A stretch of DNA of 64,000 nt from Cytophagaceae bacterium (GTDB lineage Bacteria; Bacteroidota; Bacteroidia; Flavobacteriales; Flavobacteriaceae): contig PALD01000071.1 in NCBI GenBank assembly GCA_002710685.1, positions 248,001 through 312,000 of the forward strand, given 5' to 3'. The notes below the pieces were generated by a model, which saw only the letters and a list, made by a program, of their open reading frames with translations, searched no databases and was not told the origin of the DNA. Shown here one piece after another: positions 1 to 64,000 of the stretch (the stretch's first letter is position 1; each line of letters starts with the position of its first letter). The position numbers and the translations under genes are program-made.

Positions 1-2
1 TC

Positions 3-260
3 GTGGAGAATATTGCACTTTCTAACAATGTTACTTTTTATACAGATTACCTCAATAGCTTTGGTAACGTTGATGTGGACTGGGAGCTTAATTTTAACTT
101 TAAGGTAAACAGCTTTGTGCTGGCTAAACTGGGCTCGCACGTTAAATATGACAATGACGTGAAGTTTACAGAGACTAACGTGGATGGTGAAGAAATCACA
201 ATGGGTGCCCGCACACAATGGAAACAACAACTAGGTATAGGCGTAATAGTTGATTTTTAG
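3..260 (+). CDS. DUF3078 family protein, C-terminal part only
   Basis: The reading frame is already open at the window edge, so this is the last ~85 residues of a longer gene whose start lies upstream. The visible part alternates polar and aromatic beta strands (NVTFYTDYLNSFGNVDVDWE, then a strand pair ending GIGVIVDF) and finishes in a hydrophobic strand with terminal Phe, as outer-membrane barrel proteins do. The pattern 'ENI..N...YTDYL....NVDVDW' matches the end of the Bacteroidota DUF3078 family, whose function is unknown. Assignment rests on this short C-terminal resemblance. Confidence 0.7.
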   Translation: MENIALSNNVTFYTDYLNSFGNVDVDWELNFNFKVNSFVLAKLGSHVKYDNDVKFTETNVDGEEITMGARTQWKQQLGIGVIVDF

Positions 261-279
261 TACTTTTTATGTACTTTTG
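250..279 (+). promoter_or_regulatory. Bacteroidota-type promoter for the membrane protein at 303
   Basis: TTG at 250-252, then 19 bases, then TACTTTTG at 272-279. This fits the known Bacteroidota -33 (TTG/TTTG) and -7 (TAnnTTTG) pattern. It overlaps the end of the preceding gene and sits 23 bases before the ATG. Confidence 0.4.
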
Positions 280-302
280 ACGCATCACCCCTCAAATTCA
301 TA

Positions 303-1037
303 ATGCGTCAGTACAATTCTACTTTTTTGTCAAAAAACCTTGTAGCCATCGCGATTGCCCTGATGGTGATCAATGCAGCGGTTATTTTTTTTGGCTCCAT
401 AGAGCATAGTAGGTTGGCACGTATGCTCACCATTTTGTTCGTGACCATCTTTTTCTATCTTGAGAATAAGGTAAACAATATCTGGATTCTTGCCGTACTG
501 GTGCTTTTTTGTATCAGGGATATCTTCTTTCAGTTTTATGAACAGTCATGGGGATATAAAGGGTACTTGATCTTTGCGATTTTGGCGTATGCCACGTTGC
601 TCTTTGAGCGCCTGCCCAAAATACGGGATTTAAAGATAACCCCGGGTTTTATGGTGATTACCACTGCACTCATCGCTGCAAATACCTATACCCTGTATTC
701 CATAATGGATATGTTGAGCTACGAGTTCAATGACGCCCTAGAGGTGGGCCTTTTCTACTTCTTTGGTGCCGTGATGATGGTCATGGCAGTAGTGGCAATA
801 GGTTATAACAATAAATTTAACAGCAACAGATCATTGCTCTATATCTACCTCGTCTTTGCCTTTATCTTTGCTGATGTGGCCGCACTTTTGGCTTATTACT
901 TTGGCGTTCCAGAGTTCTATTATCTTGACAGGTTGCTGGTGATAACCGGTGTCTTGCTCCTGGTCAATTATGGCTCAAACTACAAGAGCGCAAAAGAAGA
1001 GTTCTATCAATATGAGATGATAGATAAAAAGCTTTGA
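303..1037 (+). CDS. Polytopic membrane protein, unknown function
   Basis: A 244-residue protein that is almost entirely hydrophobic, with about eight predicted membrane helices separated by very short loops and a charged C-terminal tail (KSAKEEFYQYEMIDKKL). The helix spacing and aromatic content recall the YhhN/lysoplasmalogenase-like family, but I see no motif that settles this, so no function is assigned. A promoter-like element lies just upstream and a short palindrome (1040-1052) follows the stop codon directly. Confidence 0.75.
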   Translation: MRQYNSTFLSKNLVAIAIALMVINAAVIFFGSIEHSRLARMLTILFVTIFFYLENKVNNIWILAVLVLFCIRDIFFQFYEQSWGYKGYLIFAILAYATLLFERLPKIRDLKITPGFMVITTALIAANTYTLYSIMDMLSYEFNDALEVGLFYFFGAVMMVMAVVAIGYNNKFNSNRSLLYIYLVFAFIFADVAALLAYYFGVPEFYYLDRLLVITGVLLLVNYGSNYKSAKEEFYQYEMIDKKL

Positions 1038-1039
1038 TA

Positions 1040-1052
1040 GGCTTTCGCCAAA
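1040..1052. repeat. Dispersed palindrome, degenerate copy
   Basis: GGCTTTCGCCAAA directly after the stop of the membrane protein gene. Right half is canonical (GCCAAA); the left half reads ATAGGC instead of TTTGGC. Confidence 0.5.
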
Positions 1053-1127
1053 AAAAACTTATGACTTCTTTAATAGCCCCAACCGCGGGGTTTGCTTAAT
1101 TTCTGGCATAATTTCAAACCCTGTTTT

Positions 1128-2132
1128 ATGCTATCTAATAAGCTGCTATATCTCTGTACAATAATCCTCTTTACGACTTTTTCCTATGGTCAAAAGGACA
1201 AGGTGAGGAAACTTGCAATTGACCTATCTGATTATGAATACCCACACCAGGTCTCATTCATCACGCTCCATGAGCAGGGACAAGACCTCAGGATGGCCTT
1301 TATGGATGTCAAGCCACAAAAACCTAATGGCAAGAGCATTATGTTGCTGCATGGCAAGAATTTTAACGGAGCCTACTGGGGAGAAACAATTGATGCGCTC
1401 ACGGCAAAAGGATACCGTGTGATAGTACCAGACCAGGTAGGATTTGGCAAAAGCACAAAACCGATGCATTTTCAGTACAGTTTTCAGCAACTGGCAATAA
1501 ATACAAAGCAGGTGCTCGATTCACTACACCTGGACAAGGTTACCGTCTTGGGGCATTCCATGGGAGGGATGCTTGCGACCCGTTTTGCCCTCATGTATCC
1601 AGAAACAACTGAAAAATTCGTGTTGCTAAACCCCATAGGCCTGGAAGATTATAAATTGAAAGTCCCCTATCAATCCATAGACACATGGTATGCGGGTGAG
1701 CTAAAAAAGGACTATGAATCCATAAAAGCCTATCAGGAGAAAAATTATTATGACAACCACTGGAAACCAGAATATGATGAGTGGGTAAACCTGCTTGCCG
1801 GCTGGACCCTCAATGATGATTATTCATTGATAGCATATAATGCAGCCTTGACCTATGACATGATATTCACCCAGCCCGTGGTGTATGAATTTCAGGATAT
1901 AACCAGCCCCACACTCTTGATAATAGGTACCCGCGACCGCACCGCCCTGGGCAAGCCACTTGTTAGCCCAGAAGTGAGGAAAACCATGGGGCTCTACAAT
2001 GAACTGGGCAAAAGGACACAACAAAAAATACCTAATTCACAACTTGTGGAACTTGAAGGGTTAGGGCATCTGCCACATATAGAAGCCTTTGATAGGTTTA
2101 TACAACCATTGCTTGAATTTTTGGCACAATAG
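1128..2132 (+). CDS. Secreted alpha/beta hydrolase
   Basis: A 334-residue alpha/beta-fold hydrolase. I chose the ATG at 1128 because it begins a clear signal peptide (MLSNKLLYLCTIILFTTFSY before GQ); the open frame starts earlier at a TTG. The oxyanion region is HGKNFNG, the nucleophile elbow is GHSMGG, the acid is probably the Asp in GTRDRT and the base the His in GLGHLPH, so the catalytic triad is intact. Family members act as esterases, lipases, peptidases or C-C hydrolases; nothing here fixes the substrate. It is expected in the periplasm. Confidence 0.85.
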   Translation: MLSNKLLYLCTIILFTTFSYGQKDKVRKLAIDLSDYEYPHQVSFITLHEQGQDLRMAFMDVKPQKPNGKSIMLLHGKNFNGAYWGETIDALTAKGYRVIVPDQVGFGKSTKPMHFQYSFQQLAINTKQVLDSLHLDKVTVLGHSMGGMLATRFALMYPETTEKFVLLNPIGLEDYKLKVPYQSIDTWYAGELKKDYESIKAYQEKNYYDNHWKPEYDEWVNLLAGWTLNDDYSLIAYNAALTYDMIFTQPVVYEFQDITSPTLLIIGTRDRTALGKPLVSPEVRKTMGLYNELGKRTQQKIPNSQLVELEGLGHLPHIEAFDRFIQPLLEFLAQ

Positions 2133-2162
2133 CCAAAACCCCTACCGTGGATTCATTGAATT

Positions 2163-2181
2163 TTTTAGCTTTACGCTAAAA
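2163..2181. repeat. Dispersed palindrome, TTTTAGC-N5-GCTAAAA
   Basis: Perfect 7-base arms around TTTAC, in the 58-base gap between the hydrolase and the following gene. A variant of the window-wide family with A/T in place of the S position. Confidence 0.6.
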
Positions 2182-2190
2182 GTAAAAAGC

Positions 2191-2724
2191 ATGAAACAAA
2201 TATTGGGAATAGGTTCCAGGATAAACCATCCATTGCATGGGGCCGGTGTTGTGACTAACGTAACATCAAAGTTGTACTGGGTAACATTCATTGATTCTGG
2301 GCTTGAAACCCTGGAGATTGATGAAGAATTTGAGGTCATTGAAGCAGTAGAGGATGAGGTGGATGCCGTAAGCTTCTACGAGGTGGAAAGCACCCTTAGA
2401 AAACTCTTGAAAAGGTACAGCGACATAAGCGAGGTGGTCCCCATTGCAGATAAATATAAGGGCGGCAAGTTTGTGTTGACCCCTGCAGATGAAAACCTTG
2501 CCTCAAAGGAAGTACCCGTGGAGACTTTTTTCCATAAAATAGTTATGGTGCGTGATCGTATCAGGGTCATGGAGCAAAAAATCAACAGCAGCAAAAACCT
2601 TGATGATGCCGAAAAGATAGACCTACAGCAGTATATTACCCGTATTTATGGTAGTTTGACCACGTTCAATGTCTTGTTCAAGAGTAGCTCACAGCAATTT
2701 AAAGGAGAAAGTTCAAAGAAATAA
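2191..2724 (+). CDS. Conserved hypothetical protein with KOW/SH3-like N-terminus
   Basis: A 177-residue soluble protein. The frame opens upstream inside the hydrolase gene, but the natural start is the ATG at 2191 (MKQILGIGSRINHPLHGAGV). Residues 1-50 look like a small beta-barrel of the KOW/CarD type (GSRINHPLHGAGVVTNV...VTFIDSG), a fold often used to contact nucleic acid or RNA polymerase; the rest is helical and charged. I know of no assigned function, and the KOW comparison is by pattern only. It ends 37 bases before the next gene and may be co-transcribed with it. Confidence 0.7.
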   Translation: MKQILGIGSRINHPLHGAGVVTNVTSKLYWVTFIDSGLETLEIDEEFEVIEAVEDEVDAVSFYEVESTLRKLLKRYSDISEVVPIADKYKGGKFVLTPADENLASKEVPVETFFHKIVMVRDRIRVMEQKINSSKNLDDAEKIDLQQYITRIYGSLTTFNVLFKSSSQQFKGESSKK

Positions 2725-2761
2725 TTATATTTCGGGCAATAACCTGTTCAATACTATCATT

Positions 2762-3466
2762 ATGGAAGACCTTCAAGTACCAGTGCAAACCGTGGGAAGC
2801 TTATCCCAGGATCGTCAGGCTACATTTTATCGTAAAACATACACACATGTCGCCCTTGCCGTGCTGTTGTTTATTGTTGTTGAAACAATATATTTTCAAA
2901 TTCCTGCATTGCTTGAGTTTGCCTTGTCCCTCACACAAGGATGGACCTGGTTACTGCTCCTGGGCGGATTTATGTTTATAACAAATTATGCCGAAAAAAT
3001 GGCCCTGCAAAGTACCGATACCAATAAACAATACCTGGCACTTGCCCTATACGTTATAGCAGAAGCATTCATTTTTGTCCCGTTGATTTTTATGGCGATG
3101 TACTATGCTGAAGATGGAGCTTTTGAAATATTGAATCAGGCTGCTGTATTGACCTTGTCCTTGTTCACGGGCTTATCAGCAATAGTATTGCTTACAAAAA
3201 AAGATTTTAGTTTTTTAAAATCCATTCTTACCGTGGGCTTTTTTATTGCCTTGGGGTTGATAATTGCGGGGGTTGCCTTTGGGTTCAATCTTGGGCTTTG
3301 GTTTAGTGTGGGCATGGTGATTCTTGCAGCAGGGGCTATTTTATATCAAACCTCTAATCTTGTGCACAAATATCGCGAAGATCAATATGTCGCAGCAGGC
3401 CTGGGGCTGTTTGCTTCTTTGATGCTGCTTTTTTGGTACATCTTGAGTATTCTTTCAAGAGATTAA
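2762..3466 (+). CDS. Bax inhibitor-1/YccA family membrane protein
   Basis: A 234-residue inner-membrane protein with seven hydrophobic segments, starting at the ATG at 2762 (MEDLQVPVQTVGSLSQDRQ). The soluble N-terminus followed by FYRKTYTHVALAVLLF, then regularly spaced helices and a short charged connection before the last helix pair, is the typical BI-1 (UPF0005) layout. Bacterial relatives include YccA, which restrains FtsH, and pH-sensitive calcium leak channels such as BsYetJ. The role here is not fixed. A strong hairpin follows the gene. Confidence 0.85.
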   Translation: MEDLQVPVQTVGSLSQDRQATFYRKTYTHVALAVLLFIVVETIYFQIPALLEFALSLTQGWTWLLLLGGFMFITNYAEKMALQSTDTNKQYLALALYVIAEAFIFVPLIFMAMYYAEDGAFEILNQAAVLTLSLFTGLSAIVLLTKKDFSFLKSILTVGFFIALGLIIAGVAFGFNLGLWFSVGMVILAAGAILYQTSNLVHKYREDQYVAAGLGLFASLMLLFWYILSILSRD

Positions 3467-3487
3467 AATACTTACAAATCATAAAAA

Positions 3488-3516
3488 AAGGGAACTCATA
3501 GAGTTCCCTTTTTTTG
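3488..3516. terminator. Bidirectional intrinsic terminator
   Basis: A perfect 10-base stem (AAGGGAACTC / GAGTTCCCTT) with loop ATA, flanked by an A run and a T run, between the convergent Bax-inhibitor-like gene (+) and the T9SS gene (-). Confidence 0.9.
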
Positions 3517-3535
3517 ATACCCAACCCAACAAACT

Positions 3536-6500
3536 TTACTTTTTTATTATTTTTTGTGATTTAACAATGGTTTTTGTTTTGTCACTAAGTTTGAGGATAT
3601 ATATACCAGAGGGTATTGTGGATACATCTATATCATTGGTGCCCATATTAATAGAAATGCTTTTGATAAGTCTGCCATTAATACTGTATAGATCGCACAT
3701 TAAATTTTGAGAACTGGTTTTATTATCAACCGTAATTATATTCTTGGTTACAGTGGGATAAATATTGATTTTATCGTTAGAAGGTGCAATGTTATTTGTT
3801 GATAATGTAACCCCGCTGTTTATCGATTTTATTCCCCATCCATAGGAATTGACAAACGGGTCGCTTACAAGTCTAAACCTAAGGGCGATGGTTTCGCCGG
3901 GTGAATAAAAATTGAGAAGGTTGATTTCTTCTTCCTTGATTAGATCATCAGTAATTATGGCATTACCTTCCTTATTGTATTCTTCTAACCAATCTTCAAA
4001 TCTTCTAGAATCGTATATATCCAGCAAATCCCAAGTTTTTAGGTCTTTTGATGCTTCAACAATAACTACATCATAAAATCCGTCTTCGGGGCCGGGTTCT
4101 ACTATCGCTGCATCTTCGTATTTGAGAGTTGGCAGGGCATTGTTTATTATTATTGGCCTTCTAATTATTGCCCTATATTGAGTATTATCAACATAAGGAT
4201 GGTCACTATTGTTGAGTATAGGGTTGCTTAGAGTGCCATCTAAGTTGTTGATAACAAACTCTCCGTTAAAATCAAATACATCACTAGCTTGAAATTCATC
4301 TATTCTCACAAGGGTTTGAGGAGTATCATAACTGACTATGACAAGTTCTTCTTCAGCGATTTCAGACTCTTCTCCACCTTGACCTATGCCTTGTAGTCCT
4401 ACGGTGTGTATACCTTCATCTAGATTAGAAAAGTTATAGATATAGGATTCTCCAGGTTGAAATGATTGACTCACGGTTTCTGCTACCTCACCATCAATCA
4501 ATACTTTAACCGAGGCAATTCCATTAGCGGTAACACGATATTCTACTGTTCCATCTGTATTGTCGAAGCCATCTTGATATGAGTTGTCAAATATGGCGAC
4601 CGGTGCTCCAAAATATATGGGTGGTTCATAACCTGACAATTCTTCTATGGTTGCAGACCATATTCCCCTTCCGTGAGTAGATATTACAATTTGATTGTTG
4701 ATGACTTTCATGTCCCATACGGATACAGCTGGCAAATCCTCAATTAGATGCCAAGAATTTCCACCATTAGTTGTCTCAAAAACGCCTAAGTCAGTACCAA
4801 CCCAAAGGATTTGTGAATCAAAAGGCATTTCAACTATACTATGTACTGCAACATCTGGAAAACCCTTGTCTACATTGTTGGTAAAACCGGTGAGGTCCTG
4901 CCAGGTAGTCCCCATATCGTCTGATTTGAGAACTTTTGCAGCACCCTGAGATGAGAACAATGCATAAAAACGATTCTCATTAGTAGGAGAAAGCCCCATA
5001 CCTGATAATAAATAGTTGTGAGCAAAATCACCTCCACGGCGGTCAGTATATGTGCTTGTGGCTGTATATGTTTCGCCCCCATCAGTTGAAAAAAATAGGC
5101 TTAGCGAGCCGGTTTCTGTCATCCCACTACCGGTAAGTACAACATTAGGGTTTGCATATGAAACCTCTACATCAAGGCCAAAAGATCCATTGGCATAATT
5201 AGAGGGAATAGGGATTAATTTCCATGACTCTGCAAAGTCAGAAGATTTATATACACCTCTTGAAGAAACCGCAAAAACAGTCTCAGGGTTATTGAGAGCA
5301 TAGCCTAGGCGTGATATAAAAGGTGAGTTTTCTGTGCTTGAATCTTCAAATCCCGCATACATGTCAACCCCATTAACATTTCTTATTATAAAGTTATTTT
5401 GGGAGGTGATTATATACTCATTGGGATTTTGATAATTCCATATCGCATCAAAACCATCACCACCCCCAGATGAAATATATTCTGTTGTAATTGAAGTATT
5501 GTCCCCAGTAGATTTCCAAGAGCCATTATCTTGGGCGCCACCAATATAATTGTCTTTTCCATTTTGCTTTGAAGCGCCATAAAATTGCGTACTGTTTAGG
5601 GATTTAACCGTTTGTGACCAGCTACCATCTGTTGTGCCTGGGGTTGTGCTAGGATTTGTGGAGTAAATGCCTCCATCGTTAGCAAGGATAATTTTAAACG
5701 TTTCATCCACTCCAGTGATATTTGTAAGGCCATGTTGATCAACATGCACATAATCATTGATCCCCTCATCATATCCTGAGGCTATTTGCGAAAATGAAAA
5801 TGTATTATCATTATTGATGTTAACTTTAAAAACAGCAATACCACCTACGTAAAATATATTCTTGTCAAATGGATGTGCCATGATTATATTGTTGTACCAT
5901 CCCTGGCCAGAGATAAGATTGGCTGCATCTGGAGACCCTATAAAATCTAACCTTGTATATGTTGCTCCAGCATCGTCAGAATAATAAAAGTCAGTATTCA
6001 CAGCAACGCTTGCCCTTGCATTAGGCGTGTAAACTCCCACGACCAACCTAGAGGGGTCTACCGGCGAAACATCCACTTCAAAACGTTGATGTGAGTTGTT
6101 GAATTGTAATTTGTTAAATGAAAATGACCATGTCATGCCTCCATTTGTACTTTTTAAAATACCTCTGGAATTGGCACTTGCATACATGATGTCAAAATCT
6201 GTAGGGTCTACATCCAGGTCTTGTACATTAACACCACTATACGTTTGTGTCCATGTTGATCCACCATCTAAAGTAAGGTAAACGCCGGTACTAGTCCCCA
6301 CTACCACATGCGATGCATCTTCAGGGTTTACTTGAATTCTTCCTACTGGGCCAAATTGTGCCGTGCCGTTTAAAATATCCCACTTATTGCCATCATCAGT
6401 GGTTTTTAATATTCCTATTCCACCAATAGCATCGGCATTTCCAAACGGTTCACCTGTTCCTGCATAAATAGTCCCAGGTGAGCTGAAGGAAACTCCTATT

Positions 6501-6997
6501 GCAGATGTGGAAAGGTTTGGCACCTTATAATCTGTCAGTGAACTCCAGGTTTCCCCAGCATTATAGGTGACCCAAACTCCACCACCAGCAGATCCCGTAT
6601 ACCATTTGTTATCATTGTCTGGAGAAACAACTATTCCTCTTGATCTACCAGGAACGTTTGCTGGTCCTCTTTCAACAAAAGAACTGGTGAAAGCGCGTGT
6701 ATTTGTCCGCCTTTGCGAATTCACCTTTGCTTTTAGATATTCTTTTACAAGATAATCTCTTGTATATGTGGATTTTTCTGCCCCTATGGGTTTGCGTATT
6801 GCTTCTTGATAATCAAAAATTTCCTCTATTCCCTTTTTATGGTTCTCGCCTTCTTCATCTTCAGTTGTATTTCTAGGGTCAAAAATTTCATCCTTGCCAT
6901 TGTTTTGGTCACCAGGTTTTTTTTCCTGTTGATTACATGAGAACATGGTAACGACCATGAACAAGACTGAAAGGTACTTTGTAGTTTTCTTTTTCAT
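3536..6997 (-). CDS. T9SS type A sorting-domain protein with VPS10/BNR beta-propeller
   Basis: A 1153-residue exported protein. Start chosen at the ATG at 6997 rather than a TTG two codons upstream. The N-terminus is a signal peptide ending in a lipobox-like FSC followed by NQQ. The body contains at least nine Asp-box-like motifs (e.g. TLDGGSTW, STNGGMTW, SDDMGTTW, TTNGGNSW), the signature of BNR/sortilin-type propellers, then an Ig-like region. The last ~75 residues (NIYPT...PSGIYILKLSDKTK...QKIIKK) form a type A T9SS sorting domain. Such proteins are usually secreted or surface adhesins or hydrolases; the substrate is unknown. The gene starts 2 bases after a small lipoprotein gene stops, so they are probably translated together. 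Confidence 0.9.
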   Translation of the reverse strand: MKKKTTKYLSVLFMVVTMFSCNQQEKKPGDQNNGKDEIFDPRNTTEDEEGENHKKGIEEIFDYQEAIRKPIGAEKSTYTRDYLVKEYLKAKVNSQRRTNTRAFTSSFVERGPANVPGRSRGIVVSPDNDNKWYTGSAGGGVWVTYNAGETWSSLTDYKVPNLSTSAIGVSFSSPGTIYAGTGEPFGNADAIGGIGILKTTDDGNKWDILNGTAQFGPVGRIQVNPEDASHVVVGTSTGVYLTLDGGSTWTQTYSGVNVQDLDVDPTDFDIMYASANSRGILKSTNGGMTWSFSFNKLQFNNSHQRFEVDVSPVDPSRLVVGVYTPNARASVAVNTDFYYSDDAGATYTRLDFIGSPDAANLISGQGWYNNIIMAHPFDKNIFYVGGIAVFKVNINNDNTFSFSQIASGYDEGINDYVHVDQHGLTNITGVDETFKIILANDGGIYSTNPSTTPGTTDGSWSQTVKSLNSTQFYGASKQNGKDNYIGGAQDNGSWKSTGDNTSITTEYISSGGGDGFDAIWNYQNPNEYIITSQNNFIIRNVNGVDMYAGFEDSSTENSPFISRLGYALNNPETVFAVSSRGVYKSSDFAESWKLIPIPSNYANGSFGLDVEVSYANPNVVLTGSGMTETGSLSLFFSTDGGETYTATSTYTDRRGGDFAHNYLLSGMGLSPTNENRFYALFSSQGAAKVLKSDDMGTTWQDLTGFTNNVDKGFPDVAVHSIVEMPFDSQILWVGTDLGVFETTNGGNSWHLIEDLPAVSVWDMKVINNQIVISTHGRGIWSATIEELSGYEPPIYFGAPVAIFDNSYQDGFDNTDGTVEYRVTANGIASVKVLIDGEVAETVSQSFQPGESYIYNFSNLDEGIHTVGLQGIGQGGEESEIAEEELVIVSYDTPQTLVRIDEFQASDVFDFNGEFVINNLDGTLSNPILNNSDHPYVDNTQYRAIIRRPIIINNALPTLKYEDAAIVEPGPEDGFYDVVIVEASKDLKTWDLLDIYDSRRFEDWLEEYNKEGNAIITDDLIKEEEINLLNFYSPGETIALRFRLVSDPFVNSYGWGIKSINSGVTLSTNNIAPSNDKINIYPTVTKNIITVDNKTSSQNLMCDLYSINGRLIKSISINMGTNDIDVSTIPSGIYILKLSDKTKTIVKSQKIIKK

Positions 6998-6999
6998 AT

Positions 7000-7398
7000 T
7001 CAATCTTTTATATAGATAATCTTATTGTTTTCTTTTTCTGGGGGTGTGTTGACGTCAGGGGTTTGAATTTGCCCAATATAAGGAACTATTTCAATACTTT
7101 TATCATCATGCCATTTTATAAATTGCCCATGTTCTTCTCCTTCTTTTAATATTTTTCCAGAATTTATTTCATAAACAATAAAAGGTATGGAAGCTTCAGG
7201 ATTTGCTGTAGAATGTTTTAATTCAAAAACCAACATATATTCGCCATTGGGACTTTTTTGTCTTTGAGCCATTTTATTGCCATATAGTTTTGATGCATTT
7301 TCAGATTGTTTGCTGGTAACTTTATTTGAACAGCATGCAGATATATTTATGACAATACTTAAAATACAGAAGTAATATACAAAGGTCTTCTTTATCAT
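7000..7398 (-). CDS. Small lipoprotein upstream of the T9SS propeller gene
   Basis: A 132-residue predicted lipoprotein. The ATG at 7398 gives a signal peptide ending in lipobox ISAC. The mature part contains one beta-propeller-like blade (KSPNGEYMLVFELK ... PFIVYEINSGKI ... WHDDKSIEIVPY), so it may be a fragment-sized relative of propeller proteins. No family recognised. It lies 14 bases after rpe and 2 bases before the T9SS gene on the same strand, so the three may form one transcript ended by the terminator at 3488-3516. Confidence 0.7.
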   Translation of the reverse strand: MIKKTFVYYFCILSIVINISACCSNKVTSKQSENASKLYGNKMAQRQKSPNGEYMLVFELKHSTANPEASIPFIVYEINSGKILKEGEEHGQFIKWHDDKSIEIVPYIGQIQTPDVNTPPEKENNKIIYIKD

Positions 7399-7412
7399 AA
7401 TCAATATTTTTT

Positions 7413-8063
7413 TTAACTGCTTAGCAGTCTGGCAACTGCTTTAATGGGGTCACTGGATTTAAATATATAACTCCCGGCAACAAGGGCATCAGCCCCGGCA
7501 GCAACAAGTTGTTTTGCATTTACATCGCTAACTCCACCGTCTATTTCTATTAACGCGGTAGATTTAGCATCCACGATCATTTTTTTTAATTGGGTCACTT
7601 TCGCGAAAGTGTGCTCAATAAAAGATTGACCGCCAAATCCTGGATTCACGCTCATGACAAGCACAATATCTATATCCTTGATAATGTCTTTCAAGAGGTC
7701 AATGGGGGTATGGGGATTGATCGCGACACCTGCCTTCATGCCGTTTGCCTTGATTTCCTGTAGGGTCCTGTGCAGGTGTGGGCAAGCCTCGTAATGCACG
7801 GTAAGATGAGCAGCGCCCAGGTCTGCAAAAGTCTTTATGTAACGTTCTGGCTGGGTGATCATCAAGTGTACATCGAGGGGTTTTGTGGCATATTGTGCAA
7901 TGGCTTTTACCACGGGCATCCCAAAGGAAATATTAGGCACAAACACGCCATCCATAATATCCACGTGAAACCATTGTGCGGCGCTGTCATTTATCATCTC
8001 TATGTCCCTTTGCAGGTTTGCAAAATCTGCCGCGAGTAATGAAGGAGCAATATATATAGCCAT
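7413..8063 (-). CDS. rpe: Ribulose-phosphate 3-epimerase
   Basis: A 216-residue TIM-barrel enzyme interconverting ribulose 5-phosphate and xylulose 5-phosphate in the pentose phosphate pathway. Diagnostic motifs are intact: IAPSLLAADFANL at the N-terminus, FHVDIMDG (metal-binding His and catalytic Asp), LDVHLMI (second His), LVMSVNPGFGGQ, and the second catalytic Asp in IEIDGGV, with phosphate-binding VAGSYIF near the end. Length is normal. A dispersed palindrome (7596-7611) lies inside the coding sequence and encodes TFAKV. Confidence 0.96.
   Translation of the reverse strand: MAIYIAPSLLAADFANLQRDIEMINDSAAQWFHVDIMDGVFVPNISFGMPVVKAIAQYATKPLDVHLMITQPERYIKTFADLGAAHLTVHYEACPHLHRTLQEIKANGMKAGVAINPHTPIDLLKDIIKDIDIVLVMSVNPGFGGQSFIEHTFAKVTQLKKMIVDAKSTALIEIDGGVSDVNAKQLVAAGADALVAGSYIFKSSDPIKAVARLLSS
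7596..7611. repeat. Dispersed palindrome inside rpe
   Basis: CACTTTCGCGAAAGTG, a perfect 16-base palindrome. Same TTTCGCGAAA core as the copies in tamL and after nqrF. Confidence 0.7.
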
Positions 8064-8118
8064 TTTTTTTCGTTTAAAACAAAAATAGGTGATTCACGGT
8101 ATATAATGGTATAAAATG

Positions 8119-8144
8119 AAAAATCCCCGGTAATCAGCCGGGGA
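8119..8144 (-). terminator. Second terminator downstream of rpoD
   Basis: On the minus strand a 7-base stem CCGGGGA-type hairpin (TCCCCGG / CCGGGGA on plus, 8124-8130 and 8138-8144) is followed by ATTTTT. It lies downstream of another hairpin, giving tandem terminators. Confidence 0.8.
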
Positions 8145-8157
8145 CCATTCATCAATC

Positions 8158-8185
8158 AAAAAACGAACAGTTATGATGAACTGTT
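8158..8185 (-). terminator. First terminator downstream of rpoD
   Basis: On the minus strand AACAGTT-CATCAT-AACTGTT is followed by CGTTTTTT. Perfect 7-base arms at 8166-8172 and 8179-8185. Confidence 0.75.
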
Positions 8186-8289
8186 GTTGTCTTAAATATT
8201 TTAAAAGCTCAATGCTTCATTTTCAAATCAAAGGTGAAATTTACTAATTTTTTTTTAGTTCACAACCCTTTTAACCTGCCTATAACGGT

Positions 8290-9153
8290 TTAGCCTAAAT
8301 AAGTCTTAAGAATTTTGCTGCGTGAAGTATGCTTCAGGCGGCGTATTGCTTTTTCCTTTATTTGACGCACACGCTCACGGGTAAGGTCAAAGGTTTCACC
8401 TATTTCTTCAAGCGTCATGGGGTGTTGATCACCCAGGCCAAAGTATAACCTGATGACGTCAGCCTCACGGGGGGTCAAGGTTTCAAGGGCTCTTTCTATC
8501 TCGGTCTTGAGGGACTCGTGTAGAAGTTCCCTATCAGGGTTGGGTGACTCACCACTACGCAAAACGTCATAAAGGTTACTGTCCTCACCTTCTACAAGGG
8601 GAGCATCCATACTTACGTGACGCCCAGCATTTTTAAGGCTTTCCTTGACATCGTTGATGGTCATGTCCAGCTCTTTTGCAATTTCCTCGGGGCTGGGTGG
8701 GCGCTCATGGGCCTGCTCTAAAAAGGCATAAGTCTTATTGATCTTGTTGATTGAGCCTATCTTGTTCAGGGGCAGTCTTACAATACGAGATTGTTCTGCC
8801 AATGCTTGAAGGATGGACTGCCTAATCCACCATACCGCATAGGATATGAACTTGAATCCCCTGGTTTCATCAAATCGCTGTGCCGCTTTTATCAGGCCCA
8901 GGTTACCTTCATTGATAAGGTCAGGAAGGGTCAGCCCCTGGTTTTGATACTGCTTGGCAACCGAAACAACAAACCTAAGGTTCGCCTTGGTCAGTTTTTC
9001 TAACGCACGCTGGTCACCCGCCTTGATACGTTGTGCCAGTTCTACCTCTTCATCTGCGGTGATAAGGTCTACCTTGCCTATTTCCTGCAAGTACTTGTCC
9101 AATGATGCGGTCTCCCTGTTGGTGACCTGCTTGGTGATCTTGAGCTGTCTCAT
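8290..9153 (-). CDS. rpoD: Primary RNA polymerase sigma factor (sigma-70, short Bacteroidota form)
   Basis: A 287-residue group 1 sigma factor. It contains region 1.2 ([12 protein letters not shown]), regions 2.1-2.4 ([40 protein letters not shown]), region 3 (RLPLNKI) and region 4 ([31 protein letters not shown]). Region 1.1 is absent, which is normal for Bacteroidota. The housekeeping sigma of this phylum reads -33/-7 promoters of the TTG/TAnnTTTG type, consistent with several sites in this window. The gene is followed by two hairpin terminators. Confidence 0.96.
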
Positions 9154-9326
9154 GTAAATTCAAAAAACAATTAGGTTAAAAGATTCGTCTTGCGACTACA
9201 CCTAGTTATACGTAAGAAGCTCAAAAAATGTTACAGAAAGGTTAAAACATTTTGAATTTATTTTTTAATTCATTATTAATCAATGTATTGTAAAATGTTA
9301 AATTTTATAATTTAACCTATTCATGC

Positions 9327-10526
9327 CTAGACCCTTACATGCCCATCGCCATATACATAATATTTATTGGTCACTAACTGTTTTAATCCCAGTGGGCCCC
9401 TATGGTGCAGCTTGTCAGTACTTATGGCAAGTTCAGCCCCCACGCCCATCTGGCCACCATCAGTAAAGCGGGTGGATGCGTTGTGATATACAGCGGCGCT
9501 ATCTACAAGTTCCATAAAACGGTGCGCAACATCTTCATCTTCAGTTATTATCGAGGCACTATGGCCACCGCTATAGGTGTTGATACGTTCTACCGCATCA
9601 TCAATTCCGGTGGTTGTGTCAATCAATATTTTAAGGGCTAAAAATTCTTCATACCAGGTGTCTTTAGATGGTATTTCCTTGGCTTCCGCCAAAAGGGGTT
9701 TTACTTTGGCCCCAGCCAAAATATCCACATCCCTTGATCTTAGCACCTCTCCCAGTTCTTTGACCTTAGTTTCAAACTGTGGTAGGTTTTCATCAATCAA
9801 CACCTTGTCCAGCGCATTGCAACCTGATATTTTGTCTGTCTTTGCGTTGATGATTACTTCCACCGCTTTTTTCCAATCGGCATTTTTATGTACATATAAA
9901 AAATTGTTGCCGCGGCCGCTAATCAATACGGCACACTTGGCATGTTGCTTTACAAATTCTATCAAGCGTTCACCGCCACGGGGAACAATTAAATCTAGCG
10001 GTTGCCCGGGATTTTTAAGAAATTCCTGTGTTTCTTCCCGGTTAAGCTCCAGCATGGTGATCCAGTCGTTATCCAGACCATTTTCGGCAAGGGCTTCATG
10101 CCAGCATTGCACCAGGACCTTATTGCTGTTATACGCTTCTTTGCCGCCTTTGAGCAGGATTTTGTTATTTGCTTTAAAGGCAAGTACTGCTGCCTCGATG
10201 GTGACATCTGGGCGGCTCTCATATATGATCATGATGGTGCCAAATGGGGCTGTCCTGTTCACGATGTTTAGGCCACTGTCAAGGGTATCGTTTGATATTT
10301 CCCTGTTTACCGGGTCAACTTGCTCCTTCACCTCTTTGATGGCGCGTATCATGTCATCCACTTTTGCATCGTTTACGACCAGCCTGTCGTAAAGGGCCTG
10401 GTCATCGCGGTTAAAGGCGTCCAGGTCTTTTTTATTGGCATCAATGATGGTGTTGCGCTGGGCATCAATGATTTTCATCATTGAATTGAGCACGTTGTCT
10501 TTTTTGTTTTTATCTAAAATCTGCAT
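9327..10526 (-). CDS. proA: Glutamate-5-semialdehyde dehydrogenase (gamma-glutamyl phosphate reductase)
   Basis: A 399-residue aldehyde-dehydrogenase-superfamily enzyme that reduces gamma-glutamyl phosphate with NADPH in the second step of proline synthesis. Motifs: FGTIMIIYESRPDVT, ALILK-type lysine region (NNKILLKGGKEA), IVPRGG and the catalytic cysteine in SGCNALDK, with STRFTDG and GLGAE-like MGVGAELAIST near the end. Last gene of the proCBA operon, starting 10 bases after proB stops. A palindrome copy at 9679-9692 lies within the gene. Confidence 0.96.
   Translation of the reverse strand: MQILDKNKKDNVLNSMMKIIDAQRNTIIDANKKDLDAFNRDDQALYDRLVVNDAKVDDMIRAIKEVKEQVDPVNREISNDTLDSGLNIVNRTAPFGTIMIIYESRPDVTIEAAVLAFKANNKILLKGGKEAYNSNKVLVQCWHEALAENGLDNDWITMLELNREETQEFLKNPGQPLDLIVPRGGERLIEFVKQHAKCAVLISGRGNNFLYVHKNADWKKAVEVIINAKTDKISGCNALDKVLIDENLPQFETKVKELGEVLRSRDVDILAGAKVKPLLAEAKEIPSKDTWYEEFLALKILIDTTTGIDDAVERINTYSGGHSASIITEDEDVAHRFMELVDSAAVYHNASTRFTDGGQMGVGAELAISTDKLHHRGPLGLKQLVTNKYYVYGDGHVRV
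9679..9692. repeat. Dispersed palindrome inside proA
   Basis: TTGGC-TTCC-GCCAA, perfect 5-base arms; on the coding strand it encodes LAEAK. Confidence 0.65.
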
Positions 10527-10536
10527 TCTTGTCTTT

Positions 10537-11319
10537 TTAAACTTTAAATTTTGTTCCTATTTTTCTTCCGTCCAAAATGTCTATGATGACATTTTTCTTC
10601 TTTCCATTTGCTATATAAGTGGTGATGTTTTTTTTGGCGGAAGCCTTAGCAATCTTCAGTTTGCTCTTCATGCCACCACGGCCTTCACCTTCAGCTTTTG
10701 AACTTTCCTGTACATATTGTTCAACGGCTTCTTCTGGGTGTACCTCGTTCAACTTTTCTGAATCATCGTCATCAGGGTGGCCGGTGAACAGGCCATCAGT
10801 ATCCGTAAGTAAAATGAGGGTGTCTGCCTGGGTCAGTTCAGCCACAAGACTGGCCAGCTCGTCATTGTCAGAAAACATGGACATGGTCAATGATACGGCG
10901 TCATCTTCATTTGCAATGGGTACGATACCCTCCGAAATCAGCCCCTCATAGCACTTGATCATGTTTTCACGGTATTTACCGGGGGCAAAATCCCTTTTGG
11001 TGGCAAGTACCTGTGCACAGCGCATACCGTAATTGTTGAAAAGGCTATAGTAGTGCCTCATCATACGGGGCTGCCCCACTGAAGAAAAAATCTGCCTCCT
11101 TATGGAAGGATCTTGTTGAGCCGCATCTCCCAGTATCTCCTTACCGGCAATGGCTGAACCAGACGAAACCAAAATGGGCATGATGCCTCTCTCATAGATT
11201 TCGGCGATTTGCCTTACCAGTTCTTGAAGTACGGGTCCCACGATTCTGTTGTCCCTGTTGGTCATCACATTGGTTCCCACCTTTATGACAACACGGGGTG
11301 TTTGTTTTTCAAAATTCAT
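10537..11319 (-). CDS. proB: Glutamate 5-kinase, short form without PUA domain
   Basis: A 260-residue amino-acid kinase phosphorylating glutamate at the gamma-carboxyl, the first committed step of proline synthesis. VVIKVGTNVMT is the N-terminal nucleotide site, LVSSGSAIAGK the glycine-rich loop, NEDDAVS the glutamate-binding region and LLTDTDGLFTG the ATP-binding segment; GGMKSKLKIAKAS matches the conserved GTGGM-type lysine region. The C-terminal PUA domain of the ~370-residue enterobacterial enzyme is absent. Its ATG overlaps the proC stop by 4 bases, so translation is probably coupled. Confidence 0.95.
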   Translation of the reverse strand: MNFEKQTPRVVIKVGTNVMTNRDNRIVGPVLQELVRQIAEIYERGIMPILVSSGSAIAGKEILGDAAQQDPSIRRQIFSSVGQPRMMRHYYSLFNNYGMRCAQVLATKRDFAPGKYRENMIKCYEGLISEGIVPIANEDDAVSLTMSMFSDNDELASLVAELTQADTLILLTDTDGLFTGHPDDDDSEKLNEVHPEEAVEQYVQESSKAEGEGRGGMKSKLKIAKASAKKNITTYIANGKKKNVIIDILDGRKIGTKFKV

Positions 11320-12122
11320 GCTTCTTGTCCTAGTTCTGTTGCTCTGTCAAAAGCCGCATATGCAGCTTCCTTGATTAATTCTTTTACATTGTTGTCTTCC
11401 ATACTATCCAGTGCCGCCTGGGTAGTACCTCCCTTTGATGCCACACGGTCCATCCACGTTTGTGGTGATAGGTCTGACTCATTAAAGAGTTTTACTGCTC
11501 CTTCAAAGGTCTGGCTTACCAGTACACGCGAATCGTTTTTTGAGAAGCCCATCTTTAAGGCTGCCTCCATCATGGATTGCATGAAATAAAATATATATGC
11601 AGGTCCACTTCCCGAGATTCCCGTGGATTTATCAATAAAGTTTTCATCCTCCACGTGTATGGATTCGCCCGTGGTGTCAAGCAGGTTTCTTACCATGAGT
11701 AGCTCTACCCGGCTTACTTCTTTTGACTCGGTAAAGGAGGTCACGCCTTTTCCTACCTTTGCTGGTAGGTTGGGCATGGTCCTAACGACTTTGTTGATCC
11801 CCAGGCCGTTTTGAATACTTTCTATGGTGACGCCTGCCATGAGCGACACAAAGATTTGATCTGGGTTTACAAATGGCTTTATGTTTTCAAAAAGTTCATC
11901 TGCATGATACGGTTTTACCGCGATAAAGATGATGTCTGCCTTGGGCACACAATCATCGATAGTGTCATAAACATCAAATTGACCCATCTCTTCAAGAAGT
12001 TCAAGCTTCTCTGCGGACACGTCAAACAGCATCAATTTTCTTTTGTTGAGAAATGGTGATGCCGCCATTCCTTCTGCGTAGGTTAGGCCCATGTTACCGG
12101 CGCCCAGTACCAATACTTTCAT
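11316..12122 (-). CDS. proC: Pyrroline-5-carboxylate reductase
   Basis: A 268-residue enzyme for the last step of proline synthesis. Start set at the ATG at 12122, which begins MKVLVLGAGNMGLTYAEGM, the Rossmann NADP site; a longer frame upstream has no homologous look. MAGVTIESIQNGLG, VVRTMPNLPAKVGKG and the C-terminal dimerisation signature (GISGSGPAYIFYF, VASKGGTTQAAL) are all present. First gene of proC-proB-proA, an order in which all three proline steps share a transcript. Confidence 0.96.
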   Translation of the reverse strand: MKVLVLGAGNMGLTYAEGMAASPFLNKRKLMLFDVSAEKLELLEEMGQFDVYDTIDDCVPKADIIFIAVKPYHADELFENIKPFVNPDQIFVSLMAGVTIESIQNGLGINKVVRTMPNLPAKVGKGVTSFTESKEVSRVELLMVRNLLDTTGESIHVEDENFIDKSTGISGSGPAYIFYFMQSMMEAALKMGFSKNDSRVLVSQTFEGAVKLFNESDLSPQTWMDRVASKGGTTQAALDSMEDNNVKELIKEAAYAAFDRATELGQEA

Positions 12123-12306
12123 TTTTTGGTTTTTATGAATTAATAATTCATTTCTAATGGTGCAATGACCGTGCGAGGTTGCCAAAAAGGACATATCCCC
12201 TGGGATTAGGGGGTTTTAATCGTTCTTAGGTCAATTAGTGCAGGGGCTGAGGCAATGATGCTAAAGATTTGTTAAAGAAAAATGGCCTGTATGCAGATAT
12301 GGCGCA

Positions 12307-12317
12307 TTTCGCCGAAA
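12307..12317. repeat. Short copy of the dispersed palindrome
   Basis: TTTCGCCGAAA in the 278-base gap between proC and pnp. Apart from this and the pnp terminator I see nothing in that gap. Confidence 0.4.
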
Positions 12318-12349
12318 AGGCATAAATAGCTGTAAGTATGGCAGTAAAT

Positions 12350-12377
12350 AAAAAAAGCGCCCCGAGGAGCGCCTTTT
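12350..12377 (-). terminator. pnp terminator
   Basis: On the minus strand a stem GGCGCTCC / GGGGCGC (one wobble) with a 2-base loop is followed by a T run (plus-strand stem 12357-12373). Confidence 0.85.
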
Positions 12378-12400
12378 CTAAAAAAAATTATATTCAATGA

Positions 12401-14650
12401 TCAATCATCATTTCTCCTGTCGCGGCTTCCGCGGTTGTCACGGTTTCCACCTCGGTTATCGCGGTTTCCGCCACGGTTTCCGCCACGCCTGTCATCGTTG
12501 CTGCGTGGGGGGCGCTCCTTGTAACCTTCGGGTTTGGTTAGCAAGGCTTTGCGAGATACCTTTTCCTTCTTGGTTCTTGGGTCAAGCCCAAAATATTTCA
12601 CGTCAAGTGTATCTCCAAGGTTGAGGACATCGGTTACGTTGTCAGTACGTTCCCAGGCCAGCTCAGACACGTGAAGCAGTACTTCGTTACCTGGAGCATC
12701 AAGGTATTCGACCACGGCACCAAAATCAAGCACCTTGATTACCTTGACTTCATAAACACTTCCTACCACGGGCTTGAACATCAACGCATCGATTTTTGCC
12801 AGTACGGCGTCGATACCATCTTGATCAGTACCCAGGATCTCAACGATACCCTCTTCAGTAACTGGGTCTTCATTGATGACTATGGTTGTTTTGGTTGTTT
12901 TTTGAAGTTCTTGGATAACCTCTCCACCTTTGCCTATAAGGGCACCTATGTATTCATTGGGTATGATACGGGTAACCATCTTGGGAGCGTGTGGCTTAAC
13001 CTCTTCTCTAGGCTCTGCGATAGTGTCAGTAAGATGTTTAAGGATGTGCATCCTGCCATCGTGTGCCTGCATTAAGGCCTTGGTCAGGATTTCATAAGAA
13101 AGGCCCTTGACCTTGATGTCCATTTGGCAAGCGGTGATACCATCTTCAGTACCGGTAACTTTAAAGTCCATGTCACCCAGGTGGTCTTCATCACCCAAAA
13201 TGTCAGAAAGCACTGCAAATTTTCCGGTTTCGGTGTCAGTGATCAATCCCATTGCAATACCTGAAACAGGTTTTTTAAGTTGCACACCGGCATCCATAAG
13301 CGCCATGGTGCCTGCACAGACGGTTGCCATAGAAGAAGAACCGTTAGATTCCAACACCTCCGAAACAACGCGCACGGTATATGGGCAATCTTCTGGAACC
13401 ATTTTTTTCAATGCACGTTGTGCAAGGTTACCGTGACCTACTTCCCTGCGCGAAGTACCTCTAATGGGTCTTGCTTCTCCCGTTGAAAAAGGAGGGAAGT
13501 TATAGTGTAGGTAAAAACGCTCTTCACCTTCAAAAGAGGGCATATCGATAATGTTTGCATCCCTTGAGGTCCCTAAGGTGACCGTGGCTAAAGCCTGGGT
13601 CTCGCCCCTCGTGAAAATTGAAGAACCATGAACTGAAGGAAGGTAGTCAATCTCACACCAGATGGGGCGTATGTCTGTGGTTTTCCTACCATCAAGACGA
13701 AGGCCTTCATCAAGGGTAAGGTTTCTTACGGCTTCTTTTTCAGCCTTGTGGTAATATCTAGAAATCAAGTCTCCATATTCCTCAAGTTCCTCTTCGGTAA
13801 AGGTAGCTTTGATTTCTTCCTTGATGTTTGAGAATGCCTCGCTTCTTTCTTTTTTAGAAGAACCGGCCTTTGCCACTTGATAAACCTTTTCATAGGCCAT
13901 CTCGTGGATTTTCTTGGCTAGGGTTTCGTCAGAACTTTCAGGCTCGTACTCCCTTACTTCTTTTTTGCCGAAGGCTTCAGCAAGTTTTATCTGTGCCTCA
14001 CACTGCAATTTGATAGCGTCATGGGCAAATTTGATGGCCTCGACCATCTCTTCTTCTGAGATTTCGCTCATCTCACCTTCCACCATCATCACAGAATCTG
14101 CCGATGCACCGATTACCATATCAATGTCAGAAGCCTCAAGCTGCTCAAAAGTGGGATTGATGATAAATTGACCATCTACACGACCCACGCGTACTTCAGA
14201 AATTGCACATTCAAAAGGAAGGTCAGACAACTGTATCGCTGCAGATGCGGCAAGACCTGCCATGGCATCTGGCATAACCTCCTCGTCGTGTGACATCAAC
14301 TGGATCATTACCTGTGTCTCGGCATGATAATCTTTGGGAAAAAGTGGGCGCAGTACACGGTCTACAAGACGCATGGTCAATACCTCGCCATCACTGGGGC
14401 GGGCTTCTCTTTTAAAGAAACCACCAGGGTAGCGGCCTGCAGCAGCAAATTTTTCACGATAGTCTACCGTTAACGGAAGAAAATCAACGTCACTTTGCTT
14501 ATAGTTGGAAACTACTGTACAGAGCAACATGCATTTACCGGACTGTACCACAACAGAACCATGTGCCTGCTTGGCCAGTTTGCCGGTTTCGATGGAGATT
14601 TCTCTACCATCACCAAGGTCTATGACCTCTTTGAAAGTTTGTGGAATCAT
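12401..14650 (-). CDS. pnp: Polyribonucleotide nucleotidyltransferase with RGG-rich tail
   Basis: PNPase degrades RNA 3' to 5' using phosphate. I prefer the ATG at 14650 ([20 protein letters not shown]) because related proteins begin there; an ATG at 14674 would add 8 residues. Two RNase PH domains are visible ([20 protein letters not shown] in the first; [18 protein letters not shown] in the second), then KH ([16 protein letters not shown]) and S1 ([19 protein letters not shown]). The last ~30 residues are a low-complexity tail of GGNRDNRGG-type repeats, resembling the RGG tails of RNA-binding proteins and DEAD-box helicases. rpsO lies upstream on the same strand, the order reversed from the common rpsO-pnp operon being kept here (rpsO then pnp). 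Confidence 0.96.
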
Positions 14651-14816
14651 AATACGTTTTTCATCTTTTCCCATTAAATGGGAATGGTTAAATAAATGCC
14701 CCTAAAATATTGCTAGTAGAGGCCTGATGTGTTGTGTTGTGTGTTGTAGTGCCTAAACCAATGAAAAACCAAGGGTAGCTTTTGTGTCCTTGTGGAAGGA
14801 TGGGTTGTAAAAGAAC

Positions 14817-14839
14817 AAAAGGGGCAAAAATGCCCCTTT
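14817..14839 (-). terminator. rpsO terminator or attenuator before pnp
   Basis: Stem AAGGGGCA / TGCCCCTT with an A4 loop, T-rich on the minus-strand 3' side. It separates rpsO from pnp, so pnp may have its own promoter or depend on read-through. Confidence 0.8.
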
Positions 14840-14847
14840 ATAGAAAA

Positions 14848-15117
14848 TTATTTTCTTAAACCAAGTTCCTTAACTATCGCACGGTAACGGGTAATGTCCT
14901 TTTTAGTAAGATAGTCAAGAAGCGACCTGCGCTTTCCTACCAGCTTTACAAGTGAACGCTCCGTGTTAAAATCCTTGCGGTTTTTCTTAAGGTGCTCGGT
15001 CAAGTGGTTGATACGGTAGGTGAACAAAGCGATTTGTCCTTCAGCAGAACCTGTGTCGTTCTTGCTGTTACCGTGTTTTTCAAAAATTTCTTCTTTTGCT
15101 TCTTTAGTCAAATACAT
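14848..15117 (-). CDS. rpsO: 30S ribosomal protein S15
   Basis: An 89-residue protein of normal size. It binds the central domain of 16S rRNA and helps form the platform of the small subunit. The family signature is clear: MYLTKEAKEEIF, DTGSAEGQIALFTYRINHLTEHLK, LVGKRRSLLDYL and YRAIVKELGLRK. It precedes pnp on the same strand, the order seen in most bacteria, with a hairpin between them. Confidence 0.98.
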   Translation of the reverse strand: MYLTKEAKEEIFEKHGNSKNDTGSAEGQIALFTYRINHLTEHLKKNRKDFNTERSLVKLVGKRRSLLDYLTKKDITRYRAIVKELGLRK

Positions 15118-15214
15118 GCCAATATTCTTTAAATGATTTTTATGTACTAAACGGTTTATCCGTTTGAGGGCGCAAAGATAATCAAATTATCATTATGCAA
15201 AACCTCTAGTTCAA

Positions 15215-16075
15215 TTAATTGCGTATGGGTTCATTCAATATAAGGTCCAGGTACAGGTTTACCTTTTTCTTGAGTTCTTTACGGTGAACGATAAAATCAA
15301 TGAAACCATGTTCTTTGAGAAACTCTGAAGTTTGAAAACCATCAGGTAGTTCCTGTCCCGTGGTGTCGCGCACCACGCGAGGGCCTGCAAAACCTATCAA
15401 TGCGCCCGGCTCTGCAATGTTGATGTCGCCCAGCATGGCAAAAGATGCCGTGGTACCTCCTGTTGTAGGGTCTGTACAAAGGGAGATGTACGGTATTTTG
15501 GCTTCTGCCAATTGCGCCAATTTTGCCGAGGTTTTTGCCAATTGCATGAGTGAAAGGGCTGCTTCCATCATCCTTGCGCCACCAGATTTTGAAATAATCA
15601 TAAGGGGCACTTTGTTTTTCAATGAGTAGTCAGCAGCACGGGCTATCTTCTCACCCACCACAGAACCCATGGAGCCACCTATGAACTTAAAGTCCATCGC
15701 GGCGACAACAAGGTCTTTGCCCATGCTTTTTCCCACGGCGGTGCGTACTGCATCTTTAAGGCCTGTCTTGTCCTCAGCTTCCTTGAGCCTGTCAACATAC
15801 TTCTTGTTGTCCTGAAAATTCAACGGGTCTTTTGAGCTTAGGTTTTTGTCCAGCTCCTTGAACTTGCCCTCGTCAAAAAGGATGTCAAAATATTCCTTGC
15901 TACCTATGCGTACGTGATAATCATCTTCTGGACTTACGTAGAAGTTGCGTTCCAGTTCGTCAGCATCGATGATCTTGCCCGTGGGCGATTTGTACCAGAG
16001 TCCCTTGGGGACGTCCTTTTTGTTCTCGGTGGCAGTCTGTATGCCCTTTTCCTTTCGTTTAAACCAAGCAGCCAT
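15215..16075 (-). CDS. accD: Acetyl-CoA carboxylase carboxyltransferase beta subunit lacking zinc cysteines
   Basis: A 286-residue subunit that, with AccA, transfers the carboxyl group from biotin to acetyl-CoA to form malonyl-CoA for fatty acid synthesis. The crotonase-like core is intact ([54 protein letters not shown]). The N-terminal Cys4 zinc ribbon of the E. coli enzyme is replaced: [11 protein letters not shown]...[11 protein letters not shown] has Ser, Thr, Ser and Asp where the cysteines should be. I recall the same substitution in other flavobacterial AccD proteins, so it is probably lineage-wide. Confidence 0.95.
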
Positions 16076-16112
16076 AAATAGGGGTTTGATTCAACCTTAA
16101 GCCATAAGGGGC

Positions 16113-17180
16113 TTAAAGTGTGTTTATGTTGTTTAGATCTTCAAAAGCCTTGGTAAGCCTCTTGATGAAGTTTTCTTCTCCTTTGCGCAACCATACACGT
16201 GGGTCATAGTATTTTTTATTAGGAGAATCATCACCGCTGGGGTTTCCTATTTGCCCTTGCAGGTAATCTGCATTTGCATCCATGTACATGCGCACACCCT
16301 CGGCATAGGCCCACTGCAGGTCTGTATCTATGTTCATCTTGATGACGCCATAGCCTATGGCCTCACGTATTTCTTCAACAGTAGAGCCACTGCCCCCGTG
16401 AAATACAAAGTCTATCTCGTTTTCTCCTACATTGTAATTCTTGGTCACGTAGTCTTGTGAGTTCCTGAGTATTTTTGGCGTAAGCTTAACATTACCGGGC
16501 TTGTAGACCCCGTGCACGTTACCAAAGGCGGCAGCGATGGTAAACTGGTCGCTTACTTCCTTAAGTTGCTCATATGCATATGCTACTTCTTCTGGCTGGG
16601 TGTAGAGTTTTGAATCATCCACATCTGTGTTGTCCACCCCATCTTCTTCACCACCTGTGATACCCAGCTCGATCTCTAGGGTCATGCCCATCTTGCTCAT
16701 GCGTTTTAGGTACTCCTTGCAAAGGGCGATGTTTTCTTCTAGCGGTTCTTCGCTAAGGTCAATCATGTGCGAACTGTACAATGAGTGGCCAAATTTTTTA
16801 TAATGTTCTTCACTGGCATCAAGAAGACCGTCTATCCAGGGAAGTAGTTTTTTTGCACAGTGGTCAGTATGCAGGATCACGGTAGCCCCATATGCTTTTG
16901 CAAGTTCATGCACGTGGAGGGCTCCGGCAACACCACCTTTAATGGCAGCTTGTTGACCTTCATTAGAGAGACCCTTGCCAGCGTTGAACTGGGCACCGCC
17001 ATTTGAAAATTGAACGATTACGGGACTGTTGAGCTTTGCGGCGGTTTCTATTACTGCGTTGGTTGTGGTAGAACCTATGACGTTACATGCAGGAATCGCA
17101 TAGCCGTTTTGCTTGGCATGGTTGAAGATTTCCTGTACTTCTCTTCCAGTAGCAACTCCTGGTTTTATGTTATGACCCAT
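16113..17180 (-). CDS. fbaA: Class II fructose-bisphosphate aldolase
   Basis: A 355-residue zinc-dependent aldolase cleaving fructose 1,6-bisphosphate to dihydroxyacetone phosphate and glyceraldehyde 3-phosphate. HTDHCAKKLLPWIDGLL carries the catalytic Asp and zinc His; HSLYSSHMIDLSEE, LEIELGITGGEEDGVDN (zinc Glu region), FGNVHGVY (zinc His) and FHGGSGS (third zinc His) match the type A subfamily, whose usual length is ~355. Lies just upstream of accD on the same strand (37-base gap). Confidence 0.97.
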   Translation of the reverse strand: MGHNIKPGVATGREVQEIFNHAKQNGYAIPACNVIGSTTTNAVIETAAKLNSPVIVQFSNGGAQFNAGKGLSNEGQQAAIKGGVAGALHVHELAKAYGATVILHTDHCAKKLLPWIDGLLDASEEHYKKFGHSLYSSHMIDLSEEPLEENIALCKEYLKRMSKMGMTLEIELGITGGEEDGVDNTDVDDSKLYTQPEEVAYAYEQLKEVSDQFTIAAAFGNVHGVYKPGNVKLTPKILRNSQDYVTKNYNVGENEIDFVFHGGSGSTVEEIREAIGYGVIKMNIDTDLQWAYAEGVRMYMDANADYLQGQIGNPSGDDSPNKKYYDPRVWLRKGEENFIKRLTKAFEDLNNINTL

Positions 17181-17253
17181 TTTTATGTTTGTTTAAAAAT
17201 TAAAGTGAGGGCGTAAAATTAAGAAATTATTATCCTTTTGAATCGCAAAATGA

Positions 17254-19818
17254 TTAGAAAGGATAGTTGATGCCCACGTTAAAGACGGCTTTTCTAAAAT
17301 TATACTGTTTAAACCATCTATCTCCTCGTGGCAATGCTGGGTTATAAGTCTTGAAGCCTACATCAAACCGCAACACAAAAAAGCTGAAATCATACCTGAG
17401 CCCAAATCCTGACCCCACGGCAATATCCCTCAGACTATCAAAACCATTGAAACGGGCATCTTGATCTTCTACATTGTCCAGGGCATTCCAGATGTTGCCC
17501 ACATCAGCAAAAAGTGCTCCCTTGAGGTCACCAAACAGTTGAAAGCGCTGCTCCACATTAAAGGCAAGCTTGAGGTTTGCCTCGTTAAAATCATTGGGGC
17601 TATTGGTTCTTCCAGGGCCTAGGCGATAGGCTTGCCAGGCACGGTTGTCATTTGAGCCTCCGGCAAAATAACTGCGTATAAAAGGAATACTGTTTGAGTT
17701 GCCATACGGTATGGCAATGCCGCCAAAGATGCGAAGGGCAAGGATATTCTCATTGCCCAGGTCCCAGTGCTTGATAAATTCTATTTCGGGCTTTACATAT
17801 TGAGAGTAGGTAACGCCCAGGATCCTTGAGTTGCCATTTTGATCCTTGTCCAGGTTTGCAATGTCACTTAAAAGATCAAGGGTGTTGCCCGCAATTTCCA
17901 GCTTGGCGCGAAAACTGGTGAACTCATTGTCAAATAAGCCACTGCGGGTGTTTTTATAGTAAGTAAAAGAAGATGCCAGGATAAGGTTGTCTGCAGTAAG
18001 CCTTTGCCTTCTCTCTTCAATGCTCCTGACCTGGTCAAAGTCATCCTGTCCCAAGGTCACGGCCCCGTTTTGCACATCGCTCGTAAACCCAGCGGTGCCA
18101 TCAGGTATTGTGAGCTGTCGTGTACCATCATCATTCATCTCAAGATATGGGCTGGATGCATCAAGGTTATCAACGGCAATGGTATTGAGGTTTTCAAAGC
18201 TGTTGCGGTACACCTCATAATAATTGTCAATATTGAGGTTGCGTATATACTGGATATCAAAGAGGTCAAACCTAAAGTTGAGGTTGCCTGAGGGTGACCA
18301 TCTGTAATTGATGCCACCGGTGATTTGCTGTTTGTCAAGCCCTATGTTCTGTTGTGTGCCAAACCCTACATTGAAAGAGGTTTGCGGCGACATTTCTGGA
18401 AGGATAAAGCTTCGCGTGCTTATGGGAAAAAATATCCTGGGGATGGTCAAGCTTACATCAGCTCCCAGCTCGGTAATATCAAAAAATGGGTTGTTGTTCC
18501 CTGCGTCATAGGAGTCACCTATGCTCCCGCGGCCGCTTATCTGCAGGGTTTCAAGCCCTCCAAATAAATTTCGCACAAGCAAAGAGCCGCTACCACCTAT
18601 CCCAAATTTCTGTATGTTTGAAGTGGATACATCAAAGTTTGCACTTAGATTAAAGCGGGGGAGGGGTGTGAGATAAAAATTGGCAATCAGGTCAGTACCC
18701 TCTGGGTCGGTAGGGTCTTCACTAAAGCGCAGGTCAGGATATCTAAAAGTCCTTAGCTGACTCAACCGTATCAAAGACTTGTTGCGCGCATTGTCACTAT
18801 ACAGGTCGCCGGGTTCTATAAAGATGGCATCCGTTAGGTACTTAGGTTTATAGTTTATTTTGTCAAAAGCGTATATGTTGTAATTATTGAGGCTTGCAGA
18901 ATCCCTCATGGCTTCATTGCGCGCTGCATAACTATAATCTGTATACACGTTTATCTTGCTGATGTGGTGCACCTTGAGACTTTCTTCATAAAGCGTGTCG
19001 CTTACTTCTATCTCCCTGTTTTTAATGTACAGCTCAAGGTTGACCTTATGGCCCGTTTGCACACTGTCTCCTATAAAGCTTATATAATCCCTGTCAAAAT
19101 AGAATACCCCCTGGTTTCTAAAAAGTGAAGTGAGCCTTGTGGTCTCTGCGTTTACGTCAAGCAACTTGTATTGATTGCCCGCCAAGAGGGTTGATTGTGC
19201 CTTGTACTTGTTATAGATGCTGTCCACCTTGGGCGAGCGTATAAAGGTCTTGAGAGAGTCTATGGTATAGGCTTCACCCGTGTTGACCTTGTAGGTCACT
19301 TCCCCTTTTTTTGCGGTGCTGTCCCGGTCTATTTCATAGGTGGTGCTGGCATTGAACCAGCCATTGCTCTGGTAGTATTCACTAAGCCTGTCTGCGCTGC
19401 GCTGCGCAAGGTCACTTTTTATGATGGCCGGGGCCTCGCCCGTATTCTTGATGACGCGGTTAAGGTCTCTGCGGTACTCGAGGTAGTTGTTGAGTTGCTT
19501 TCGCGAAAGCAAAAAGGTCAGGAACTTCCTGCGGGATTCATTTTCAATAAACCGTGCATTGAGTATGCTGTCAATATTGGGACGCGCCCAGTTATGGACA
19601 TACAGGCGTATGGGCAGGTTGAGCACGGGCAATCTCGTATTGGGCTCGAGGTAGGGGATATCGTTGATACGGCTGCTGTTTTCTTCTTCACCGTTGACAA
19701 GAATATGGTTCTTGGTGAGCAGGAATTCACCATCAGGAACCCTCTTGACGGCATTACAACCAGTAATTGCTACCGCAAGAAGAATGAATAATGCTATTTT
19801 TGGAACGCGTTGTAGCAA
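17254..19818 (-). CDS. tamL: TamA/BamA-family outer membrane lipoprotein (TamL-like)
   Basis: An 854-residue outer-membrane protein: a lipobox signal peptide (AVAITGC), POTRA-like segments in roughly residues 120-380, and a C-terminal 16-strand Omp85 barrel ending GINYPF. Bacteroidota carry such lipidated TamA relatives, called TamL, which work with TamB in outer-membrane assembly. The only in-frame start is a TTG at 19818, preceded by GAGG; a stop lies just upstream. The gene is divergent from trmH with 39 bases between starts. The 18-base palindrome at 19495-19512 lies inside the gene and encodes LLSRKQ. Confidence 0.85.
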   Translation of the reverse strand: MLQRVPKIALFILLAVAITGCNAVKRVPDGEFLLTKNHILVNGEEENSSRINDIPYLEPNTRLPVLNLPIRLYVHNWARPNIDSILNARFIENESRRKFLTFLLSRKQLNNYLEYRRDLNRVIKNTGEAPAIIKSDLAQRSADRLSEYYQSNGWFNASTTYEIDRDSTAKKGEVTYKVNTGEAYTIDSLKTFIRSPKVDSIYNKYKAQSTLLAGNQYKLLDVNAETTRLTSLFRNQGVFYFDRDYISFIGDSVQTGHKVNLELYIKNREIEVSDTLYEESLKVHHISKINVYTDYSYAARNEAMRDSASLNNYNIYAFDKINYKPKYLTDAIFIEPGDLYSDNARNKSLIRLSQLRTFRYPDLRFSEDPTDPEGTDLIANFYLTPLPRFNLSANFDVSTSNIQKFGIGGSGSLLVRNLFGGLETLQISGRGSIGDSYDAGNNNPFFDITELGADVSLTIPRIFFPISTRSFILPEMSPQTSFNVGFGTQQNIGLDKQQITGGINYRWSPSGNLNFRFDLFDIQYIRNLNIDNYYEVYRNSFENLNTIAVDNLDASSPYLEMNDDGTRQLTIPDGTAGFTSDVQNGAVTLGQDDFDQVRSIEERRQRLTADNLILASSFTYYKNTRSGLFDNEFTSFRAKLEIAGNTLDLLSDIANLDKDQNGNSRILGVTYSQYVKPEIEFIKHWDLGNENILALRIFGGIAIPYGNSNSIPFIRSYFAGGSNDNRAWQAYRLGPGRTNSPNDFNEANLKLAFNVEQRFQLFGDLKGALFADVGNIWNALDNVEDQDARFNGFDSLRDIAVGSGFGLRYDFSFFVLRFDVGFKTYNPALPRGDRWFKQYNFRKAVFNVGINYPF
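19495..19512. repeat. Dispersed palindrome inside tamL
   Basis: TTGCTTTCGCGAAAGCAA, a perfect 18-base palindrome within the coding sequence. Confidence 0.75.
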
Positions 19819-19839
19819 GTGGTTACCTCAAGATGACTT

Positions 19840-19868
19840 CAAAAATACACAATAAGCATGGTTAGCAA
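19840..19868 (-). promoter_or_regulatory. Candidate tamL promoter
   Basis: On the minus strand TTG (19868-19866), 18 bases, then TATTTTTG (19847-19840), about 21 bases before the TTG start codon. The -33 element overlaps the first codons of trmH. Confidence 0.35.
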
Positions 19869-20580
19869 AAGCCAAATAAAATTAATAACGAGCCTCTCGC
19901 AGAAAAAGTACAGAAGCCGTCATGGTCTCTTTGTGGTTGAAGGTTTAAAGAGTATCGAAGAGTTTTTAAACAGTGGTTTTAAGCTGCATGCGCTATACGC
20001 CCTGGATGGTTTTTTTGAGCAGGTACCCCCGCCGGTACGGCAGGGGGAAGACAAGGAGCAGCTCAAGAAAATCACCTTTCTCAAGACCCCGCCCGAGGCC
20101 ATTGCCGTGTTCTGTATCCCGCAACACAGTGACAAGGTCAAGCCCGGCCTTAAACTGGTTCTTGACGATGTGCGCGACCCGGGCAACCTGGGCACCATCA
20201 TCAGGCTGTGTGACTGGTTTGGCATCAGGCAGCTCATATGCAGTGAGCACACGGTGGATTGTTATAACCCCAAGGTGGTGCAGGCAACCATGGGCTCCTT
20301 GGCGCGGGTGGATTTGGCTTACGCCAAAATTGATTCTTATTTAAAGGATGTGGCCGCCACAAAATATGGTGCGTTCATGGATGGCGACAACATCTATCAA
20401 AAAACACTTGATAAAGATGCGATACTCGTGATGGGCAATGAGGCAAATGGTATTTCTAGAGAAGTTGAGGCCATGCTGGACGTGCGGGTAAGCATACCGC
20501 GTTTTGGCCAGGATACCGAGAGTCTCAATGTGGCCTCGGCAACGGCAATATTGTTGAGTGAGTTTAAAAGACGAGAGTGA
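19858..20580 (+). CDS. TrmH-family (SpoU) RNA 2'-O-methyltransferase
   Basis: A 240-residue SPOUT-class methyltransferase that should 2'-O-methylate ribose in tRNA or rRNA. An N-terminal substrate-binding domain (KYRSRHGLFVVEGLKSIEE) precedes the knotted catalytic domain with all three motifs: LDDVRDPGNLGTIIRLCDWFG, VMGNEANGIS and IPRFGQDTESLNVASATAIL. Overall pattern is of the RlmB/TrmH type; the exact nucleotide is not predictable here. Palindrome copies lie inside (20313-20328) and directly after (20584-20600) the gene. Confidence 0.92.
   Translation: MVSKSQIKLITSLSQKKYRSRHGLFVVEGLKSIEEFLNSGFKLHALYALDGFFEQVPPPVRQGEDKEQLKKITFLKTPPEAIAVFCIPQHSDKVKPGLKLVLDDVRDPGNLGTIIRLCDWFGIRQLICSEHTVDCYNPKVVQATMGSLARVDLAYAKIDSYLKDVAATKYGAFMDGDNIYQKTLDKDAILVMGNEANGISREVEAMLDVRVSIPRFGQDTESLNVASATAILLSEFKRRE
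20313..20328. repeat. Dispersed palindrome inside trmH
   Basis: TTTGGC-TTAC-GCCAAA, perfect 6-base arms, encoding LAYAK. Confidence 0.75.
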
Positions 20581-20583
20581 TGC

Positions 20584-20600
20584 TTTGGCTTTAAGCCAAA
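20584..20600. repeat. 17-mer dispersed palindrome after trmH
   Basis: TTTGGCTTTAAGCCAAA, 8-base arms plus a central T, 3 bases after the trmH stop and 4 before the end of convergent porT. Identical to copies at 48596-48612 and 58124-58140, and to 60786-60802 on the other strand. It lacks a following T run, so it is not a classical terminator. Confidence 0.8.
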
Positions 20601-20604
20601 AAAA

Positions 20605-21303
20605 TCATTGAAACGTAAAGTTGAGAAATACCCCGCGTGACATCATCTTCTCGATGTTGCCCGTGTAGGCACTGTTGGGGTCTGCATCACGTACAAGTTC
20701 ATCAGTCAGGGCAAAGACCCCGCGGATGCTGGGCGTGAACTTGAAGAAATACAGGTACATATCAACGCCAAAACCTACCTCATAATACAAAGTGTGGGTC
20801 TTCATCCTAAACTGTCCGGCAGAGTTGTCATCTGGGTTGTCCTGGTTGCTCGAGAGGTTGTTGGAGTAACTAAAGCCGCCTATGATAAAGGGTTTGATAT
20901 TGTTTAACCTTTTAGTGGAGACCTTGAGCAGCAATGGGATGTGTATGTATGTGCTCTTTACCTCGCGTAGGGCATCTTCGTCATTTTGAAATCCTGGAAA
21001 TTCAAGGTCGCGGGTCGTATAGTACAGTCCTGGTTCTAGCCGTAGGTTCATGTAGTCGTTGAGCCTGAGGTCGCCCACGAGCCCCACGTTGAATCCCGTT
21101 GACCTATTGGTATAGACATCCTTTGTCTTGGTCTCGTCATAGACGAACTTAAAGTCATACTTATTGAGCCCAAAGTAATACCCCCACGACCATCTTTGCT
21201 TGTCAAAATTTTCAAGATTGGTGAGTTTTTCCCTGGCAAATAATTGAGCATGAGCGCTGTGGCTTAAACAAACCAAAGCAAGCAAAAAGAGGATTTTCTT
21301 CAT
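20605..21303 (-). CDS. porT: PorT-family outer membrane protein, T9SS component
   Basis: A 232-residue outer-membrane barrel protein with signal peptide (MKKILFLLALVCLSHSAHAQ). The body reads as an eight-strand barrel (WSWGYYFGLNKYDFK, NVGLVGDLRLNDYMNLRLEP, IHIPLLLK, YYEVGFGVDMYLYFFKFTPS, GVFLNFTFQ). This resembles PorT/SprT, required for type IX secretion in Porphyromonas and Flavobacterium, and the neighbouring ubiE gene is the usual flavobacterial partner. With the T9SS substrates in this window a secretion role fits. A generic PorT-like barrel is the alternative. Confidence 0.8.
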   Translation of the reverse strand: MKKILFLLALVCLSHSAHAQLFAREKLTNLENFDKQRWSWGYYFGLNKYDFKFVYDETKTKDVYTNRSTGFNVGLVGDLRLNDYMNLRLEPGLYYTTRDLEFPGFQNDEDALREVKSTYIHIPLLLKVSTKRLNNIKPFIIGGFSYSNNLSSNQDNPDDNSAGQFRMKTHTLYYEVGFGVDMYLYFFKFTPSIRGVFALTDELVRDADPNSAYTGNIEKMMSRGVFLNFTFQ

Positions 21304-21307
21304 ACAA

Positions 21308-22036
21308 TTATTTTGAAGCTACATAAATGGTTGCTACCCCAAAGGTTTGCGGCTTATGCTGCACAGATGTAAACCCAATTTTTGTCAAAATATTGTTCAG
21401 CTCCTCCCCATGTGGAAAAATTGATGCGCTCTCGCTGAGGTAGGCGTATGCTTTTTTATCCTTGCTGAAAATCCTGCCTATGGTGGGGAGGATAAAGCGT
21501 GAATAGAGTGAATATCCTTGCTTAAAGGGAGGCTTGGTGGGTACCGAGGTTTCCAGGATGACAAAAATACCCCCCGGTCTTAGCACGCGCAAAATTTCAG
21601 CCAGGCCTTTTTCAAGATGCTCGAAGTTGCGGATGCCAAAGCCTACCGTGATGGCGTCAAAATGATTATCGGCAAAGGGCAGGTTCTCTGAGTCTGCCTG
21701 TTGCATCTCGATGACGGTGTCCAGGTTTTCCTGCTTTATCTTCTTGCGCCCCACACTGAGCATCCCGTTTGAGATGTCTATGCCCACTATCTTTTTTGCA
21801 CCTGTTTTTGCAAGGGCTATGGCAAGGTCGCCCGTACCGGTGGCAATGTCAAGAATGGTGCCTGGGTTTCTTTCGCTGACAAGCTTAACAACATTTTTTC
21901 TCCATTTTATGTCTATGCCAAAGGAGATGACACGGTTAAGGCCGTCATACTCATTTGATATATTGTCAAACATTTGCTCTACCTGCTCCTTTTTTGATTG
22001 CTGGGAGTCTTTATATGGATTTATACTTTTTGACAT
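21308..22036 (-). CDS. ubiE: Demethylmenaquinone methyltransferase
   Basis: A 242-residue class I SAM-dependent methyltransferase (MenG/UbiE) catalysing the last step of menaquinone synthesis, the quinone used by Bacteroidota. I use the ATG at 22036 (MSKSINPYKDSQQSKKEQVE); the longer upstream frame overlaps the divergent promoter region. Motifs: LDIATGTGDLAIAL (SAM), VGIDISNGML, FGIRNFEHLEKGLAEILRVL and the C-terminal GVATIYVASK. It stops 4 bases before porT starts, so the two are likely co-transcribed. Confidence 0.96.
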   Translation of the reverse strand: MSKSINPYKDSQQSKKEQVEQMFDNISNEYDGLNRVISFGIDIKWRKNVVKLVSERNPGTILDIATGTGDLAIALAKTGAKKIVGIDISNGMLSVGRKKIKQENLDTVIEMQQADSENLPFADNHFDAITVGFGIRNFEHLEKGLAEILRVLRPGGIFVILETSVPTKPPFKQGYSLYSRFILPTIGRIFSKDKKAYAYLSESASIFPHGEELNNILTKIGFTSVQHKPQTFGVATIYVASK

Positions 22037-22051
22037 CAAAGAATTTTGTGG

Positions 22052-22059
22052 CAAATATA
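22052..22059 (-). promoter_or_regulatory. Candidate -7 box of ubiE-porT
   Basis: TATATTTG on the minus strand, about 16 bases before the ubiE ATG. I do not see a good -33 TTG at the usual distance. Confidence 0.3.
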
Positions 22060-22106
22060 CTATATGTTGCCCCATATTATGGCTTATGCAATAGAAGCTT
22101 GCATTC

Positions 22107-22138
22107 TTGATGCATTGTCGATGAATCATGTATATTTG
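22107..22138 (+). promoter_or_regulatory. Candidate trkA-trkH promoter
   Basis: TTG at 22107-22109, 21 bases, then TATATTTG at 22131-22138, 26 bases before the trkA ATG. Confidence 0.4.
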
Positions 22139-22164
22139 CATTGTTTTTTACTGGACTTACCTTT

Positions 22165-23511
22165 ATGAAGATAGTCATTGCCGGTGCGGGAGAAGTAGGT
22201 TTTCATTTAGCAAAACTGCTCTCTTTTGAATCCCAGGACATAACCTTGATTGATGTTGATAAAACTAATGTCGTGTATGCTGATACGCATCTTGACATTA
22301 GGACCATACGTGGTGATGCGACGTCCATCGCCGTGCTCAAGGATGCGCGTATCGATGAAACTGACCTTATAATCTCGGTAACGGCCAGCGAGACCACAAA
22401 CATCACGGTGTGCGTGCTTGCTAAGCAAATGGGCGCCAAGCGTACTATTGCCCGTATTTCTAACACTGAGTTTATAGAAAATCAATCTGTTGCGGGCTTT
22501 AAGGAATTTGGTATTGATGAACTCATCTCCCCAGAGAGCCTAGCTGCCGCTGAAATTGAACTATTGCTCAACCAGAGTGCCTTTAACGATAGCTATGAGT
22601 TTGAGAATGGGGCACTTACCATGGTGGGGACCTCGCTTACGCGAACGGCATCCTTTGTGGGCAAGAGCGTCAAGGAAGCCGCACGTATTTTTCCCGAACT
22701 GCACTTTATGCCCATCGCCATACAGCGCATGGGTACACAATATACCTTGATACCACGTGGGGATACCATCTTTAAAGAAGGTGACCAAGTGTATTTTATG
22801 ACCGTCAAGGGTGGTGTGGATGAAATCTATAAATTGACGGGCAAGGCAAAAAAGGAAATCAAGAACGTGATGATACTGGGCGGTAGCAAGATAGGCTACA
22901 AGACGGCCCAGGACCTCTCGTCAAGCTTCAGGGTAAAACTGATTGAAAAAGAACGCGAGAAGGCCATTGAGATAGCAGAGCAGTTGCCCAAAACCCTGGT
23001 CATCAATGGAGATGGGCGCAATGTTGAGCTGCTTGAAGAAGAAAACATCTATGACATGGATGCCTTTATTGCCGTGACCGGTAATAGTGAGACAAATATC
23101 ATGTCCTGCCTGGTGGCAAAATCAAAGAGCGTGAAAAAAACCATCGCCCTTGTTGAAAACATGGATTATTTTCAGTTGAGCCACAGCATAGGTATAGATA
23201 CATTGATCAATAAAAAACTGCTTGCGGCCAACACGATATTCCGGTATATAAGAAAGGGGGATGTGGTTGCCATGACAAAGCTCAACAATATGAATGCAGA
23301 ATTGCTGGAGTTTATCGCAAAGCCCAGCTCTGAAGTGATAGGCAAAAAGATCAGGGATCTTGATTTTCCACGCTCAGCAACCATAGGTGGGGTGGTGCGC
23401 AATGGTCAGGGCATTATCGCGCTGGGGGACTACAGGATCGAGGCTGGCGATAGGGTCGTGGTATGCTGCTTGTTGAGGTCTATCAACAAGGTAGAGCGAA
23501 TGTTTTCCTAA
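22165..23511 (+). CDS. trkA: Trk potassium system NAD-binding peripheral protein
   Basis: A 448-residue duplicated RCK protein gating the TrkH potassium channel. The ATG at 22165 begins MKIVIAGAGEVGFHLAKLLS; a TTG at 22141 would add eight unlikely residues. Two Rossmann (TrkA_N) domains are visible, the first with GAGEVG and the second near residue 230 with ILGGSKIGYKTA, each followed by a TrkA_C domain (LTMVGTSLT..., SEVIGKKIRDLDFPRSATI). Binding of NAD(H) or ATP changes channel opening in the family. trkH follows after 14 bases. Confidence 0.96.
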   Translation: MKIVIAGAGEVGFHLAKLLSFESQDITLIDVDKTNVVYADTHLDIRTIRGDATSIAVLKDARIDETDLIISVTASETTNITVCVLAKQMGAKRTIARISNTEFIENQSVAGFKEFGIDELISPESLAAAEIELLLNQSAFNDSYEFENGALTMVGTSLTRTASFVGKSVKEAARIFPELHFMPIAIQRMGTQYTLIPRGDTIFKEGDQVYFMTVKGGVDEIYKLTGKAKKEIKNVMILGGSKIGYKTAQDLSSSFRVKLIEKEREKAIEIAEQLPKTLVINGDGRNVELLEEENIYDMDAFIAVTGNSETNIMSCLVAKSKSVKKTIALVENMDYFQLSHSIGIDTLINKKLLAANTIFRYIRKGDVVAMTKLNNMNAELLEFIAKPSSEVIGKKIRDLDFPRSATIGGVVRNGQGIIALGDYRIEAGDRVVVCCLLRSINKVERMFS

Positions 23512-23525
23512 TTAATACTTCTTAA

Positions 23526-25025
23526 GTGCCAAGACTTAACTACAGGATCATTTTTCATCTCATGGGGCTATTGCTTTTATGCAATGGCGGCTTCATGATA
23601 CTTAGTGCCATCGTGGGCTATATTTATGATGGGGTTGATTCTGCCATGGCCATATCAAGTGCAGGACTGCTCACGGTATTTATAGGTACATTGCTCATGT
23701 TCCTCACCCGCAACCACAAGAAGGAAATACAAAAAAAGGAAGGGTATGTCGTGGTGACCTTTGGGTGGATATTCATGTCCCTCAGTGGCTGCTTGCCATA
23801 TATATTCAGCGGTGCGATACCATCATTGACAGATGCCTTTTTTGAGACCATGAGCGGGTACACCACGACGGGGGCTTCCATCGTGAACGATATTGAGGCA
23901 TTGCCTAACGGTATACTCTTTTGGCGCAGTATGACACACTGGATAGGGGGGATGGGGATTATCGTTTTGGCCATAGCCATATTGCCATTGCTGGGCATAG
24001 GGGGCATGCAGCTTTTTGCCGCCGAAGCTCCTGGCCCCAGTGCAGACAAGCTCCACCCACGCATTACCGATACCGCAAAAAGATTATGGTTGATATATTT
24101 TGGCTACACCATCGCAGAGACCATATTGCTCAAGGTGGCAGGGATGTCTTTTTTTGACGCCATAAACCACGCAATGAGCACCCTTTCCACGGGGGGATTT
24201 AGCACAAAAAATGCCAGCGTGGCCTACTGGAACGATAAACCCTTGATACAATATATCATCATCGCATTCATGTTCCTGGCAGGTACAAACTTTGTGCTCA
24301 GTTATTTTGCCTTTAAGGGGAGGTTTAAGAGTATCTGGGAAGATGAGGAGTTTAAATTGTATTCCACATTTATCATCAGCTTTACGCTTGTTACCATGGG
24401 TGTCATTTTATGGAAGGCCGATGTGGGCATTTCATCCATCAACCACCCCATGGTTTTTGGCGAGGCTGAAAGCGCCTTTAGGCATGGGCTTTTTCAGGTA
24501 CTGGCCGTGATGACCACCACAGGTTTTGTCTCTGCTGACTATACCTTATGGGCACCTTTCTTGACCGTTTTGTTCTTTGGAATGATGTTCCTGGGCGGTT
24601 CAGCAGGATCAACAGCGGGGGGCATCAAGATCGTGAGGCACTTGATAACCATACGCAACGGTGTGCTGGAGTTCAAGAGGACGTTGCATCCCAATGCCAT
24701 TTTGCCCGTGCGCTATAACAGGAAAGCCATTTCGCAGAATATCGTTTTTAATATCCTGGGCTTTTTTATACTGTATATGCTGGCATGGATTGTGGGCGCC
24801 TGTGGACTCGCACTTCTAGGGCTCGATTTTCCTACCGCCCTGGGTGGGGCCGCCTCATCGCTGGGCAATGTGGGGCCGGCATTTGGAGACCTGGGTCCGG
24901 TCAATAATTATGATTCGCTGCCAGGTGTGGGCAAATGGTGGTGTTCTTTTCTCATGCTCATTGGTAGGTTAGAACTTTTTACGGTACTTATCCTATTGAC
25001 CCCGTTTTTTTGGCGCAATCGCTAG
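23526..25025 (+). CDS. trkH: TrkH-family potassium uptake protein
   Basis: A 499-residue potassium-translocating subunit with a GTG start giving MPRLNYRIIFHLMGLLLLCN, the usual beginning of the family. It has four M1-P-M2 repeats whose selectivity filters are seen as SGYTTTGAS, STLSTGGFST, MTTTGFVSA and SLGNVGPAFG. It partners with TrkA encoded just upstream. Length is normal for TrkH. Confidence 0.96.
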   Translation: MPRLNYRIIFHLMGLLLLCNGGFMILSAIVGYIYDGVDSAMAISSAGLLTVFIGTLLMFLTRNHKKEIQKKEGYVVVTFGWIFMSLSGCLPYIFSGAIPSLTDAFFETMSGYTTTGASIVNDIEALPNGILFWRSMTHWIGGMGIIVLAIAILPLLGIGGMQLFAAEAPGPSADKLHPRITDTAKRLWLIYFGYTIAETILLKVAGMSFFDAINHAMSTLSTGGFSTKNASVAYWNDKPLIQYIIIAFMFLAGTNFVLSYFAFKGRFKSIWEDEEFKLYSTFIISFTLVTMGVILWKADVGISSINHPMVFGEAESAFRHGLFQVLAVMTTTGFVSADYTLWAPFLTVLFFGMMFLGGSAGSTAGGIKIVRHLITIRNGVLEFKRTLHPNAILPVRYNRKAISQNIVFNILGFFILYMLAWIVGACGLALLGLDFPTALGGAASSLGNVGPAFGDLGPVNNYDSLPGVGKWWCSFLMLIGRLELFTVLILLTPFFWRNR

Positions 25026-25036
25026 ACGTGTTGTAA

Positions 25037-25055
25037 TTTTGGGCTTACGCCAAAA
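25037..25055. repeat. Dispersed palindrome between trkH and ypdA
   Basis: TTTTGG-GCTTACG-CCAAAA, 6-base arms, ending 9 bases before the ypdA start codon. Confidence 0.65.
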
Positions 25056-25064
25056 CCACACAAC

Positions 25065-26030
25065 TTGGAAACCCATCAACTTATTGTCATAGGTGCCGGC
25101 CCCATAGGGCTTGCCTGCGCCATTGAAGCAAAAAAAGCAAACATAGATTGCCTTATTCTAGAAAAAGGTGTCCTTGTCAACAGCATCTATAGCTTCCCGG
25201 AGCAAATGACCTTCTTCTCCACTTCAAACCTGCTGGAAATAGGTGGTGTACCCTTTGTCTCACATACTGATAAGCCCACGCGCAAGGAAGCCCTAGAATA
25301 TTACCGCAGGGTCTATGAAAGCTGGGATCTTGACATAAAACTCTATACTGAGGTCCTGGGCATGCACAAGCAGGAGGGGTTTTATCTTATAAAAACTAAA
25401 AAAGGAGATTATAAGGCAACTGCTGTCATAGTAAGTACAGGCTTTTATGATACGCCCAGAAAACTCAATGTGCCTGGGGAAAACCTGCCCAAGGTAAAGC
25501 ATTTTTATGATAGCCCACATCCTTATGTAGGTCAGGAAATACTAGTGGTGGGTGCTGCAAATTCTGCATGTGATGTTGCGTTAGAGACCTATTACAAAGG
25601 TGCGGCCGTAACCATGGCAATACGCGAGGATTCCATCTATGAAAAGGTAAAATACTGGATTAGGCCCAATATTGAAAACCGCATCAAGGAAGGAGCTATC
25701 AAGGCCTACTTCAATTCTACCGTCAAGGAGATAAAGGAACATTCGGTCATTCTCGATACACCAGGGGGAGTTGTGGAACTTAAAAATGATTTTGTACTTG
25801 CCATGATAGGGTACAGGCCTAATTATGAACTCTTTGAAAGGCTGGGCCTAGTCATAAGTGATGGTGATGACAAGCTCCCCGTCCATGACCCTGACACACT
25901 TGAAACCCCATTAAAGAATGTTTATGTTGCCGGGGTGATCAATAGCGGGATGCAGACCAGTAAACTTTTTATAGAAAACACCCGCGTACATGCCCCCATG
26001 ATAATCAAACATCTTCAATCTTATCTATAA
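25065..26030 (+). CDS. ypdA: YpdA-family putative bacillithiol disulfide reductase
   Basis: A 321-residue FAD-dependent thioredoxin-reductase-like protein starting at TTG. It has two dinucleotide sites (LIVIGAGPIGLACAIEA for FAD, LVVGAANSACDVALE for NADPH) and no CxxC, as expected for YpdA, the reductase of bacillithiol disulfide in Firmicutes; many Bacteroidota also make bacillithiol. SFPEQMTFFSTSNLLEIGG and VAGVINSGMQTSKLFIEN are family-typical. A palindrome sits just before its start and another directly after its stop. Confidence 0.88.
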   Translation: METHQLIVIGAGPIGLACAIEAKKANIDCLILEKGVLVNSIYSFPEQMTFFSTSNLLEIGGVPFVSHTDKPTRKEALEYYRRVYESWDLDIKLYTEVLGMHKQEGFYLIKTKKGDYKATAVIVSTGFYDTPRKLNVPGENLPKVKHFYDSPHPYVGQEILVVGAANSACDVALETYYKGAAVTMAIREDSIYEKVKYWIRPNIENRIKEGAIKAYFNSTVKEIKEHSVILDTPGGVVELKNDFVLAMIGYRPNYELFERLGLVISDGDDKLPVHDPDTLETPLKNVYVAGVINSGMQTSKLFIENTRVHAPMIIKHLQSYL

Positions 26031-26032
26031 GG

Positions 26033-26045
26033 CTTTCGCCGAAAG
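26033..26045. repeat. Dispersed palindrome after ypdA
   Basis: CTTTCG-C-CGAAAG, perfect 6-base arms, starting 2 bases after the ypdA stop codon. Confidence 0.55.
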
Positions 26046-26135
26046 GCCATGCGTTAAACTATTGCCAAATTACATTTGACCAAAAACTAAAATGGGATTT
26101 TCTGCGCTATATGGATATGATCAATTAAAAAAACC

Positions 26136-26684
26136 ATGAAAAAAATCAAAACCATCCTGTTGCTTTTTGCAATGGTCGCCATGACACATTTTGCACAGGC
26201 ACAGGAAACTAAAATGGTGGGCGGCGCAGAGATGTACCCCACTAAGGATATCGTGACAAATGCGGCAAGCTCAAAGGACCACACCACGCTGGTGGCAGCG
26301 TTAAAGGCCGCCGGCCTTGATAATACCTTAAAAGGTGCCGGGCCTTACACGGTCTTTGCCCCCACTGACCATGCTTTTGAAAAACTGCCCCTGGGCACCG
26401 TAGAAAACCTGCTCAAGCCAGAAAACAAGAAAAAGCTCACCGCTGTGCTTATGTACCACGTGGTGCCGGGCAAGTTGAGCGCGCAGGATATCAAGGATGC
26501 CATTAAAAAAGGTGGTGGTTCTGCCGTGTTCACCACGGCCATGGGGGGCAGGTTATGGGCCATGATGGCCGGTGATGATATTATGATAAAAGATGCTTCA
26601 GGATCAATGGCGACAATTACGATTGCTGATGTAAATCAATCCAATGGAGTCATCCATGTGGTTGATGCGGTTGTGCTTCCCTAA
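26136..26684 (+). CDS. Secreted fasciclin (FAS1) domain protein
   Basis: A 182-residue exported protein: signal peptide (MKKIKTILLLFAMVAMTHFA, cleavage near AQA) and one FAS1 domain with both conserved boxes, YTVFAPTDHAFEKLP (H1) and the ending NGVIHVVDAVVLP (H2). FAS1 domains mediate adhesion in the periplasm or at the cell surface; partners are unknown. The gene stands alone, with a weak TACATTTG element (26071-26078) upstream and a hairpin downstream. Confidence 0.92.
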   Translation: MKKIKTILLLFAMVAMTHFAQAQETKMVGGAEMYPTKDIVTNAASSKDHTTLVAALKAAGLDNTLKGAGPYTVFAPTDHAFEKLPLGTVENLLKPENKKKLTAVLMYHVVPGKLSAQDIKDAIKKGGGSAVFTTAMGGRLWAMMAGDDIMIKDASGSMATITIADVNQSNGVIHVVDAVVLP

Positions 26685-26710
26685 AAAAGAGGAATTACAT
26701 AACACTAGTT

Positions 26711-26738
26711 AAAATCAGTCATTACGGCTGATTTTTTT
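26711..26738. terminator. Terminator between fasciclin and cupin genes
   Basis: Stem AAAATCAG / CTGATTTT with a 9-base loop and a T run on plus; the matching A run serves the convergent cupin gene. Confidence 0.75.
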
Positions 26739-27054
26739 ATTTGTACTCTTCGCGGGGGGGTGTAAAGGTGTCCAGGACCTTGCAGGCCGTGATTGCCCTG
26801 CCGCCATGGGGGGCATTTGGCGGAATGACCAGTACATCGCCAGGCTTGAGGTTATGACTTTCTCCATCAACATCCAGTAAAAACTCGCCCTCGAGCACTT
26901 GCATGACCTGTTCATGAAAATGTGCATGTGTGGGTATCGTGGCGTCCTGGTCAATCTCCCAGAAGGCAAGGGTAGATTTATCTGTATGAATAAAGCGCCC
27001 GTGAAATCCATTAAAGACTTCACGGGCGCTTATATCTTGTATGTTGTATTTCAT
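26737..27054 (-). CDS. Small cupin-domain protein
   Basis: A 105-residue single-domain cupin. Metal ligands are visible: THAHFHEQVMQVLEGEFLL carries His-x-His and Glu, and APHGGRA the last His; GDVLVIPPN is the second cupin motif. Such mini-cupins bind a divalent metal and act as isomerases, dioxygenases or sugar sensors; the substrate is unknown. It starts 11 bases after the aminotransferase stop, so the two may share a transcript. Confidence 0.88.
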   Translation of the reverse strand: MKYNIQDISAREVFNGFHGRFIHTDKSTLAFWEIDQDATIPTHAHFHEQVMQVLEGEFLLDVDGESHNLKPGDVLVIPPNAPHGGRAITACKVLDTFTPPREEYK

Positions 27055-27065
27055 TTACATGAAAT

Positions 27066-28265
27066 TTACCCAGCCACGGCCGCTTTTATACGTTTCATTG
27101 CTTCCTTGATCTGTTCTTGGCTCGCGGCATAGGATATCCTTATGCAGTTGGGCCCGCCAAAAGCATCACCCGTTACGGTGGCAACATTGGCTTCCTCAAG
27201 AAGGAACATCGCAAAGTCAGAAGCGTTGCTGATTTCTTTTCCCTTTAAGGTCTTGCCAAAATAATACGAGATATTTGGGAATATATAAAAGGCCCCTTCG
27301 GGTTCGTTACATTCAAATCCTGGTATCTCCTGGACCAGGTCAAGTATCAATTTGCGACGCTCCTTAAACTCGTCAACCATGTATTGAATCTTGCTTACGG
27401 GAGACATCAACGCGGTGATGGTTGCACGTTGTGCGATACAGTTTGCACCACTGGTCACCTGCCCTTGTATTTTATTGCAGGCACGTGCGATATAGCTGGG
27501 GCCACCTATGTAGCCTATTCTCCATCCCGTCATGGCAAATGCCTTGGCAACACCATTCACGGTCACCGTGCGGTCATACATATCCTCAAACTGGGCCATG
27601 CTTGCATGATCGCCCACATAATTGATGTGCTCGTATATTTCATCACTAACCACGATGATTTCTGGGTAGTCCTTAAGTACGTCAGCAAGAGCCCTTAGTT
27701 CTTCCTTGCTGTAAATGGAACCACTGGGGTTGCAGGGAGAACTGTACCAGAGCATTTTTGTTTTTGGCGTGATTGCCGCGCGCAATTGCCCTGGTGTCAT
27801 TTTAAAGTCAGTATCTATTGATGTAGGTACTTCAACAGGAACACCTTCTGCAAGTTTGACAATGTCACTATAACTTACCCAGTATGGGCAGGGGAGGACA
27901 ACTTCATCACCGGGGTTGAGGCAAACTTGTGCCAAGTTGTAAAGGGCCTGTTTAGCACCCGTGCTCACAACTATTTGACTGGGCTCATAGGTAAGGTCAT
28001 TATCCCTCTTGAATTTTGTGATGATGGCCTGTTTGAGCTCTGCATACCCGTCAACCGGGGTATAGCTGTTGTAATTTTCATTTACGGCATCAATGGCCGC
28101 TTGTTTAATAAAATCTGGAGTGTTAAAGTCTGGTTCTCCCAGGCTCAGTCCTATTACATCTTTACCCTCGCCCCTTAGCTCGCGTGCCTTTGCCGCCATG
28201 GCCAAGGTTGCTGAGGTTGCAAGGTTGTTGATTCTGTCAGATAGTTGATTTGTCATTGTTTCCAT
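27066..28265 (-). CDS. Pyridoxal-phosphate aminotransferase, aspartate aminotransferase type
   Basis: A 399-residue class I/II aminotransferase. I use the ATG at 28265 (METMTNQLSDRINNL); an ATG three codons on is equally possible. Motifs: SLGEPDFNTPDFIK, YTPVDGYAELK, STGAKQALYN, PCPYWVSY, SSPCNPSG (Asn), SDEIYEHI (Asp binding the pyridine nitrogen) and the Schiff-base lysine in NGVAKAFAMTGWRIGY. This pattern matches the subgroup Ib aspartate/prephenate aminotransferases widespread in bacteria; exact substrate range cannot be read. Confidence 0.93.
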   Translation of the reverse strand: METMTNQLSDRINNLATSATLAMAAKARELRGEGKDVIGLSLGEPDFNTPDFIKQAAIDAVNENYNSYTPVDGYAELKQAIITKFKRDNDLTYEPSQIVVSTGAKQALYNLAQVCLNPGDEVVLPCPYWVSYSDIVKLAEGVPVEVPTSIDTDFKMTPGQLRAAITPKTKMLWYSSPCNPSGSIYSKEELRALADVLKDYPEIIVVSDEIYEHINYVGDHASMAQFEDMYDRTVTVNGVAKAFAMTGWRIGYIGGPSYIARACNKIQGQVTSGANCIAQRATITALMSPVSKIQYMVDEFKERRKLILDLVQEIPGFECNEPEGAFYIFPNISYYFGKTLKGKEISNASDFAMFLLEEANVATVTGDAFGGPNCIRISYAASQEQIKEAMKRIKAAVAG

Positions 28266-28280
28266 TGAAAACAAAAAATA

Positions 28281-29384
28281 TTAAACGGTTTGTAGAGCAG
28301 GGCGCATGCCCATTTCCTTAAGATATTTAAAGTGCGCCAGTACTGCTGAGCGCGTGGTTTTATACTCGTTGTAAGGCAGGTTGAATTCTGCTGCGGTTTC
28401 ACGCACGATCTTAGAAATCCTAGTATAGTGCACGTGGCTGATATGTGGAAAGATGTGATGCTCAACCTGGTGGTTAAGTCCACCGGTAAACCAGTTTACT
28501 ATCCTGTTCTTGGTTGAGAAATTCACCGTGGTGAACAACTGGTGTATTGCCCAGGTGTTTTTCATAGATCCACTTTCATCGGGCAATGGCATGTCTGCCT
28601 CTCCCATTACATGTGCAAGTTGAAATACCACGCTCAAGATCACACCGGCCGTATAATGCATGATAAAGAAGCCCAGGATGACCTTCCACCACACAATATT
28701 CATGATCAATAGGGGCAGTACAATCCATACCGTGGCATAGATGAGTTTTGTAACCACGAGCTTTGTCCATTCTATAGTAGGATTGGGAAATTCACCATAA
28801 CTCAGTTTGCGCTTCAGGTAGTTGCGCATCTGCTTAAAATCTGTGGTGATTGCCCAGTTGAACGTAAGTAGGCCATAAAGAAAAATAGAGTAGTAATGTT
28901 GAAAACGGTGGTACCATTTCCACTCACTATGCTTTGAGAACCTTAACACGCGCCCGGCTTCAAGGTCTTCATCATGGCCATGTATATTAGTATAGGTATG
29001 GTGCAGTACATTGTGCTGCACTTGCCAGTTGTAAACATTTCCCGCAAGGATATAGATGCTCCCGCCCATTAATTTGTTCACCCATTTTTTCTTAGAGTAA
29101 GAGCCGTGGTTGCCATCATGCATCACGTTCATGCCCACGCCAGCCATGCCCACACCCATGAGTATGGTAAGCAATATCTGGGCCCATCCCGGTAGGTCAA
29201 GGGTCAATAATAAAAAATAAGGGGCCAGGAACATACTGAACATTACGGCGGTTTTTAAATAAAGTTGCCAGTTGCCCGTCCTTTTGATATCGTTATCCTT
29301 GAAGTAAGAATTTACACGTTTATTTAAGGTCCTGAAGAACTTTGCTGAGTCCATTCGGGAGAAGCGGATTGTCGTTGAATTCAT
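28281..29384 (-). CDS. Membrane fatty acid (acyl-CoA/linoleoyl-type) desaturase
   Basis: A 367-residue di-iron desaturase of the inner membrane, started at the ATG at 29384 (MNSTTIRFSRMDSAKFFRTL). The three histidine boxes are complete: HDGNHGS, HNVLHHTYTNIHGHDED and QVEHHIFPHISHVHY. QxxHH in the third box is the hallmark of front-end (delta-5/6-like) desaturases, but no cytochrome b5 domain is fused. It likely adjusts membrane fluidity in the cold. Divergent from rsmG. Confidence 0.92.
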   Translation of the reverse strand: MNSTTIRFSRMDSAKFFRTLNKRVNSYFKDNDIKRTGNWQLYLKTAVMFSMFLAPYFLLLTLDLPGWAQILLTILMGVGMAGVGMNVMHDGNHGSYSKKKWVNKLMGGSIYILAGNVYNWQVQHNVLHHTYTNIHGHDEDLEAGRVLRFSKHSEWKWYHRFQHYYSIFLYGLLTFNWAITTDFKQMRNYLKRKLSYGEFPNPTIEWTKLVVTKLIYATVWIVLPLLIMNIVWWKVILGFFIMHYTAGVILSVVFQLAHVMGEADMPLPDESGSMKNTWAIHQLFTTVNFSTKNRIVNWFTGGLNHQVEHHIFPHISHVHYTRISKIVRETAAEFNLPYNEYKTTRSAVLAHFKYLKEMGMRPALQTV

Positions 29385-29427
29385 TATAATTTTTTTATGT
29401 GCAATTAAAGGGGTGCACAAATCGCAC

Positions 29428-29435
29428 CAAAAATA
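29428..29435 (-). promoter_or_regulatory. Candidate -7 box of the desaturase gene
   Basis: TATTTTTG on the minus strand, 44 bases before the ATG; no clear -33 element. Confidence 0.25.
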
Positions 29436-29488
29436 CTATTCTATTTTCTAAGCAGGTATAGAATCTATCGAATTAACGTGATAAAGAT

Positions 29489-29496
29489 TAATTTTG
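29489..29496 (+). promoter_or_regulatory. Candidate -7 box of rsmG
   Basis: TAATTTTG, 20 bases before the rsmG ATG; no clear -33 TTG. Confidence 0.3.
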
Positions 29497-29515
29497 TTGC
29501 CGGAAAAAACACCAC

Positions 29516-30145
29516 ATGGAGATTATTCTTAAATATTTTGATGGCCTTACGGCGAAACAGATAGCACAATTTGAACAGCTTAGCGAACTATACCAGGACT
29601 GGAACTTAAAGATAAACGTGGTTTCGCGAAAGGATATAGATGAAATCTACCTGCGGCACGTACTGCATTCACTGGGGATTGCAAAGGTTCAAGGCTTTTT
29701 GCCCGGGGCTCAAATACTTGATGTGGGTACGGGAGGTGGTTTCCCGGGGATTCCGCTGGCCATACTTTTTCCAGAAACTAACTTCCACCTGGTTGATAGC
29801 ATAGGTAAAAAAATAAAGGTAGTTGACGAGGTGGTCGCGGGCCTTGGCCTGGAAAATGTTAAAACCACAAATGACCGTGTTGAAAACATTGACGGGCAGT
29901 ATGATTTTATAGTAAGCCGTGCCGTTGCGCAGATGGAGACTTTTACACGATGGGTAAAGGGCAAGGTCGCAAAAAAGAGCAACCATGAGCTTAAAAACGG
30001 AATTTTGTACTTGAAGGGTGGCGACCTTGATGAAGAATTGGCGATGTTCAAGAGCGCCACGGTCTATGGGCTTTCGGCTTTTTATGATGAAGATTTCTTC
30101 GAGACAAAAAAAGTGGTGCACCTACCACAAAAATATAAAGGTTGA
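29516..30145 (+). CDS. rsmG: 16S rRNA (guanine-527-N7)-methyltransferase
   Basis: A 209-residue GidB/RsmG protein that methylates G527 of 16S rRNA using SAM; loss gives low-level streptomycin resistance in other bacteria. Motifs: INVVSRKDIDEIYLRHVLHS, ILDVGTGGGFPGIPLAI (SAM), LVDSIGKKIKVVDEVV, VENIDGQYDFIVSRAV and LYLKGGDLDEEL. Length is normal. A TTTCGCGAAA core at 29622-29631 falls in the conserved VSRKD segment and may be coincidence. Confidence 0.96.
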   Translation: MEIILKYFDGLTAKQIAQFEQLSELYQDWNLKINVVSRKDIDEIYLRHVLHSLGIAKVQGFLPGAQILDVGTGGGFPGIPLAILFPETNFHLVDSIGKKIKVVDEVVAGLGLENVKTTNDRVENIDGQYDFIVSRAVAQMETFTRWVKGKVAKKSNHELKNGILYLKGGDLDEELAMFKSATVYGLSAFYDEDFFETKKVVHLPQKYKG

Positions 30146-30167
30146 CCTGCGGCCAACCTTTGTGTCT

Positions 30168-30443
30168 TTATGTCCTCAACATCCTGAAATATGTTGAATT
30201 GCATAACGATCCAAACTTCCTGAGATGATTTGTGATCCTTGCCACAAAATTCTCTGAGGTATTGTCACTTACTTCAAGCAAGGATTCTTCAAGTTCTGCT
30301 AGTTTTTCATCTACCGCATGAGGATCCTTGACCAGGTAAAGCTTTTCCTTTTTTCTGGTAATCTTTCGGTTTTCCTTGTCTTTTGTGACATCAATCACCG
30401 AATATTTCATCTTAAGTAGGTACATTTTATTGTCTTCACTCAT
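30168..30443 (-). CDS. Small basic hypothetical protein
   Basis: A 91-residue soluble protein rich in Lys and Glu (KENRKITRKKEKLYLVKDP, LAELEESLLEVSD). No signal peptide or membrane segment, and I recognise no family with confidence; the opening YLLKMKYSVIDVTKDKENRK loosely recalls the start of DUF4494 proteins. It stands alone between convergent rsmG and the pruA terminator. Codon usage looks ordinary, so I take it as a real gene. Confidence 0.55.
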   Translation of the reverse strand: MSEDNKMYLLKMKYSVIDVTKDKENRKITRKKEKLYLVKDPHAVDEKLAELEESLLEVSDNTSENFVARITNHLRKFGSLCNSTYFRMLRT

Positions 30444-30552
30444 CTTCCTTCATTTTTTAAATCACGGTAAAGGTACAATATTCATTCCAAATTAGATAAT
30501 AAAAACTTTACATTTACATAACATTAAATTTACATTAAACACGTAAACAAAT

Positions 30553-30582
30553 AAAAACCAAGTGTTTGGTAACTTGGTTTTT
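30553..30582. terminator. pruA terminator
   Basis: An 11-base stem (AAAAACCAAGT / ACTTGGTTTTT) with an 8-base loop; T-rich on both strands. Confidence 0.85.
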
Positions 30583-30589
30583 TATTATT

Positions 30590-30610
30590 TTTTTGGGTTT
30601 AACCCAAAAA
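30590..30610. repeat. Dispersed palindrome overlapping the pruA stop codon
   Basis: Ten-base arms (TTTTTGGGTT / AACCCAAAAA) around a central T. The pruA stop codon (30601-30599) forms the centre. Same geometry as the 17-mer class with GGG in place of GGC. Confidence 0.7.
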
Positions 30611-32224
30611 TGGATATCTATAATCTGTAGGTGTCACAAATGTTTCCTTGATCAATCTGGGCGAAACCCACCTTAAAAGATTGAGTGAGCTGCCTGCCTT
30701 GTCGTTAGTGCCAGATGCTCTCGCACCGCCAAAAGGTTGCTGGCCTACCACGGCTCCCGTGGGCTTGTCGTTGATATAGAAGTTCCCGGCAGCGTTCTGC
30801 AGGGCATCCGTGGCCTGTGCAAGTGCCTCGCGGTCCTGGCCCAGTACTGCACCGGTGAGGGCATATTCACTGGTGGTGTCCACAAGTTCAAGTGTTTCTT
30901 CCCATTGGTCATCTTCATAGACATACACGGTGACCACAGGGCCAAAAAGCTCTGTGTGCATAGTGGTGTAGCTGGGGTCAGTGGTCAATAAAACGGTGGG
31001 CTCTATGAAGTAGCCCTTTGACTTGTCATGGCCACCGCCCACGATGATTTCCACGTTGTCATCCTCTTTGGCCTGGTCAATATACCTGGCCAGTTTGTCA
31101 AAACTGCCCTCGTGGATAACCGCGGTGATAAAGTTGCTCATATCTGCTGGAGACCCCATTTTAAATGAGTCTACATCCTCAATCACATGGTTTTTTACGT
31201 CTTCCCATATTGACTGTGGGATATAGCACCTGCTTGCCGCGCTGCACTTTTGCCCTTGAAATTCAAAGGCACCCCGTGAAATGGCGGTAGCCACCTGTTT
31301 CGCTTTCGCGGAAGGGTGTGCAAGGATAAAGTCTTTGCCGCCTGTTTCTCCCACAATCCTGGGATAGGTCTTGTACCTGTGTATGTTTTTGCCAATTTTT
31401 GCCCAGATGTCCTTAAAGACATGCGTTGATCCCGTAAAGTGAATTCCGGCAAAATCAGGACTGTCAAGAACGGTGTCTGTAATCATTTCGGGGTCACCCA
31501 TGACCATGTTGATGACGCCATCTGGCACACCGGCCTCACGGAATACGTCCATGACAACCTTGGCAGAATATACCTGGCTATCACTGGGTTTCCATACCAC
31601 CACGTTGCCCATCAGCGCTGCTGATGCTGGCAGGTTTCCGGCAATGGCCGTAAAGTTAAAAGGTGTGATTGCATATATAAAACCTTCCAGAGGGCGGTAT
31701 TCTACACGGTTCCATGCAGCTGCGCTGCTCTCTGGCTGGTTCATGTAAATCTCTGACATGTACTGTACGTTGAACCTCAAGAAATCAATGAGTTCACAGG
31801 CCGAATCAATCTCTGCCTGAAATATGGTCTTTGATTGTGCCAGCATGGTGGCTGCGTTGATTTTTGCACGGTAAGGCCCCTGTATGAGCTCGGCAGCTTT
31901 TAAGAAAACCGCGGCGCGATGCTCCCATGGCATTTTGGCCCATTTTTTCCTGCCTTCAAGGGCGGTGCTGATGGCTTCTTCCACATGTGATTTTTCGGCT
32001 AGGTGATATTCTCCCAGTATATGGGCATGTTCGTGTGGAGGTGACATGGTGTTTGTGTTACCGGTCTCCACGTCCTTGCCGTTTATATATAAAGGTACAT
32101 TTACCTTACTGTTGTACAAATCGTCATAGGCCTTGAGAACCTCTTCTCTTTCTGGACTTCCTGGGGCATAGTCCATAATGGGCTCATTTATAGCGACAGG
32201 TACTTCAAAAAATCCTTTTCCCAT
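30599..32224 (-). CDS. pruA: L-glutamate gamma-semialdehyde dehydrogenase
   Basis: A 541-residue NAD-dependent dehydrogenase oxidising glutamate semialdehyde (pyrroline-5-carboxylate) to glutamate in proline breakdown. ITPFNFTAIAGNLPASAALMGNVV, WKPSDSQ, IHFTGSTHVFK, the general-base Glu in IVGETGGKD and the nucleophile Cys in FQGQKCSAASR are all present; GQQPFGGARASGTNDKAG near the end is typical of the P5CDH group (type 1, ~540 residues). No proline dehydrogenase gene lies next to it. Its last codons are formed by a palindrome. Confidence 0.96.
   Translation of the reverse strand: MGKGFFEVPVAINEPIMDYAPGSPEREEVLKAYDDLYNSKVNVPLYINGKDVETGNTNTMSPPHEHAHILGEYHLAEKSHVEEAISTALEGRKKWAKMPWEHRAAVFLKAAELIQGPYRAKINAATMLAQSKTIFQAEIDSACELIDFLRFNVQYMSEIYMNQPESSAAAWNRVEYRPLEGFIYAITPFNFTAIAGNLPASAALMGNVVVWKPSDSQVYSAKVVMDVFREAGVPDGVINMVMGDPEMITDTVLDSPDFAGIHFTGSTHVFKDIWAKIGKNIHRYKTYPRIVGETGGKDFILAHPSAKAKQVATAISRGAFEFQGQKCSAASRCYIPQSIWEDVKNHVIEDVDSFKMGSPADMSNFITAVIHEGSFDKLARYIDQAKEDDNVEIIVGGGHDKSKGYFIEPTVLLTTDPSYTTMHTELFGPVVTVYVYEDDQWEETLELVDTTSEYALTGAVLGQDREALAQATDALQNAAGNFYINDKPTGAVVGQQPFGGARASGTNDKAGSSLNLLRWVSPRLIKETFVTPTDYRYPFLG
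31298..31313. repeat. Dispersed palindrome inside pruA, one mismatch
   Basis: TTTCGC-TTTC-GCGGAA; right arm differs from perfect at one base. Encodes SAKAK on the coding strand. Confidence 0.5.
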
Positions 32225-32366
32225 AGTTGTTTTATTTACTGTTCAATGTTTAAAAAATATGGTGGGCAATGTACAAAAAACTCTATGGAAGGCATAGCGT
32301 GCACCTAAGCGTTTTTATCAAAAATAGCTTAATATAAATGTATTTTGACCCAGTATTGTCGCCAGC

Positions 32367-32753
32367 CTAATTTGATGCAAATGGAGCGCAGAGATTAAAG
32401 GTGGGGATGTGTACCTTGAATTTTCTTGATGTAGAAAGGTTGATCATGATATAGTGGCCGTTCATGGAGCCAAAGGGTGCCGCTAGCGCACAGCCCGAGG
32501 TGTATTTGTGAAAATTTCCCGGGGCAATGATGGGTTTAGTGCCTATGACGCCCTCTCCCTTGATAACCTCAAGCTTGTTCAGTGAATCATATATGTTCCA
32601 TTTTCTCCATTGCAACTGCACGGGTTCCTTGCTGATATTGTCAATGTAGATTTCATAGGTAAAGGCATACTTCATCTTGAAATCCTGAAAAAAAGTCCCT
32701 TCGTAATTGGTCTTTACTGAAACCTTGATTCCATTAGTTATTTGAGATACCAT
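32367..32753 (-). CDS. apaG: ApaG-family protein
   Basis: A 128-residue single-domain beta-sandwich of the ApaG/DUF525 family, started at the ATG at 32753 (MVSQITNGIKVSVKTNYEG). Family motifs: YTFEYEIYIDN-like FTYEIYIDNISKEPVQLQWRKW, VIKGEGVIGTKPIIAPG, YTSGCALAAPFGSMNGHY and the ending VHIPTFNL. The family has been linked to cobalt/magnesium efflux in genetic work, but its biochemical role is unclear. Gap of 69 bases to the DUF3667 gene upstream. Confidence 0.93.
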   Translation of the reverse strand: MVSQITNGIKVSVKTNYEGTFFQDFKMKYAFTYEIYIDNISKEPVQLQWRKWNIYDSLNKLEVIKGEGVIGTKPIIAPGNFHKYTSGCALAAPFGSMNGHYIMINLSTSRKFKVHIPTFNLCAPFASN

Positions 32754-32822
32754 GGTAATGTATAGGGTGACTAGTTTGCTAAAAATAGTAAAAAAAATCA
32801 ATTTGCTTGCGCCGAAAGCCCC

Positions 32823-34049
32823 TTAACCATAGGACACGGCGGTAAACATCAAGAAGCATGAACCCAGGATTATGGATATTATGCCAAAAATGATATGTAT
32901 GGTAAAAAATTTGATGAGGGTCCTTATCCTGCTTTCCTTATAAAAATTACGCAGGGCCTTGTACAGGTAAAAAGGGCAGATAAGGGTGATGAAAATACCA
33001 GATAGGTAATCTTCACCTAGTAGATAATCTGGCAAGAGGAGCAAAAAAAGCCCCAGGAACAGAAAAGTGAATATATGGAATATGAAAATCATGTGCTCCA
33101 TATAGTTGACGGGCCGTTTTACCCAGAAAAATTTTATGGTCATGGTACACAGATGAAGCGTGATGTAGCCTAAGATGGGAATGCCCAGCAGGTATTGCCA
33201 AGCCTTGTTGTTGTAATCTTTTAGACTGCTTTTTATTTCGCCGTAAGACCGCCTTTTAAAATATATCAGGAGAAAGCTAAGGGCTACTACCGGGGTAAGG
33301 AAGAATATAAAGAACGGAAGCTTGTTGAGGAGGTAGTTGATGAACAGTCCCGGGTTTTTATCAATACGTTCAAAAACGGCATTTCTTTCATACATCCACC
33401 TGTTAAAAGGGGTGCTCTCGTACCTAAGGCTGTCGAGGGCCTCGATGGGGTCTACGGTTTCTGTGGCATAATAATATGAGCTGAAAAGAGTGTACTTTGT
33501 CTTTAATCCCTGAAGGTAATCCATAGTGTCCACTGCGCTTTCCTGGGTGTAATCAAAGTAGTTGTTGTGCTGTATGGTGGCATAGTCAAGGGGTATGGAA
33601 TCTTCCACATCCTTGTATTTGAGGGCGATTAAAACATCGTCATTCTTAAAAAGGTTCAATTTGCCAAAGTTGCGCGCTGCTGAATCTGGGTTAAGATAAG
33701 AAAATAGGTTGGCCAGTAAAAAATAGAGGATGCTTATGCTAAGGAAAAACCTAAATGGGTTGGCATACTTTAGCCGTTTGCCGTTAACATAATTGCGGGT
33801 GATGGTTCCTGGCTTGAAGATAATGTCCTTGACGGTATACCTGAAACGGCTGTCATAAGTAAAGATGCTGTGCAAAAATTCTCCAAAAAAATCCTTGAGC
33901 GAGAGTCTTTTAACCGAGTTGAGCTGACCACAATAGGAGCAAAACCTATCGCTCAGCTCAAGGGGATGGCCACAATTGAGGCACTGTACGCCGCGATAGC
34001 GCATGGATTTGCGGCTGTCAGGAATAAGTACTTCTTCTTTTTCTCCCAC
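32823..34049 (-). CDS. DUF3667 family membrane protein with zinc ribbon
   Basis: A 408-residue protein. The N-terminus holds a Cys4 zinc ribbon (CLNCGHPL...RFCSYCGQ), followed by LSLKDFFGEFLHSIFTYDSRF and FKPGTITRNYVNGKRLKYANP, the diagnostic DUF3667 stretch. A membrane segment near residue 100, a soluble middle (residues ~125-230) and four or five C-terminal helices complete it. The GTG at 34049 or the ATG at 34004 could start it. Function unknown; common in Bacteroidota. Confidence 0.88.
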   Translation of the reverse strand: MGEKEEVLIPDSRKSMRYRGVQCLNCGHPLELSDRFCSYCGQLNSVKRLSLKDFFGEFLHSIFTYDSRFRYTVKDIIFKPGTITRNYVNGKRLKYANPFRFFLSISILYFLLANLFSYLNPDSAARNFGKLNLFKNDDVLIALKYKDVEDSIPLDYATIQHNNYFDYTQESAVDTMDYLQGLKTKYTLFSSYYYATETVDPIEALDSLRYESTPFNRWMYERNAVFERIDKNPGLFINYLLNKLPFFIFFLTPVVALSFLLIYFKRRSYGEIKSSLKDYNNKAWQYLLGIPILGYITLHLCTMTIKFFWVKRPVNYMEHMIFIFHIFTFLFLGLFLLLLPDYLLGEDYLSGIFITLICPFYLYKALRNFYKESRIRTLIKFFTIHIIFGIISIILGSCFLMFTAVSYG

Positions 34050-34080
34050 AGCCTAAATATATAAGGAATTTCTAATTTAA

Positions 34081-35340
34081 TCAATTGCGGCGCACATTTG
34101 ATATGGTCGTGCTCAGTGCATTGCCCGCGCCTATGAGCTCATCAAACCTTCCGCCGGGCCTCCTATAATATATAAGGACATCATATTCGTTTTCTGTTTG
34201 CCAGAAATCACCGCTTATGGGGTTGTTGGGCAAGCGCACCCCATCCTGGGCAACCACGTACTTAAAGTTGTAAAAACCTTGTTTTAGCAGCAATGGTAGT
34301 TCATAGATGGCTTCTTTTTCATTGTAGCTCATCTTGACGGCATCATCCAGTTGAAAATTGTTGAAGTTGCCGTAGATATACACTTCCTGGCCTTTGGGTA
34401 GTTTTTTATGGTCCAGCCCAAAATGTACCCATACATACTCGGCTTCATGGTCGGCATCTCCCTGGTTGGAGCGTACCACATAATTACCGTTGATGTCTGG
34501 GTTGTATGTATAAGGTAGGTTTGCACGTGTGGGATTGATGTACAGGTAATTGTGGTAAAGGTTGATGAGCTCTATGTACTGCAAGGTATTGCTGGCGGCG
34601 CGTACATCCTTGTTATCAAAATTGAGGAATTCATTGCCGGCATAGAACGAGGTTTCGGTATCGTAGCGGTACTCTAGCACGTTGCCTATGGTATATTGGG
34701 GTTTAAAATCCTTGATGGCGGTCTTTAGGTCGTTGTTTTGAATAATTACCGGGCGCACGTTTTTTGAAGGATTAATCAATGGGGTCTCGCCGCTATCTAC
34801 CCTAAAGTTTACGCTTTGTTTAGTGTCAACAAACCTCAGGTCACGTGACCTCAATATCTCTACACCCACACTGGCCTGGCGGTCATATATCATGAACTTG
34901 CGCGAAAAGATGACTTCATCAGCATTGTTGTAGATGGTGAGCAGGTAATTGCCGCTTTTTTCAAGTGCCCTCGTGTTCTTGTTGGGTATCGTGAGTTCAT
35001 AGTGGGTATACAGCTGCAGCGTACTTACTGAATTTGTGTAGTTGAAGATGCGGGCATGGTCAAAACCTTCCATATATTCCGTCTTGGCCAGGGCACTGGG
35101 GGTCCAGTCATAATTAAAATGCTCAATCTTGTAGTAGTAGTCGGCCTCATCGCCTATGATGTCATCAAAGCTCAACGTCAACCTCTCGCCCAGGGCAATG
35201 AGGGGCAGTTGTGATTGATCTGTATTTCCTTTAAACTGTACTGTTTTTATATAGGCAGGGGCATAAACCTCCTCCGCGACCTGCGCAAGGGTGACTTTTG
35301 CCGTGAGCATAAAAACAATACAGACCAGTAGTTTGTTCAT
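34081..35340 (-). CDS. plug: T9SS Plug protein (DUF5103)
   Basis: A 419-residue exported protein with signal peptide (MNKLLVCIVFMLTAKVTLAQ). Beta-sandwich domains follow: YIKTVQFKGNTDQSQLPLIA, FDDIIGDEADYYYKIEHFNYDW, IYDRQASVGVEILRSRDL, and a late VYIYGNFNNFQL with a CBM48-like look. This is the DUF5103 family; in Flavobacterium johnsoniae the member named Plug closes the periplasmic side of the SprA translocon of the type IX secretion system. It complements PorT elsewhere in the window. Confidence 0.88.
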   Translation of the reverse strand: MNKLLVCIVFMLTAKVTLAQVAEEVYAPAYIKTVQFKGNTDQSQLPLIALGERLTLSFDDIIGDEADYYYKIEHFNYDWTPSALAKTEYMEGFDHARIFNYTNSVSTLQLYTHYELTIPNKNTRALEKSGNYLLTIYNNADEVIFSRKFMIYDRQASVGVEILRSRDLRFVDTKQSVNFRVDSGETPLINPSKNVRPVIIQNNDLKTAIKDFKPQYTIGNVLEYRYDTETSFYAGNEFLNFDNKDVRAASNTLQYIELINLYHNYLYINPTRANLPYTYNPDINGNYVVRSNQGDADHEAEYVWVHFGLDHKKLPKGQEVYIYGNFNNFQLDDAVKMSYNEKEAIYELPLLLKQGFYNFKYVVAQDGVRLPNNPISGDFWQTENEYDVLIYYRRPGGRFDELIGAGNALSTTISNVRRN

Positions 35341-35500
35341 GCGTATCTGTGATTTCTCAAAGGTAAATCAAATTTTATACCTTAATTGAAAATGGCGTGC
35401 CACGGACCTATTTATTTAAATCTATAACGTTTGCATAAAACAATCCCTGGGCTTTAACATTTTTATCCTTTTCTCATGTGTGTTAAGCTAGTAAAATTTG

Positions 35501-35508
35501 TAAATTTG
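35501..35508 (+). promoter_or_regulatory. Candidate -7 box of the nqr operon
   Basis: TAAATTTG followed by CGCACC, 59 bases before the nqrA ATG. A hairpin-capable CCCGA...TCGGG (35522-35538) lies in the predicted leader. Confidence 0.35.
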
Positions 35509-35567
35509 CGCACCTCAAAACCCCGATTCTTTGTCGGGCGGGGCTAAAACATTAACATAATTTTCCT

Positions 35568-36920
35568 ATGTCAAAAGACATTAAGATCAAAAAAGGTCTT
35601 GACATTAATTTGGTTGGAGAAGCTGATAAAGTAATAGCAGACGCTCCCAGGTCAAGAACTTATACGATCAAACCTTCGGATTTTCATCTTATTACTCCTA
35701 AGATGATGGTTAAGGAAGGAGCTCAGGTAAAGACAGGACAACCTATTTTTTATTCAAGGGAAGACGAAAACCTCAAATTTGTATCGCCGGTAAGTGGAAC
35801 GCTCGCCGAGATCAAAAGAGGGGCAAAGCGTGTGATCACACAAATTATCATCGAAGCTGATGGTAGTGGTGAAAGTGTGGAACACGGCATCCTTGATGTG
35901 GCATCAGCAGATGCCGCAGCAATTAAAGAGAGGTTGTTGCTGGCAGGAGCCTGGCCTTTCATCAAGCAGCGTCCCTATGATATCATCGCAAGTATAGATG
36001 ATGCCCCGGACGCTATTTTTATTTCTGGGCACAACAGCGCGCCCCTGGCGCCAGATTGTAACTTTACCCTTAAAGGTAAAGAAGATGCATTGCAGGCAGC
36101 TGTGACCGCATTGGGCAAATTTGCTCAAGGCGGCGTGCATGTCTCTGTAGAGCAGGGTGCTGACAGCGTTTTTAAAAACCTAAGCGGCATAACACTTCAC
36201 AAAGTTTCTGGCCCGCACCCCAGTGGTAACGTGGGTACACAGATCAACAAGATAAGGCCTATCAATAAAGGAGAGGTGTTCTGGACGATTGCTGCAGAAG
36301 ACCTTGTCATTATAGGTGAGCTCTTCCTTACGGGGAAATTTAATCCAGAGCGCATAATCTCGGTCTCTGGCTCATCTGTAAAAAAACCTAAATACTACCG
36401 TACAAGGATAGGGGCCGAAGTATCGACCTTTGCTTACGATGCAGGTATAGAGGGTGATAACGTCAGGATGATTTCGGGCAACGTGCTTACCGGTACCACC
36501 GTTGCTCCTGATGGTAGCCTGGGCTTTTATCATAAAGAATTTGTGGCGATCCCAGAAGGTAACGATTATGAATTCTTCGGCTGGAACAAACCCGTTTTCA
36601 ACAAGATCTCACAAACTAGGGCACTTACTTTTTCCTGGATGTTTCCAAAGAAAAAATATGACCTTGACACAAATACAAACGGTGAGCACAGGGCTTTTGT
36701 TCTCACCGGTGCCTATGAAGAGGTCTTCCCTCTTGATATCTACCCCATGCAGATTCTCAAGGCCTGTATGGTCGAGGACCTAGACAGCATGGAGCAAATG
36801 GGGATGTATGAAGTTGCCCCAGAAGATTTTGCACTCACTGAATTTATTTGTGTCTCAAAACAGCCCCACCAGGCAATCATACGCAGGGGTCTGGACTTGA
36901 TGCAAAAAGAAATAGGATAA
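35568..36920 (+). CDS. nqrA: Na+-translocating NADH:quinone reductase subunit A
   Basis: A 450-residue cytosolic subunit of the respiratory sodium pump Na+-NQR. Motifs: IKKGLDINLVGEAD, PSDFHLITPKMMVKEGAQVK, PIFYSREDENLKFVSPVSG (barrel-sandwich, biotinyl-like), ISGHNSAPLAPD and AFVLTGAYEEVFPLDIYPMQ. First gene of a complete nqrABCDEF operon. Na+-NQR is common in marine Bacteroidota, where it replaces or complements complex I. Confidence 0.97.
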   Translation: MSKDIKIKKGLDINLVGEADKVIADAPRSRTYTIKPSDFHLITPKMMVKEGAQVKTGQPIFYSREDENLKFVSPVSGTLAEIKRGAKRVITQIIIEADGSGESVEHGILDVASADAAAIKERLLLAGAWPFIKQRPYDIIASIDDAPDAIFISGHNSAPLAPDCNFTLKGKEDALQAAVTALGKFAQGGVHVSVEQGADSVFKNLSGITLHKVSGPHPSGNVGTQINKIRPINKGEVFWTIAAEDLVIIGELFLTGKFNPERIISVSGSSVKKPKYYRTRIGAEVSTFAYDAGIEGDNVRMISGNVLTGTTVAPDGSLGFYHKEFVAIPEGNDYEFFGWNKPVFNKISQTRALTFSWMFPKKKYDLDTNTNGEHRAFVLTGAYEEVFPLDIYPMQILKACMVEDLDSMEQMGMYEVAPEDFALTEFICVSKQPHQAIIRRGLDLMQKEIG

Positions 36921-36926
36921 TTAGAT

Positions 36927-38138
36927 ATGGGATTAAAACAAAAATTAGATTCCATTAAGGAACAGTACAAGGGTAAAAAGATGGCACCGGCATTCAATGC
37001 CCTGCATACATTTTTATACACCCCTAACGAAGTGACCCATAACGGGTCTCACATACGTGCCGCTGATGACCTGAAGCGTACGATGAACACGGTGATCATG
37101 GCGCTTTTGCCAGTCCTGGTATGGGGTATCTTCAATGCAGGATATCAACATTATGCCGCCATTGATGCCGCAAATGGAATTGTAAGGACGCCAGATTTGT
37201 TTGGAAACTTCTTCACCTGGGAAAACTTTTCGCTGGGAGCGTTGACCGTTATTCCACTAGTGCTTGTTTCTTATGGTGTGGGGCTTGCGGTAGAGTTTGT
37301 CTTTGCCGTTATCAAGGGGCATGAAGTAGAAGAAGGTTACCTGGTGACAGGGATGCTCGTGCCACTCATCGTGCCCATTGACATTCCATTATGGATGCTG
37401 GCGGTTGCCGTGGTATTTGGTGTTATTATAGGTAAAGAGGTTTTTGGTGGTACAGGGATGAACATCCTCAACCCAGCCTTGACGATACGTGCATTTTTAT
37501 TCTTTGCTTATCCTACCTGGATGAGTGGTGATAAAGTATGGGTTCATGGGGCTGTTGCCAAAGCTGGACAACCTGATGCCATTTCTGGTGAGACGATTTT
37601 GGGTACTTTGGCGCAAGCCGGTGACATGCACTATTCCGTTGCTGATATGTTCTATGGGTTTATACCCGGTTCAGTTGGGGAGACATCAACATTGTTGATC
37701 TTGCTGGGGGGGCTTTTCTTAATCTACACAAAGATTGCCAGCTGGAGGATCATGGTAAGTGCCGTGGTGGGTGCCCTGCTCATGGGGTGGATCTTCAACG
37801 GTGTGATTGATGCTGGCTGGATAGGAGAAAGCAGTAAGTTCTATGGCTTGATGAGCTTTCCGTTCTGGCAGCATTTGATAATAGGTGGTCTCGCTTTTGG
37901 TATCGTGTACATGGCAACAGATCCAGTTACCGGCTCACAGACCAATACAGGAAAATATTGGTATGGATTCTTCATAGGTTTCATCTCGGTCATGATACGG
38001 GTGTTCAACCCGGCATATCCAGAGGGCGTATTCCTGGCAATCCTGCTCATGAACGTGTTTGCACCTACTATAGATCATTATGTGATACGTGCAAATGTTA
38101 AGAAGAGAATGAAAAGATTAAAACTTAAAACGGCTTAG
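36927..38138 (+). CDS. nqrB: Na+-translocating NADH:quinone reductase subunit B
   Basis: A 403-residue integral membrane subunit with about ten helices. It binds riboflavin and carries FMN covalently; the ApbE target motif is seen as DAISGETIL with Thr223 as the likely attachment site (family consensus D-x-x-S-G-A-T). GKEVFGGTGMNILNPALTIRAFLFFAYP and the late MATDPVTGSQTNTGKYWYG are characteristic. Begins 6 bases after nqrA. Ala is replaced by Glu in the SGxT motif. Confidence 0.97.
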   Translation: MGLKQKLDSIKEQYKGKKMAPAFNALHTFLYTPNEVTHNGSHIRAADDLKRTMNTVIMALLPVLVWGIFNAGYQHYAAIDAANGIVRTPDLFGNFFTWENFSLGALTVIPLVLVSYGVGLAVEFVFAVIKGHEVEEGYLVTGMLVPLIVPIDIPLWMLAVAVVFGVIIGKEVFGGTGMNILNPALTIRAFLFFAYPTWMSGDKVWVHGAVAKAGQPDAISGETILGTLAQAGDMHYSVADMFYGFIPGSVGETSTLLILLGGLFLIYTKIASWRIMVSAVVGALLMGWIFNGVIDAGWIGESSKFYGLMSFPFWQHLIIGGLAFGIVYMATDPVTGSQTNTGKYWYGFFIGFISVMIRVFNPAYPEGVFLAILLMNVFAPTIDHYVIRANVKKRMKRLKLKTA

Positions 38139-38140
38139 TA

Positions 38141-38875
38141 ATGAATACCGAAAAGAACAGTTATACGGTAATCTTTGCAGTTGTGATGGTCCTGGTTGTG
38201 GGTGCATTGCTTGCATTTGTGGCATCTTCACTAAGACCAAAGATAGAAATCAACGAAAAGTTTGAAAAACAACAGAACATCCTTTACGCCATGGGCGTCA
38301 ACAACGATGTTGATGGGGGCGCTGTTGCATTTATACCCACAAATGAAGTTGAGGCAGAATTTGGCAAGTATATCAAGACCCAGTATGTCATTGAGGGAAG
38401 TAACATAAGTGAAGATCCAGAAGCTTACCTTATCGACCTTAAACAAGAATTGCAAAAAGATGAATCCGAAAGGAAACTTCCCGTTTTCATAGGAGAAAAA
38501 GATGGTGAGGACTATTACATCATCCCTATGTACGGTAAGGGACTATGGGATGCCATATGGGGGTTTGTGGCCCTTGACCAGGATTATGTGGTAAAAGGGG
38601 TTTACTTTGACCACAAAGGTGAAACGCCAGGTCTTGGCGCAAACATCAAGGAGCGTTTCTTTATGGATGATTTTGACGGAGAACAGATTATGCATGGTAC
38701 AAAATACCAGGGCATAACCGTGGCAAAGGGTAACAACGACCCGCTTAACGAGGACAAAGAAGATGGAGAAGTTGACGCACTGGCAGGAGCGACCATTACC
38801 GGTAACGGGGTGACCGCGATGATTAATAGTACACTCAAGCTCTACATCCCTCATTTAAAAGACCTAAAGATTTAA
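38141..38875 (+). CDS. nqrC: Na+-translocating NADH:quinone reductase subunit C
   Basis: A 244-residue subunit with one N-terminal membrane helix (VIFAVVMVLVVGALLAFVAS) and a periplasmic FMN domain. The flavinylation motif is canonical, DALAGATITGNGV, with Thr218 the expected phosphoester link to FMN, transferred by ApbE encoded downstream. GKGLWDAIWGFVALD and GETPGLGANI are family-typical. Starts 2 bases after nqrB. Confidence 0.97.
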   Translation: MNTEKNSYTVIFAVVMVLVVGALLAFVASSLRPKIEINEKFEKQQNILYAMGVNNDVDGGAVAFIPTNEVEAEFGKYIKTQYVIEGSNISEDPEAYLIDLKQELQKDESERKLPVFIGEKDGEDYYIIPMYGKGLWDAIWGFVALDQDYVVKGVYFDHKGETPGLGANIKERFFMDDFDGEQIMHGTKYQGITVAKGNNDPLNEDKEDGEVDALAGATITGNGVTAMINSTLKLYIPHLKDLKI

Positions 38876-38877
38876 TT

Positions 38878-39525
38878 ATGGCTTTATTATCAAAAAAAGA
38901 ACAGGGCCTGATTTTTGACCCGCTTACTGACAACAACCCCATCACCATCCAGGTGCTTGGTATATGTTCTGCACTGGCGATTACCGCACAGCTCAAGGCA
39001 TCCATAGTTATGGCAGTTTCAGTACTGTTTGTACTGGCCCTGGGTAATGTGGTTATTTCGCTTATGCGAAATATAATCCCGCCCAAGATCAGGATTATCG
39101 TGCAGCTTATCGTGGTGGCCGCCCTGGTTATCATCGTTGATCAATGCCTCAAGGCCTTTCAATATGAATTGAGCAAGCAGCTATCGGTTTTTGTGGGATT
39201 GATCATTACAAACTGTATCATCATGGGCCGCTTTGAGGCCTTTGCCCTGGGCAATGGACCATGGCAATCATTTCTTGATGGTATAGGTAACGCACTGGGT
39301 TATGGACTCATCCTTGTGACCGTGGGTTTCTTTAGGGAGCTTTTGGGTTCTGGGACATTGTTGGGCTTTCAGATACTGGGGGACCCCATAGCAAAGACTG
39401 GCCTGTATGGCATAGGTTATGAGAACAACGGTTTTATGCTGCTCTCACCCATGGCATTGATTGTACTGGGTATCATCATCTGGGTACAGCGCAGCCGTAA
39501 CAAAGCCCTGATAGAAGAACATTAA
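38878..39525 (+). CDS. nqrD: Na+-translocating NADH:quinone reductase subunit D
   Basis: A 215-residue membrane subunit with six helices, homologous to RnfE. Together with NqrE it forms the symmetric pair around the iron-sulfur centre and sodium path. Conserved LGICSALAIT, VVISLMRNIIPPKIRIIVQL, VVDQCLKAF-like and TNCIIMGRFEAFALGNGPW are seen. A perfect palindrome (39055-39072) lies in the coding sequence of the ISLMRN segment. Starts 2 bases after nqrC. Confidence 0.97.
   Translation: MALLSKKEQGLIFDPLTDNNPITIQVLGICSALAITAQLKASIVMAVSVLFVLALGNVVISLMRNIIPPKIRIIVQLIVVAALVIIVDQCLKAFQYELSKQLSVFVGLIITNCIIMGRFEAFALGNGPWQSFLDGIGNALGYGLILVTVGFFRELLGSGTLLGFQILGDPIAKTGLYGIGYENNGFMLLSPMALIVLGIIIWVQRSRNKALIEEH
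39055..39072. repeat. Dispersed palindrome inside nqrD
   Basis: ATTTCGC-TTAT-GCGAAAT, perfect 7-base arms. Confidence 0.75.
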
Positions 39526-39566
39526 AAAATCACGGGTGGTCACCCATCCGAAAATTCCAAAATACA

Positions 39567-40289
39567 ATGGAACACGTAGAGTTGTTTTTTAAGTCAATAT
39601 TTATAGATAACATGGTATTTGCCACATTCCTCGGGATGTGTTCATACCTGGCCGTTTCTAAAAAGGTCTCCACGGCAGTGGGACTGGGTGCCGCGGTAAT
39701 TTTTGTACTTGCCGTTACCGTGCCCATTAACTGGTTGCTGGACCATTACATCCTACGCCGTGGTGCGCTGGAGTGGCTAGGCCCAGAATATGCAGACTAT
39801 GACCTTAGTTTCATGTCATTCATCCTGTTTATCGCGACCATTGCGACCATGGTACAGCTCGTGGAACTTGTGGTAGAAAAATTTTCTCCATCGCTGTATA
39901 ACAGCCTGGGTATTTTTCTTCCACTTATCGCGGTAAACTGTGCGATACTTGGGGGCTCGCTGTTCATGCAGTCAAGGGATATCGCAACCCTGGGGCTTGC
40001 CTTTAACTATGGTATCAGTTCTGGTATTGGGTGGTTCCTGGCAATCCTTGCCATTGCTGCCATACGTGAAAAAATAAGGTATAGCAACGTGCCCGCTCCA
40101 CTTAGGGGCCTGGGTATCACATTTATCATAACAGGACTCATGGCCATAGGTTTCATGAGCTTTGGCGGTATGTTGACCGGTGATAATGATGACAGTGCCG
40201 AAGAACAGGCAGAAGTATCACAAGTAGATAAGATAAAGGAACAACCTGCAGAGCCCATTGCAGATAATACTAAAGAAATAAACGAGTAA
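39567..40289 (+). CDS. nqrE: Na+-translocating NADH:quinone reductase subunit E, with extended C-terminus
   Basis: A 240-residue six-helix subunit homologous to RnfA: VFATFLGMCSYLAVSKKV, NWLLDHYIL, IFLPLIAVNCAILGGSLFM and SFGGML are typical. The family is usually near 200 residues; here about 40 extra residues, acidic and lysine-rich (NDDSAEEQAEVSQVDKIKEQ...), follow the last helix. The extension is probably disordered and may simply be a lineage trait. Confidence 0.96.
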   Translation: MEHVELFFKSIFIDNMVFATFLGMCSYLAVSKKVSTAVGLGAAVIFVLAVTVPINWLLDHYILRRGALEWLGPEYADYDLSFMSFILFIATIATMVQLVELVVEKFSPSLYNSLGIFLPLIAVNCAILGGSLFMQSRDIATLGLAFNYGISSGIGWFLAILAIAAIREKIRYSNVPAPLRGLGITFIITGLMAIGFMSFGGMLTGDNDDSAEEQAEVSQVDKIKEQPAEPIADNTKEINE

Positions 40290-40291
40290 TT

Positions 40292-41596
40292 ATGTTCTTA
40301 GCTAGTACAATAGGAGTAATTGTAGCAACGGTAGCAGCATTCTTGACACTTATAATCGTGTTGGTGGCATTGTTGCTTTTTGCTAAACAAAAGCTTTCGC
40401 CATCAGGCCCTGTAAAGATCACCATAAACGGGGAAAAGGAAATCGAGGTAGGATCTGGAGGATCACTGCTCTCCACACTGGGCAATAAAAAGATATTCCT
40501 GCCATCAGCTTGTGGTGGCGGTGGTACCTGCATACAGTGTGAATGCCATGTTCTTGCAGGTGGTGGTGAGGCATTGCCCACAGAGACTCCACACTTTACA
40601 CGTAAAGAATTAGCCCACGGCGCCCGCCTTGCTTGCCAGGTAAAGGTCAAGCAGGATATGAACATCCAGATTCCTGAAGAGGTCTTTGGTATCAAGAAAT
40701 GGGAAGCTACCGTGGTACGCAACTATAACGTAGCTTCATTTATCAAAGAATTTGTTGTTGAGATCCCCGAGGATATGAACTACAAAGCAGGTGGATATAT
40801 CCAGATTGAAATTCCAGAATGTGAAATAAAATACTCGGATATTGACATTACGGCCCACCCAGAAGAGCATGAAACACCAGATAAGTTTAAGGCAGAGTGG
40901 GATAAATTTGGTCTATGGCCATTGGTGATGAAAAATACAGAAACCGTTGAACGCGCTTACTCCATGGCTTCCTACCCCGCTGAGGGCCGTGAGATCATGT
41001 TGAACGTGCGTGTTGCCACCCCACCATGGGATAGGGCAAAAAATCAATGGATGAGCGTAAACCCAGGTATTGCATCTTCATACATTTTCAGTAGGAAGAA
41101 AGGAGATAAGGTAACCATATCTGGACCTTACGGTGAATTCTTCATCAACGAGTCTGAGGCCGAGATGCTTTATGTGGGCGGTGGTGCTGGTATGGCACCC
41201 ATGCGTTCTCACCTTTATCACCTCTTCAAGACCCTAAGGACAGGACGTAAGGTGACGTATTGGTACGGGGGACGTTCTAAAAGAGAACTATTTTACCTGG
41301 ATCACTTTAAGCAACTTGAAGAAGAGTTTCCTAATTTCAAGTTCTACCTGGCACTTTCTGAGCCCATGGAAGAAGATAACTGGAAGGTCAAGGAAGACCT
41401 TGATGCCCCCGGAGATGGTTTTGTAGGGTTCATCCACCAGGTGGTGATTGATCAATACCTGAGCAAGCACGATGAGCCAGAAGAGATAGAACTTTATTTC
41501 TGTGGCCCTCCACTCATGAACAAAGCGGTGCAGAAGATGGGAGAAGATTTTGGTATCCCGGATGAGAATATCCGTTTTGATGACTTTGGCGGATAA
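40292..41596 (+). CDS. nqrF: Na+-translocating NADH:quinone reductase subunit F
   Basis: A 434-residue electron-entry subunit: one N-terminal helix, a 2Fe-2S ferredoxin domain (CGGGGTCIQCECH and a later Cys in ARLACQV), then an FAD/NADH reductase module (ERAYSMASYPAEG for FAD, GGGAGMAPMRSHL and LYFCGPPLMNKAV for NADH, ending DDFGG). It oxidises NADH and passes electrons to NqrD/E, C and B. Starts 2 bases after nqrE; a perfect palindrome and then a terminator follow. Confidence 0.97.
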   Translation: MFLASTIGVIVATVAAFLTLIIVLVALLLFAKQKLSPSGPVKITINGEKEIEVGSGGSLLSTLGNKKIFLPSACGGGGTCIQCECHVLAGGGEALPTETPHFTRKELAHGARLACQVKVKQDMNIQIPEEVFGIKKWEATVVRNYNVASFIKEFVVEIPEDMNYKAGGYIQIEIPECEIKYSDIDITAHPEEHETPDKFKAEWDKFGLWPLVMKNTETVERAYSMASYPAEGREIMLNVRVATPPWDRAKNQWMSVNPGIASSYIFSRKKGDKVTISGPYGEFFINESEAEMLYVGGGAGMAPMRSHLYHLFKTLRTGRKVTYWYGGRSKRELFYLDHFKQLEEEFPNFKFYLALSEPMEEDNWKVKEDLDAPGDGFVGFIHQVVIDQYLSKHDEPEEIELYFCGPPLMNKAVQKMGEDFGIPDENIRFDDFGG

Positions 41597-41602
41597 AAGT
41601 TC

Positions 41603-41618
41603 CGCTTTCGCGAAAGCG
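41603..41618. repeat. Dispersed palindrome after nqrF
   Basis: CGCTTTCGCGAAAGCG, perfect 16-base palindrome, 6 bases after the nqrF stop and separate from the true terminator 17 bases further on. Confidence 0.75.
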
Positions 41619-41635
41619 AATCATAAATAATTATT

Positions 41636-41672
41636 AAACCGGTGCTCTTGCGCCGGTTTTCGTTTTTTATCA
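41636..41672 (+). terminator. nqr operon terminator
   Basis: Ten-base stem AAACCGGTGC / GCGCCGGTTT (one wobble), loop TCTT, followed by a T-rich run. Confidence 0.85.
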
Positions 41673-41685
41673 CCCCGTGGAGCAC

Positions 41686-41693
41686 TAAATTTG
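41686..41693 (+). promoter_or_regulatory. Candidate -7 box with near-leaderless transcript
   Basis: TAAATTTG ends only 4 bases before the ATG at 41698, so transcription from it would start at or next to the start codon. No -33 TTG is clear. Confidence 0.35.
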
Positions 41694-41697
41694 CCAT

Positions 41698-42060
41698 ATG
41701 TCTAATTATCTAGAGGAACAAGAATTGCATAACCTGGCAATGAATATCGTGGGGAAGGACCTTGAGGAAATGGGTTATGAATTCCTGGCGGTAAACAGTA
41801 AGCTAAAAAAAGACCCCCAGTTTGTGGCATTAAAAGATAAAGAGCTGCATTTTGTCATAGTAAGGGCAAAGGGCTATCCAGATAATGCAAATACCTATGA
41901 TGCTAAACTGGTTGAGAAAATCAAGCAACATGCTGCCAAATTTGAGGCGCATACATTATATGCAGGAGTGGGCCTGGGAAGTGCAAAAGATTATAAACAG
42001 CCCGTGGAACATGGTACGGATTATGCAGTAGTCTATAATGGAATACAAAAAATTTCATGA
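41698..42060 (+). CDS. Small conserved NQR-associated protein
   Basis: A 120-residue soluble protein (ELHNLAMNIVGKDLEEMGYE, FVALKDKELHFVIVRAKGYP, HTLYAGVGLGSAKDY). Relatives in flavobacteria sit in this position and are often labelled NqrF in databases, but it has no 2Fe-2S, FAD or NADH motif and is not NqrF. It lies between the nqr terminator and apbE, overlapping the apbE start by 4 bases (ATGA). A role in NQR flavinylation or assembly is only inferred from position. Confidence 0.75.
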   Translation: MSNYLEEQELHNLAMNIVGKDLEEMGYEFLAVNSKLKKDPQFVALKDKELHFVIVRAKGYPDNANTYDAKLVEKIKQHAAKFEAHTLYAGVGLGSAKDYKQPVEHGTDYAVVYNGIQKIS

Positions 42061-43058
42061 AGTCATTATTACCTTTATTAATAGCATTTATTTTTTTAGG
42101 TTGTGAGGAGCCCGCACCACAACTTCATATCCTTGAAGGGGAAGCGCTGGGCACAAGCTATCATGTTAAATTTTATGGTGAAGTTGATTCTGCGACCGTA
42201 AAGTTTGACTCTGTTATAAATACAATCAATGCTACTTTTAGCACCTATATCCCCAATTCCCGTATTTCTAAAATCAATCATGGTGATTCAACCATCGTTG
42301 CCAATGCCATGTTCAAGGAGGTCATGGCGCTGTCAAAAACCGTTTACCAGAACTCTGGGGGCTATTATGACCCCACGGTGGGCAAACTGGTCAATGCCTA
42401 TGGTTTTGGCCCAGAAGGTAAGATAGAAGAGCTGGATAGCATCACCGTGGATTCCCTAAAGCAATTTGTGGGGCTGGACAAGGTAGGTATTTCAGCAAAT
42501 GGCCTTGTTGTAAAGGATATTCCGGGTGTCTATCTTGATTTTAACAGCATTGCAAAAGGGTATTGTATCGACAGGATAGGGAAAATGCTGGAAGATAACG
42601 GCGTTACGGATTATCTTGTAGAACTGGGGGGCGAACTGCTCGCCAGGGGCAAGAACCTAGATCGCGACCAGGCCTGGGCCGTGGGTATCGAGAATATTGA
42701 TGCCCCAGTTGATGATAGAAGCTATACCCGGGTCGTCGCATTGCAGGACATGGGTATGGCCGGTTCTGGCAATTATAGAAAATACAGGATTGACCCCGCC
42801 ACCGGAAACAAATACGTACATACCATAAACCCCCTTACGGGAAAAGCTGAAAAAAGCGATATCCTTAGTTCTACGGTCATTGCCAGTACCTGCGCAGAGG
42901 CTGATGCCTATGCCACCACATTTATGGCCATGGGCATTGAACGCTCAAAAAAATTATTGCAAAAATTAGAAGGCGTAGAAGCATACCTTATGTATGCTGA
43001 AGGTAACGAGACCAATATTTATATGACACCGGGTTTTAAAAAGTACCTCAAGGATTAA
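42057..43058 (+). CDS. apbE: FAD:protein FMN transferase
   Basis: A 333-residue lipoprotein (signal peptide with lipobox FLGC) of the ApbE family, which uses FAD to attach FMN to Thr in SGAT-like motifs. EGEALGTSYHVKFYG, INATFSTYIPNSRISKIN, YYDPTVGKLVNAYGFGP, VDLGGI-like VELGGELLARG and AGSGNYRKY...HTINPLTG are seen, with the metal-binding Asp region in STCAEADAYATTFMAMG. Being next to nqr, its likely targets are NqrB Thr223 and NqrC Thr218. Its end overlaps the convergent methyltransferase by 4 bases. Confidence 0.95.
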   Translation: MKSLLPLLIAFIFLGCEEPAPQLHILEGEALGTSYHVKFYGEVDSATVKFDSVINTINATFSTYIPNSRISKINHGDSTIVANAMFKEVMALSKTVYQNSGGYYDPTVGKLVNAYGFGPEGKIEELDSITVDSLKQFVGLDKVGISANGLVVKDIPGVYLDFNSIAKGYCIDRIGKMLEDNGVTDYLVELGGELLARGKNLDRDQAWAVGIENIDAPVDDRSYTRVVALQDMGMAGSGNYRKYRIDPATGNKYVHTINPLTGKAEKSDILSSTVIASTCAEADAYATTFMAMGIERSKKLLQKLEGVEAYLMYAEGNETNIYMTPGFKKYLKD

Positions 43059-43825
43059 TCCTTGTGGCATACCGGTAAGATTTCACCAGGGGCTAACCTG
43101 TACCTGTCGATTTCGGCAGGGGCAAGCCGTGACGTGTAATCAACCTCATCAACCCTAAAGCCCACACCGCGCAGTTTATCAAAGTAATCCCGACCATAAA
43201 CCCGCACATGGTCATATTGACCAAAAATCCTGGCCCTCTCCTCCCTGTCAGTAATGGTATCATCCTCTAGGGTGGATGCCCTTGATAGATCTTGCGGTAT
43301 CTGTAAAATCGCTTTTCCTCCAGGTTTAAGGACCCTGTAGAGTTCGCTCATGGCGGTGTCGTCATCTGGGATGTGCTCAAGCACGTGGTTGCAGAATATG
43401 ATATCATATTCATCGTCCTTAAAGGGAAGTGCGCAGATGTCAGCCTTTACATCTGCCAGCGGGGAGTTAAGGTCTGTGGTCGTGTAATCGAGGTTGTGCA
43501 TTTCGCGGAAGCGTTTATAAAAGGCCTGCTCCGGTGCAAAGTGCAACATTTTGGCTTGCGCCGAAAAAAAATCTGTTTCCCGCACCAGGTACAGCCATAA
43601 AAGCCTGTGCCGTTCAAGCGAGAGCGTGGATGGCCCCAGTACATTGGGGCGTGTTTTTCCATATCCATAGGATAGGAACCTGCGGAAGCTTTTGCCATCA
43701 ATGGGGTCTGTATAGCGGTCTCCCTTTAGCGCAACCGCGATAATGGGTTTCACGGCATAGCTCAACCTGATGAGCAATGGGCGGGGGATAGTATTGAGGG
43801 CCTTTTTAAAAAGGGAGTTGATCAT
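43055..43825 (-). CDS. Class I SAM-dependent methyltransferase, target unknown
   Basis: A 256-residue methyltransferase. The hydrophobic, basic N-terminus (ALNTIPRPLLIRLSYAVKPI) may contact the membrane. The SAM domain is atypical at motif I (MLHFAPEQAFYKRF instead of ExGxGxG), then YTTTDLNSPLADVKADICAL and the Methyltransf_11 core FKDDEYDIIFCNHVLEHIPD and LYRVLKPGGKAILQIP. Its ATG overlaps the stop of the NUMOD4/HNH gene by 4 bases. A palindrome copy (43550-43566) lies inside. Confidence 0.85.
   Translation of the reverse strand: MINSLFKKALNTIPRPLLIRLSYAVKPIIAVALKGDRYTDPIDGKSFRRFLSYGYGKTRPNVLGPSTLSLERHRLLWLYLVRETDFFSAQAKMLHFAPEQAFYKRFREMHNLDYTTTDLNSPLADVKADICALPFKDDEYDIIFCNHVLEHIPDDDTAMSELYRVLKPGGKAILQIPQDLSRASTLEDDTITDREERARIFGQYDHVRVYGRDYFDKLRGVGFRVDEVDYTSRLAPAEIDRYRLAPGEILPVCHKD
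43550..43566. repeat. Dispersed palindrome inside methyltransferase gene
   Basis: TTTGGC-TTGC-GCCGAAA, one extra G in the right arm; encodes FFSAQAK. Confidence 0.55.
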
Positions 43826-44361
43826 ACTTCTAGACTGCCCCAGTTTTCACCGGTCTTGATGCGGTGAAGTTGCATTTCTGAAACGCCAAACTGTTTTGCC
43901 AGGACCTTGAGGCGAGTGCGCCTGTTGGGGTCCAGGAGTTTTTTCTTGAGTATCTTGGCCTCTGCATAGGAGAGTTTTGTATAGTGGCGTTCTCCAGAGG
44001 TCCTCCTCTTGATATCCAGCGGACTGGTCTTTTGATGGGCATAGCGTTCTTTATGTGTTACCCATTTAAGGTTTGAGATCCTGTTGTCAGTCTTTTCATG
44101 ATTGAGATGGATAACGGCATTCTCGCCTTCTTTTTGTTCTATGAATGTGGTTGCCAGGAGTTTGTGGAGGTAAAAATTACGTCGCTTGCCGTTTGCAAGT
44201 TTTATGTTTATGGTGGTGTAACCATTGATGTTCCCACCTTTGATGATTGCACCATCAGGGTTGTTTACGTAACTTTTTACTCGTCCGTAGGTGGATAGGC
44301 CTACATAATACCCCTTTTCCCAATTATCTTCACGATAATCTTTCCAGGTTTCGAGTTGCAT
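43822..44361 (-). CDS. NUMOD4/HNH homing-endonuclease-like protein
   Basis: A 179-residue free-standing protein with homing-endonuclease parts: NUMOD4-like N-terminus (ETWKDYREDNWEKGYYVGLS...GRVKSY), an HNH_3 core (NFYLHKLLATTFI, then VIHLNHEKTDNRISNLKWVT) and a C-terminal helix-turn-helix (KLLDPNRRTRLKVLAKQFGV, then SEMQLHRIKTGENW). Both core histidines and the TDN asparagine are present, but the residue after the second His pair is Asn where Asp is usual. No intron or intein is near. It sits inside an apparent map operon, 11 bases after map and overlapping the methyltransferase. Confidence 0.85.
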   Translation of the reverse strand: MQLETWKDYREDNWEKGYYVGLSTYGRVKSYVNNPDGAIIKGGNINGYTTINIKLANGKRRNFYLHKLLATTFIEQKEGENAVIHLNHEKTDNRISNLKWVTHKERYAHQKTSPLDIKRRTSGERHYTKLSYAEAKILKKKLLDPNRRTRLKVLAKQFGVSEMQLHRIKTGENWGSLEV

Positions 44362-44372
44362 GTTTGATTAAT

Positions 44373-45191
44373 TTATAGGATGACCTCGCTGGTTCTAAAT
44401 GGTTGTTCTTCATTGCTTTCTATTCCCAGCGAATCGTAAATATACTTAAAAGTTGACAAAAGTTGGGGTTTTCCGTCAATCAGGGCGACGTCGTGCTCAA
44501 AATGCGCACTGGGCTTGTTATCGCGGGTGGTTATGGTCCATCCATCACGGTGTTGTTTTATTCTGTGTGTACCCATGTTTACCATGGGCTCTATGGCGAC
44601 TACCATACCTTCAATGAATTTTTTGCCGCGACCCCTTCGGCCATAGTTAGGCATATCAGGTGCTTCGTGCATCTTAGACCCCAGCCCGTGACCTACCAGT
44701 TCACGTACTATGCCATAACCGTATTGCTCACAATGTTGTTGTATGGCATAGCCCACATCGCCCACACGGTTACCTGCCTTGAATTGTGCGATACCCACAT
44801 ATAGGGATTCTTTTGTAACGTCCAGGAGCTTCTTGGTTTCAGGATCTATTTCACCTACTTCAAAGGTATAGGCGTGATCCCCATAAAAACCATTTTTCAG
44901 AGCGCCGCAATCTATGGAAATAATATCTCCCTCCTTAAGGGGGACGTCTGTGGGAAATCCATGGACCACCTGGTCGTTAGGACTCATGCATAAAGAATTG
45001 GGGAAATCGTAAAGACCAAGAAAACCAGGCTCTGCACCATGGTCGCGTATATATTCTTCAGCGAGTTTATCGAGGTGTAGCGTGGTAACCCCTGGTTTGA
45101 CTTCAGATGCGAGCATGCCCAGGGTTTTTGAAACGATAAGGGCACTTTCGCGCATAAGTTCTATTTCTTCTCTGGTTTTAGGTATGATCAT
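44373..45191 (-). CDS. map: Type I methionine aminopeptidase
   Basis: A 272-residue metallopeptidase removing the initiator methionine from new proteins. The five metal ligands are visible: Asp in SIDCGALKNGFYGDHAYTF (two), His in ELVGHGLGSKMHE, Glu in AIEPMVNMG and Glu in HFEHDVAL. No N-terminal SH3 or zinc-finger extension (type Ia). First gene of a three-gene minus-strand group with the NUMOD4/HNH protein and a methyltransferase. Confidence 0.97.
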   Translation of the reverse strand: MIIPKTREEIELMRESALIVSKTLGMLASEVKPGVTTLHLDKLAEEYIRDHGAEPGFLGLYDFPNSLCMSPNDQVVHGFPTDVPLKEGDIISIDCGALKNGFYGDHAYTFEVGEIDPETKKLLDVTKESLYVGIAQFKAGNRVGDVGYAIQQHCEQYGYGIVRELVGHGLGSKMHEAPDMPNYGRRGRGKKFIEGMVVAIEPMVNMGTHRIKQHRDGWTITTRDNKPSAHFEHDVALIDGKPQLLSTFKYIYDSLGIESNEEQPFRTSEVIL

Positions 45192-45435
45192 TTATAAGGG
45201 GGTTTGATTTAATCTGCAATAAATCAGAATATTATGTATATAAAATGGGGTCTGGAAAATGAAGGTAAAATTACTAATATATTTTGCCATAAGAATACTT
45301 GTGGGTCAAAAAAACCACAACTACACCGACAAAATCCTACTGTTCAGCCAATTAATATTAAGATAATATTGGGGTTAATATAATTTTAAAAATTCTTTTT
45401 TAGCTTTATGATATTGATTTTTAAAACATTAAAAT

Positions 45436-48400
45436 ATGAAAACACGATTACGCTTTTTGCTTTTGATGGTTATGCTTCCCATGGGGAGTATGTTTGGGCA
45501 GACCAATGCCTGGATTAATGAGATTCATTATGATAATGCAAGCACTGATGCAAATGAAACTATAGAAATAATCATTGAAAATCCTGGGGATTTATCAGAT
45601 TATACAGTTACATTATATAATGGCAGTGGAGGTGTAGCTTATGACTCTGAAACGATAGACAACATGACAGCGGGGTCTGTGGTAGATAACTATAGGATTT
45701 TCACATGGAATCCTAGTTCTATACAGAACGGTTCTCCAGACGGTGTTGCGCTTTCTTATCAAGGGAATTTGATTTCTGGTCAATTTCTTAGTTATGAAGG
45801 TTCTTTTGCAGCGACTGATGGTCATGCTAATGGGGTAACATCCATGGATATTGGCGTAGAAGAGACGGGGACCACTTTAACTACTGAATCTCTTCAACTC
45901 GCTGGAACAGGTACTCAATATTCAGATTTTACTTGGCAGTCTCCTGCAACTTCTACTTTTGGTTCGCTTAATATTGGTCAAGCCCTTGGGGCTGGTAGCG
46001 GTAATACACCACCATTTATTACAAACATCTCCATAGACCCGGCATCACCCACCTCTTCAGATGCTGTTACGGTTTCTGCGGATGTTACAGATAGTGATGA
46101 TGGTTTAGCATCAGTTACCTTATATTATGATACCGCAGGAACGGCAGATACGGGAGATACTTCCATGGCAATGTCAATTTCTACGGGCGATACGTATGAA
46201 GCAACAATTCCAGCGCAAGCTGATGGTACAACCGTGAGCTATATTATAGTTGCTACAGATAGTAATGCCTCGCCAGAGACAACAACTTCATCAGAGAAGA
46301 CATATACAATCGCTGACCCAGCTCCACCTGGGGCTATCATAATTACTGAAATCATGCAGAATCCAGCTGCTGTTGGTGATGGAGATGGTGAATATTTTGA
46401 AATCTACAATAACTCATCTTCATCTATTGATATAGAGGGATGGGATATCAATGATGCATCTGGTCTTGACCATACCATAGATAATGCAGGGGCTGGAGTT
46501 GTAGTTCCAGCTAACAGTTTTTTTGTGCTAGGAATAAATGGCGATGACACATCTAACGGAGGAGTAACTGTTGATTATGTTTATCCTTCGGCCGTCAATT
46601 TAAGTAATTCTAGTGATGCATTGATATTATTAGATGCGTCAGATAATGAAATAGACCGAGTAGAATGGGACAATGGTTCTACTTTTCCAGATCCAGATGG
46701 TGCCTCCATGATTTTCATCGGCACTCCTGATGAGGATAATAATGATGGTTTGCTATGGGCAACCTCAAGTATTGTGACGGGGCTGGATAGTGATTCTGGT
46801 TCTCCAGGAGCTAACGGTCTAGAACAGTTTATAACTAATACATCGATTTATGAAAGCGGTGCTTGGTCTGCAGGTGTGCCTTCGGGGGCTACCGGTACAA
46901 CCAACTTTATTGTGATGGACGGTACGTATGCCCCAACATCTGATATAGATATTCAATCCCTTCAAGTGAGAAGTGGCGCGTCATTTGAGATGGGCTATAC
47001 CTTAAATGCCGGCGGAAGCATTTTTAACATGGGAAGCTTTTTGTTTCAAAGTGATGCAACTTCTGATGGTGAGCTTGGACCACTTGTAGAGAATGCTCAA
47101 GTAACAGGTGACTTTACCGTGGAGCAGTACTTTTCTAATAACCGCTCGTACCGTATGGTAAGTCCTGCAGTTACTACGTCAACATCCATATATGACAACT
47201 GGCAAGAAGGCGGGGCTGAGATTGCCAATTATGGCACGGATATTACAGGGGGTGACAGCGCAGATGGTTTTGATCAAACAACCACGAATAATCCCTCCAT
47301 ATTTGAAGTAGATTATTCAGCTACTCCTGCTCCTGCTTTTGTGGCATTGCCTAATACGAATGCAATTAATCTAGATACGGATGATTCTTATTTACTTTTT
47401 GTGAGGGGGGACAGGATGATAGACCTCACAAACAATTCTTCTAGCTCATCTACTACATTAAGAGCAACAGGAACCCTCGCAACTGGGCCTCAAAGCCAGT
47501 CTTATGGAGTTGCAGACGAGGAGTTTGCCATGTTTGGAAATCCTTATCAATCATCAATTGATTTAGGTCTTGTGCTAGATGGTAACCCAGCAATATTGAC
47601 TGATTTCTTCTACTTGTTTGACCCTAATAAAGGCGATAATGGAGATTATGTCATGGTAGATTATACTACTGGTGCCAATAGCGATGGTAGTACTGCAAAT
47701 CAATACCTGCAACCAGGTCAAGCTGCTCAGGTTCAGGCGGGTTTGCCCGTTGATAATGTGTTGACAATAGATTTTGATGAAAGTGATAAAAGCCCAGGAA
47801 ATCATACTGATGTGAGAGCTCTAGATGAAGATGCGATGGATATATCATTTAAGCTTTATACCTCAGAGTCTTTTAAAATTGAAAGGGTCTATGACGCATT
47901 CAAGATTTCTTTTGCGAATGACTTTTCTAATGAAATCAACAGGAGGGATGGGGTTAAGCCTGGAAATTTTGGAGAAAATTTTGGAACCATAAATGGGGAA
48001 GGAAAATTTGGATATGAAAGAAGAGCAATGCCGGTTGAAAATGAAGTCATTCAATTGTCCTCAACAAACTATCAACACACGGATTATGTATTGACCATCA
48101 ATGTGCCCGAGGGTCTTGAAAATGCTGTATTTATTGATGATTACACTAGTACAGAAACAATATTGAAAACTGGCGAAAACCAGATAGAGTTTTCAGTAGG
48201 AGATGAGGCCAGCAAGGCAGAAAACCGTTTTTCAATTGCCTTTACAAATTCATTGAGTGTCGATACTCAGGATTTTATGGGTGTAAATATATATCCTAAC
48301 CCCATGAAGGATAACCGCTTTATTATAGGCAGTTCTAAACTTAATGGTAGTAGGGTAAATGTGAGCATCACAAATATGCTGGGGCAAACGATCTATAGGG

Positions 48401-48519
48401 AAAATCATGATTTTATAGGAAACGAATTAGTGATTTACCCTGACCTTACCACAGGGATTTATGTGGTGAAGATAGAAGGAAACGGGCAGGAATCAACCCA
48501 TAGAATCGTAAAACAATAA
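45436..48519 (+). CDS. T9SS type A secreted protein with two lamin-tail domains
   Basis: A 1027-residue secreted protein: signal peptide (MKTRLRFLLLMVMLPMGSMF, cleavage near GQ), a first lamin-tail-like domain (WINEIHYDNASTDANETIEI), an Ig-like/Y_Y-type segment (ITNISIDPASPTSSDAVTVS), a second LTD (IIITEIMQNPAAVGDGDGEY, then FEIYN), a long beta-rich region and a T9SS type A sorting domain (VNIYPNPMKDNRF...GIYVVKIEGNGQ). LTDs in secreted bacterial proteins often accompany nucleases or adhesins, but no catalytic domain is recognisable. A short PID-CTERM-like gene follows after 20 bases. Confidence 0.9.
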   Translation: MKTRLRFLLLMVMLPMGSMFGQTNAWINEIHYDNASTDANETIEIIIENPGDLSDYTVTLYNGSGGVAYDSETIDNMTAGSVVDNYRIFTWNPSSIQNGSPDGVALSYQGNLISGQFLSYEGSFAATDGHANGVTSMDIGVEETGTTLTTESLQLAGTGTQYSDFTWQSPATSTFGSLNIGQALGAGSGNTPPFITNISIDPASPTSSDAVTVSADVTDSDDGLASVTLYYDTAGTADTGDTSMAMSISTGDTYEATIPAQADGTTVSYIIVATDSNASPETTTSSEKTYTIADPAPPGAIIITEIMQNPAAVGDGDGEYFEIYNNSSSSIDIEGWDINDASGLDHTIDNAGAGVVVPANSFFVLGINGDDTSNGGVTVDYVYPSAVNLSNSSDALILLDASDNEIDRVEWDNGSTFPDPDGASMIFIGTPDEDNNDGLLWATSSIVTGLDSDSGSPGANGLEQFITNTSIYESGAWSAGVPSGATGTTNFIVMDGTYAPTSDIDIQSLQVRSGASFEMGYTLNAGGSIFNMGSFLFQSDATSDGELGPLVENAQVTGDFTVEQYFSNNRSYRMVSPAVTTSTSIYDNWQEGGAEIANYGTDITGGDSADGFDQTTTNNPSIFEVDYSATPAPAFVALPNTNAINLDTDDSYLLFVRGDRMIDLTNNSSSSSTTLRATGTLATGPQSQSYGVADEEFAMFGNPYQSSIDLGLVLDGNPAILTDFFYLFDPNKGDNGDYVMVDYTTGANSDGSTANQYLQPGQAAQVQAGLPVDNVLTIDFDESDKSPGNHTDVRALDEDAMDISFKLYTSESFKIERVYDAFKISFANDFSNEINRRDGVKPGNFGENFGTINGEGKFGYERRAMPVENEVIQLSSTNYQHTDYVLTINVPEGLENAVFIDDYTSTETILKTGENQIEFSVGDEASKAENRFSIAFTNSLSVDTQDFMGVNIYPNPMKDNRFIIGSSKLNGSRVNVSITNMLGQTIYRENHDFIGNELVIYPDLTTGIYVVKIEGNGQESTHRIVKQ

Positions 48520-48539
48520 TCAGGTTTTAACCCTATAAA

Positions 48540-48752
48540 ATGATTAACATGAAAAACTCAATATACATTAAAATACTATTTGCCTTAATATTTGTTTTGG
48601 CTTTAAGCCAAAATACAACCGCCCAGATTTCTTTACCTAATGGAGATTCTACTGAAGTGGATGACACAGGTGCAGGACCCATTGACGGTCTTATAGGCCT
48701 GGGTATTGTGGCTGGTGCCGCACTGGGCTATAAAAAGTTGCGTAAGAAGTAG
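48540..48752 (+). CDS. Small PID-CTERM-like protein
   Basis: A 70-residue exported peptide: signal sequence (NSIYIKILFALIFVLALS, cleavage near TAQ), a short acidic mature part (LPNGDSTEVDDTGAG) and a tripartite C-terminus PIDGLIGLGIVAGAALGYKKLRKK of PID motif, hydrophobic helix and basic tail. This matches the PID-CTERM type of sorting tail known from Bacteroidota, thought by analogy with PEP-CTERM to be handled by a membrane protease. The ATG at 48540 or 48549 may start it. A perfect 19-base palindrome makes up part of its signal-peptide coding sequence. Confidence 0.75.
   Translation: MINMKNSIYIKILFALIFVLALSQNTTAQISLPNGDSTEVDDTGAGPIDGLIGLGIVAGAALGYKKLRKK
48595..48613. repeat. 17-mer dispersed palindrome inside the PID-CTERM gene
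   Basis: TTTTGGCTTTAAGCCAAAA, 9-base arms plus central T, encoding LALSQN at the end of the signal peptide. Contains the 17-mer identical to those at 20584 and 58124. Confidence 0.8.
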
Positions 48753-48774
48753 ATATCTATATCAATGTTAAGAT

Positions 48775-48801
48775 AAAGGGCCGCATTTGTGGCCCTTTTT
48801 A
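48775..48801. terminator. Bidirectional terminator before trxA end
   Basis: Stem AAAGGGCC / GGCCCTTT with an 8-base loop and following T run, between the PID-CTERM gene (+) and trxA (-). Confidence 0.85.
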
Positions 48802-49098
48802 TGTATATGAGCTAATCACTTGAGTCAAATCCCCACGGCTCATCAACCCACTATGCCGCCATAGGGGATTTCCCTGCTTGAACAATATCAACGTGGGCAC
48901 CCCACGCACGTTAAACTTACTGGCCACACCAGGGTTTTTATCAACATCTATCTTTATGATCTTTACGCCAGCGCCCATCTCTTTTTTTACATCGGCTAGT
49001 ATGGGGGCAAGCGTCTGGCAAGGGCCGCACCAAGTCGCATAAAAGTCAAGGAGAACAGGGATTTTTGAGTCTATGATTTCGTTAAATTTTGCTTTCAT
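48799..49098 (-). CDS. trxA: Thioredoxin
   Basis: A 99-residue cytosolic thioredoxin reducing protein disulfides. FYATWCGPCQTLAPILADV carries the active site (Cys24, Cys27), IDVDKNPGVASKFNVRGVPT has the conserved cis-proline segment, and LILFKQG follows. No signal peptide. Divergent from the CcoI-like gene; the 112 bases between them contain a CRP/FNR-like box (49148-49165) and a TATTTTTG element on the minus strand (49143-49136). Confidence 0.95.
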   Translation of the reverse strand: MKAKFNEIIDSKIPVLLDFYATWCGPCQTLAPILADVKKEMGAGVKIIKIDVDKNPGVASKFNVRGVPTLILFKQGNPLWRHSGLMSRGDLTQVISSYT

Positions 49099-49147
49099 CT
49101 TGCTTCTAAATCGTTTTTTTTCAAATTATCATGCACAAAAATATGAA

Positions 49148-49165
49148 AACTGATACCCATCATTT
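49148..49165. promoter_or_regulatory. Candidate CRP/FNR-type box, divergent trxA / CcoI-like region
   Basis: AACTGA-TACCCA-TCATTT. TGA-N6-TCA is the half-site layout of the CRP/FNR family (FNR: TTGAT-N4-ATCAA). It lies about 50 bases before both start codons and resembles the site at 50918-50935. Confidence 0.4.
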
Positions 49166-49210
49166 TTTTAAATTCTCTTATAGGTGAATTTTGCTGAAAA
49201 TTAAGAGATT

Positions 49211-49750
49211 ATGGATTGCAATCATTGTGGTGGAGTTGTTGAAGAGATTCAAATCTTAAATGGTCATGTCTTTTGTGGTGACGCATGCAGGGAAGCCTGT
49301 GAAAAAATAAAAGACAGTGGCCTGGGGGCTTTTTATAAAGATGGGCATAAGGGGTTTAAGCCCAAAGAATACAGTCCAGAATTTTATGAGTCTCTTGCTA
49401 GGAAAAACAAGGCTACTTATATAAGGGATCGATATATCGGTATGCAAAAGGAAATTAACTTTTATGTCCCGCAGATGCGTGATGAACGGGATGTATGGCT
49501 TCTTTCCAGGTTATTTCACATACATATTGGTATAGGTATTTGTACAGCAATCCTTTCGACCAAAACCCTTAAAGTGGTCTTTGATGGGAGGCTCATTAGC
49601 ATTGAAGATATTATAGAAAACCTCAATAGTATCGGCTACGGGCCTCTCATATCTTTAAAGGAAAAGAACCATGGTAAAGGTATTCATTTCCTCAGTTTTG
49701 TTGAAAAATTATTTTTTCCGGGTTCTAAAAAATTGGGGCAGGCAGGATAA
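49211..49750 (+). CDS. Orphan CcoI/copper-ATPase N-terminal domain-like protein
   Basis: A 179-residue soluble protein matching only the front part of CcoI/FixI-type copper P-type ATPases. It has the first cysteine cluster (CNHCG at 3-7; FCGDACREAC from 21, where CcoI has FCCxGC), the helical linker and then an HMA-like fold (INFYVPQMRDERDVWLLSRL ... LSTKTLKVVFDGRL ... NLNSIGYGPLISL). The HMA copper motif CxxC, expected just before WLL, is replaced by residues of RDERD. No ATPase core follows. It faces the receiver-CRP gene, 10 bases apart at the 3' ends. It may be a sensor or chaperone relic of CcoI; not proven. Confidence 0.7.
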   Translation: MDCNHCGGVVEEIQILNGHVFCGDACREACEKIKDSGLGAFYKDGHKGFKPKEYSPEFYESLARKNKATYIRDRYIGMQKEINFYVPQMRDERDVWLLSRLFHIHIGIGICTAILSTKTLKVVFDGRLISIEDIIENLNSIGYGPLISLKEKNHGKGIHFLSFVEKLFFPGSKKLGQAG

Positions 49751-49760
49751 AAAAGAACGG

Positions 49761-50789
49761 TCAACCTATTTTTTTAAGGCTTTCAACATCCCTTACCATA
49801 ATACTTCTGCCTTTTATATCAACTAAGCCATCGTTCTTGAATTCCTGCAGTGTCCTGGTCACGGTTTCTTTTGCAATGCCAGCTAGGCTGGCAAGTTCCT
49901 GCCGGGGTATACGCAATATGGCCCCCTCTTCAGATTCATTTGATAATTTAAGGAGCACCTGTGCAGTCCTGTACCGTACAGAGCCATACGCCATCTGGCT
50001 CAACTGTTGTGACATGCCGCCCAGGCTTTTGGAAAGGATGTCAATAATGAGCTCATTGACTTCCCGGTTTTCATAGAGTATTTCATTGAATTTTTCTAAA
50101 GAAATCACGGCAACCTCGCTTTCTGTAACCGTTGAAGCGTTATTTACATAATGGCTCTGTTTGCCCAGCCCCCCAAGGCCAAACATTTCATTGGGCTTGA
50201 TAAGCTGAGAAATCAGTTCCTTGTCTTTGTTGTCTATCGAGAAAACCTTGACCACGCCACTGAGCAGTAGGTAAATATCCTTGATTTTTTGTTCGGCACG
50301 ATAAATATGTGTATTGGGTCTAGCATTAAGAATCCTTCCGTTTTGCTTCAGGTATTCGTAGAATTCAGTTACATCCTTAAAGTTGAACTTACCATCAGCC
50401 AGGGTTTTTTTTCTTACAATTTTGGCTTTCGCCAAACGGCTTTCAACACTGGCCAATAATTCAAAGGGTTTAATGGGTTTTGGTATATAATCATCAGCTC
50501 CCAGGTTCATGCCTTTGCGTATATCGTCTTTTTCTACCCTGCCCGAAAGAAATATAAAGGGTATCAAAGCGGTATCATTGTTTGAAGAAAGCCGGCCCAA
50601 TACCTCATAGCCATCTATTGAGGGAAGCTCGATATCACATACAATCAGGCTGGGCTTAAATCGCAGGGCGGCTTGGATGCCCTCCTCACCATTATACCGG
50701 CCCACGGCATCATAGCCAGATTTTTGCAACAAGTACACAATGTTATCGCATAGCATTTTATTGTCTTCAATCACAAGTAGGCGTTCCAT
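49761..50789 (-). CDS. Receiver domain fused to CRP/FNR-type transcription regulator
   Basis: A 342-residue fusion: receiver domain at residues 1-120 (LVIEDNKML, phospho-acceptor Asp52 in CDIELPSIDGYEV, FLSGRV, Lys in IPKPIKPFEL), a cNMP-binding domain at ~145-235 (IYLLLSGVVKVF...MFGLGGLG) and a CRP helix-turn-helix at ~270-335 (RIPRQELASLAGIAKETVTR). The recognition helix keeps Glu and Arg (ETVTR) that read TGA half-sites in CRP/FNR. No kinase gene is adjacent. Related fusions occur in flavobacteria near cytochrome oxidase/CcoI genes. A palindrome lies in the linker (50421-50436). Confidence 0.9.
   Translation of the reverse strand: MERLLVIEDNKMLCDNIVYLLQKSGYDAVGRYNGEEGIQAALRFKPSLIVCDIELPSIDGYEVLGRLSSNNDTALIPFIFLSGRVEKDDIRKGMNLGADDYIPKPIKPFELLASVESRLAKAKIVRKKTLADGKFNFKDVTEFYEYLKQNGRILNARPNTHIYRAEQKIKDIYLLLSGVVKVFSIDNKDKELISQLIKPNEMFGLGGLGKQSHYVNNASTVTESEVAVISLEKFNEILYENREVNELIIDILSKSLGGMSQQLSQMAYGSVRYRTAQVLLKLSNESEEGAILRIPRQELASLAGIAKETVTRTLQEFKNDGLVDIKGRSIMVRDVESLKKIG
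50421..50436. repeat. Dispersed palindrome inside the receiver-CRP gene
   Basis: TTTGGC-TTTC-GCCAAA, perfect 6-base arms; encodes LAKAK in the linker between receiver and cNMP domains. Confidence 0.75.
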
Positions 50790-50917
50790 TGGGGGGAAGG
50801 GTTCTATTTGGGTTAATCTTTACTTATAGTGTATGCAGGCGTTAAAAAATTGATGGCTAATGAAAAATTATGATTTTTTCTCTTAATATCAATAAATTCC
50901 AACAAGATTATATAAAA

Positions 50918-50935
50918 AAATGACGGTAATCATTT
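50918..50935. promoter_or_regulatory. Candidate CRP/FNR-type box upstream of the receiver-CRP gene
   Basis: AAATGA-CGGTAA-TCATTT, perfect 6-base arms with the CRP/FNR spacing, 129 bases before the regulator start. Suggests autoregulation. Confidence 0.4.
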
Positions 50936-50997
50936 TTTCCTTCTTAAATATGTCCTACATACAGTTGCTTGAAAAGAAAAGCGGGAGCATAGCATAA

Positions 50998-51026
50998 AAA
51001 AACGCCATCCTATTGATGGCGTTTTT
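50998..51026. terminator. tRNA-Leu terminator
   Basis: Twelve-base stem AAAAACGCCATC / GATGGCGTTTTT, loop CTATT, directly downstream of the minus-strand tRNA. Confidence 0.9.
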
Positions 51027-51034
51027 AAATCTTG

Positions 51035-51118
51035 TACCGGGAATGGGAGTCGAACCCACACGCCCTAATGGACACATGGCCCTCAACCATGCCTGTCTAC
51101 CAATTCCAGCATCCCGGT
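51035..51118 (-). tRNA. tRNA-Leu (anticodon GAG)
   Basis: On the minus strand: acceptor ACCGGGA / TCCCGGT, discriminator A, anticodon stem CATGG / CCATG with loop TTGAGGG giving anticodon GAG (positions 51084-51082), a long variable arm as expected for Leu, and T arm GTGGG-TTCGACT-CCCAT. CCA is not encoded. Length 84. Confidence 0.95.
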
Positions 51119-51230
51119 GAATGTGCAAATTTATGGGCGGCAAATATACTGTTTTTTCAAAACAAAAAAAGAATCTACATCAGGAATGCTTTTCAAAAAA
51201 AATATTTAAAAGCAATTGAATTTTTTTTCA

Positions 51231-51246
51231 ACTTGTATAGACAGGT
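51231..51246. promoter_or_regulatory. Candidate GntR (HutC-type) operator
   Basis: ACTTGTATAGACAGGT, an imperfect palindrome (12 of 16 positions symmetric) resembling the TATAGAC core of known HutC-subfamily operators such as those of NagR/DasR. It lies 31 bases before the TIM-barrel gene; the GntR regulator is the next gene. A TTG inside it (51233-51235) followed after 19 bases by TATATTTT (51255-51262) could be the promoter, so repressor and polymerase would compete. Confidence 0.55.
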
Positions 51247-51277
51247 TTGTTTTTATATTTTTATAAAAAAAACACAC

Positions 51278-52195
51278 ATGCTCCATTTAGGTCTTGTAAG
51301 CGCCATCTTAGCAGGTAAATCTTTTGAGGAGGTAATAAATTTTGCTTCCACACATCAGTTTAAATGCGTTGAAGTAATGTGCTGGCCCCGTGGTATTGAC
51401 GATCATCGTAGATATGCGGGAGTGACCCATATTGATATCGATAAGGTCGATGATGAGGCTGAAAAAATTCAAGACCTATTGACCCAAAAGAACATGTATA
51501 TATCGTCTTTGGGCTATTATCCCAATCCCCTAGACCCCAACCTTGAAAATGCCCAGGTATATATAGGCCATATAAAAAAGCAGATCAAGGCGGCGGCAAA
51601 ATTGAACATTCCCGTCATTACTACTTTTGTGGGAAGGGACCATACCAAATCAATTGAGTACAATCTGGATAGGTTTGGGGAGGTTTGGGCAGATATTGTA
51701 AAGCTCGCTGAGCAGGAAGATATTAAAATAGGTATCGAGAATTGCCCCATGTTATTTACAAGAGACGAGTGGCCTGGTGGAAAAAACCTGGCGACTTCAC
51801 CAGCCATTTGGGATGAGATGTTCAATAGGATCCCCAGCAGCCATTTGGGCCTTAATTATGACCCATCACATCTCATCTGGATGCAGATGGATGAGGTTCA
51901 TCCCATTTATGATTATGGAGACAAGTTTTTTCATGTTCATTTAAAGGATGCAAAACTGTATAAGGACAAGTTGGACAAGCATGGTGTCCTGGCCTATCCA
52001 TTAGATTACCACTTGCCTAAAATACCTGGTCTGGGAGATGTGCGGTGGCGCGATTTTTTTTCAGCATTGACCACCGTGGGTTACAAAGGCCCGGTATGTA
52101 TTGAAGTAGAGGATAAGGCCTATGAAAAATCTCCTGAAGATATCTTGACAGCAATCCTCACGGGCAGAAATTACCTGAATCAATTTTTAGCATAA
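51278..52195 (+). CDS. Sugar phosphate isomerase/epimerase (xylose-isomerase-like TIM barrel)
   Basis: A 305-residue AP_endonuc_2/xylose-isomerase-like TIM barrel. The frame opens through the tRNA, but the natural start is the ATG at 51278 (MLHLGLVSAILAGKSFEEVI). Probable metal ligands lie in IGIENCPMLF (Glu), LGLNYDPSHLIWMQMD (Asp, His), FFHVHLKDAKLY (His, Asp) and VCIEVED (Glu), the usual arrangement of sugar isomerases such as IolE/IolH or UxaE-like enzymes. First gene of an operon with gntR, deoC-like and a PfkB kinase; its stop overlaps the gntR start (TAATG). Confidence 0.85.
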   Translation: MLHLGLVSAILAGKSFEEVINFASTHQFKCVEVMCWPRGIDDHRRYAGVTHIDIDKVDDEAEKIQDLLTQKNMYISSLGYYPNPLDPNLENAQVYIGHIKKQIKAAAKLNIPVITTFVGRDHTKSIEYNLDRFGEVWADIVKLAEQEDIKIGIENCPMLFTRDEWPGGKNLATSPAIWDEMFNRIPSSHLGLNYDPSHLIWMQMDEVHPIYDYGDKFFHVHLKDAKLYKDKLDKHGVLAYPLDYHLPKIPGLGDVRWRDFFSALTTVGYKGPVCIEVEDKAYEKSPEDILTAILTGRNYLNQFLA

Positions 52196-52911
52196 TGGCA
52201 AAAGCACTTCCCAGGTACAAGAGGTTGCATGAGGACATCAAAAAAGAAATCCTGCAGGGCGATATTTCAAAGGGTTCATTACTGCCTTCTGAGAACGAGC
52301 TTTGTGCCAAATACAATATCACAAGGGCAACGGTCCGTCAAGGATTGCAAGAGTTGGTCAAAGAGGGATTTATTGAAAAGCGTATGGGCTTGGGGAGTAT
52401 TGTGGTGAGCGATAGAAAAACCCTGGGGCTATTATCTTTTAAAGGGTTTTCAGAAGTGTTGAAATCTTCGGCGCTTTCTTCAAAGACCCTCAACCTGGAA
52501 CCCGTAGAGTGTACCGCATGGCCCACCCCTTTTTTTTATGAACTATCAAAAAAGGAGGAAGCACAAAATTGTTTTTCACTGAAAAGGTTAAGAACCATAG
52601 AGGGTGATCCCGTCATGCTAGAATTTACCTATGTGCCACAATGGGGCACTGATGACCTGCCTGAAAAACTCGAGGATTCTTCCTTGTTCAAATTATTGCA
52701 GGTGCACTATGAAATTGAGGTCTTGCAAGTCGTGCAAGATGTACGGGCGATTATTGGGTCTAAAGAGATCTTGAACCTTTTACAGTTAAAAACCGGTGAT
52801 CCAGTCCTTGAGATACATAGAAAATATTTAACTGATAGGGCTGGCTTTCATATCTATAGCACCCTGTATTGCAATACTTCTAAATATACCTTCAGTAATT
52901 CATTCAACTAA
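52195..52911 (+). CDS. GntR-family (HutC/UTRA) transcriptional regulator
   Basis: A 238-residue repressor-type regulator: winged helix at residues 1-75 (YKRLHEDIKKEILQGDISKG, LPSENELCAKYNITRATVRQ, GLGSIVV) and a UTRA effector domain after residue ~90 (CFSLKRLRTIEGDPVMLEFT ... GDPVLEIHRKYLTD). UTRA domains of this group sense small molecules, often sugar phosphates. It lies inside the operon it probably controls, coupled to the isomerase gene by a 1-base overlap and 10 bases before the aldolase. A matching operator candidate is at 51231-51246. Confidence 0.93.
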   Translation: MAKALPRYKRLHEDIKKEILQGDISKGSLLPSENELCAKYNITRATVRQGLQELVKEGFIEKRMGLGSIVVSDRKTLGLLSFKGFSEVLKSSALSSKTLNLEPVECTAWPTPFFYELSKKEEAQNCFSLKRLRTIEGDPVMLEFTYVPQWGTDDLPEKLEDSSLFKLLQVHYEIEVLQVVQDVRAIIGSKEILNLLQLKTGDPVLEIHRKYLTDRAGFHIYSTLYCNTSKYTFSNSFN

Positions 52912-52921
52912 AAAATATATC

Positions 52922-53689
52922 ATGAAAAGACACTCAAAAGTCCACGAACTGGCAAAAATGATTGACCATTCACTTTTACACCCCACAATGACTGATGATG
53001 ACATGGCCAAAGGTTGTAAAATTGCTTTGGACTATGATGTTGCATCAGTTTGTATCAAGCCTTATGCAATTCCTTTGGCAGTAAGCTTATTAAAGGATTC
53101 AGATGTTTTGGTGGGTACGGTAATAGGTTTTCCACAAGGTAATTCAACCATTGATGTCAAGGTGACTGAAACAAACCAGGCGTGCATGGATGGAGCAGTT
53201 GAAATAGATATGGTGGTAAACATCGGGAAAGTATTGCAGGAAGATTGGGGTTATGTCAAAAAAGAAATAAAAGCGGTCTGCGAGGCAACCCATGCACATC
53301 GTGCTATTTTAAAGGTCATATTTGAGAATGATTTTCTGCCAGAGGATAAGTATAAAATCAAGCTTTGCGAAATATGCTCTGATCTAGGGGTTGATTTTGT
53401 CAAGACCAGCACGGGGTATGGTTTTGTAAAAGGCATTGATGGAAGCTATAACTATAAAGGAGCTACCCATGATGACCTCAAGTTGATGCGTGCAGATTCC
53501 GCTGACCGCGTTCAGGTAAAGGCTGCCGGTGGGGTACGTACCTTGGATGACTTGCTAGCCGTGCAGGCACTAGGGGTGTCGAGAATAGGTGCAACGGCGA
53601 CCATCGCCATACTTGAAGCAGCTAATGAACGTTTTGGGGGCGGGTCTTCTAAACATGTAGAAAGTGAAGATTCACCAAGTGGTTACTAG
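52922..53689 (+). CDS. deoC: Deoxyribose-phosphate aldolase (DeoC family)
   Basis: A 255-residue class I aldolase. Motifs: MIDHSLLHPTMT, GTVIGFPQGN, EIDMVVNIGKV, LKVIFENDFL, the Schiff-base lysine in DFVKTSTGYG (Lys161) and the second lysine in VQVKAAGGVRTLDD. DeoC splits 2-deoxyribose 5-phosphate into glyceraldehyde 3-phosphate and acetaldehyde; here the neighbouring isomerase and kinase suggest a dedicated sugar route whose substrate may differ from deoxyribose. Its stop is 6 bases before the kinase start. Confidence 0.9.
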   Translation: MKRHSKVHELAKMIDHSLLHPTMTDDDMAKGCKIALDYDVASVCIKPYAIPLAVSLLKDSDVLVGTVIGFPQGNSTIDVKVTETNQACMDGAVEIDMVVNIGKVLQEDWGYVKKEIKAVCEATHAHRAILKVIFENDFLPEDKYKIKLCEICSDLGVDFVKTSTGYGFVKGIDGSYNYKGATHDDLKLMRADSADRVQVKAAGGVRTLDDLLAVQALGVSRIGATATIAILEAANERFGGGSSKHVESEDSPSGY

Positions 53690-53695
53690 CGGTTG

Positions 53696-54805
53696 ATGGA
53701 TAGCGTTGCTGTTTTGATATTAGACGTGCTTGAAGTGCTAAAGAATCTTCCCAGAACACAAAAAACTGCGTTTGTGGGCCTGGATGGATATATTGATAAG
53801 ATTCAACATCCCGTACAGTATCAGAAGGAGGATGGAAATGTATATTTCTCAACATTGTCAGATTTTGGTCAAAAAATCTCGGCGGCATCGCGGCAGAGTG
53901 CGCAGGTAGAGCTTTTTACCCAAGAAACAAAGTTGGGGGGCAATGCCCCCATCATGGCAAATGCGCTGGCCCAGCTGGGCATAGCAAACACATGTATGGG
54001 TACTTTAGGGTATCCAGATATTCATCCCATCTTTCAGGATATTGATAATAGCTGTGAATTGGTCTCGGTAGGAGAGGCAGCCCAGACAAACGCACTTGAG
54101 TTCAACGATGGAAAATTAATACTTTCTGAATTGAGTACTTTCAATATGCTGGATTGGGAATCTGTAAAAAAGAAAATCAACCTAGAACATATCAGGAAGA
54201 AAACAAGGGATGCAACATTGTTTGCCTTGGTTGATTGGAGCAACCTTCCATTTGCCACTTCTATCTGGCAGGGGATATTAGACGATATCGTTAGGTATCA
54301 AGACCTCACGGAACGTAACTTTCTATTTGACCTCACTGACCCTTCAAAAAAGGGCAGGGATGAAATTCATGCCGTCCTTGACCTGATGAAGCAATACAAA
54401 GATCATGGTCAGGTTACCATGGGGCTCAATGAAAATGAAGCCCATAAACTATATACGCTCTTAAAGGGCAATGGTATGGAAAATGACCTATATGCTAAGG
54501 GGCAATATATTTTTGACATGATAAAAATTGACAGGTTGGTCATACACCCCATAGATTGTTGCCTGGTCTTTGAGACTGGTAAGACATCTTCAATCCAGGG
54601 CCGGTTGATTAAACACCCCAGGGTTACCACAGGGGGAGGAGATAACTTTAATGCAGGTTTTGCTTTTGGTATGCTCAATGCTTTTTCAACCCAGCACTGT
54701 ATGATACTGGCAATGGCAACTTCAGGATCTTATGTAGAGTTTGGTCAAAGTCCTAAAATCAATGACCTGATTGATTTTTTATCCATCTGGCTTCAGGAAG
54801 TTTAG
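53696..54805 (+). CDS. PfkB-family carbohydrate kinase
   Basis: A 369-residue sugar kinase of the ribokinase fold; ATG at 53696 chosen over the TTG one codon earlier. FVGLDGYIDKI near the start, KLGGNAPIMANALAQLG (PfkB signature 1 region), VTMGLNENEA and the ATP/catalytic loop TTGGGDNFNAGFAFG with the probable base Asp are seen. It is longer than ribokinase (~310). As the last gene of the isomerase-gntR-deoC cassette it probably phosphorylates the sugar cleaved by the aldolase. A strong terminator follows. Confidence 0.85.
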   Translation: MDSVAVLILDVLEVLKNLPRTQKTAFVGLDGYIDKIQHPVQYQKEDGNVYFSTLSDFGQKISAASRQSAQVELFTQETKLGGNAPIMANALAQLGIANTCMGTLGYPDIHPIFQDIDNSCELVSVGEAAQTNALEFNDGKLILSELSTFNMLDWESVKKKINLEHIRKKTRDATLFALVDWSNLPFATSIWQGILDDIVRYQDLTERNFLFDLTDPSKKGRDEIHAVLDLMKQYKDHGQVTMGLNENEAHKLYTLLKGNGMENDLYAKGQYIFDMIKIDRLVIHPIDCCLVFETGKTSSIQGRLIKHPRVTTGGGDNFNAGFAFGMLNAFSTQHCMILAMATSGSYVEFGQSPKINDLIDFLSIWLQEV

Positions 54806-54831
54806 GGTTTACACTTGATATATAATAATAA

Positions 54832-54863
54832 AAAAACCTCATATAGTTTATATGAGGTTTTTA
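54832..54863. terminator. Terminator between the kinase gene and tRNA-Lys
   Basis: Perfect 14-base stem AAAAACCTCATATA / TATATGAGGTTTTT with loop GTT; works in both directions. Confidence 0.92.
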
Positions 54864-54866
54864 TGG

Positions 54867-54939
54867 TGACTTGGCTGGGGCTCGAACCCAGGACCCTCTC
54901 CTTAAAAGGGAGATGCTCTACCAACTGAGCTACCAAGTC
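54867..54939 (-). tRNA. tRNA-Lys (anticodon TTT)
   Basis: On the minus strand: acceptor GACTTGG / CCAAGTC, discriminator A, D arm GCTCAGTTGGTAGAGC, anticodon loop CTTTTAA (anticodon TTT) on stem TCTCC / GGAGA, T arm CTGGG-TTCGAGC-CCCAG. Length 73, no encoded CCA. Confidence 0.96.
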
Positions 54940-55101
54940 AAAAAAAATTGCGGCTTTTCCGCGGTTGCACCCGCTGACTCTTTTTGCGAATGCGGGTGCA
55001 AATATACAGTCATTAAATGTATTATTCAAAAGGTTTTTTGATATTTTTATCTCAAATTTTAAATACCGCCGTAGGGCTTTAATTTTCAAGTAAAAACGAG
55101 G

Positions 55102-55635
55102 ATGACGATATTATTTATGGGGTATATGGGCAGTGGTAAGAGCACCCTGGGAAGGCTCACCGCAGCAGAAATAGGATATGATTTTGTCGATTTTGATGCA
55201 TTGATAGAAGAAGGAGAGGGCAATACGGTACGCAGGATATTTGAATTGAAGGGCGAGATATATTTTAGAAAACTGGAAGCAGTTTATCTCCATAAGGTCC
55301 TACACTTAAAAAACACAATCGTTTCCCTGGGGGGCGGCACCCCATGTTATGGCAATAACCTGGAGGTCATCAAGCAGGCAGGCGCCACGACAATTTATGT
55401 CAATGTGCCGGTGATGGAGTTGACCTCACGCCTCTTTAAAGCACGTATGCACAGGCCCGTACTGCAACATCAGGAAACCAGGGAAAAACTGGAAGAATTT
55501 GTGCGCAAACACCTATTTGAACGCGGTTTTTACTACAATCAGGCAGATTATAAGATTTTTTATACCGGTCAAGCCGAAATGGAAATGGTACAGGAAATCA
55601 AATCAATTTTATTCAAGGACGGCACTGTCGCCTGA
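55102..55635 (+). CDS. aroK: Shikimate kinase
   Basis: A 177-residue P-loop kinase phosphorylating shikimate at the 3-hydroxyl in aromatic amino acid synthesis. FMGYMGSGKSTLGRL is the Walker A, FVDFDALIEE the shikimate-binding Asp region, FRKLEAVYL the conserved Arg, VSLGGGTPC the glycine-rich substrate loop and RMHRPVL the lid. Normal length. Its last 27 bases overlap the convergent phosphoribosyltransferase gene. Confidence 0.95.
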   Translation: MTILFMGYMGSGKSTLGRLTAAEIGYDFVDFDALIEEGEGNTVRRIFELKGEIYFRKLEAVYLHKVLHLKNTIVSLGGGTPCYGNNLEVIKQAGATTIYVNVPVMELTSRLFKARMHRPVLQHQETREKLEEFVRKHLFERGFYYNQADYKIFYTGQAEMEMVQEIKSILFKDGTVA

Positions 55636-56112
55636 GGCCTTAAAGCGCACCTTCACGTTTTCATGTAGGGACGTGCTTAACGATATGCCTTTAAAATCAG
55701 CCTTGACGGGATATTTTTTATGGTTGCGGTTCACCAGTACCGCCGTCTTGAACCTTTTTAACGGCACATCCAGAAAATGCCTTACCCCATAGGCCAGCGT
55801 GGTGCCGGAGTTAAGCACATCATCAATAAGCACGATGGATTTATTGGCATATTCTTGTGCTTTGAGCGATGTCTCCACCGTTCCCAGCGGGCTGTTCTTA
55901 TCCATGCTAACCTTGCAGAGCACACATTGTATGGTTGAAATATCCTCAAGGATGGCCTTGATCCTCTCGGCGATGATATACCCGTTTTTTGCCACGCCGG
56001 CAAGTATGAGTTCTGTCTCATCTACGTTGCTCTCATAGATTTGATATGCTATCCTTCTTATCTTGTGCTGCACGCTGTCGTGGTCAAGTATGGTCTGCTG
56101 GCTCATGGGCAT
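55609..56112 (-). CDS. Phosphoribosyltransferase family protein (PyrR-like)
   Basis: A 167-residue type I phosphoribosyltransferase, start set at the ATG at 56112 (MPMSQQTILDHDSVQHKIRR). The PRPP loop is VLIDDVLNSGTTLAYG; LAGVAKNGYIIAERI is the upstream substrate loop. This resembles PyrR, which couples uracil phosphoribosyltransferase activity to pyrimidine regulation in Firmicutes; in Bacteroidota its role is not established. It follows the TPMT-like gene by 13 bases and overlaps aroK tail to tail. Confidence 0.85.
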   Translation of the reverse strand: MPMSQQTILDHDSVQHKIRRIAYQIYESNVDETELILAGVAKNGYIIAERIKAILEDISTIQCVLCKVSMDKNSPLGTVETSLKAQEYANKSIVLIDDVLNSGTTLAYGVRHFLDVPLKRFKTAVLVNRNHKKYPVKADFKGISLSTSLHENVKVRFKASGDSAVLE

Positions 56113-56125
56113 TTTATGTGGTTCA

Positions 56126-56725
56126 CTAACGAGGTTCAAAGATAAAAAACAGTTCTTTACCGCTTCTGGGTTTTATTGAATTATAGCAGGGCTCAAGCTT
56201 GGTGATGATAAAGCTTTTGCTAAAAAGTTCTTGATATTCCTCTTGGCTTCCGCCAAAGGGTGGCCCGTCTTCAGTAAGCGGAAAATCAAATAGTAACCCC
56301 GCCAGTTTTCCTGAAGGTCCAATCATTGTATGCATCTGTTCCACATAGGCCTGCCTCTGGCTGGGATGCAGTGCACAAAAGAAGGTCTGCTCCAGGATGA
56401 GGTCATATTTTTCGCTACAGCGAAAAAAATCTTCTTGAATCAAACGGGGTTTGAGCGTTAGGGATTGTGTGGCCCTCTTGATGTTGTTCAAGGGGCTTGG
56501 GGCAATATCCACCACGGTGACATCGGTAAATCCCTGACGGCATAAATAGATGGCTTCATGCCCATTGCCGGCACCTGGGATGAGTATTTTAAGGTCCTTG
56601 TCCCGCAGTTGGTCTATGTAAGCGGTGAGTGGTGGGCTGGCATGCCCCATGTCCCAGCCCGTATTGTGGTCGAGGTAGCGGTTTTCCCAGTAGTTTTTAT
56701 CAAAGCTCCTCCCGGTCATCTTCAT
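56126..56725 (-). CDS. TPMT-family SAM-dependent methyltransferase
   Basis: A 199-residue methyltransferase of the thiopurine S-methyltransferase type. Motifs: YWENRYLDHNTGWDMGHASP, LIPGAGNGHEAIYL (SAM site), VVDIAPSPL and LILEQTFFCALHPSQRQAYV. In bacteria such enzymes methylate selenium, tellurium or thiols, but many members are unassigned. Its first 26 bases overlap the S4-domain gene upstream, suggesting coupled translation. Two palindrome copies (56243-56256, 56408-56427) lie in the coding sequence. Confidence 0.9.
   Translation of the reverse strand: MKMTGRSFDKNYWENRYLDHNTGWDMGHASPPLTAYIDQLRDKDLKILIPGAGNGHEAIYLCRQGFTDVTVVDIAPSPLNNIKRATQSLTLKPRLIQEDFFRCSEKYDLILEQTFFCALHPSQRQAYVEQMHTMIGPSGKLAGLLFDFPLTEDGPPFGGSQEEYQELFSKSFIITKLEPCYNSIKPRSGKELFFIFEPR
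56243..56256. repeat. Dispersed palindrome inside the TPMT-like gene
   Basis: TTGGC-TTCC-GCCAA, identical to the copy in proA; encodes FGGSQ. Confidence 0.65.
56408..56427. repeat. Second palindrome inside the TPMT-like gene
   Basis: TTTTTCGCT-AC-AGCGAAAAA, perfect 9-base arms; encodes FFRCSEK. Confidence 0.65.
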
Positions 56726-57089
56726 CTATATTGTGAAAATCATCTATGTCACGCCTGTCCTTTTTTGTGGGGCGGCCGGTTCCCTTTTTCCTATAATAAT
56801 CCTTTGAATATTTGAGGAGGTCAAGTTTTTCCAGGTTTTCCTTAGGGGTGATGTCCTTGCAGTAGATGCTCACAAGCTTAGCCCCCACACGGTTGGGGGG
56901 AAGGTCAAGGACCTCCACTTTGTAATCTATTTGATTTTTGCGTACGCCTATAACATCAGTGGGATAAACCTCTCTTGATGGTTTTACTGCAACATCGTCG
57001 ATTTTAACCTGTCCTTTTTTACAGGCTGCCGTGGCGATACTGCGTGATTTAAAATAGCGGACAGACCATAAATATTTATCTACACGCAT
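56700..57089 (-). CDS. S4-domain RNA-binding protein (Hsp15-like)
   Basis: A 129-residue protein, start at the ATG at 57089 (MRVDKYLWSVRYFKSRSIAT); the longer frame upstream is not protein-like. The S4 domain spans residues 1-65 (RVDKYLWSVRYFKSRSIATA, GQVKIDDVAVKPSREV). A charged tail (RKKGTGRPTKKDRRDIDDFH) follows. The family includes Hsp15/HslR, which recycles stalled 50S subunits with attached peptidyl-tRNA. First gene of a minus-strand group with the TPMT-like and phosphoribosyltransferase genes. Confidence 0.9.
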   Translation of the reverse strand: MRVDKYLWSVRYFKSRSIATAACKKGQVKIDDVAVKPSREVYPTDVIGVRKNQIDYKVEVLDLPPNRVGAKLVSIYCKDITPKENLEKLDLLKYSKDYYRKKGTGRPTKKDRRDIDDFHNIDEDDREEL

Positions 57090-57163
57090 AATTTTAAGGG
57101 AATATAAAAGTTTATAAAGTGACAAAAATAACGCAAAATCGTATCTTGCGCGACCTAAAAGCA

Positions 57164-58066
57164 ATGATGATGAAAAGCTATAAGATAGCACTTTTGGTCT
57201 TGATGACCGTGGTAATGTTTCAGGCATGTAAAAAGGATGATGATACTGGGGGCGTAACCTTTGAACTAAGGGATAGGCAAGAGGTTCAGGACTCTAGTAA
57301 GATTAATATCACGGAGTTTCTTGAAACGCATTTCTACAATTATGAAGACTTTCAAAATCCTCCTGCAGATTTTAATTATATTATACAATTTGATACTATC
57401 TCTGGCGATAATGCTGACAAGATACCGCTAATTGATCAAGTTACCCTTGAACCTAGGACGTTTGACGATGTTGATTATGACCTATATGTGCTTAAGGTTA
57501 GGGAGGGAGAAGGTGAACAGGCACATTTTGCTGATTCAACTTTCCTTACATACCGCACTGCCTTGGTAGGAGGTGATTATATAGATCAAACACCTAACCC
57601 CGTATGGTTGTGGCTTACCCAGAGTATATATGGTTTTGGTCATGCGGTTGATAATTTTAAGGCTGCAACATCAGTATCAAAAAATTCTGATGGTACGGTC
57701 ACGGCTTCAAATGATTTTGGTATAGGGGCTGTTTTTGTACCTGCCGGCTTGGGCTATTATGGTTCTACCTCAAGTCCATATATTTACAGTGATCTCTTTC
57801 TTACATTTAACGTGTATAGCGTGAGAACAAATATTGATACTGATGGGGATGGTGTTATCGACCTTCTGGAAGATGTAAATGGCAATGAGTTCCTGGGGGA
57901 TGATGATACAGATGAAGATAATATACCTGATTATGGAGACCTGGACGATGATGGTGATGGTACATTGACCATTGATGAAATAAACATCGCTGAAGACGGT
58001 ACTGTGACTTATCCAGATACTGACGGTGATGGTACACCAGATTACCTGGATCCTGATAACAGCTAG
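57164..58066 (+). CDS. FKBP-like lipoprotein with thrombospondin-type calcium repeats
   Basis: A ~300-residue lipoprotein: signal peptide with lipobox FQAC, then an FKBP-type peptidyl-prolyl isomerase-like domain (STFLTYRTALVGGDYIDQTP, FKAATSV, GAVFVPAGLGYYGSTSSPYI, LFLTFNVYSV), and a C-terminal acidic tail with DTDGDGVIDLLEDVNGN, DTDEDNIPDYGDLDDDGDG and DTDGDGTPDYLDPDN, the DxDxDG pattern of thrombospondin type 3 repeats that bind calcium. Start among three tandem ATGs (57164, 57167, 57170). It may assist folding of exported proteins; activity not certain because aromatic pocket residues are only partly recognisable. Confidence 0.78.
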   Translation: MMMKSYKIALLVLMTVVMFQACKKDDDTGGVTFELRDRQEVQDSSKINITEFLETHFYNYEDFQNPPADFNYIIQFDTISGDNADKIPLIDQVTLEPRTFDDVDYDLYVLKVREGEGEQAHFADSTFLTYRTALVGGDYIDQTPNPVWLWLTQSIYGFGHAVDNFKAATSVSKNSDGTVTASNDFGIGAVFVPAGLGYYGSTSSPYIYSDLFLTFNVYSVRTNIDTDGDGVIDLLEDVNGNEFLGDDDTDEDNIPDYGDLDDDGDGTLTIDEINIAEDGTVTYPDTDGDGTPDYLDPDNS

Positions 58067-58090
58067 ATAATGTGGATGGCGTTACAAATA

Positions 58091-58120
58091 AAAAGCCCTG
58101 GCATTTGCCAGGGCTTTTCT
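58091..58120. terminator. Bidirectional terminator
   Basis: Twelve-base stem AAAAGCCCTGGC / GCCAGGGCTTTT, loop ATTT, between convergent FKBP-like (+) and barrel protein (-) genes. Confidence 0.92.
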
Positions 58121-58123
58121 TTT

Positions 58124-58140
58124 TTTGGCTTTAAGCCAAA
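58124..58140. repeat. 17-mer dispersed palindrome next to the barrel gene stop
   Basis: TTTGGCTTTAAGCCAAA, abutting the stop codon of the minus-strand gene ending at 58141; distinct from the adjacent terminator. Confidence 0.8.
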
Positions 58141-58725
58141 TTATAATTTAAGTGAAAGACTAAGTATGACCTGGTCTGGGCGGGTGTCTATCTTTTCATA
58201 AGAAAGACCACCGTTAGTATTGACAAACTCAGCTTCATTCTCGCTAAGGCCCCTTTCATAGCGCATATCTATACCTAGTTTCCCCAGGGATACACCTACA
58301 CCAAAGGTTGCTCCCACGGTAAAGTCATTTTCCACATCATTAAGCTCAATACCTTCAAAGTCAGTGTCCATGATATACTGAAGCGATGGTCCTGCAAAAA
58401 CATGCAAGGGGCCTATTACTTCTACACCTATAAGAAGCGGTGCGTCCAGCTTCTTCATGGTAAAATCATCACTGTCATAAGAACTTTTGAGCTGTGTGTA
58501 CACAAGCTCAGGTCTAAAGTAGAAACGGTTTTCACCTATACGGCCATATAGCCCTACGTGATAACCCAGGTTTTGATCTGGGTTTTCGACCACGTTGCCG
58601 GCAGAGTCGGTAACGTCTCCATTGCCGCCGTAGTTAAGACCTGCCCTGATGCCTATGCCTGGTTCAGACTGGGCAAATGCAACCGTGGTTGCCAGGAACA
58701 AGATGCCAAAGAGTACTTTTTTCAT
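58141..58725 (-). CDS. Outer membrane beta-barrel protein
   Basis: A 194-residue exported barrel protein: signal peptide MKKVLFGILFLATTVAFAQ, then eight alternating strands (GIGIRAGLNYGG, LGYHVGLYGRIG, FYFRPELVYTQL, APLLIGVEVIGPLHVFAGPS, FTVGATFGVGVSLGKLGIDM, QVILSLSLKL). This is the OMP_b-brl / PorT-like small barrel fold common in Bacteroidota; no specific role can be read. An inverted repeat GTCAAGC-CGG-GCTTGAC (58743-58759) lies in the upstream gap. Confidence 0.85.
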   Translation of the reverse strand: MKKVLFGILFLATTVAFAQSEPGIGIRAGLNYGGNGDVTDSAGNVVENPDQNLGYHVGLYGRIGENRFYFRPELVYTQLKSSYDSDDFTMKKLDAPLLIGVEVIGPLHVFAGPSLQYIMDTDFEGIELNDVENDFTVGATFGVGVSLGKLGIDMRYERGLSENEAEFVNTNGGLSYEKIDTRPDQVILSLSLKL

Positions 58726-58763
58726 AAAAAATTGGTTTTTATGTCAAGCCGGGCTTGACGGTT

Positions 58764-58798
58764 AAAAAATCAGTAAAGGGTTTCCTTCTTGATTTTTT
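58764..58798 (-). terminator. Transketolase operon terminator
   Basis: On the minus strand AAAAAATCA / TGATTTTTT (9-base arms, ending in a T run), about 50 bases after the transketolase C-subunit stop. Confidence 0.65.
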
Positions 58799-58847
58799 GG
58801 TTGTTTTCTATGAATAGGACAACATTGGCGGTTTTTACCCTACCTGC

Positions 58848-59801
58848 CTATTTCCTATCCAGTACCTTTTTAACGGCTTTCACTATGGCTTTATTATTAA
58901 GGCCATATTTTTCCATCAGCTCATCAGGGCTTCCGCTTTCGCCAAAGGTATCCTGTGTTGCAACAAACTCCTGTGGTGCGGGGTGCGATAGTGCAAGTTC
59001 TCTTGCGACGCTCTCTCCCAGGCCACCCAGATAGTTGTGTTCTTCGCAGGTAACCACACAACCTGTTTTCTTGACAGATGCGATAATGGCTTCTGCATCC
59101 AGGGGTTTTATGGTATGGATATTTATGATTTCTGAAGAAACACCATCCTTTTCAAGCTCCTCTGCGGCAAGTATTGCCTGCCATACAAGATGTCCTGTGG
59201 CAACGATGGTCACATCAGTACCTTCGGTAAGCTGTACTGCTTTTCCTATTTCAAACTTTTGGTCCTTTGGGGTAAAGTTTGCCACCTTGGGACGGCCAAA
59301 ACGCAGGTAAACAGGGCCTTCATGCTCAGCTATTGCCAGCGTTGCGGCTTTGGTCTGGTTGTAGTCACAGGTATTGATGACGGTCATTCCAGGAAGCATT
59401 TTCATCATGCCTATATCTTCCAGGATTTGGTGTGTTGCACCATCTTCACCTAGGGTTACCCCAGCGTGCGAGGCACATATTTTTACGTTTTTGCCGCTAT
59501 AGGCGACGCTTTGACGTATCTGGTCATATACACGGCCCGTGGCAAAGTTTGCAAAAGTGGTAGCATAGGGTATCTTGCCGCCTATGGTCATACCTGCGGC
59601 CATACCTATCATGTTAGCTTCTGCAATACCCACTTGAAAGAATCTTCCCGGATGCTTGTCAGCAAAATCGTTTAGTTTAAGAGAACCTGTAAGGTCTGCG
59701 CAAAGTGCAACAACATCCTTGTTGCTCTCGCCCAGCTCATCCATTCCTGCGCCAAATCCTGACCTCGTATCTACGTTCCCTTGATTTTCAAATTTTTTCA
59801 T
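58848..59801 (-). CDS. Transketolase, C-terminal subunit
   Basis: A 317-residue protein covering the pyrimidine-binding and C-terminal domains of transketolase. TRSGFGAGMDELGESNKDVV, GIAEANMIGMAAGMTIGG (Glu that activates the thiamine pyrophosphate), YATTFANFATGRVYDQIRQS, SHAGVTLGEDGATHQ and the C-terminal EEHNYLGGLGESVA fit. It must pair with the N-terminal subunit encoded 17 bases upstream to shift two-carbon units in the pentose phosphate pathway. The split form is common in Bacteroidota. Confidence 0.94.
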   Translation of the reverse strand: MKKFENQGNVDTRSGFGAGMDELGESNKDVVALCADLTGSLKLNDFADKHPGRFFQVGIAEANMIGMAAGMTIGGKIPYATTFANFATGRVYDQIRQSVAYSGKNVKICASHAGVTLGEDGATHQILEDIGMMKMLPGMTVINTCDYNQTKAATLAIAEHEGPVYLRFGRPKVANFTPKDQKFEIGKAVQLTEGTDVTIVATGHLVWQAILAAEELEKDGVSSEIINIHTIKPLDAEAIIASVKKTGCVVTCEEHNYLGGLGESVARELALSHPAPQEFVATQDTFGESGSPDELMEKYGLNNKAIVKAVKKVLDRK

Positions 59802-59818
59802 TTTTCTAGTTTGGTTTT

Positions 59819-60664
59819 TTAGTAATCTCCTAGGGTTACCGGGTTTTGTGCCAGTGCATCTTCCAGTTGTTCATCATTAGGTGCAGAGCCATGCCACTTG
59901 TGGTTGTTGAGCATATAGTCTACCCCATGGCCCATTGCACTGTGCAGCACGATACAGATGGGTTTTCCCCTACCTGTTCTTGACTTGGCTTCGTTAAGCG
60001 CCTCGATGATTTTTTCAAGGTTATTGCCCTCTTCAACCTCAATGACATCCCAGCCAAAAATGTTGAACTTAGCACCAATATCCCCAAAATCAAGGACCTC
60101 TTTTGTGGTTCCATCTATTTGTTGCCAGTTGCGGTCAACGGTAGAGATAAGGTTGTCCACGTTTTTTGCACCGGCATACATGATGGCTTCCCAGTTTTGA
60201 CCTTCTTGGAGCTCGCCATCACCATGTAGGCTATATATAATGTGTTTATCGCCATTGTGTTTTTTGGCCTCAGCGGCACCCAGGGCAACGCTCATGCCCT
60301 GACCCAGTGATCCTGATGCGATCCTGATGCCCGGCAAGCCTTCATGTGTGGTGGGGTGGCCTTGTAAGCGGCTGTTTAATTGTCTAAAGGTGCTTAATTC
60401 TTCAATAGGAAAGTATCCCGCGCGGGCAAGTACGCTGTACCATACCGGGGAGATGTGGCCATTGGAGAGGAAAAAGAGGTCCTCACCTGTTCCATCCATG
60501 TCAAAACCTTCTTTGCGGTCCATGACTTCAAAGTAGAGTGCAACCATGAATTCTGCACATCCCAGCGACCCTCCCGGGTGCCCAGATTGACAGGCGTGAA
60601 CCTGCCTGACTATATCCCTCCTGACCTGTGTCACCAGGTCTTCTAATTCTTTGATGTTTGGCAT
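59819..60664 (-). CDS. Transketolase, N-terminal subunit
   Basis: A 281-residue thiamine-pyrophosphate-binding half of transketolase. HACQSGHPGGSLGCAEFMVA, FFLSNGHISPVWYSVLA, GSLGQGMSVALGAA, and the TPP/metal motif HGDGELQEGQNWEAIMYAGA followed by DRNWQQIDG are intact; GHGVDYMLNNHKWHG matches the end of the domain. First gene of the two-gene transketolase operon. Substrates are those of the pentose phosphate pathway, consistent with rpe elsewhere in the window. Confidence 0.95.
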   Translation of the reverse strand: MPNIKELEDLVTQVRRDIVRQVHACQSGHPGGSLGCAEFMVALYFEVMDRKEGFDMDGTGEDLFFLSNGHISPVWYSVLARAGYFPIEELSTFRQLNSRLQGHPTTHEGLPGIRIASGSLGQGMSVALGAAEAKKHNGDKHIIYSLHGDGELQEGQNWEAIMYAGAKNVDNLISTVDRNWQQIDGTTKEVLDFGDIGAKFNIFGWDVIEVEEGNNLEKIIEALNEAKSRTGRGKPICIVLHSAMGHGVDYMLNNHKWHGSAPNDEQLEDALAQNPVTLGDY

Positions 60665-60785
60665 TTTGGTTTATTTACGTTTATGCCAAAAATACCCTTT
60701 TTTACTAGGGTTTCCAATCTATAAAGACGTTTTTGCCTTTATTTAATATTTTGTGTATAAGGCCCATGGTTAGTGCTGTTTTACC

Positions 60786-60802
60786 TTTGGCTTAAAGCCA
60801 AA
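60786..60802. repeat. 17-mer dispersed palindrome upstream of tgt
   Basis: TTTGGCTTAAAGCCAAA, the reverse complement of the copies at 20584 and 58124, in the divergent gap between transketolase and tgt. Confidence 0.8.
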
Positions 60803-60822
60803 TGAAATCTCGTATAATACAC

Positions 60823-60830
60823 TATCTTTG
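60823..60830 (+). promoter_or_regulatory. Candidate -7 box of tgt
   Basis: TATCTTTG followed by CCAGC, 18 bases before the ATG. No clear -33 element. Confidence 0.35.
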
Positions 60831-60848
60831 CCAGCTCTAAAGTGAAGC

Positions 60849-61979
60849 ATGCAATTTGACCTTTTAAAGACTGATGAGGCGACCTCGGCCAGGGCCGGAA
60901 CGATAACAACGGCTCATGGAACCATCGAGACCCCCATCTTTATGCCCGTGGGCACGGTGGCTACCGTTAAGGGCGTGCACCAGCGCGAACTGCGGGAGGA
61001 CATAAATCCTGATATCATCCTGGGAAATACATATCACCTGTTTTTAAAACCCGGTATAGAGATTCTTGAGAAAGCCGGGGGGTTGCATAAATTCATGAAC
61101 TGGGACCGCAACATCCTTACGGACAGTGGCGGCTATCAAGTGTATTCACTTTCTGGCACGCGCAAGATCAAGGAAGAAGGCGTAAAGTTTAAATCGCACA
61201 TTGATGGTTCGGCGCATGTTTTTTCGCCAGAGCGTGTCATGGAGATTCAGCGCACCATAGGTGCAGATATTATAATGGCCTTTGATGAGTGCACGCCATA
61301 CCCCTGTGATTATAATTATGCAAAACGCTCCATGCACATGACGCACAGGTGGCTGGACCGTTGCATCAATCATCTTGAGAAAGTGCCGGTGAAGTATGGT
61401 TTTGACCAGGCATTTTTTCCCATTGTTCAAGGAAGTACATATAAGGATTTGCGCAGGCAATCTGCTGATTATATTGCAAATGCAGGTGCGGTGGGCAATG
61501 CCATAGGGGGGCTTTCGGTAGGTGAACCTGCTGAAGAAATGTATGCGATGACCGAGGTTGTTACAGAAATACTCCCAGCAGATAAACCGCGTTATCTTAT
61601 GGGTGTGGGGACGCCTATCAATTTGCTTGAGAACGTAGCGCTGGGGATTGATATGTTTGACTGTGTGATGCCCACGCGCAATGGTCGCAACGGGATGCTT
61701 TTTACCGCCCATGGCACAATAAACATTAAGAACAAAAAATGGGAAGATGATTTTTCTCCACTTGACGAGATGGCAATCACCTGGGTGGATACCGAATATT
61801 CCAAGGCCTATGTAAAGCACCTTTTTTCGGTAAATGAATATCTTGGCAGGCAAATTGCTACCATTCATAACCTTGGATTTTACCTCTGGCTCATGCGAGA
61901 GGCTAGAAAGCAAATCCTTGCAGGTGATTTTAGAGCATGGAAAGAAAAAATGGTCAAACAAATGGACAAAAGACTCTAG
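60849..61979 (+). CDS. tgt: tRNA-guanine transglycosylase lacking zinc cysteines
   Basis: A 376-residue TIM-barrel enzyme exchanging G34 of Asp, Asn, His and Tyr tRNAs for preQ1. Active-site parts are intact: LTDSGGYQVYSLSG (Asp), GGLSVGEP, and FDCVMPTRNGRNG (nucleophile Asp). The zinc site of well-studied Tgt uses three Cys (CxCxxC) and one His; here the stretch LDEMAITWVDTEYSKAYVKH has no Cys, while the later His in ATIHNLGFY remains. I recall related flavobacterial Tgt proteins with the same change. Abuts the LptF/G gene. Confidence 0.95.
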   Translation: MQFDLLKTDEATSARAGTITTAHGTIETPIFMPVGTVATVKGVHQRELREDINPDIILGNTYHLFLKPGIEILEKAGGLHKFMNWDRNILTDSGGYQVYSLSGTRKIKEEGVKFKSHIDGSAHVFSPERVMEIQRTIGADIIMAFDECTPYPCDYNYAKRSMHMTHRWLDRCINHLEKVPVKYGFDQAFFPIVQGSTYKDLRRQSADYIANAGAVGNAIGGLSVGEPAEEMYAMTEVVTEILPADKPRYLMGVGTPINLLENVALGIDMFDCVMPTRNGRNGMLFTAHGTINIKNKKWEDDFSPLDEMAITWVDTEYSKAYVKHLFSVNEYLGRQIATIHNLGFYLWLMREARKQILAGDFRAWKEKMVKQMDKRL

Positions 61980-63056
61980 ATGAAGATTCTTGACTGGTAC
62001 ATACTCAAGCGGTACCTGGGGACCTTTACCATGATGCTTGTCTTGTTTATCCCCATCGGGATAACGGTGAACCTTGCCGAGAAGATTGATAAAATCCTGG
62101 CAAACGAGGTGCCGTTCGTAGAAGTTGCCATTTACTATCTCAACTTTACCATTTACTTTGCAAACCTGCTTTTTCCACTATTCTTGTTCCTTTCGGTAAT
62201 ATGGTTTACCTCAAAATTGGCAAACAACACAGAGGTGGTGGCCTTTTTGAGCAGTGGTGTTTCTTTTTACCGGTTTTTAAGACCATATATTATTGGGGCA
62301 TCCATTGTATGTATAGGGGCCTATATCATGGGTACATATCTGGCACCCAGCGCGAGCAAGGGTTTTAATGAGTTTACTTATGAGTATCTCAAGCATGGTA
62401 AGAAGGATAGGGAAACCTCTAATGTGTACCGGCAGATTAATGACAACGACTATATATATGTAAGCCGTTTTAACCCGTTGCGCAACATGGGGTCAAACTT
62501 TACCCTGGAGCATTTTGAAGATGACGTGCTCAAATACAAAATTCATGCGCGTAGCATTTTATACAATCCAGAAGATACCACATATACGCTCAACGCGTAT
62601 AAAAAAAGGATCGTGGGCAAGGAAGAAGACATACTGCAGAGCAAGTCAAAACTTGACACCACGTTCACCTTTGACCTAGAAGACCTTACCCCGGTAGAAT
62701 ATATTGCCGAAACGTTGACCACCCCCGCACTGCGCAACTTTATTGAGAAAGAGCGTGCCCGCGGTAGCTCAAATATCAATAGGTATGAGGTCGTGCTGCA
62801 CAAAAGGTACAGTTTGCCCGTGAGCGCATACATCCTTACCATCATCGCGGTTGCGGTTTCTGCCATGAAACGCCGTGGTGGTATGGGTATCAACCTTGCC
62901 TTTGGTATATCGCTGGCATTCATATTTATCTTTTTTGACAAGGTTTTTGGTACAATTTCAGAGCAATCCAGTTTTTCGCCCATAGTGGCCGTATGGTTGC
63001 CCAATATTCTTTTTGGCATACTCGCCGTCATCCTGCTCAACCGTGCAAAACGATAA
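61980..63056 (+). CDS. LptF/LptG-family permease
   Basis: A 358-residue inner-membrane subunit of the lipopolysaccharide exporter LptB2FG. Typical opening MKILDWYILKRYLGTFTMML, three N-terminal helices, a periplasmic beta-jellyroll-like middle (residues ~130-270) and three C-terminal helices (AYILTIIAVAVSAMKRRGGM, FDKVFGTISEQSSFSPIVAV). Begins at the base after the tgt stop codon, the conserved flavobacterial arrangement. Whether it is F or G cannot be decided from this gene alone. Confidence 0.93.
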   Translation: MKILDWYILKRYLGTFTMMLVLFIPIGITVNLAEKIDKILANEVPFVEVAIYYLNFTIYFANLLFPLFLFLSVIWFTSKLANNTEVVAFLSSGVSFYRFLRPYIIGASIVCIGAYIMGTYLAPSASKGFNEFTYEYLKHGKKDRETSNVYRQINDNDYIYVSRFNPLRNMGSNFTLEHFEDDVLKYKIHARSILYNPEDTTYTLNAYKKRIVGKEEDILQSKSKLDTTFTFDLEDLTPVEYIAETLTTPALRNFIEKERARGSSNINRYEVVLHKRYSLPVSAYILTIIAVAVSAMKRRGGMGINLAFGISLAFIFIFFDKVFGTISEQSSFSPIVAVWLPNILFGILAVILLNRAKR

Positions 63057-63948
63057 TCTCAAAAGTTACCTGCATTTTCACGTCATCGTCTTCATCTGGG
63101 GTTTTACCGCAGTGCTGGGCGCATTGATAAGCATAGGTGCCATCGCGCTGGTGTGGTACCGTATGTTGATAGCATCGGTGGTGATTTATGGCTATATCCG
63201 GTATAAGAAGATTTCGCTTAAAGCGAAAAAAAAGACCATATTTACCCTCTGTGTGGCCGGGATTCTCATTGCCTTGCACTGGCTGGCATTTTTTGGCGCG
63301 ATAAAGATTTCTAATGTGAGCATTACCCTGGCGATGATGAGCACGGGCGCATTTTTTACGAGTATCCTGGAGCCCATTTTTTATAAGCGTAAGGTGATAT
63401 GGTATGAAATAGCCTTTGGGTTGCTGGTGGTGTGTGGGCTATACATCATTTTTGAAGTGGAGACACGGTATACCGAGGGAATCATCGTGGCCCTCGTGGC
63501 AACATTGCTCTCATCTATTTTTACATTGATCAACGGTAAGGTGGCTCAAAAACACAACCCTACGATGATTTCTTTTTATGAGCTGGGCGCCGGGGTGGTG
63601 TTCATAACCATGTTTTTACTGGTCACCTCGGGTTTTAAAGATGGGTTTTTTAACCTCCCCATGATGGACTGGACGTATATTATTATCCTGGCAACGGGGT
63701 GTACGGCCTATGCCTTTATTGCCGCTGTAAAGGTGATGAAGCACCTCACCCCTTACACGGTTATGCTGACCACAAACCTGGAGCCGGTGTATGGGATTAT
63801 ATTGGCCTATTTGATATTGGGCGATTCAGAGCAGATGCAGCCCCAGTTTTACTATGGCGCTATTTTAATTTTGGCGACGGTTATTGCCAATGGGATCTTC
63901 AAGAACAAGAGGAGAAAACGCCCCATAGTCCCAAACGTCATAGAATAG
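63043..63948 (+). CDS. DMT-superfamily (EamA) transporter
   Basis: A 301-residue membrane protein with ten helices in two EamA repeats (HVIVFIWGFTAVLGALISIG ... LVWYRMLIASVVIY; then IIVALVATLLSSIFTLINGK ... LTTNLEPVYGIILAYLILGD). Start taken as the GTG at 63043, which overlaps the LptF/G gene by 14 bases; TTG at 63013 would add ten unlikely residues. DMT transporters export amino acids or other metabolites; substrate unknown. A perfect palindrome at 63212-63228 lies in a cytoplasmic loop. Confidence 0.9.
   Translation: MQNDNLKSYLHFHVIVFIWGFTAVLGALISIGAIALVWYRMLIASVVIYGYIRYKKISLKAKKKTIFTLCVAGILIALHWLAFFGAIKISNVSITLAMMSTGAFFTSILEPIFYKRKVIWYEIAFGLLVVCGLYIIFEVETRYTEGIIVALVATLLSSIFTLINGKVAQKHNPTMISFYELGAGVVFITMFLLVTSGFKDGFFNLPMMDWTYIIILATGCTAYAFIAAVKVMKHLTPYTVMLTTNLEPVYGIILAYLILGDSEQMQPQFYYGAILILATVIANGIFKNKRRKRPIVPNVIE
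63212..63228. repeat. Dispersed palindrome inside the DMT transporter gene
   Basis: TTTCGCTTAAAGCGAAA, 8-base arms plus central A; the C/G version of the 17-mer. Encodes ISLKAK in a lysine-rich loop. Confidence 0.75.
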
Positions 63949-64000
63949 ATTGATATGCTGATGTTTAGGTGTTAGTAAGTTTTGGGCCCTTTCCCATTGT

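Follow-up and report, generated by a model that had tools for sequence, protein, structure and literature searches.

A family of short palindromes in the window

The window (the whole stretch analysed, 64,000 nucleotides) carries, both in genes and between them, short palindromes that form one motif family with their relatives. The family unit is SGC-TTNC-GCS-RAA, which reads TTY-SGC-GNAA-GCS on the opposite strand and is present single, doubled, or extended to complete palindromes of 16-17 bp. The union of four motif classes gives the following 24 clusters (strand is given for single units; signs in brackets are those of the genes).

1040-1052, plus strand: single unit GGC-TTTC-GCC-AAA, intergenic
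7598-7609: CTTTCGCGAAAG (extended, CACTTTCGCGAAAGTG at 7596-7611), in gene 7413-8063 (-); HTFAKV here, NTYKKV, NTYRKV or similar in relatives
9681-9693, plus strand: single unit GGC-TTCC-GCC-AAA, in gene 9327-10526 (-)
9705-9720: TTTGGC-CCCA-GCCAAA, in gene 9327-10526 (-)
10633-10645, minus strand: single unit, in gene 10537-11319 (-); KASAK here, KDAAR or KETAR in seven relatives
19498-19509: CTTTCGCGAAAG, in gene 17254-19818 (-); relative G152 has the identical 12-mer at its orthologous position
20313-20328: TTTGGC-TTAC-GCCAAA, in gene 19933-20580 (+)
20584-20600: TTTGGCTT-T-AAGCCAAA, between convergent genes
25042-25054, plus strand: single unit GGC-TTAC-GCC-AAA, intergenic
26031-26047: double unit GGCTTTCGCCGAAAGGC, intergenic
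29544-29556, plus strand: single unit GCC-TTAC-GGC-GAA, in gene 29516-30145 (+)
31301-31313, plus strand: single unit CGC-TTTC-GCG-GAA, in gene 30599-32224 (-); PSAKAK here, PTANPQ or PTANPK in four of seven relatives
37607-37619, minus strand: single unit, in gene 36927-38138 (+)
39056-39071: TTTCGC-TTAT-GCGAAA, in gene 38878-39525 (+); identical 16-mer in two of six relatives (G155, G153)
41603-41618: double unit CGCTTTCGCGAAAGCG, in an intergenic spacer of 101 bp (four relatives: 82-86 bp)
43501-43513, minus strand: single unit, in gene 43055-43825 (-)
43553-43565, plus strand: single unit GGC-TTGC-GCC-GAA, in gene 43055-43825 (-)
48596-48612: TTTGGCTT-T-AAGCCAAA, probably intergenic, bordering on a questionable ORF of 52 codons
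50421-50436: TTTGGC-TTTC-GCCAAA, in gene 49761-50789 (-); ortholog absent from the fetched stretches
56245-56257, plus strand: single unit, in gene 56126-56725 (-)
56410-56425: TTTCGC-TACA-GCGAAA, in gene 56126-56725 (-); FFRCSEK here, FFEYSGS and FFDHNGT in two relatives
58124-58140: TTTGGCTT-T-AAGCCAAA, directly after a terminator-like hairpin (58091-58118)
60786-60802: TTTGGCTT-A-AAGCCAAA, between divergent genes
63212-63228: TTTCGCTT-A-AAGCGAAA, in gene 63043-63948 (+); ortholog absent from the fetched stretches

The CGCTTTCGCGAAAGCG double unit is the dominant form in other carrier genera. The window genes at about 1.1-7.3 kb (one excepted), 45.5-48.8 kb and 49.2-54.8 kb have no ortholog in the stretches fetched.

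An earlier note on this DNA had listed 25 places and claimed more than 20 copies. All 25 were read and have palindromes or near-palindromes, and the number holds: the 24 clusters compare with a mean of 0.46 and a maximum of 3 in 300 shuffles that left the protein and the codon usage of every gene intact and randomised the intergenic bases, a figure that is favoured because this genome had been inspected before the classes were drawn up. Nineteen of the listed places coincide with clusters, and five clusters (9705, 10633, 29544, 37607 and 43501) were absent from the list. The other six places lie outside the exact classes: 2163 and 30590 have other arms (TTTTAGC/GCTAAAA and TTTTTGGG/CCCAAAAA, respectively), and 12307, 22633, 32802 and 58931 are imperfect, the last having a rare mixed S:S pair. 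The pattern TTTSGCTTNNGCSAAA is the earlier note's own; genome-wide, it occurs 117 times forward and 124 times reverse, whereas the reversed pattern has no occurrence in either direction, and TTTSGCTTNAAGCSAAA occurs at 234 sites, against 0 in the control. A 464-kb sample holds 198 clusters (mean 2.9, maximum 6 in 30 shuffles), and in an 824-kb sample the four classes amount to 360 sites, about one per 2.3 kb; neither sample is random, and the gene models come from a simple in-house caller. Counts no higher than in a codon-matched control had been named beforehand as the outcome that would speak against the family, which in fact stands far above the shuffles. The listed contamination of the assembly is 8.79%; synteny with congeners, checked for the window, extends over a large part of that stretch.

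Pairing of the arms and the loop

The variable S bases of the two arms nearly always pair, and the arms are therefore coupled. In the 824-kb sample, all 82 TTTSGC-N4-GCSAAA sites and all 53 TTTSGCTTNAAGCSAAA sites have G..C or C..G at this position, with no mixed pair where independence would give 34 and 24, respectively. Among the single units, a class that has sites in common with TTTSGC-N4-GCSAAA, 224 of 232 are G..C or C..G and 8 are mixed, against 111 expected. The half-site TTTSGC by itself is barely above expectation in coding sequence (383 against 323), indicating that the pair of arms is what matters. When triplet hairpins are compared with synonymous shuffles, GGC-GAAA-GCC and CGC-GAAA-GCG show the highest enrichment (47 against 2.75 and 26 against 1.05), and GGAA, GCAA and GTAA loops are likewise enriched. 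The GNAA loop suits single and double units only. A TTNC/GNAA loop is found in 25 of the 82 TTTSGC-N4-GCSAAA sites, where TGTA (13) and TGCA (7) are also frequent, and the 17-bp form has a TTNAA centre by definition. Several arm-to-arm spacings occur across the forms, no duplex submotif is common to all of them, and the copies have little in common outside the motif. Single units are divided 114:97 between the strands, with no significant replication-polarity bias (P 0.27, local GC skew serving as proxy), and all units of the smaller sample 88:69.

Origin and distribution of the copies

Genic copies arise in place via base substitution. Sixteen genic sites of the window were aligned to one to seven congeners (12 sites, two of them imperfect members, and 4 from a second comparison). 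No indel falls inside the motif at any of them, meaning that base changes made these sites. Genomes G390 and G168 belong to species that are 90.6% identical. Of 17 loci compared between them, 14 keep the 12-mer without change, where the rate for arbitrary sets of 12 columns is 0.397 (P 4e-4). Identity is 0.989 in the core and 0.92-0.93 in the flanks, the three changed loci differ by one base each, and none of the 17 has an indel inside the motif. Spacer length was compared with several relatives at four intergenic sites, and one of them, 41603, is compatible with an insertion, its spacer exceeding that of four relatives by 15-19 bp. A contig search gave no close sister of the source species: its returns were Dokdonia sinensis (54%) and one Flavobacteriaceae MAG (44%), and it may have missed the records nearest to the window's genome.

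These observations bear on several simple explanations. Y1 transposase substrates consist, in outline, of a hairpin with an adjoining conserved trinucleotide, and the TTY/RAA that adjoins the hairpins here, together with the 41603 spacer, could suggest mobile REP/IS200-like repeats copied by such an enzyme. This is nevertheless very improbable: the source genome lacks a PF01797 match at E 0.001, unlike 7 of 13 genomes of the genus, the genic sites are free of indels, and the copies share little beyond the motif. The REP-like element that the earlier note had considered is not supported, there being no Y1/RAYT match in the genome and no indel inside the genic sites, whereas its HIP1-like alternative fits the behaviour of the family, which is palindromic, highly iterated, genic as well as intergenic, and substitution-made in genes. 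The note was also right that these are not ordinary terminators: on either strand the sequence 3' of the motif is rich in A rather than T, and a Rho-independent terminator was rejected since no T run follows the hairpin. An RNA element was rejected as well, there being no Rfam gathering match at the sites and no preference for GNAA on the sense strand (60 GNAA and 82 TTNC loops in 142 genic sites). That chance or codon usage should produce the palindromes, for example as LAxAK-like peptides, is barely credible: many genic TTTSGC-N4-GCSAAA sites do lie in a frame that by our own translation reads L-A-x-A-K, but 30 sites are observed against 0.97 in synonymous shuffles and seven congeners have only 0-2 sites per 40-60 kb, so that shuffles and congener counts together refute the artefact.

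Five other sampled genomes of the bacterial family contain GCTTTCGCGAAAGC 408-857 times each, and lineages differ in the palindrome that they use, as in dialects between genera. Fixed-form carriers have one site per 3.7-5.3 kb, with copies rarely less than 1 kb apart. In the stretches read, the coefficient of variation (CV) of spacing is 0.42 in G390, 0.43 in G168, 0.44 in G539, 0.49 in G355 and 0.65 in G339, against 0.89-0.94 for uniform placement. Each of 25 stretches around the G339 chromosome has one to five sites, with no ori-ter gradient evident by eye. In the source genome even spacing is weak: all four classes together give a CV of 0.88 against 0.98 (P 0.017) and a proportion of pairs below 1 kb of 0.32 against 0.37 (P 0.007), and for the three palindromic classes the CV does not differ (P 0.315) and the proportion 0.13 against 0.21. 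Class avoidance was tried at distance thresholds of 0.5, 1, 1.5 and 2 kb, which gave P values of 0.050, 0.039, 0.007 and 0.011, respectively. The flanks are T-rich/A-rich, position -11 in G390 and G168 being a T at 79-81% of the sites, and in fixed-form carriers the outer position -2 varies, by our own arithmetic, roughly as if the two sides were independent. The motif is also borne by conjugative metal-resistance islands and by phage contigs that encode portal, capsid, terminase and tail proteins, one phage stretch having no phage-database match; these sites are not independent, because the copies are partly near-identical relatives.

Possible functions

The element is probably functional, acting at the DNA level and depending on pairing. 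We suggest a highly iterated recognition element of the HIP1 kind, which selection would keep on the chromosome and on resident DNA, and which may be read as a small DNA hairpin while the DNA is single-stranded. The commonest unit would form a GC stem of 3 bp closed by a GNAA loop, the kind of minihairpin (GNA or GNNA loop) that is described as nuclease-resistant in part of one article (PMC4686876). The setting would be broken or replicating DNA that is being resected by an end-degrading helicase-nuclease, and the hairpin would signal to the enzyme, or physically force it, to end degradation and pass to recombination. Since a palindrome would act from either side, one copy per few kb would suffice. 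Such a Chi-like step, in which the hairpin halts resection and hands over to recombination, is possible and is advanced tentatively as the favoured reading. A fuller version, unlikely as it stands, would be a structure-read, palindromic counterpart of Chi: nuclease-resistant minihairpins every few kb would limit resection both ways and label resident DNA as self, along with prophages and conjugative islands. In this species a fixed sequence would then have loosened, leaving pairing and loop instead of letters to define the family.

A candidate for the enzyme is at hand. A PDDEXK_1 match lies in an ORF of 901-936 residues in 19 of 19 genomes and a second one, in an ORF of 1046-1095 residues 4-6 kb away, in 10 of 19; size and neighbourhood lead us to read these ORFs as AddAB-like. 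Such genes are equally present in genomes without the element and thus do not explain its patchy distribution. RecC was rejected as a lineage-specific reader, having no match in 20 genomes. Classical Chi is strand-biased, and the lack of such bias in single units counts against the Chi-like reading. The variation at -2 in fixed-form carriers, as for a dimeric duplex-binding protein, would count against a hairpin.

That variation, with half-sites apparently independent, is indeed among the points that could favour a duplex site for a dimeric chromosome-organising (nucleoid or topology) protein, needed about once per 4-5 kb on all integrated DNA. The evenly spaced sites of fixed-form carriers, with hardly any pairs below 1 kb, the presence of sites in each stretch around G339, the T-rich/A-rich flanks with T at -11, and the copies on phage and conjugative DNA are consistent with it, and compaction sequences, unlike uptake sequences, are expected to be evenly spaced according to part of PMC1939737. 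The organiser site is possible but rather unlikely, as it leaves unexplained both the rarity of mixed S:S pairs and the several arm-to-arm spacings. The substitution origin, the saturation-like spacing and the lineage-different palindromes could point to a by-product of methylation-directed mismatch repair, whose bias would convert near-sites to sites until there is about one per kb; this was proposed for cyanobacterial HIP1, and lineage differences were noted for alternate HIPs, in part of PMC4390886. It is decidedly unlikely here: the forms lack a single methylatable core, which is mildly against one methylase, and repair does not predict the pairing of the variable S bases. A DNA uptake (self-recognition) signal with genus dialects, spread through biased natural transformation, would account for abundance inside and outside genes, the absence of clear strand bias and the dialects, and Riemerella columbina is reported, in part of PMC7965970, to favour its own DNA. 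It is quite improbable, given that the sites also sit in phage structural modules and conjugative islands, and that uptake sequences are described in part of PMC1939737 as non-palindromic and not very even in spacing, whereas this motif is palindromic and, in fixed-form carriers, evenly spaced.

Comparison with known systems

A limited search of open-licence articles yielded no report of this palindrome family, and the hundreds of palindromes in the source genome and a few relatives are a little-studied kind of genome-wide signal. HIP1 (GCGATCGC) and the alternate HIPs of cyanobacteria are likewise highly iterated palindromes, genic and intergenic, with lineage-specific replacement and a disputed function; the present elements differ in sequence, in length (13-17 bp), in being gapped hairpins with co-varying arms, and in phylum. 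Neither GCGATCGC nor a known alternate HIP matches, different motifs topping the enrichment ranking. The density in fixed-form carriers is close to that of Chi (RecBCD/AddAB) in E. coli, an AddAB-like candidate is present, and a Chi without orientation would act in both directions; in contrast to Chi, the motif is palindromic, strand-unbiased and, if the hairpin reading holds, structure-read. The uptake sequences USS and DUS are also dispersed in and between genes, with dialects, but the motif has paired arms and even spacing in fixed-form carriers, and it also occurs in DNA of phages and conjugative islands. REP/BIME elements with their RAYT transposases are likewise short dispersed hairpins; here there is no RAYT match and no insertion signature in genes. 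The enriched SGC-GNAA-GCS hairpins are of the same kind, GNNA loop on a G-C stem, as d(GCGNAAGC)-type minihairpins, which in part of PMC4686876 appear as a synthetic tool and not as a genome-wide family.

A second HIP1-like system in another phylum would offer independent handles on the role of such elements, namely even spacing, co-varying arms, and phage and island copies. To our knowledge, HIP1 is still unexplained and has been studied in cyanobacteria; with the present family the question would become testable in culturable flavobacteria such as Dokdonia.

Abundance and anatomy of the palindromes

The short palindromes that the earlier note had described throughout the window prove to be over-represented, several forms surpassing a codon-matched control many-fold in a 464-kb sample made up of the window and 20 further stretches. 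All 25 places named there were checked directly in the sequence, and the pattern put forward, TTTSGCTTNNGCSAAA, is found 117 times forward and 124 times reverse in the whole genome (G000; 4.99 Mb, 80 contigs), and 0 times when read backwards. Compared with synonymous-codon shuffles of the sample, TTTSGC-N4-GCSAAA with matching S gave 30 coding sites against 0.97 (plus 15 not wholly coding), and TTTSGCTTNAAGCSAAA, CTTTCGCGAAAG and CTTTCGNCGAAAG each gave 7 against 0.03 (plus 20, 4 and 7, respectively). For the union of four motif classes, the window holds 24 clusters against a shuffled mean of 0.46 and a maximum of 3 in 300 shuffles, and the sample 198 against 2.9. The listed contamination of the G000 assembly is 8.79%, and some contigs may come from another organism.

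When triplet-loop-triplet hairpins with loops of 3-5 were ranked against synonymous shuffles, GGC-GAAA-GCC (47 vs 2.75) and CGC-GAAA-GCG (26 vs 1.05) came near the top, as did SGC-TTNAA-GCS and other GNAA loops. Alignment of all 234 GCTTNCGC sites yields a 13-base unit, SGC-TTNC-GCS-RAA, whose tail starts with A or G in 86% of sites and has A at its last two positions in 80% and 85%; beyond it there is little common sequence, apart from a slight bias towards T at -4 and towards A/G at +12. The 16-mer CGCTTTCGCGAAAGCG results when two such units overlap, one on each strand, and in TTTSGC-TTNC-GCSAAA a single unit has been completed on its 5' side. Across 824 kb of G000 the unit is double 33 times and single 211 times; the TTNC/GNAA loop occurs in just 25 of the 82 TTTSGC-N4-GCSAAA sites there, so that the unit is not present in every palindrome.

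Also seen in the window were:
2163-2181, like-shaped palindrome with other arms (TTTTAGC..GCTAAAA), not covered by the family definition
15115-15180, minus strand, S15-Flavobacteria ribosomal protein leader (Rfam match)
30590-30610, like-shaped palindrome with other arms (TTTTTGGG..CCCAAAAA), not covered by the family definition

These two palindromes may be chance occurrences or drifting members. The leader, together with matches to Dokdonia sinensis and a Flavobacteriaceae MAG, suggests that G000 belongs to the Flavobacteriaceae.

Coupled arms and the origin of sites

The variable S is complementary between the arms (G facing C, or C facing G) in 82 of 82, 53 of 53 and 224 of 232 sites of three classes that partly overlap; if the two bases combined freely, 34, 24 and 111 mixed cases would be expected. 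The inner GC positions are nearly invariant; in the 16-bp form, the outer TTT/AAA stretches vary and mismatch more often. A hairpin, a cruciform, or one arm serving as template for the other would yield such coupling.

By our own gene models 17 window clusters are genic. Fourteen were codon-aligned with two to seven congeners, together with two imperfect sites, 22633 and 58931 (the latter with one congener). In none of these 16 genic sites does an insertion or deletion fall inside the site: they arose by substitution. The palindrome was often made through an amino-acid change, as in HTFAKV (NTYKKV, NTYRKV and similar in congeners), KASAK (KDAAR or KETAR) and FFRCSEK (FFEYSGS or FFDHNGT). At other genic sites, such as 39056 (ISLMRN) and 19498 (LLSRKQ), the peptide is unchanged and synonymous codons differ; the 16-mer of 39056 is shared by two of six congeners, and the 12-mer of 19498 by the congener G152. 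The intergenic origin is less clear than the genic one. Judged from neighbouring orthologs, the spacers at 20584 and 25042 are shorter in G000 than in every relative compared, that at 26031 is of about equal length in six of seven relatives, and that at 41603 exceeds its counterpart in four of six by 15-19 bp, as it would after an insertion.

Distribution among genomes, phages and mobile islands

TTTSGCTTNNGCSAAA has 2-19 copies, both strands summed, in each of 12 other genomes of the genus. Among 397 family genomes it is frequent in G539 (223), G168 (97), G390 (95), G355 (53) and G339 (42), the remainder having at most 12; an order sample of 148 genomes added three of the same family, from genus g2, with 12, 14 and 17. 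According to k-mer ranking of stretches, the main form in these five carriers and in Dokdonia sinensis is CGCTTTCGCGAAAGCG. The same ranking brought up unrelated short-period repeats, of TTTCTTAG and GAGTTTA types, in stretches L063-L066 (G168) and L070-L073 (G355). GCTTTCGCGAAAGC numbers 857 in G355, 664 in G390, 609 in G539, 578 in G168, 408 in G339 and 89 in G000, and at most 19 elsewhere among the 397. In a phylum sample, 9 of 296 genomes contain CGCTTTCGCGAAAGCG, with more than two sites only in G000 (33). TTTSGCTTNAAGCSAAA, over 249 genomes, is nearly private to G000 (234 sites; G355 15, G199 9, others at most 2). The element is thus one of family level, of which the G000 species has a diversified dialect.

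CGCTTTCGCGAAAGCG also occurs in 41 IMG/VR stretches, 18 of which carry CTTTCGCGAAAG at least twice; several GC-rich, single-copy occurrences may be due to chance. Six of the stretches, including two that belong to one contig, supplied 19 proteins for a PHROGs scan. It matched portal, major head, terminase, tail sheath, tape-measure, HNH and integrase families, left three proteins unmatched and linked three others to unknown-function families only. A distance of 4480 bp between two CTTTCGCGAAAG sites is repeated in the phage stretches L124, L127, L128 and L140, as though related phages had retained the placement of their sites. In several low-copy genomes the copies are bunched within 10-40 kb, in related islands. 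Island L180 encodes a heavy-metal P-type ATPase, RND efflux and a multicopper oxidase, and L186 a conjugative TraM. Related metal-efflux islands (L180-L190) carry the palindrome at partly conserved positions, and 933 bp separate two sites in L180, L181, L183 and L184. Site L180:8365 is kept in six of seven aligned copies at 74-78% identity, other sites in none to four. Resident foreign DNA, both phage and conjugative or metal islands, therefore carries the element too.

Spacing and conservation

CTTTCGCGAAAG sites are evenly spaced in the carriers, all six values lying below the coefficient of variation (CV) of 0.83-0.94 expected for uniform placement.

Spacing of CTTTCGCGAAAG sites in carrier genomes
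Genome; sites; CV
G390; 36; 0.42
G168; 30; 0.43
G539; 34; 0.44
G355; 37; 0.49
G339; 69; 0.65
Dokdonia; 8; 0.25

Gaps under 1 kb make up 0-0.03 of the total in the five G-numbered carriers against 0.16-0.23 expected. Control hexamers were unremarkable in 11 of 12 tests, the exception being GGTACC in G168 (20 sites, P 0.018). Spacing in G000 is nearer random: with its three palindromic classes pooled, pairs under 1 kb amount to 0.13 against 0.21 expected, and the CV does not differ significantly (0.93 vs 0.97, P 0.315). Sites of the first class keep away from those of the other two, with 17 pairs within 1.5 kb where 28.8 are expected (P 0.007), an effect that is weaker at 0.5, 1 and 2 kb; class by class at 1 kb, the three pairs are non-significant (P 0.066-0.173).

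Over 71.7 kb aligned between G390 and G168 at 90.6% identity, G168 has an identical copy of 14 out of the 17 G390 sites and a one-base difference at the other three. Since 12 arbitrary columns are identical at a frequency of 0.397, keeping 14 of 17 has P 4e-4. Conversely, G168 has 16 sites, and all 14 that are alignable are common to G390. Identity is 0.989 in the 16-bp core against 0.92-0.93 in the flanks. The genic share of sites, from 16/30 (G168) to 55/69 (G339), is below the coding fraction (0.89-0.90).

Possible mechanisms

Single units fall 106:105 by strand and 114:97 relative to local GC skew (824 kb), and genic units read on the sense strand as TTNC 82 times and GNAA 60 times. This free orientation points to DNA rather than RNA as the level of action. 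Minihairpins with a GNNA loop and a G-C stem are described, in the passages available of PMC4686876, as thermostable and nuclease resistant, and the preferred 13-base unit falls within this type. Together these two points favour a reading as hairpin, which would take place while the DNA is single-stranded. On the other side stand the palindromes that have no GNAA loop and the flank pattern of the fixed-form carriers, which resembles a duplex protein site. That same pattern speaks for a duplex site of a chromosome-organising protein; a duplex-binding dimer reading its half-sites separately would, however, not give coupled S bases, and we consider such a site unlikely.

As to what the hairpin would do, control of end resection appears the most economical job, as it would call for no polarity, just for sites a few kb apart on all resident molecules. 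We propose this Chi-like step tentatively, as a possibility with rather more doubt than confidence: the loop and flank objections just given apply to it as well, Chi has a polarity that these palindromes lack, and AddAB-like candidates are equally present in non-carriers. That the palindromes are a by-product of methylation-directed mismatch repair, as in a HIP/repair model, seems to us distinctly unlikely, and that they serve as a DNA uptake signal quite improbable.

Comparison with known systems

The comparisons with Chi, uptake sequences and REP elements follow the general background on these systems, beyond what is taken from passages of PMC1939737, PMC7965970, PMC4686876, PMC1193525, PMC7811141 and PMC5217627. 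None of the open-licence PMC papers searched has the string CTTTCGCGAAAG. The main text of PMC4390886, on HIP1, has no words starting with Bacteroid or Flavobacter; as portrayed in passages of that paper, this highly iterated palindrome of cyanobacteria is the closest described class to the present family.
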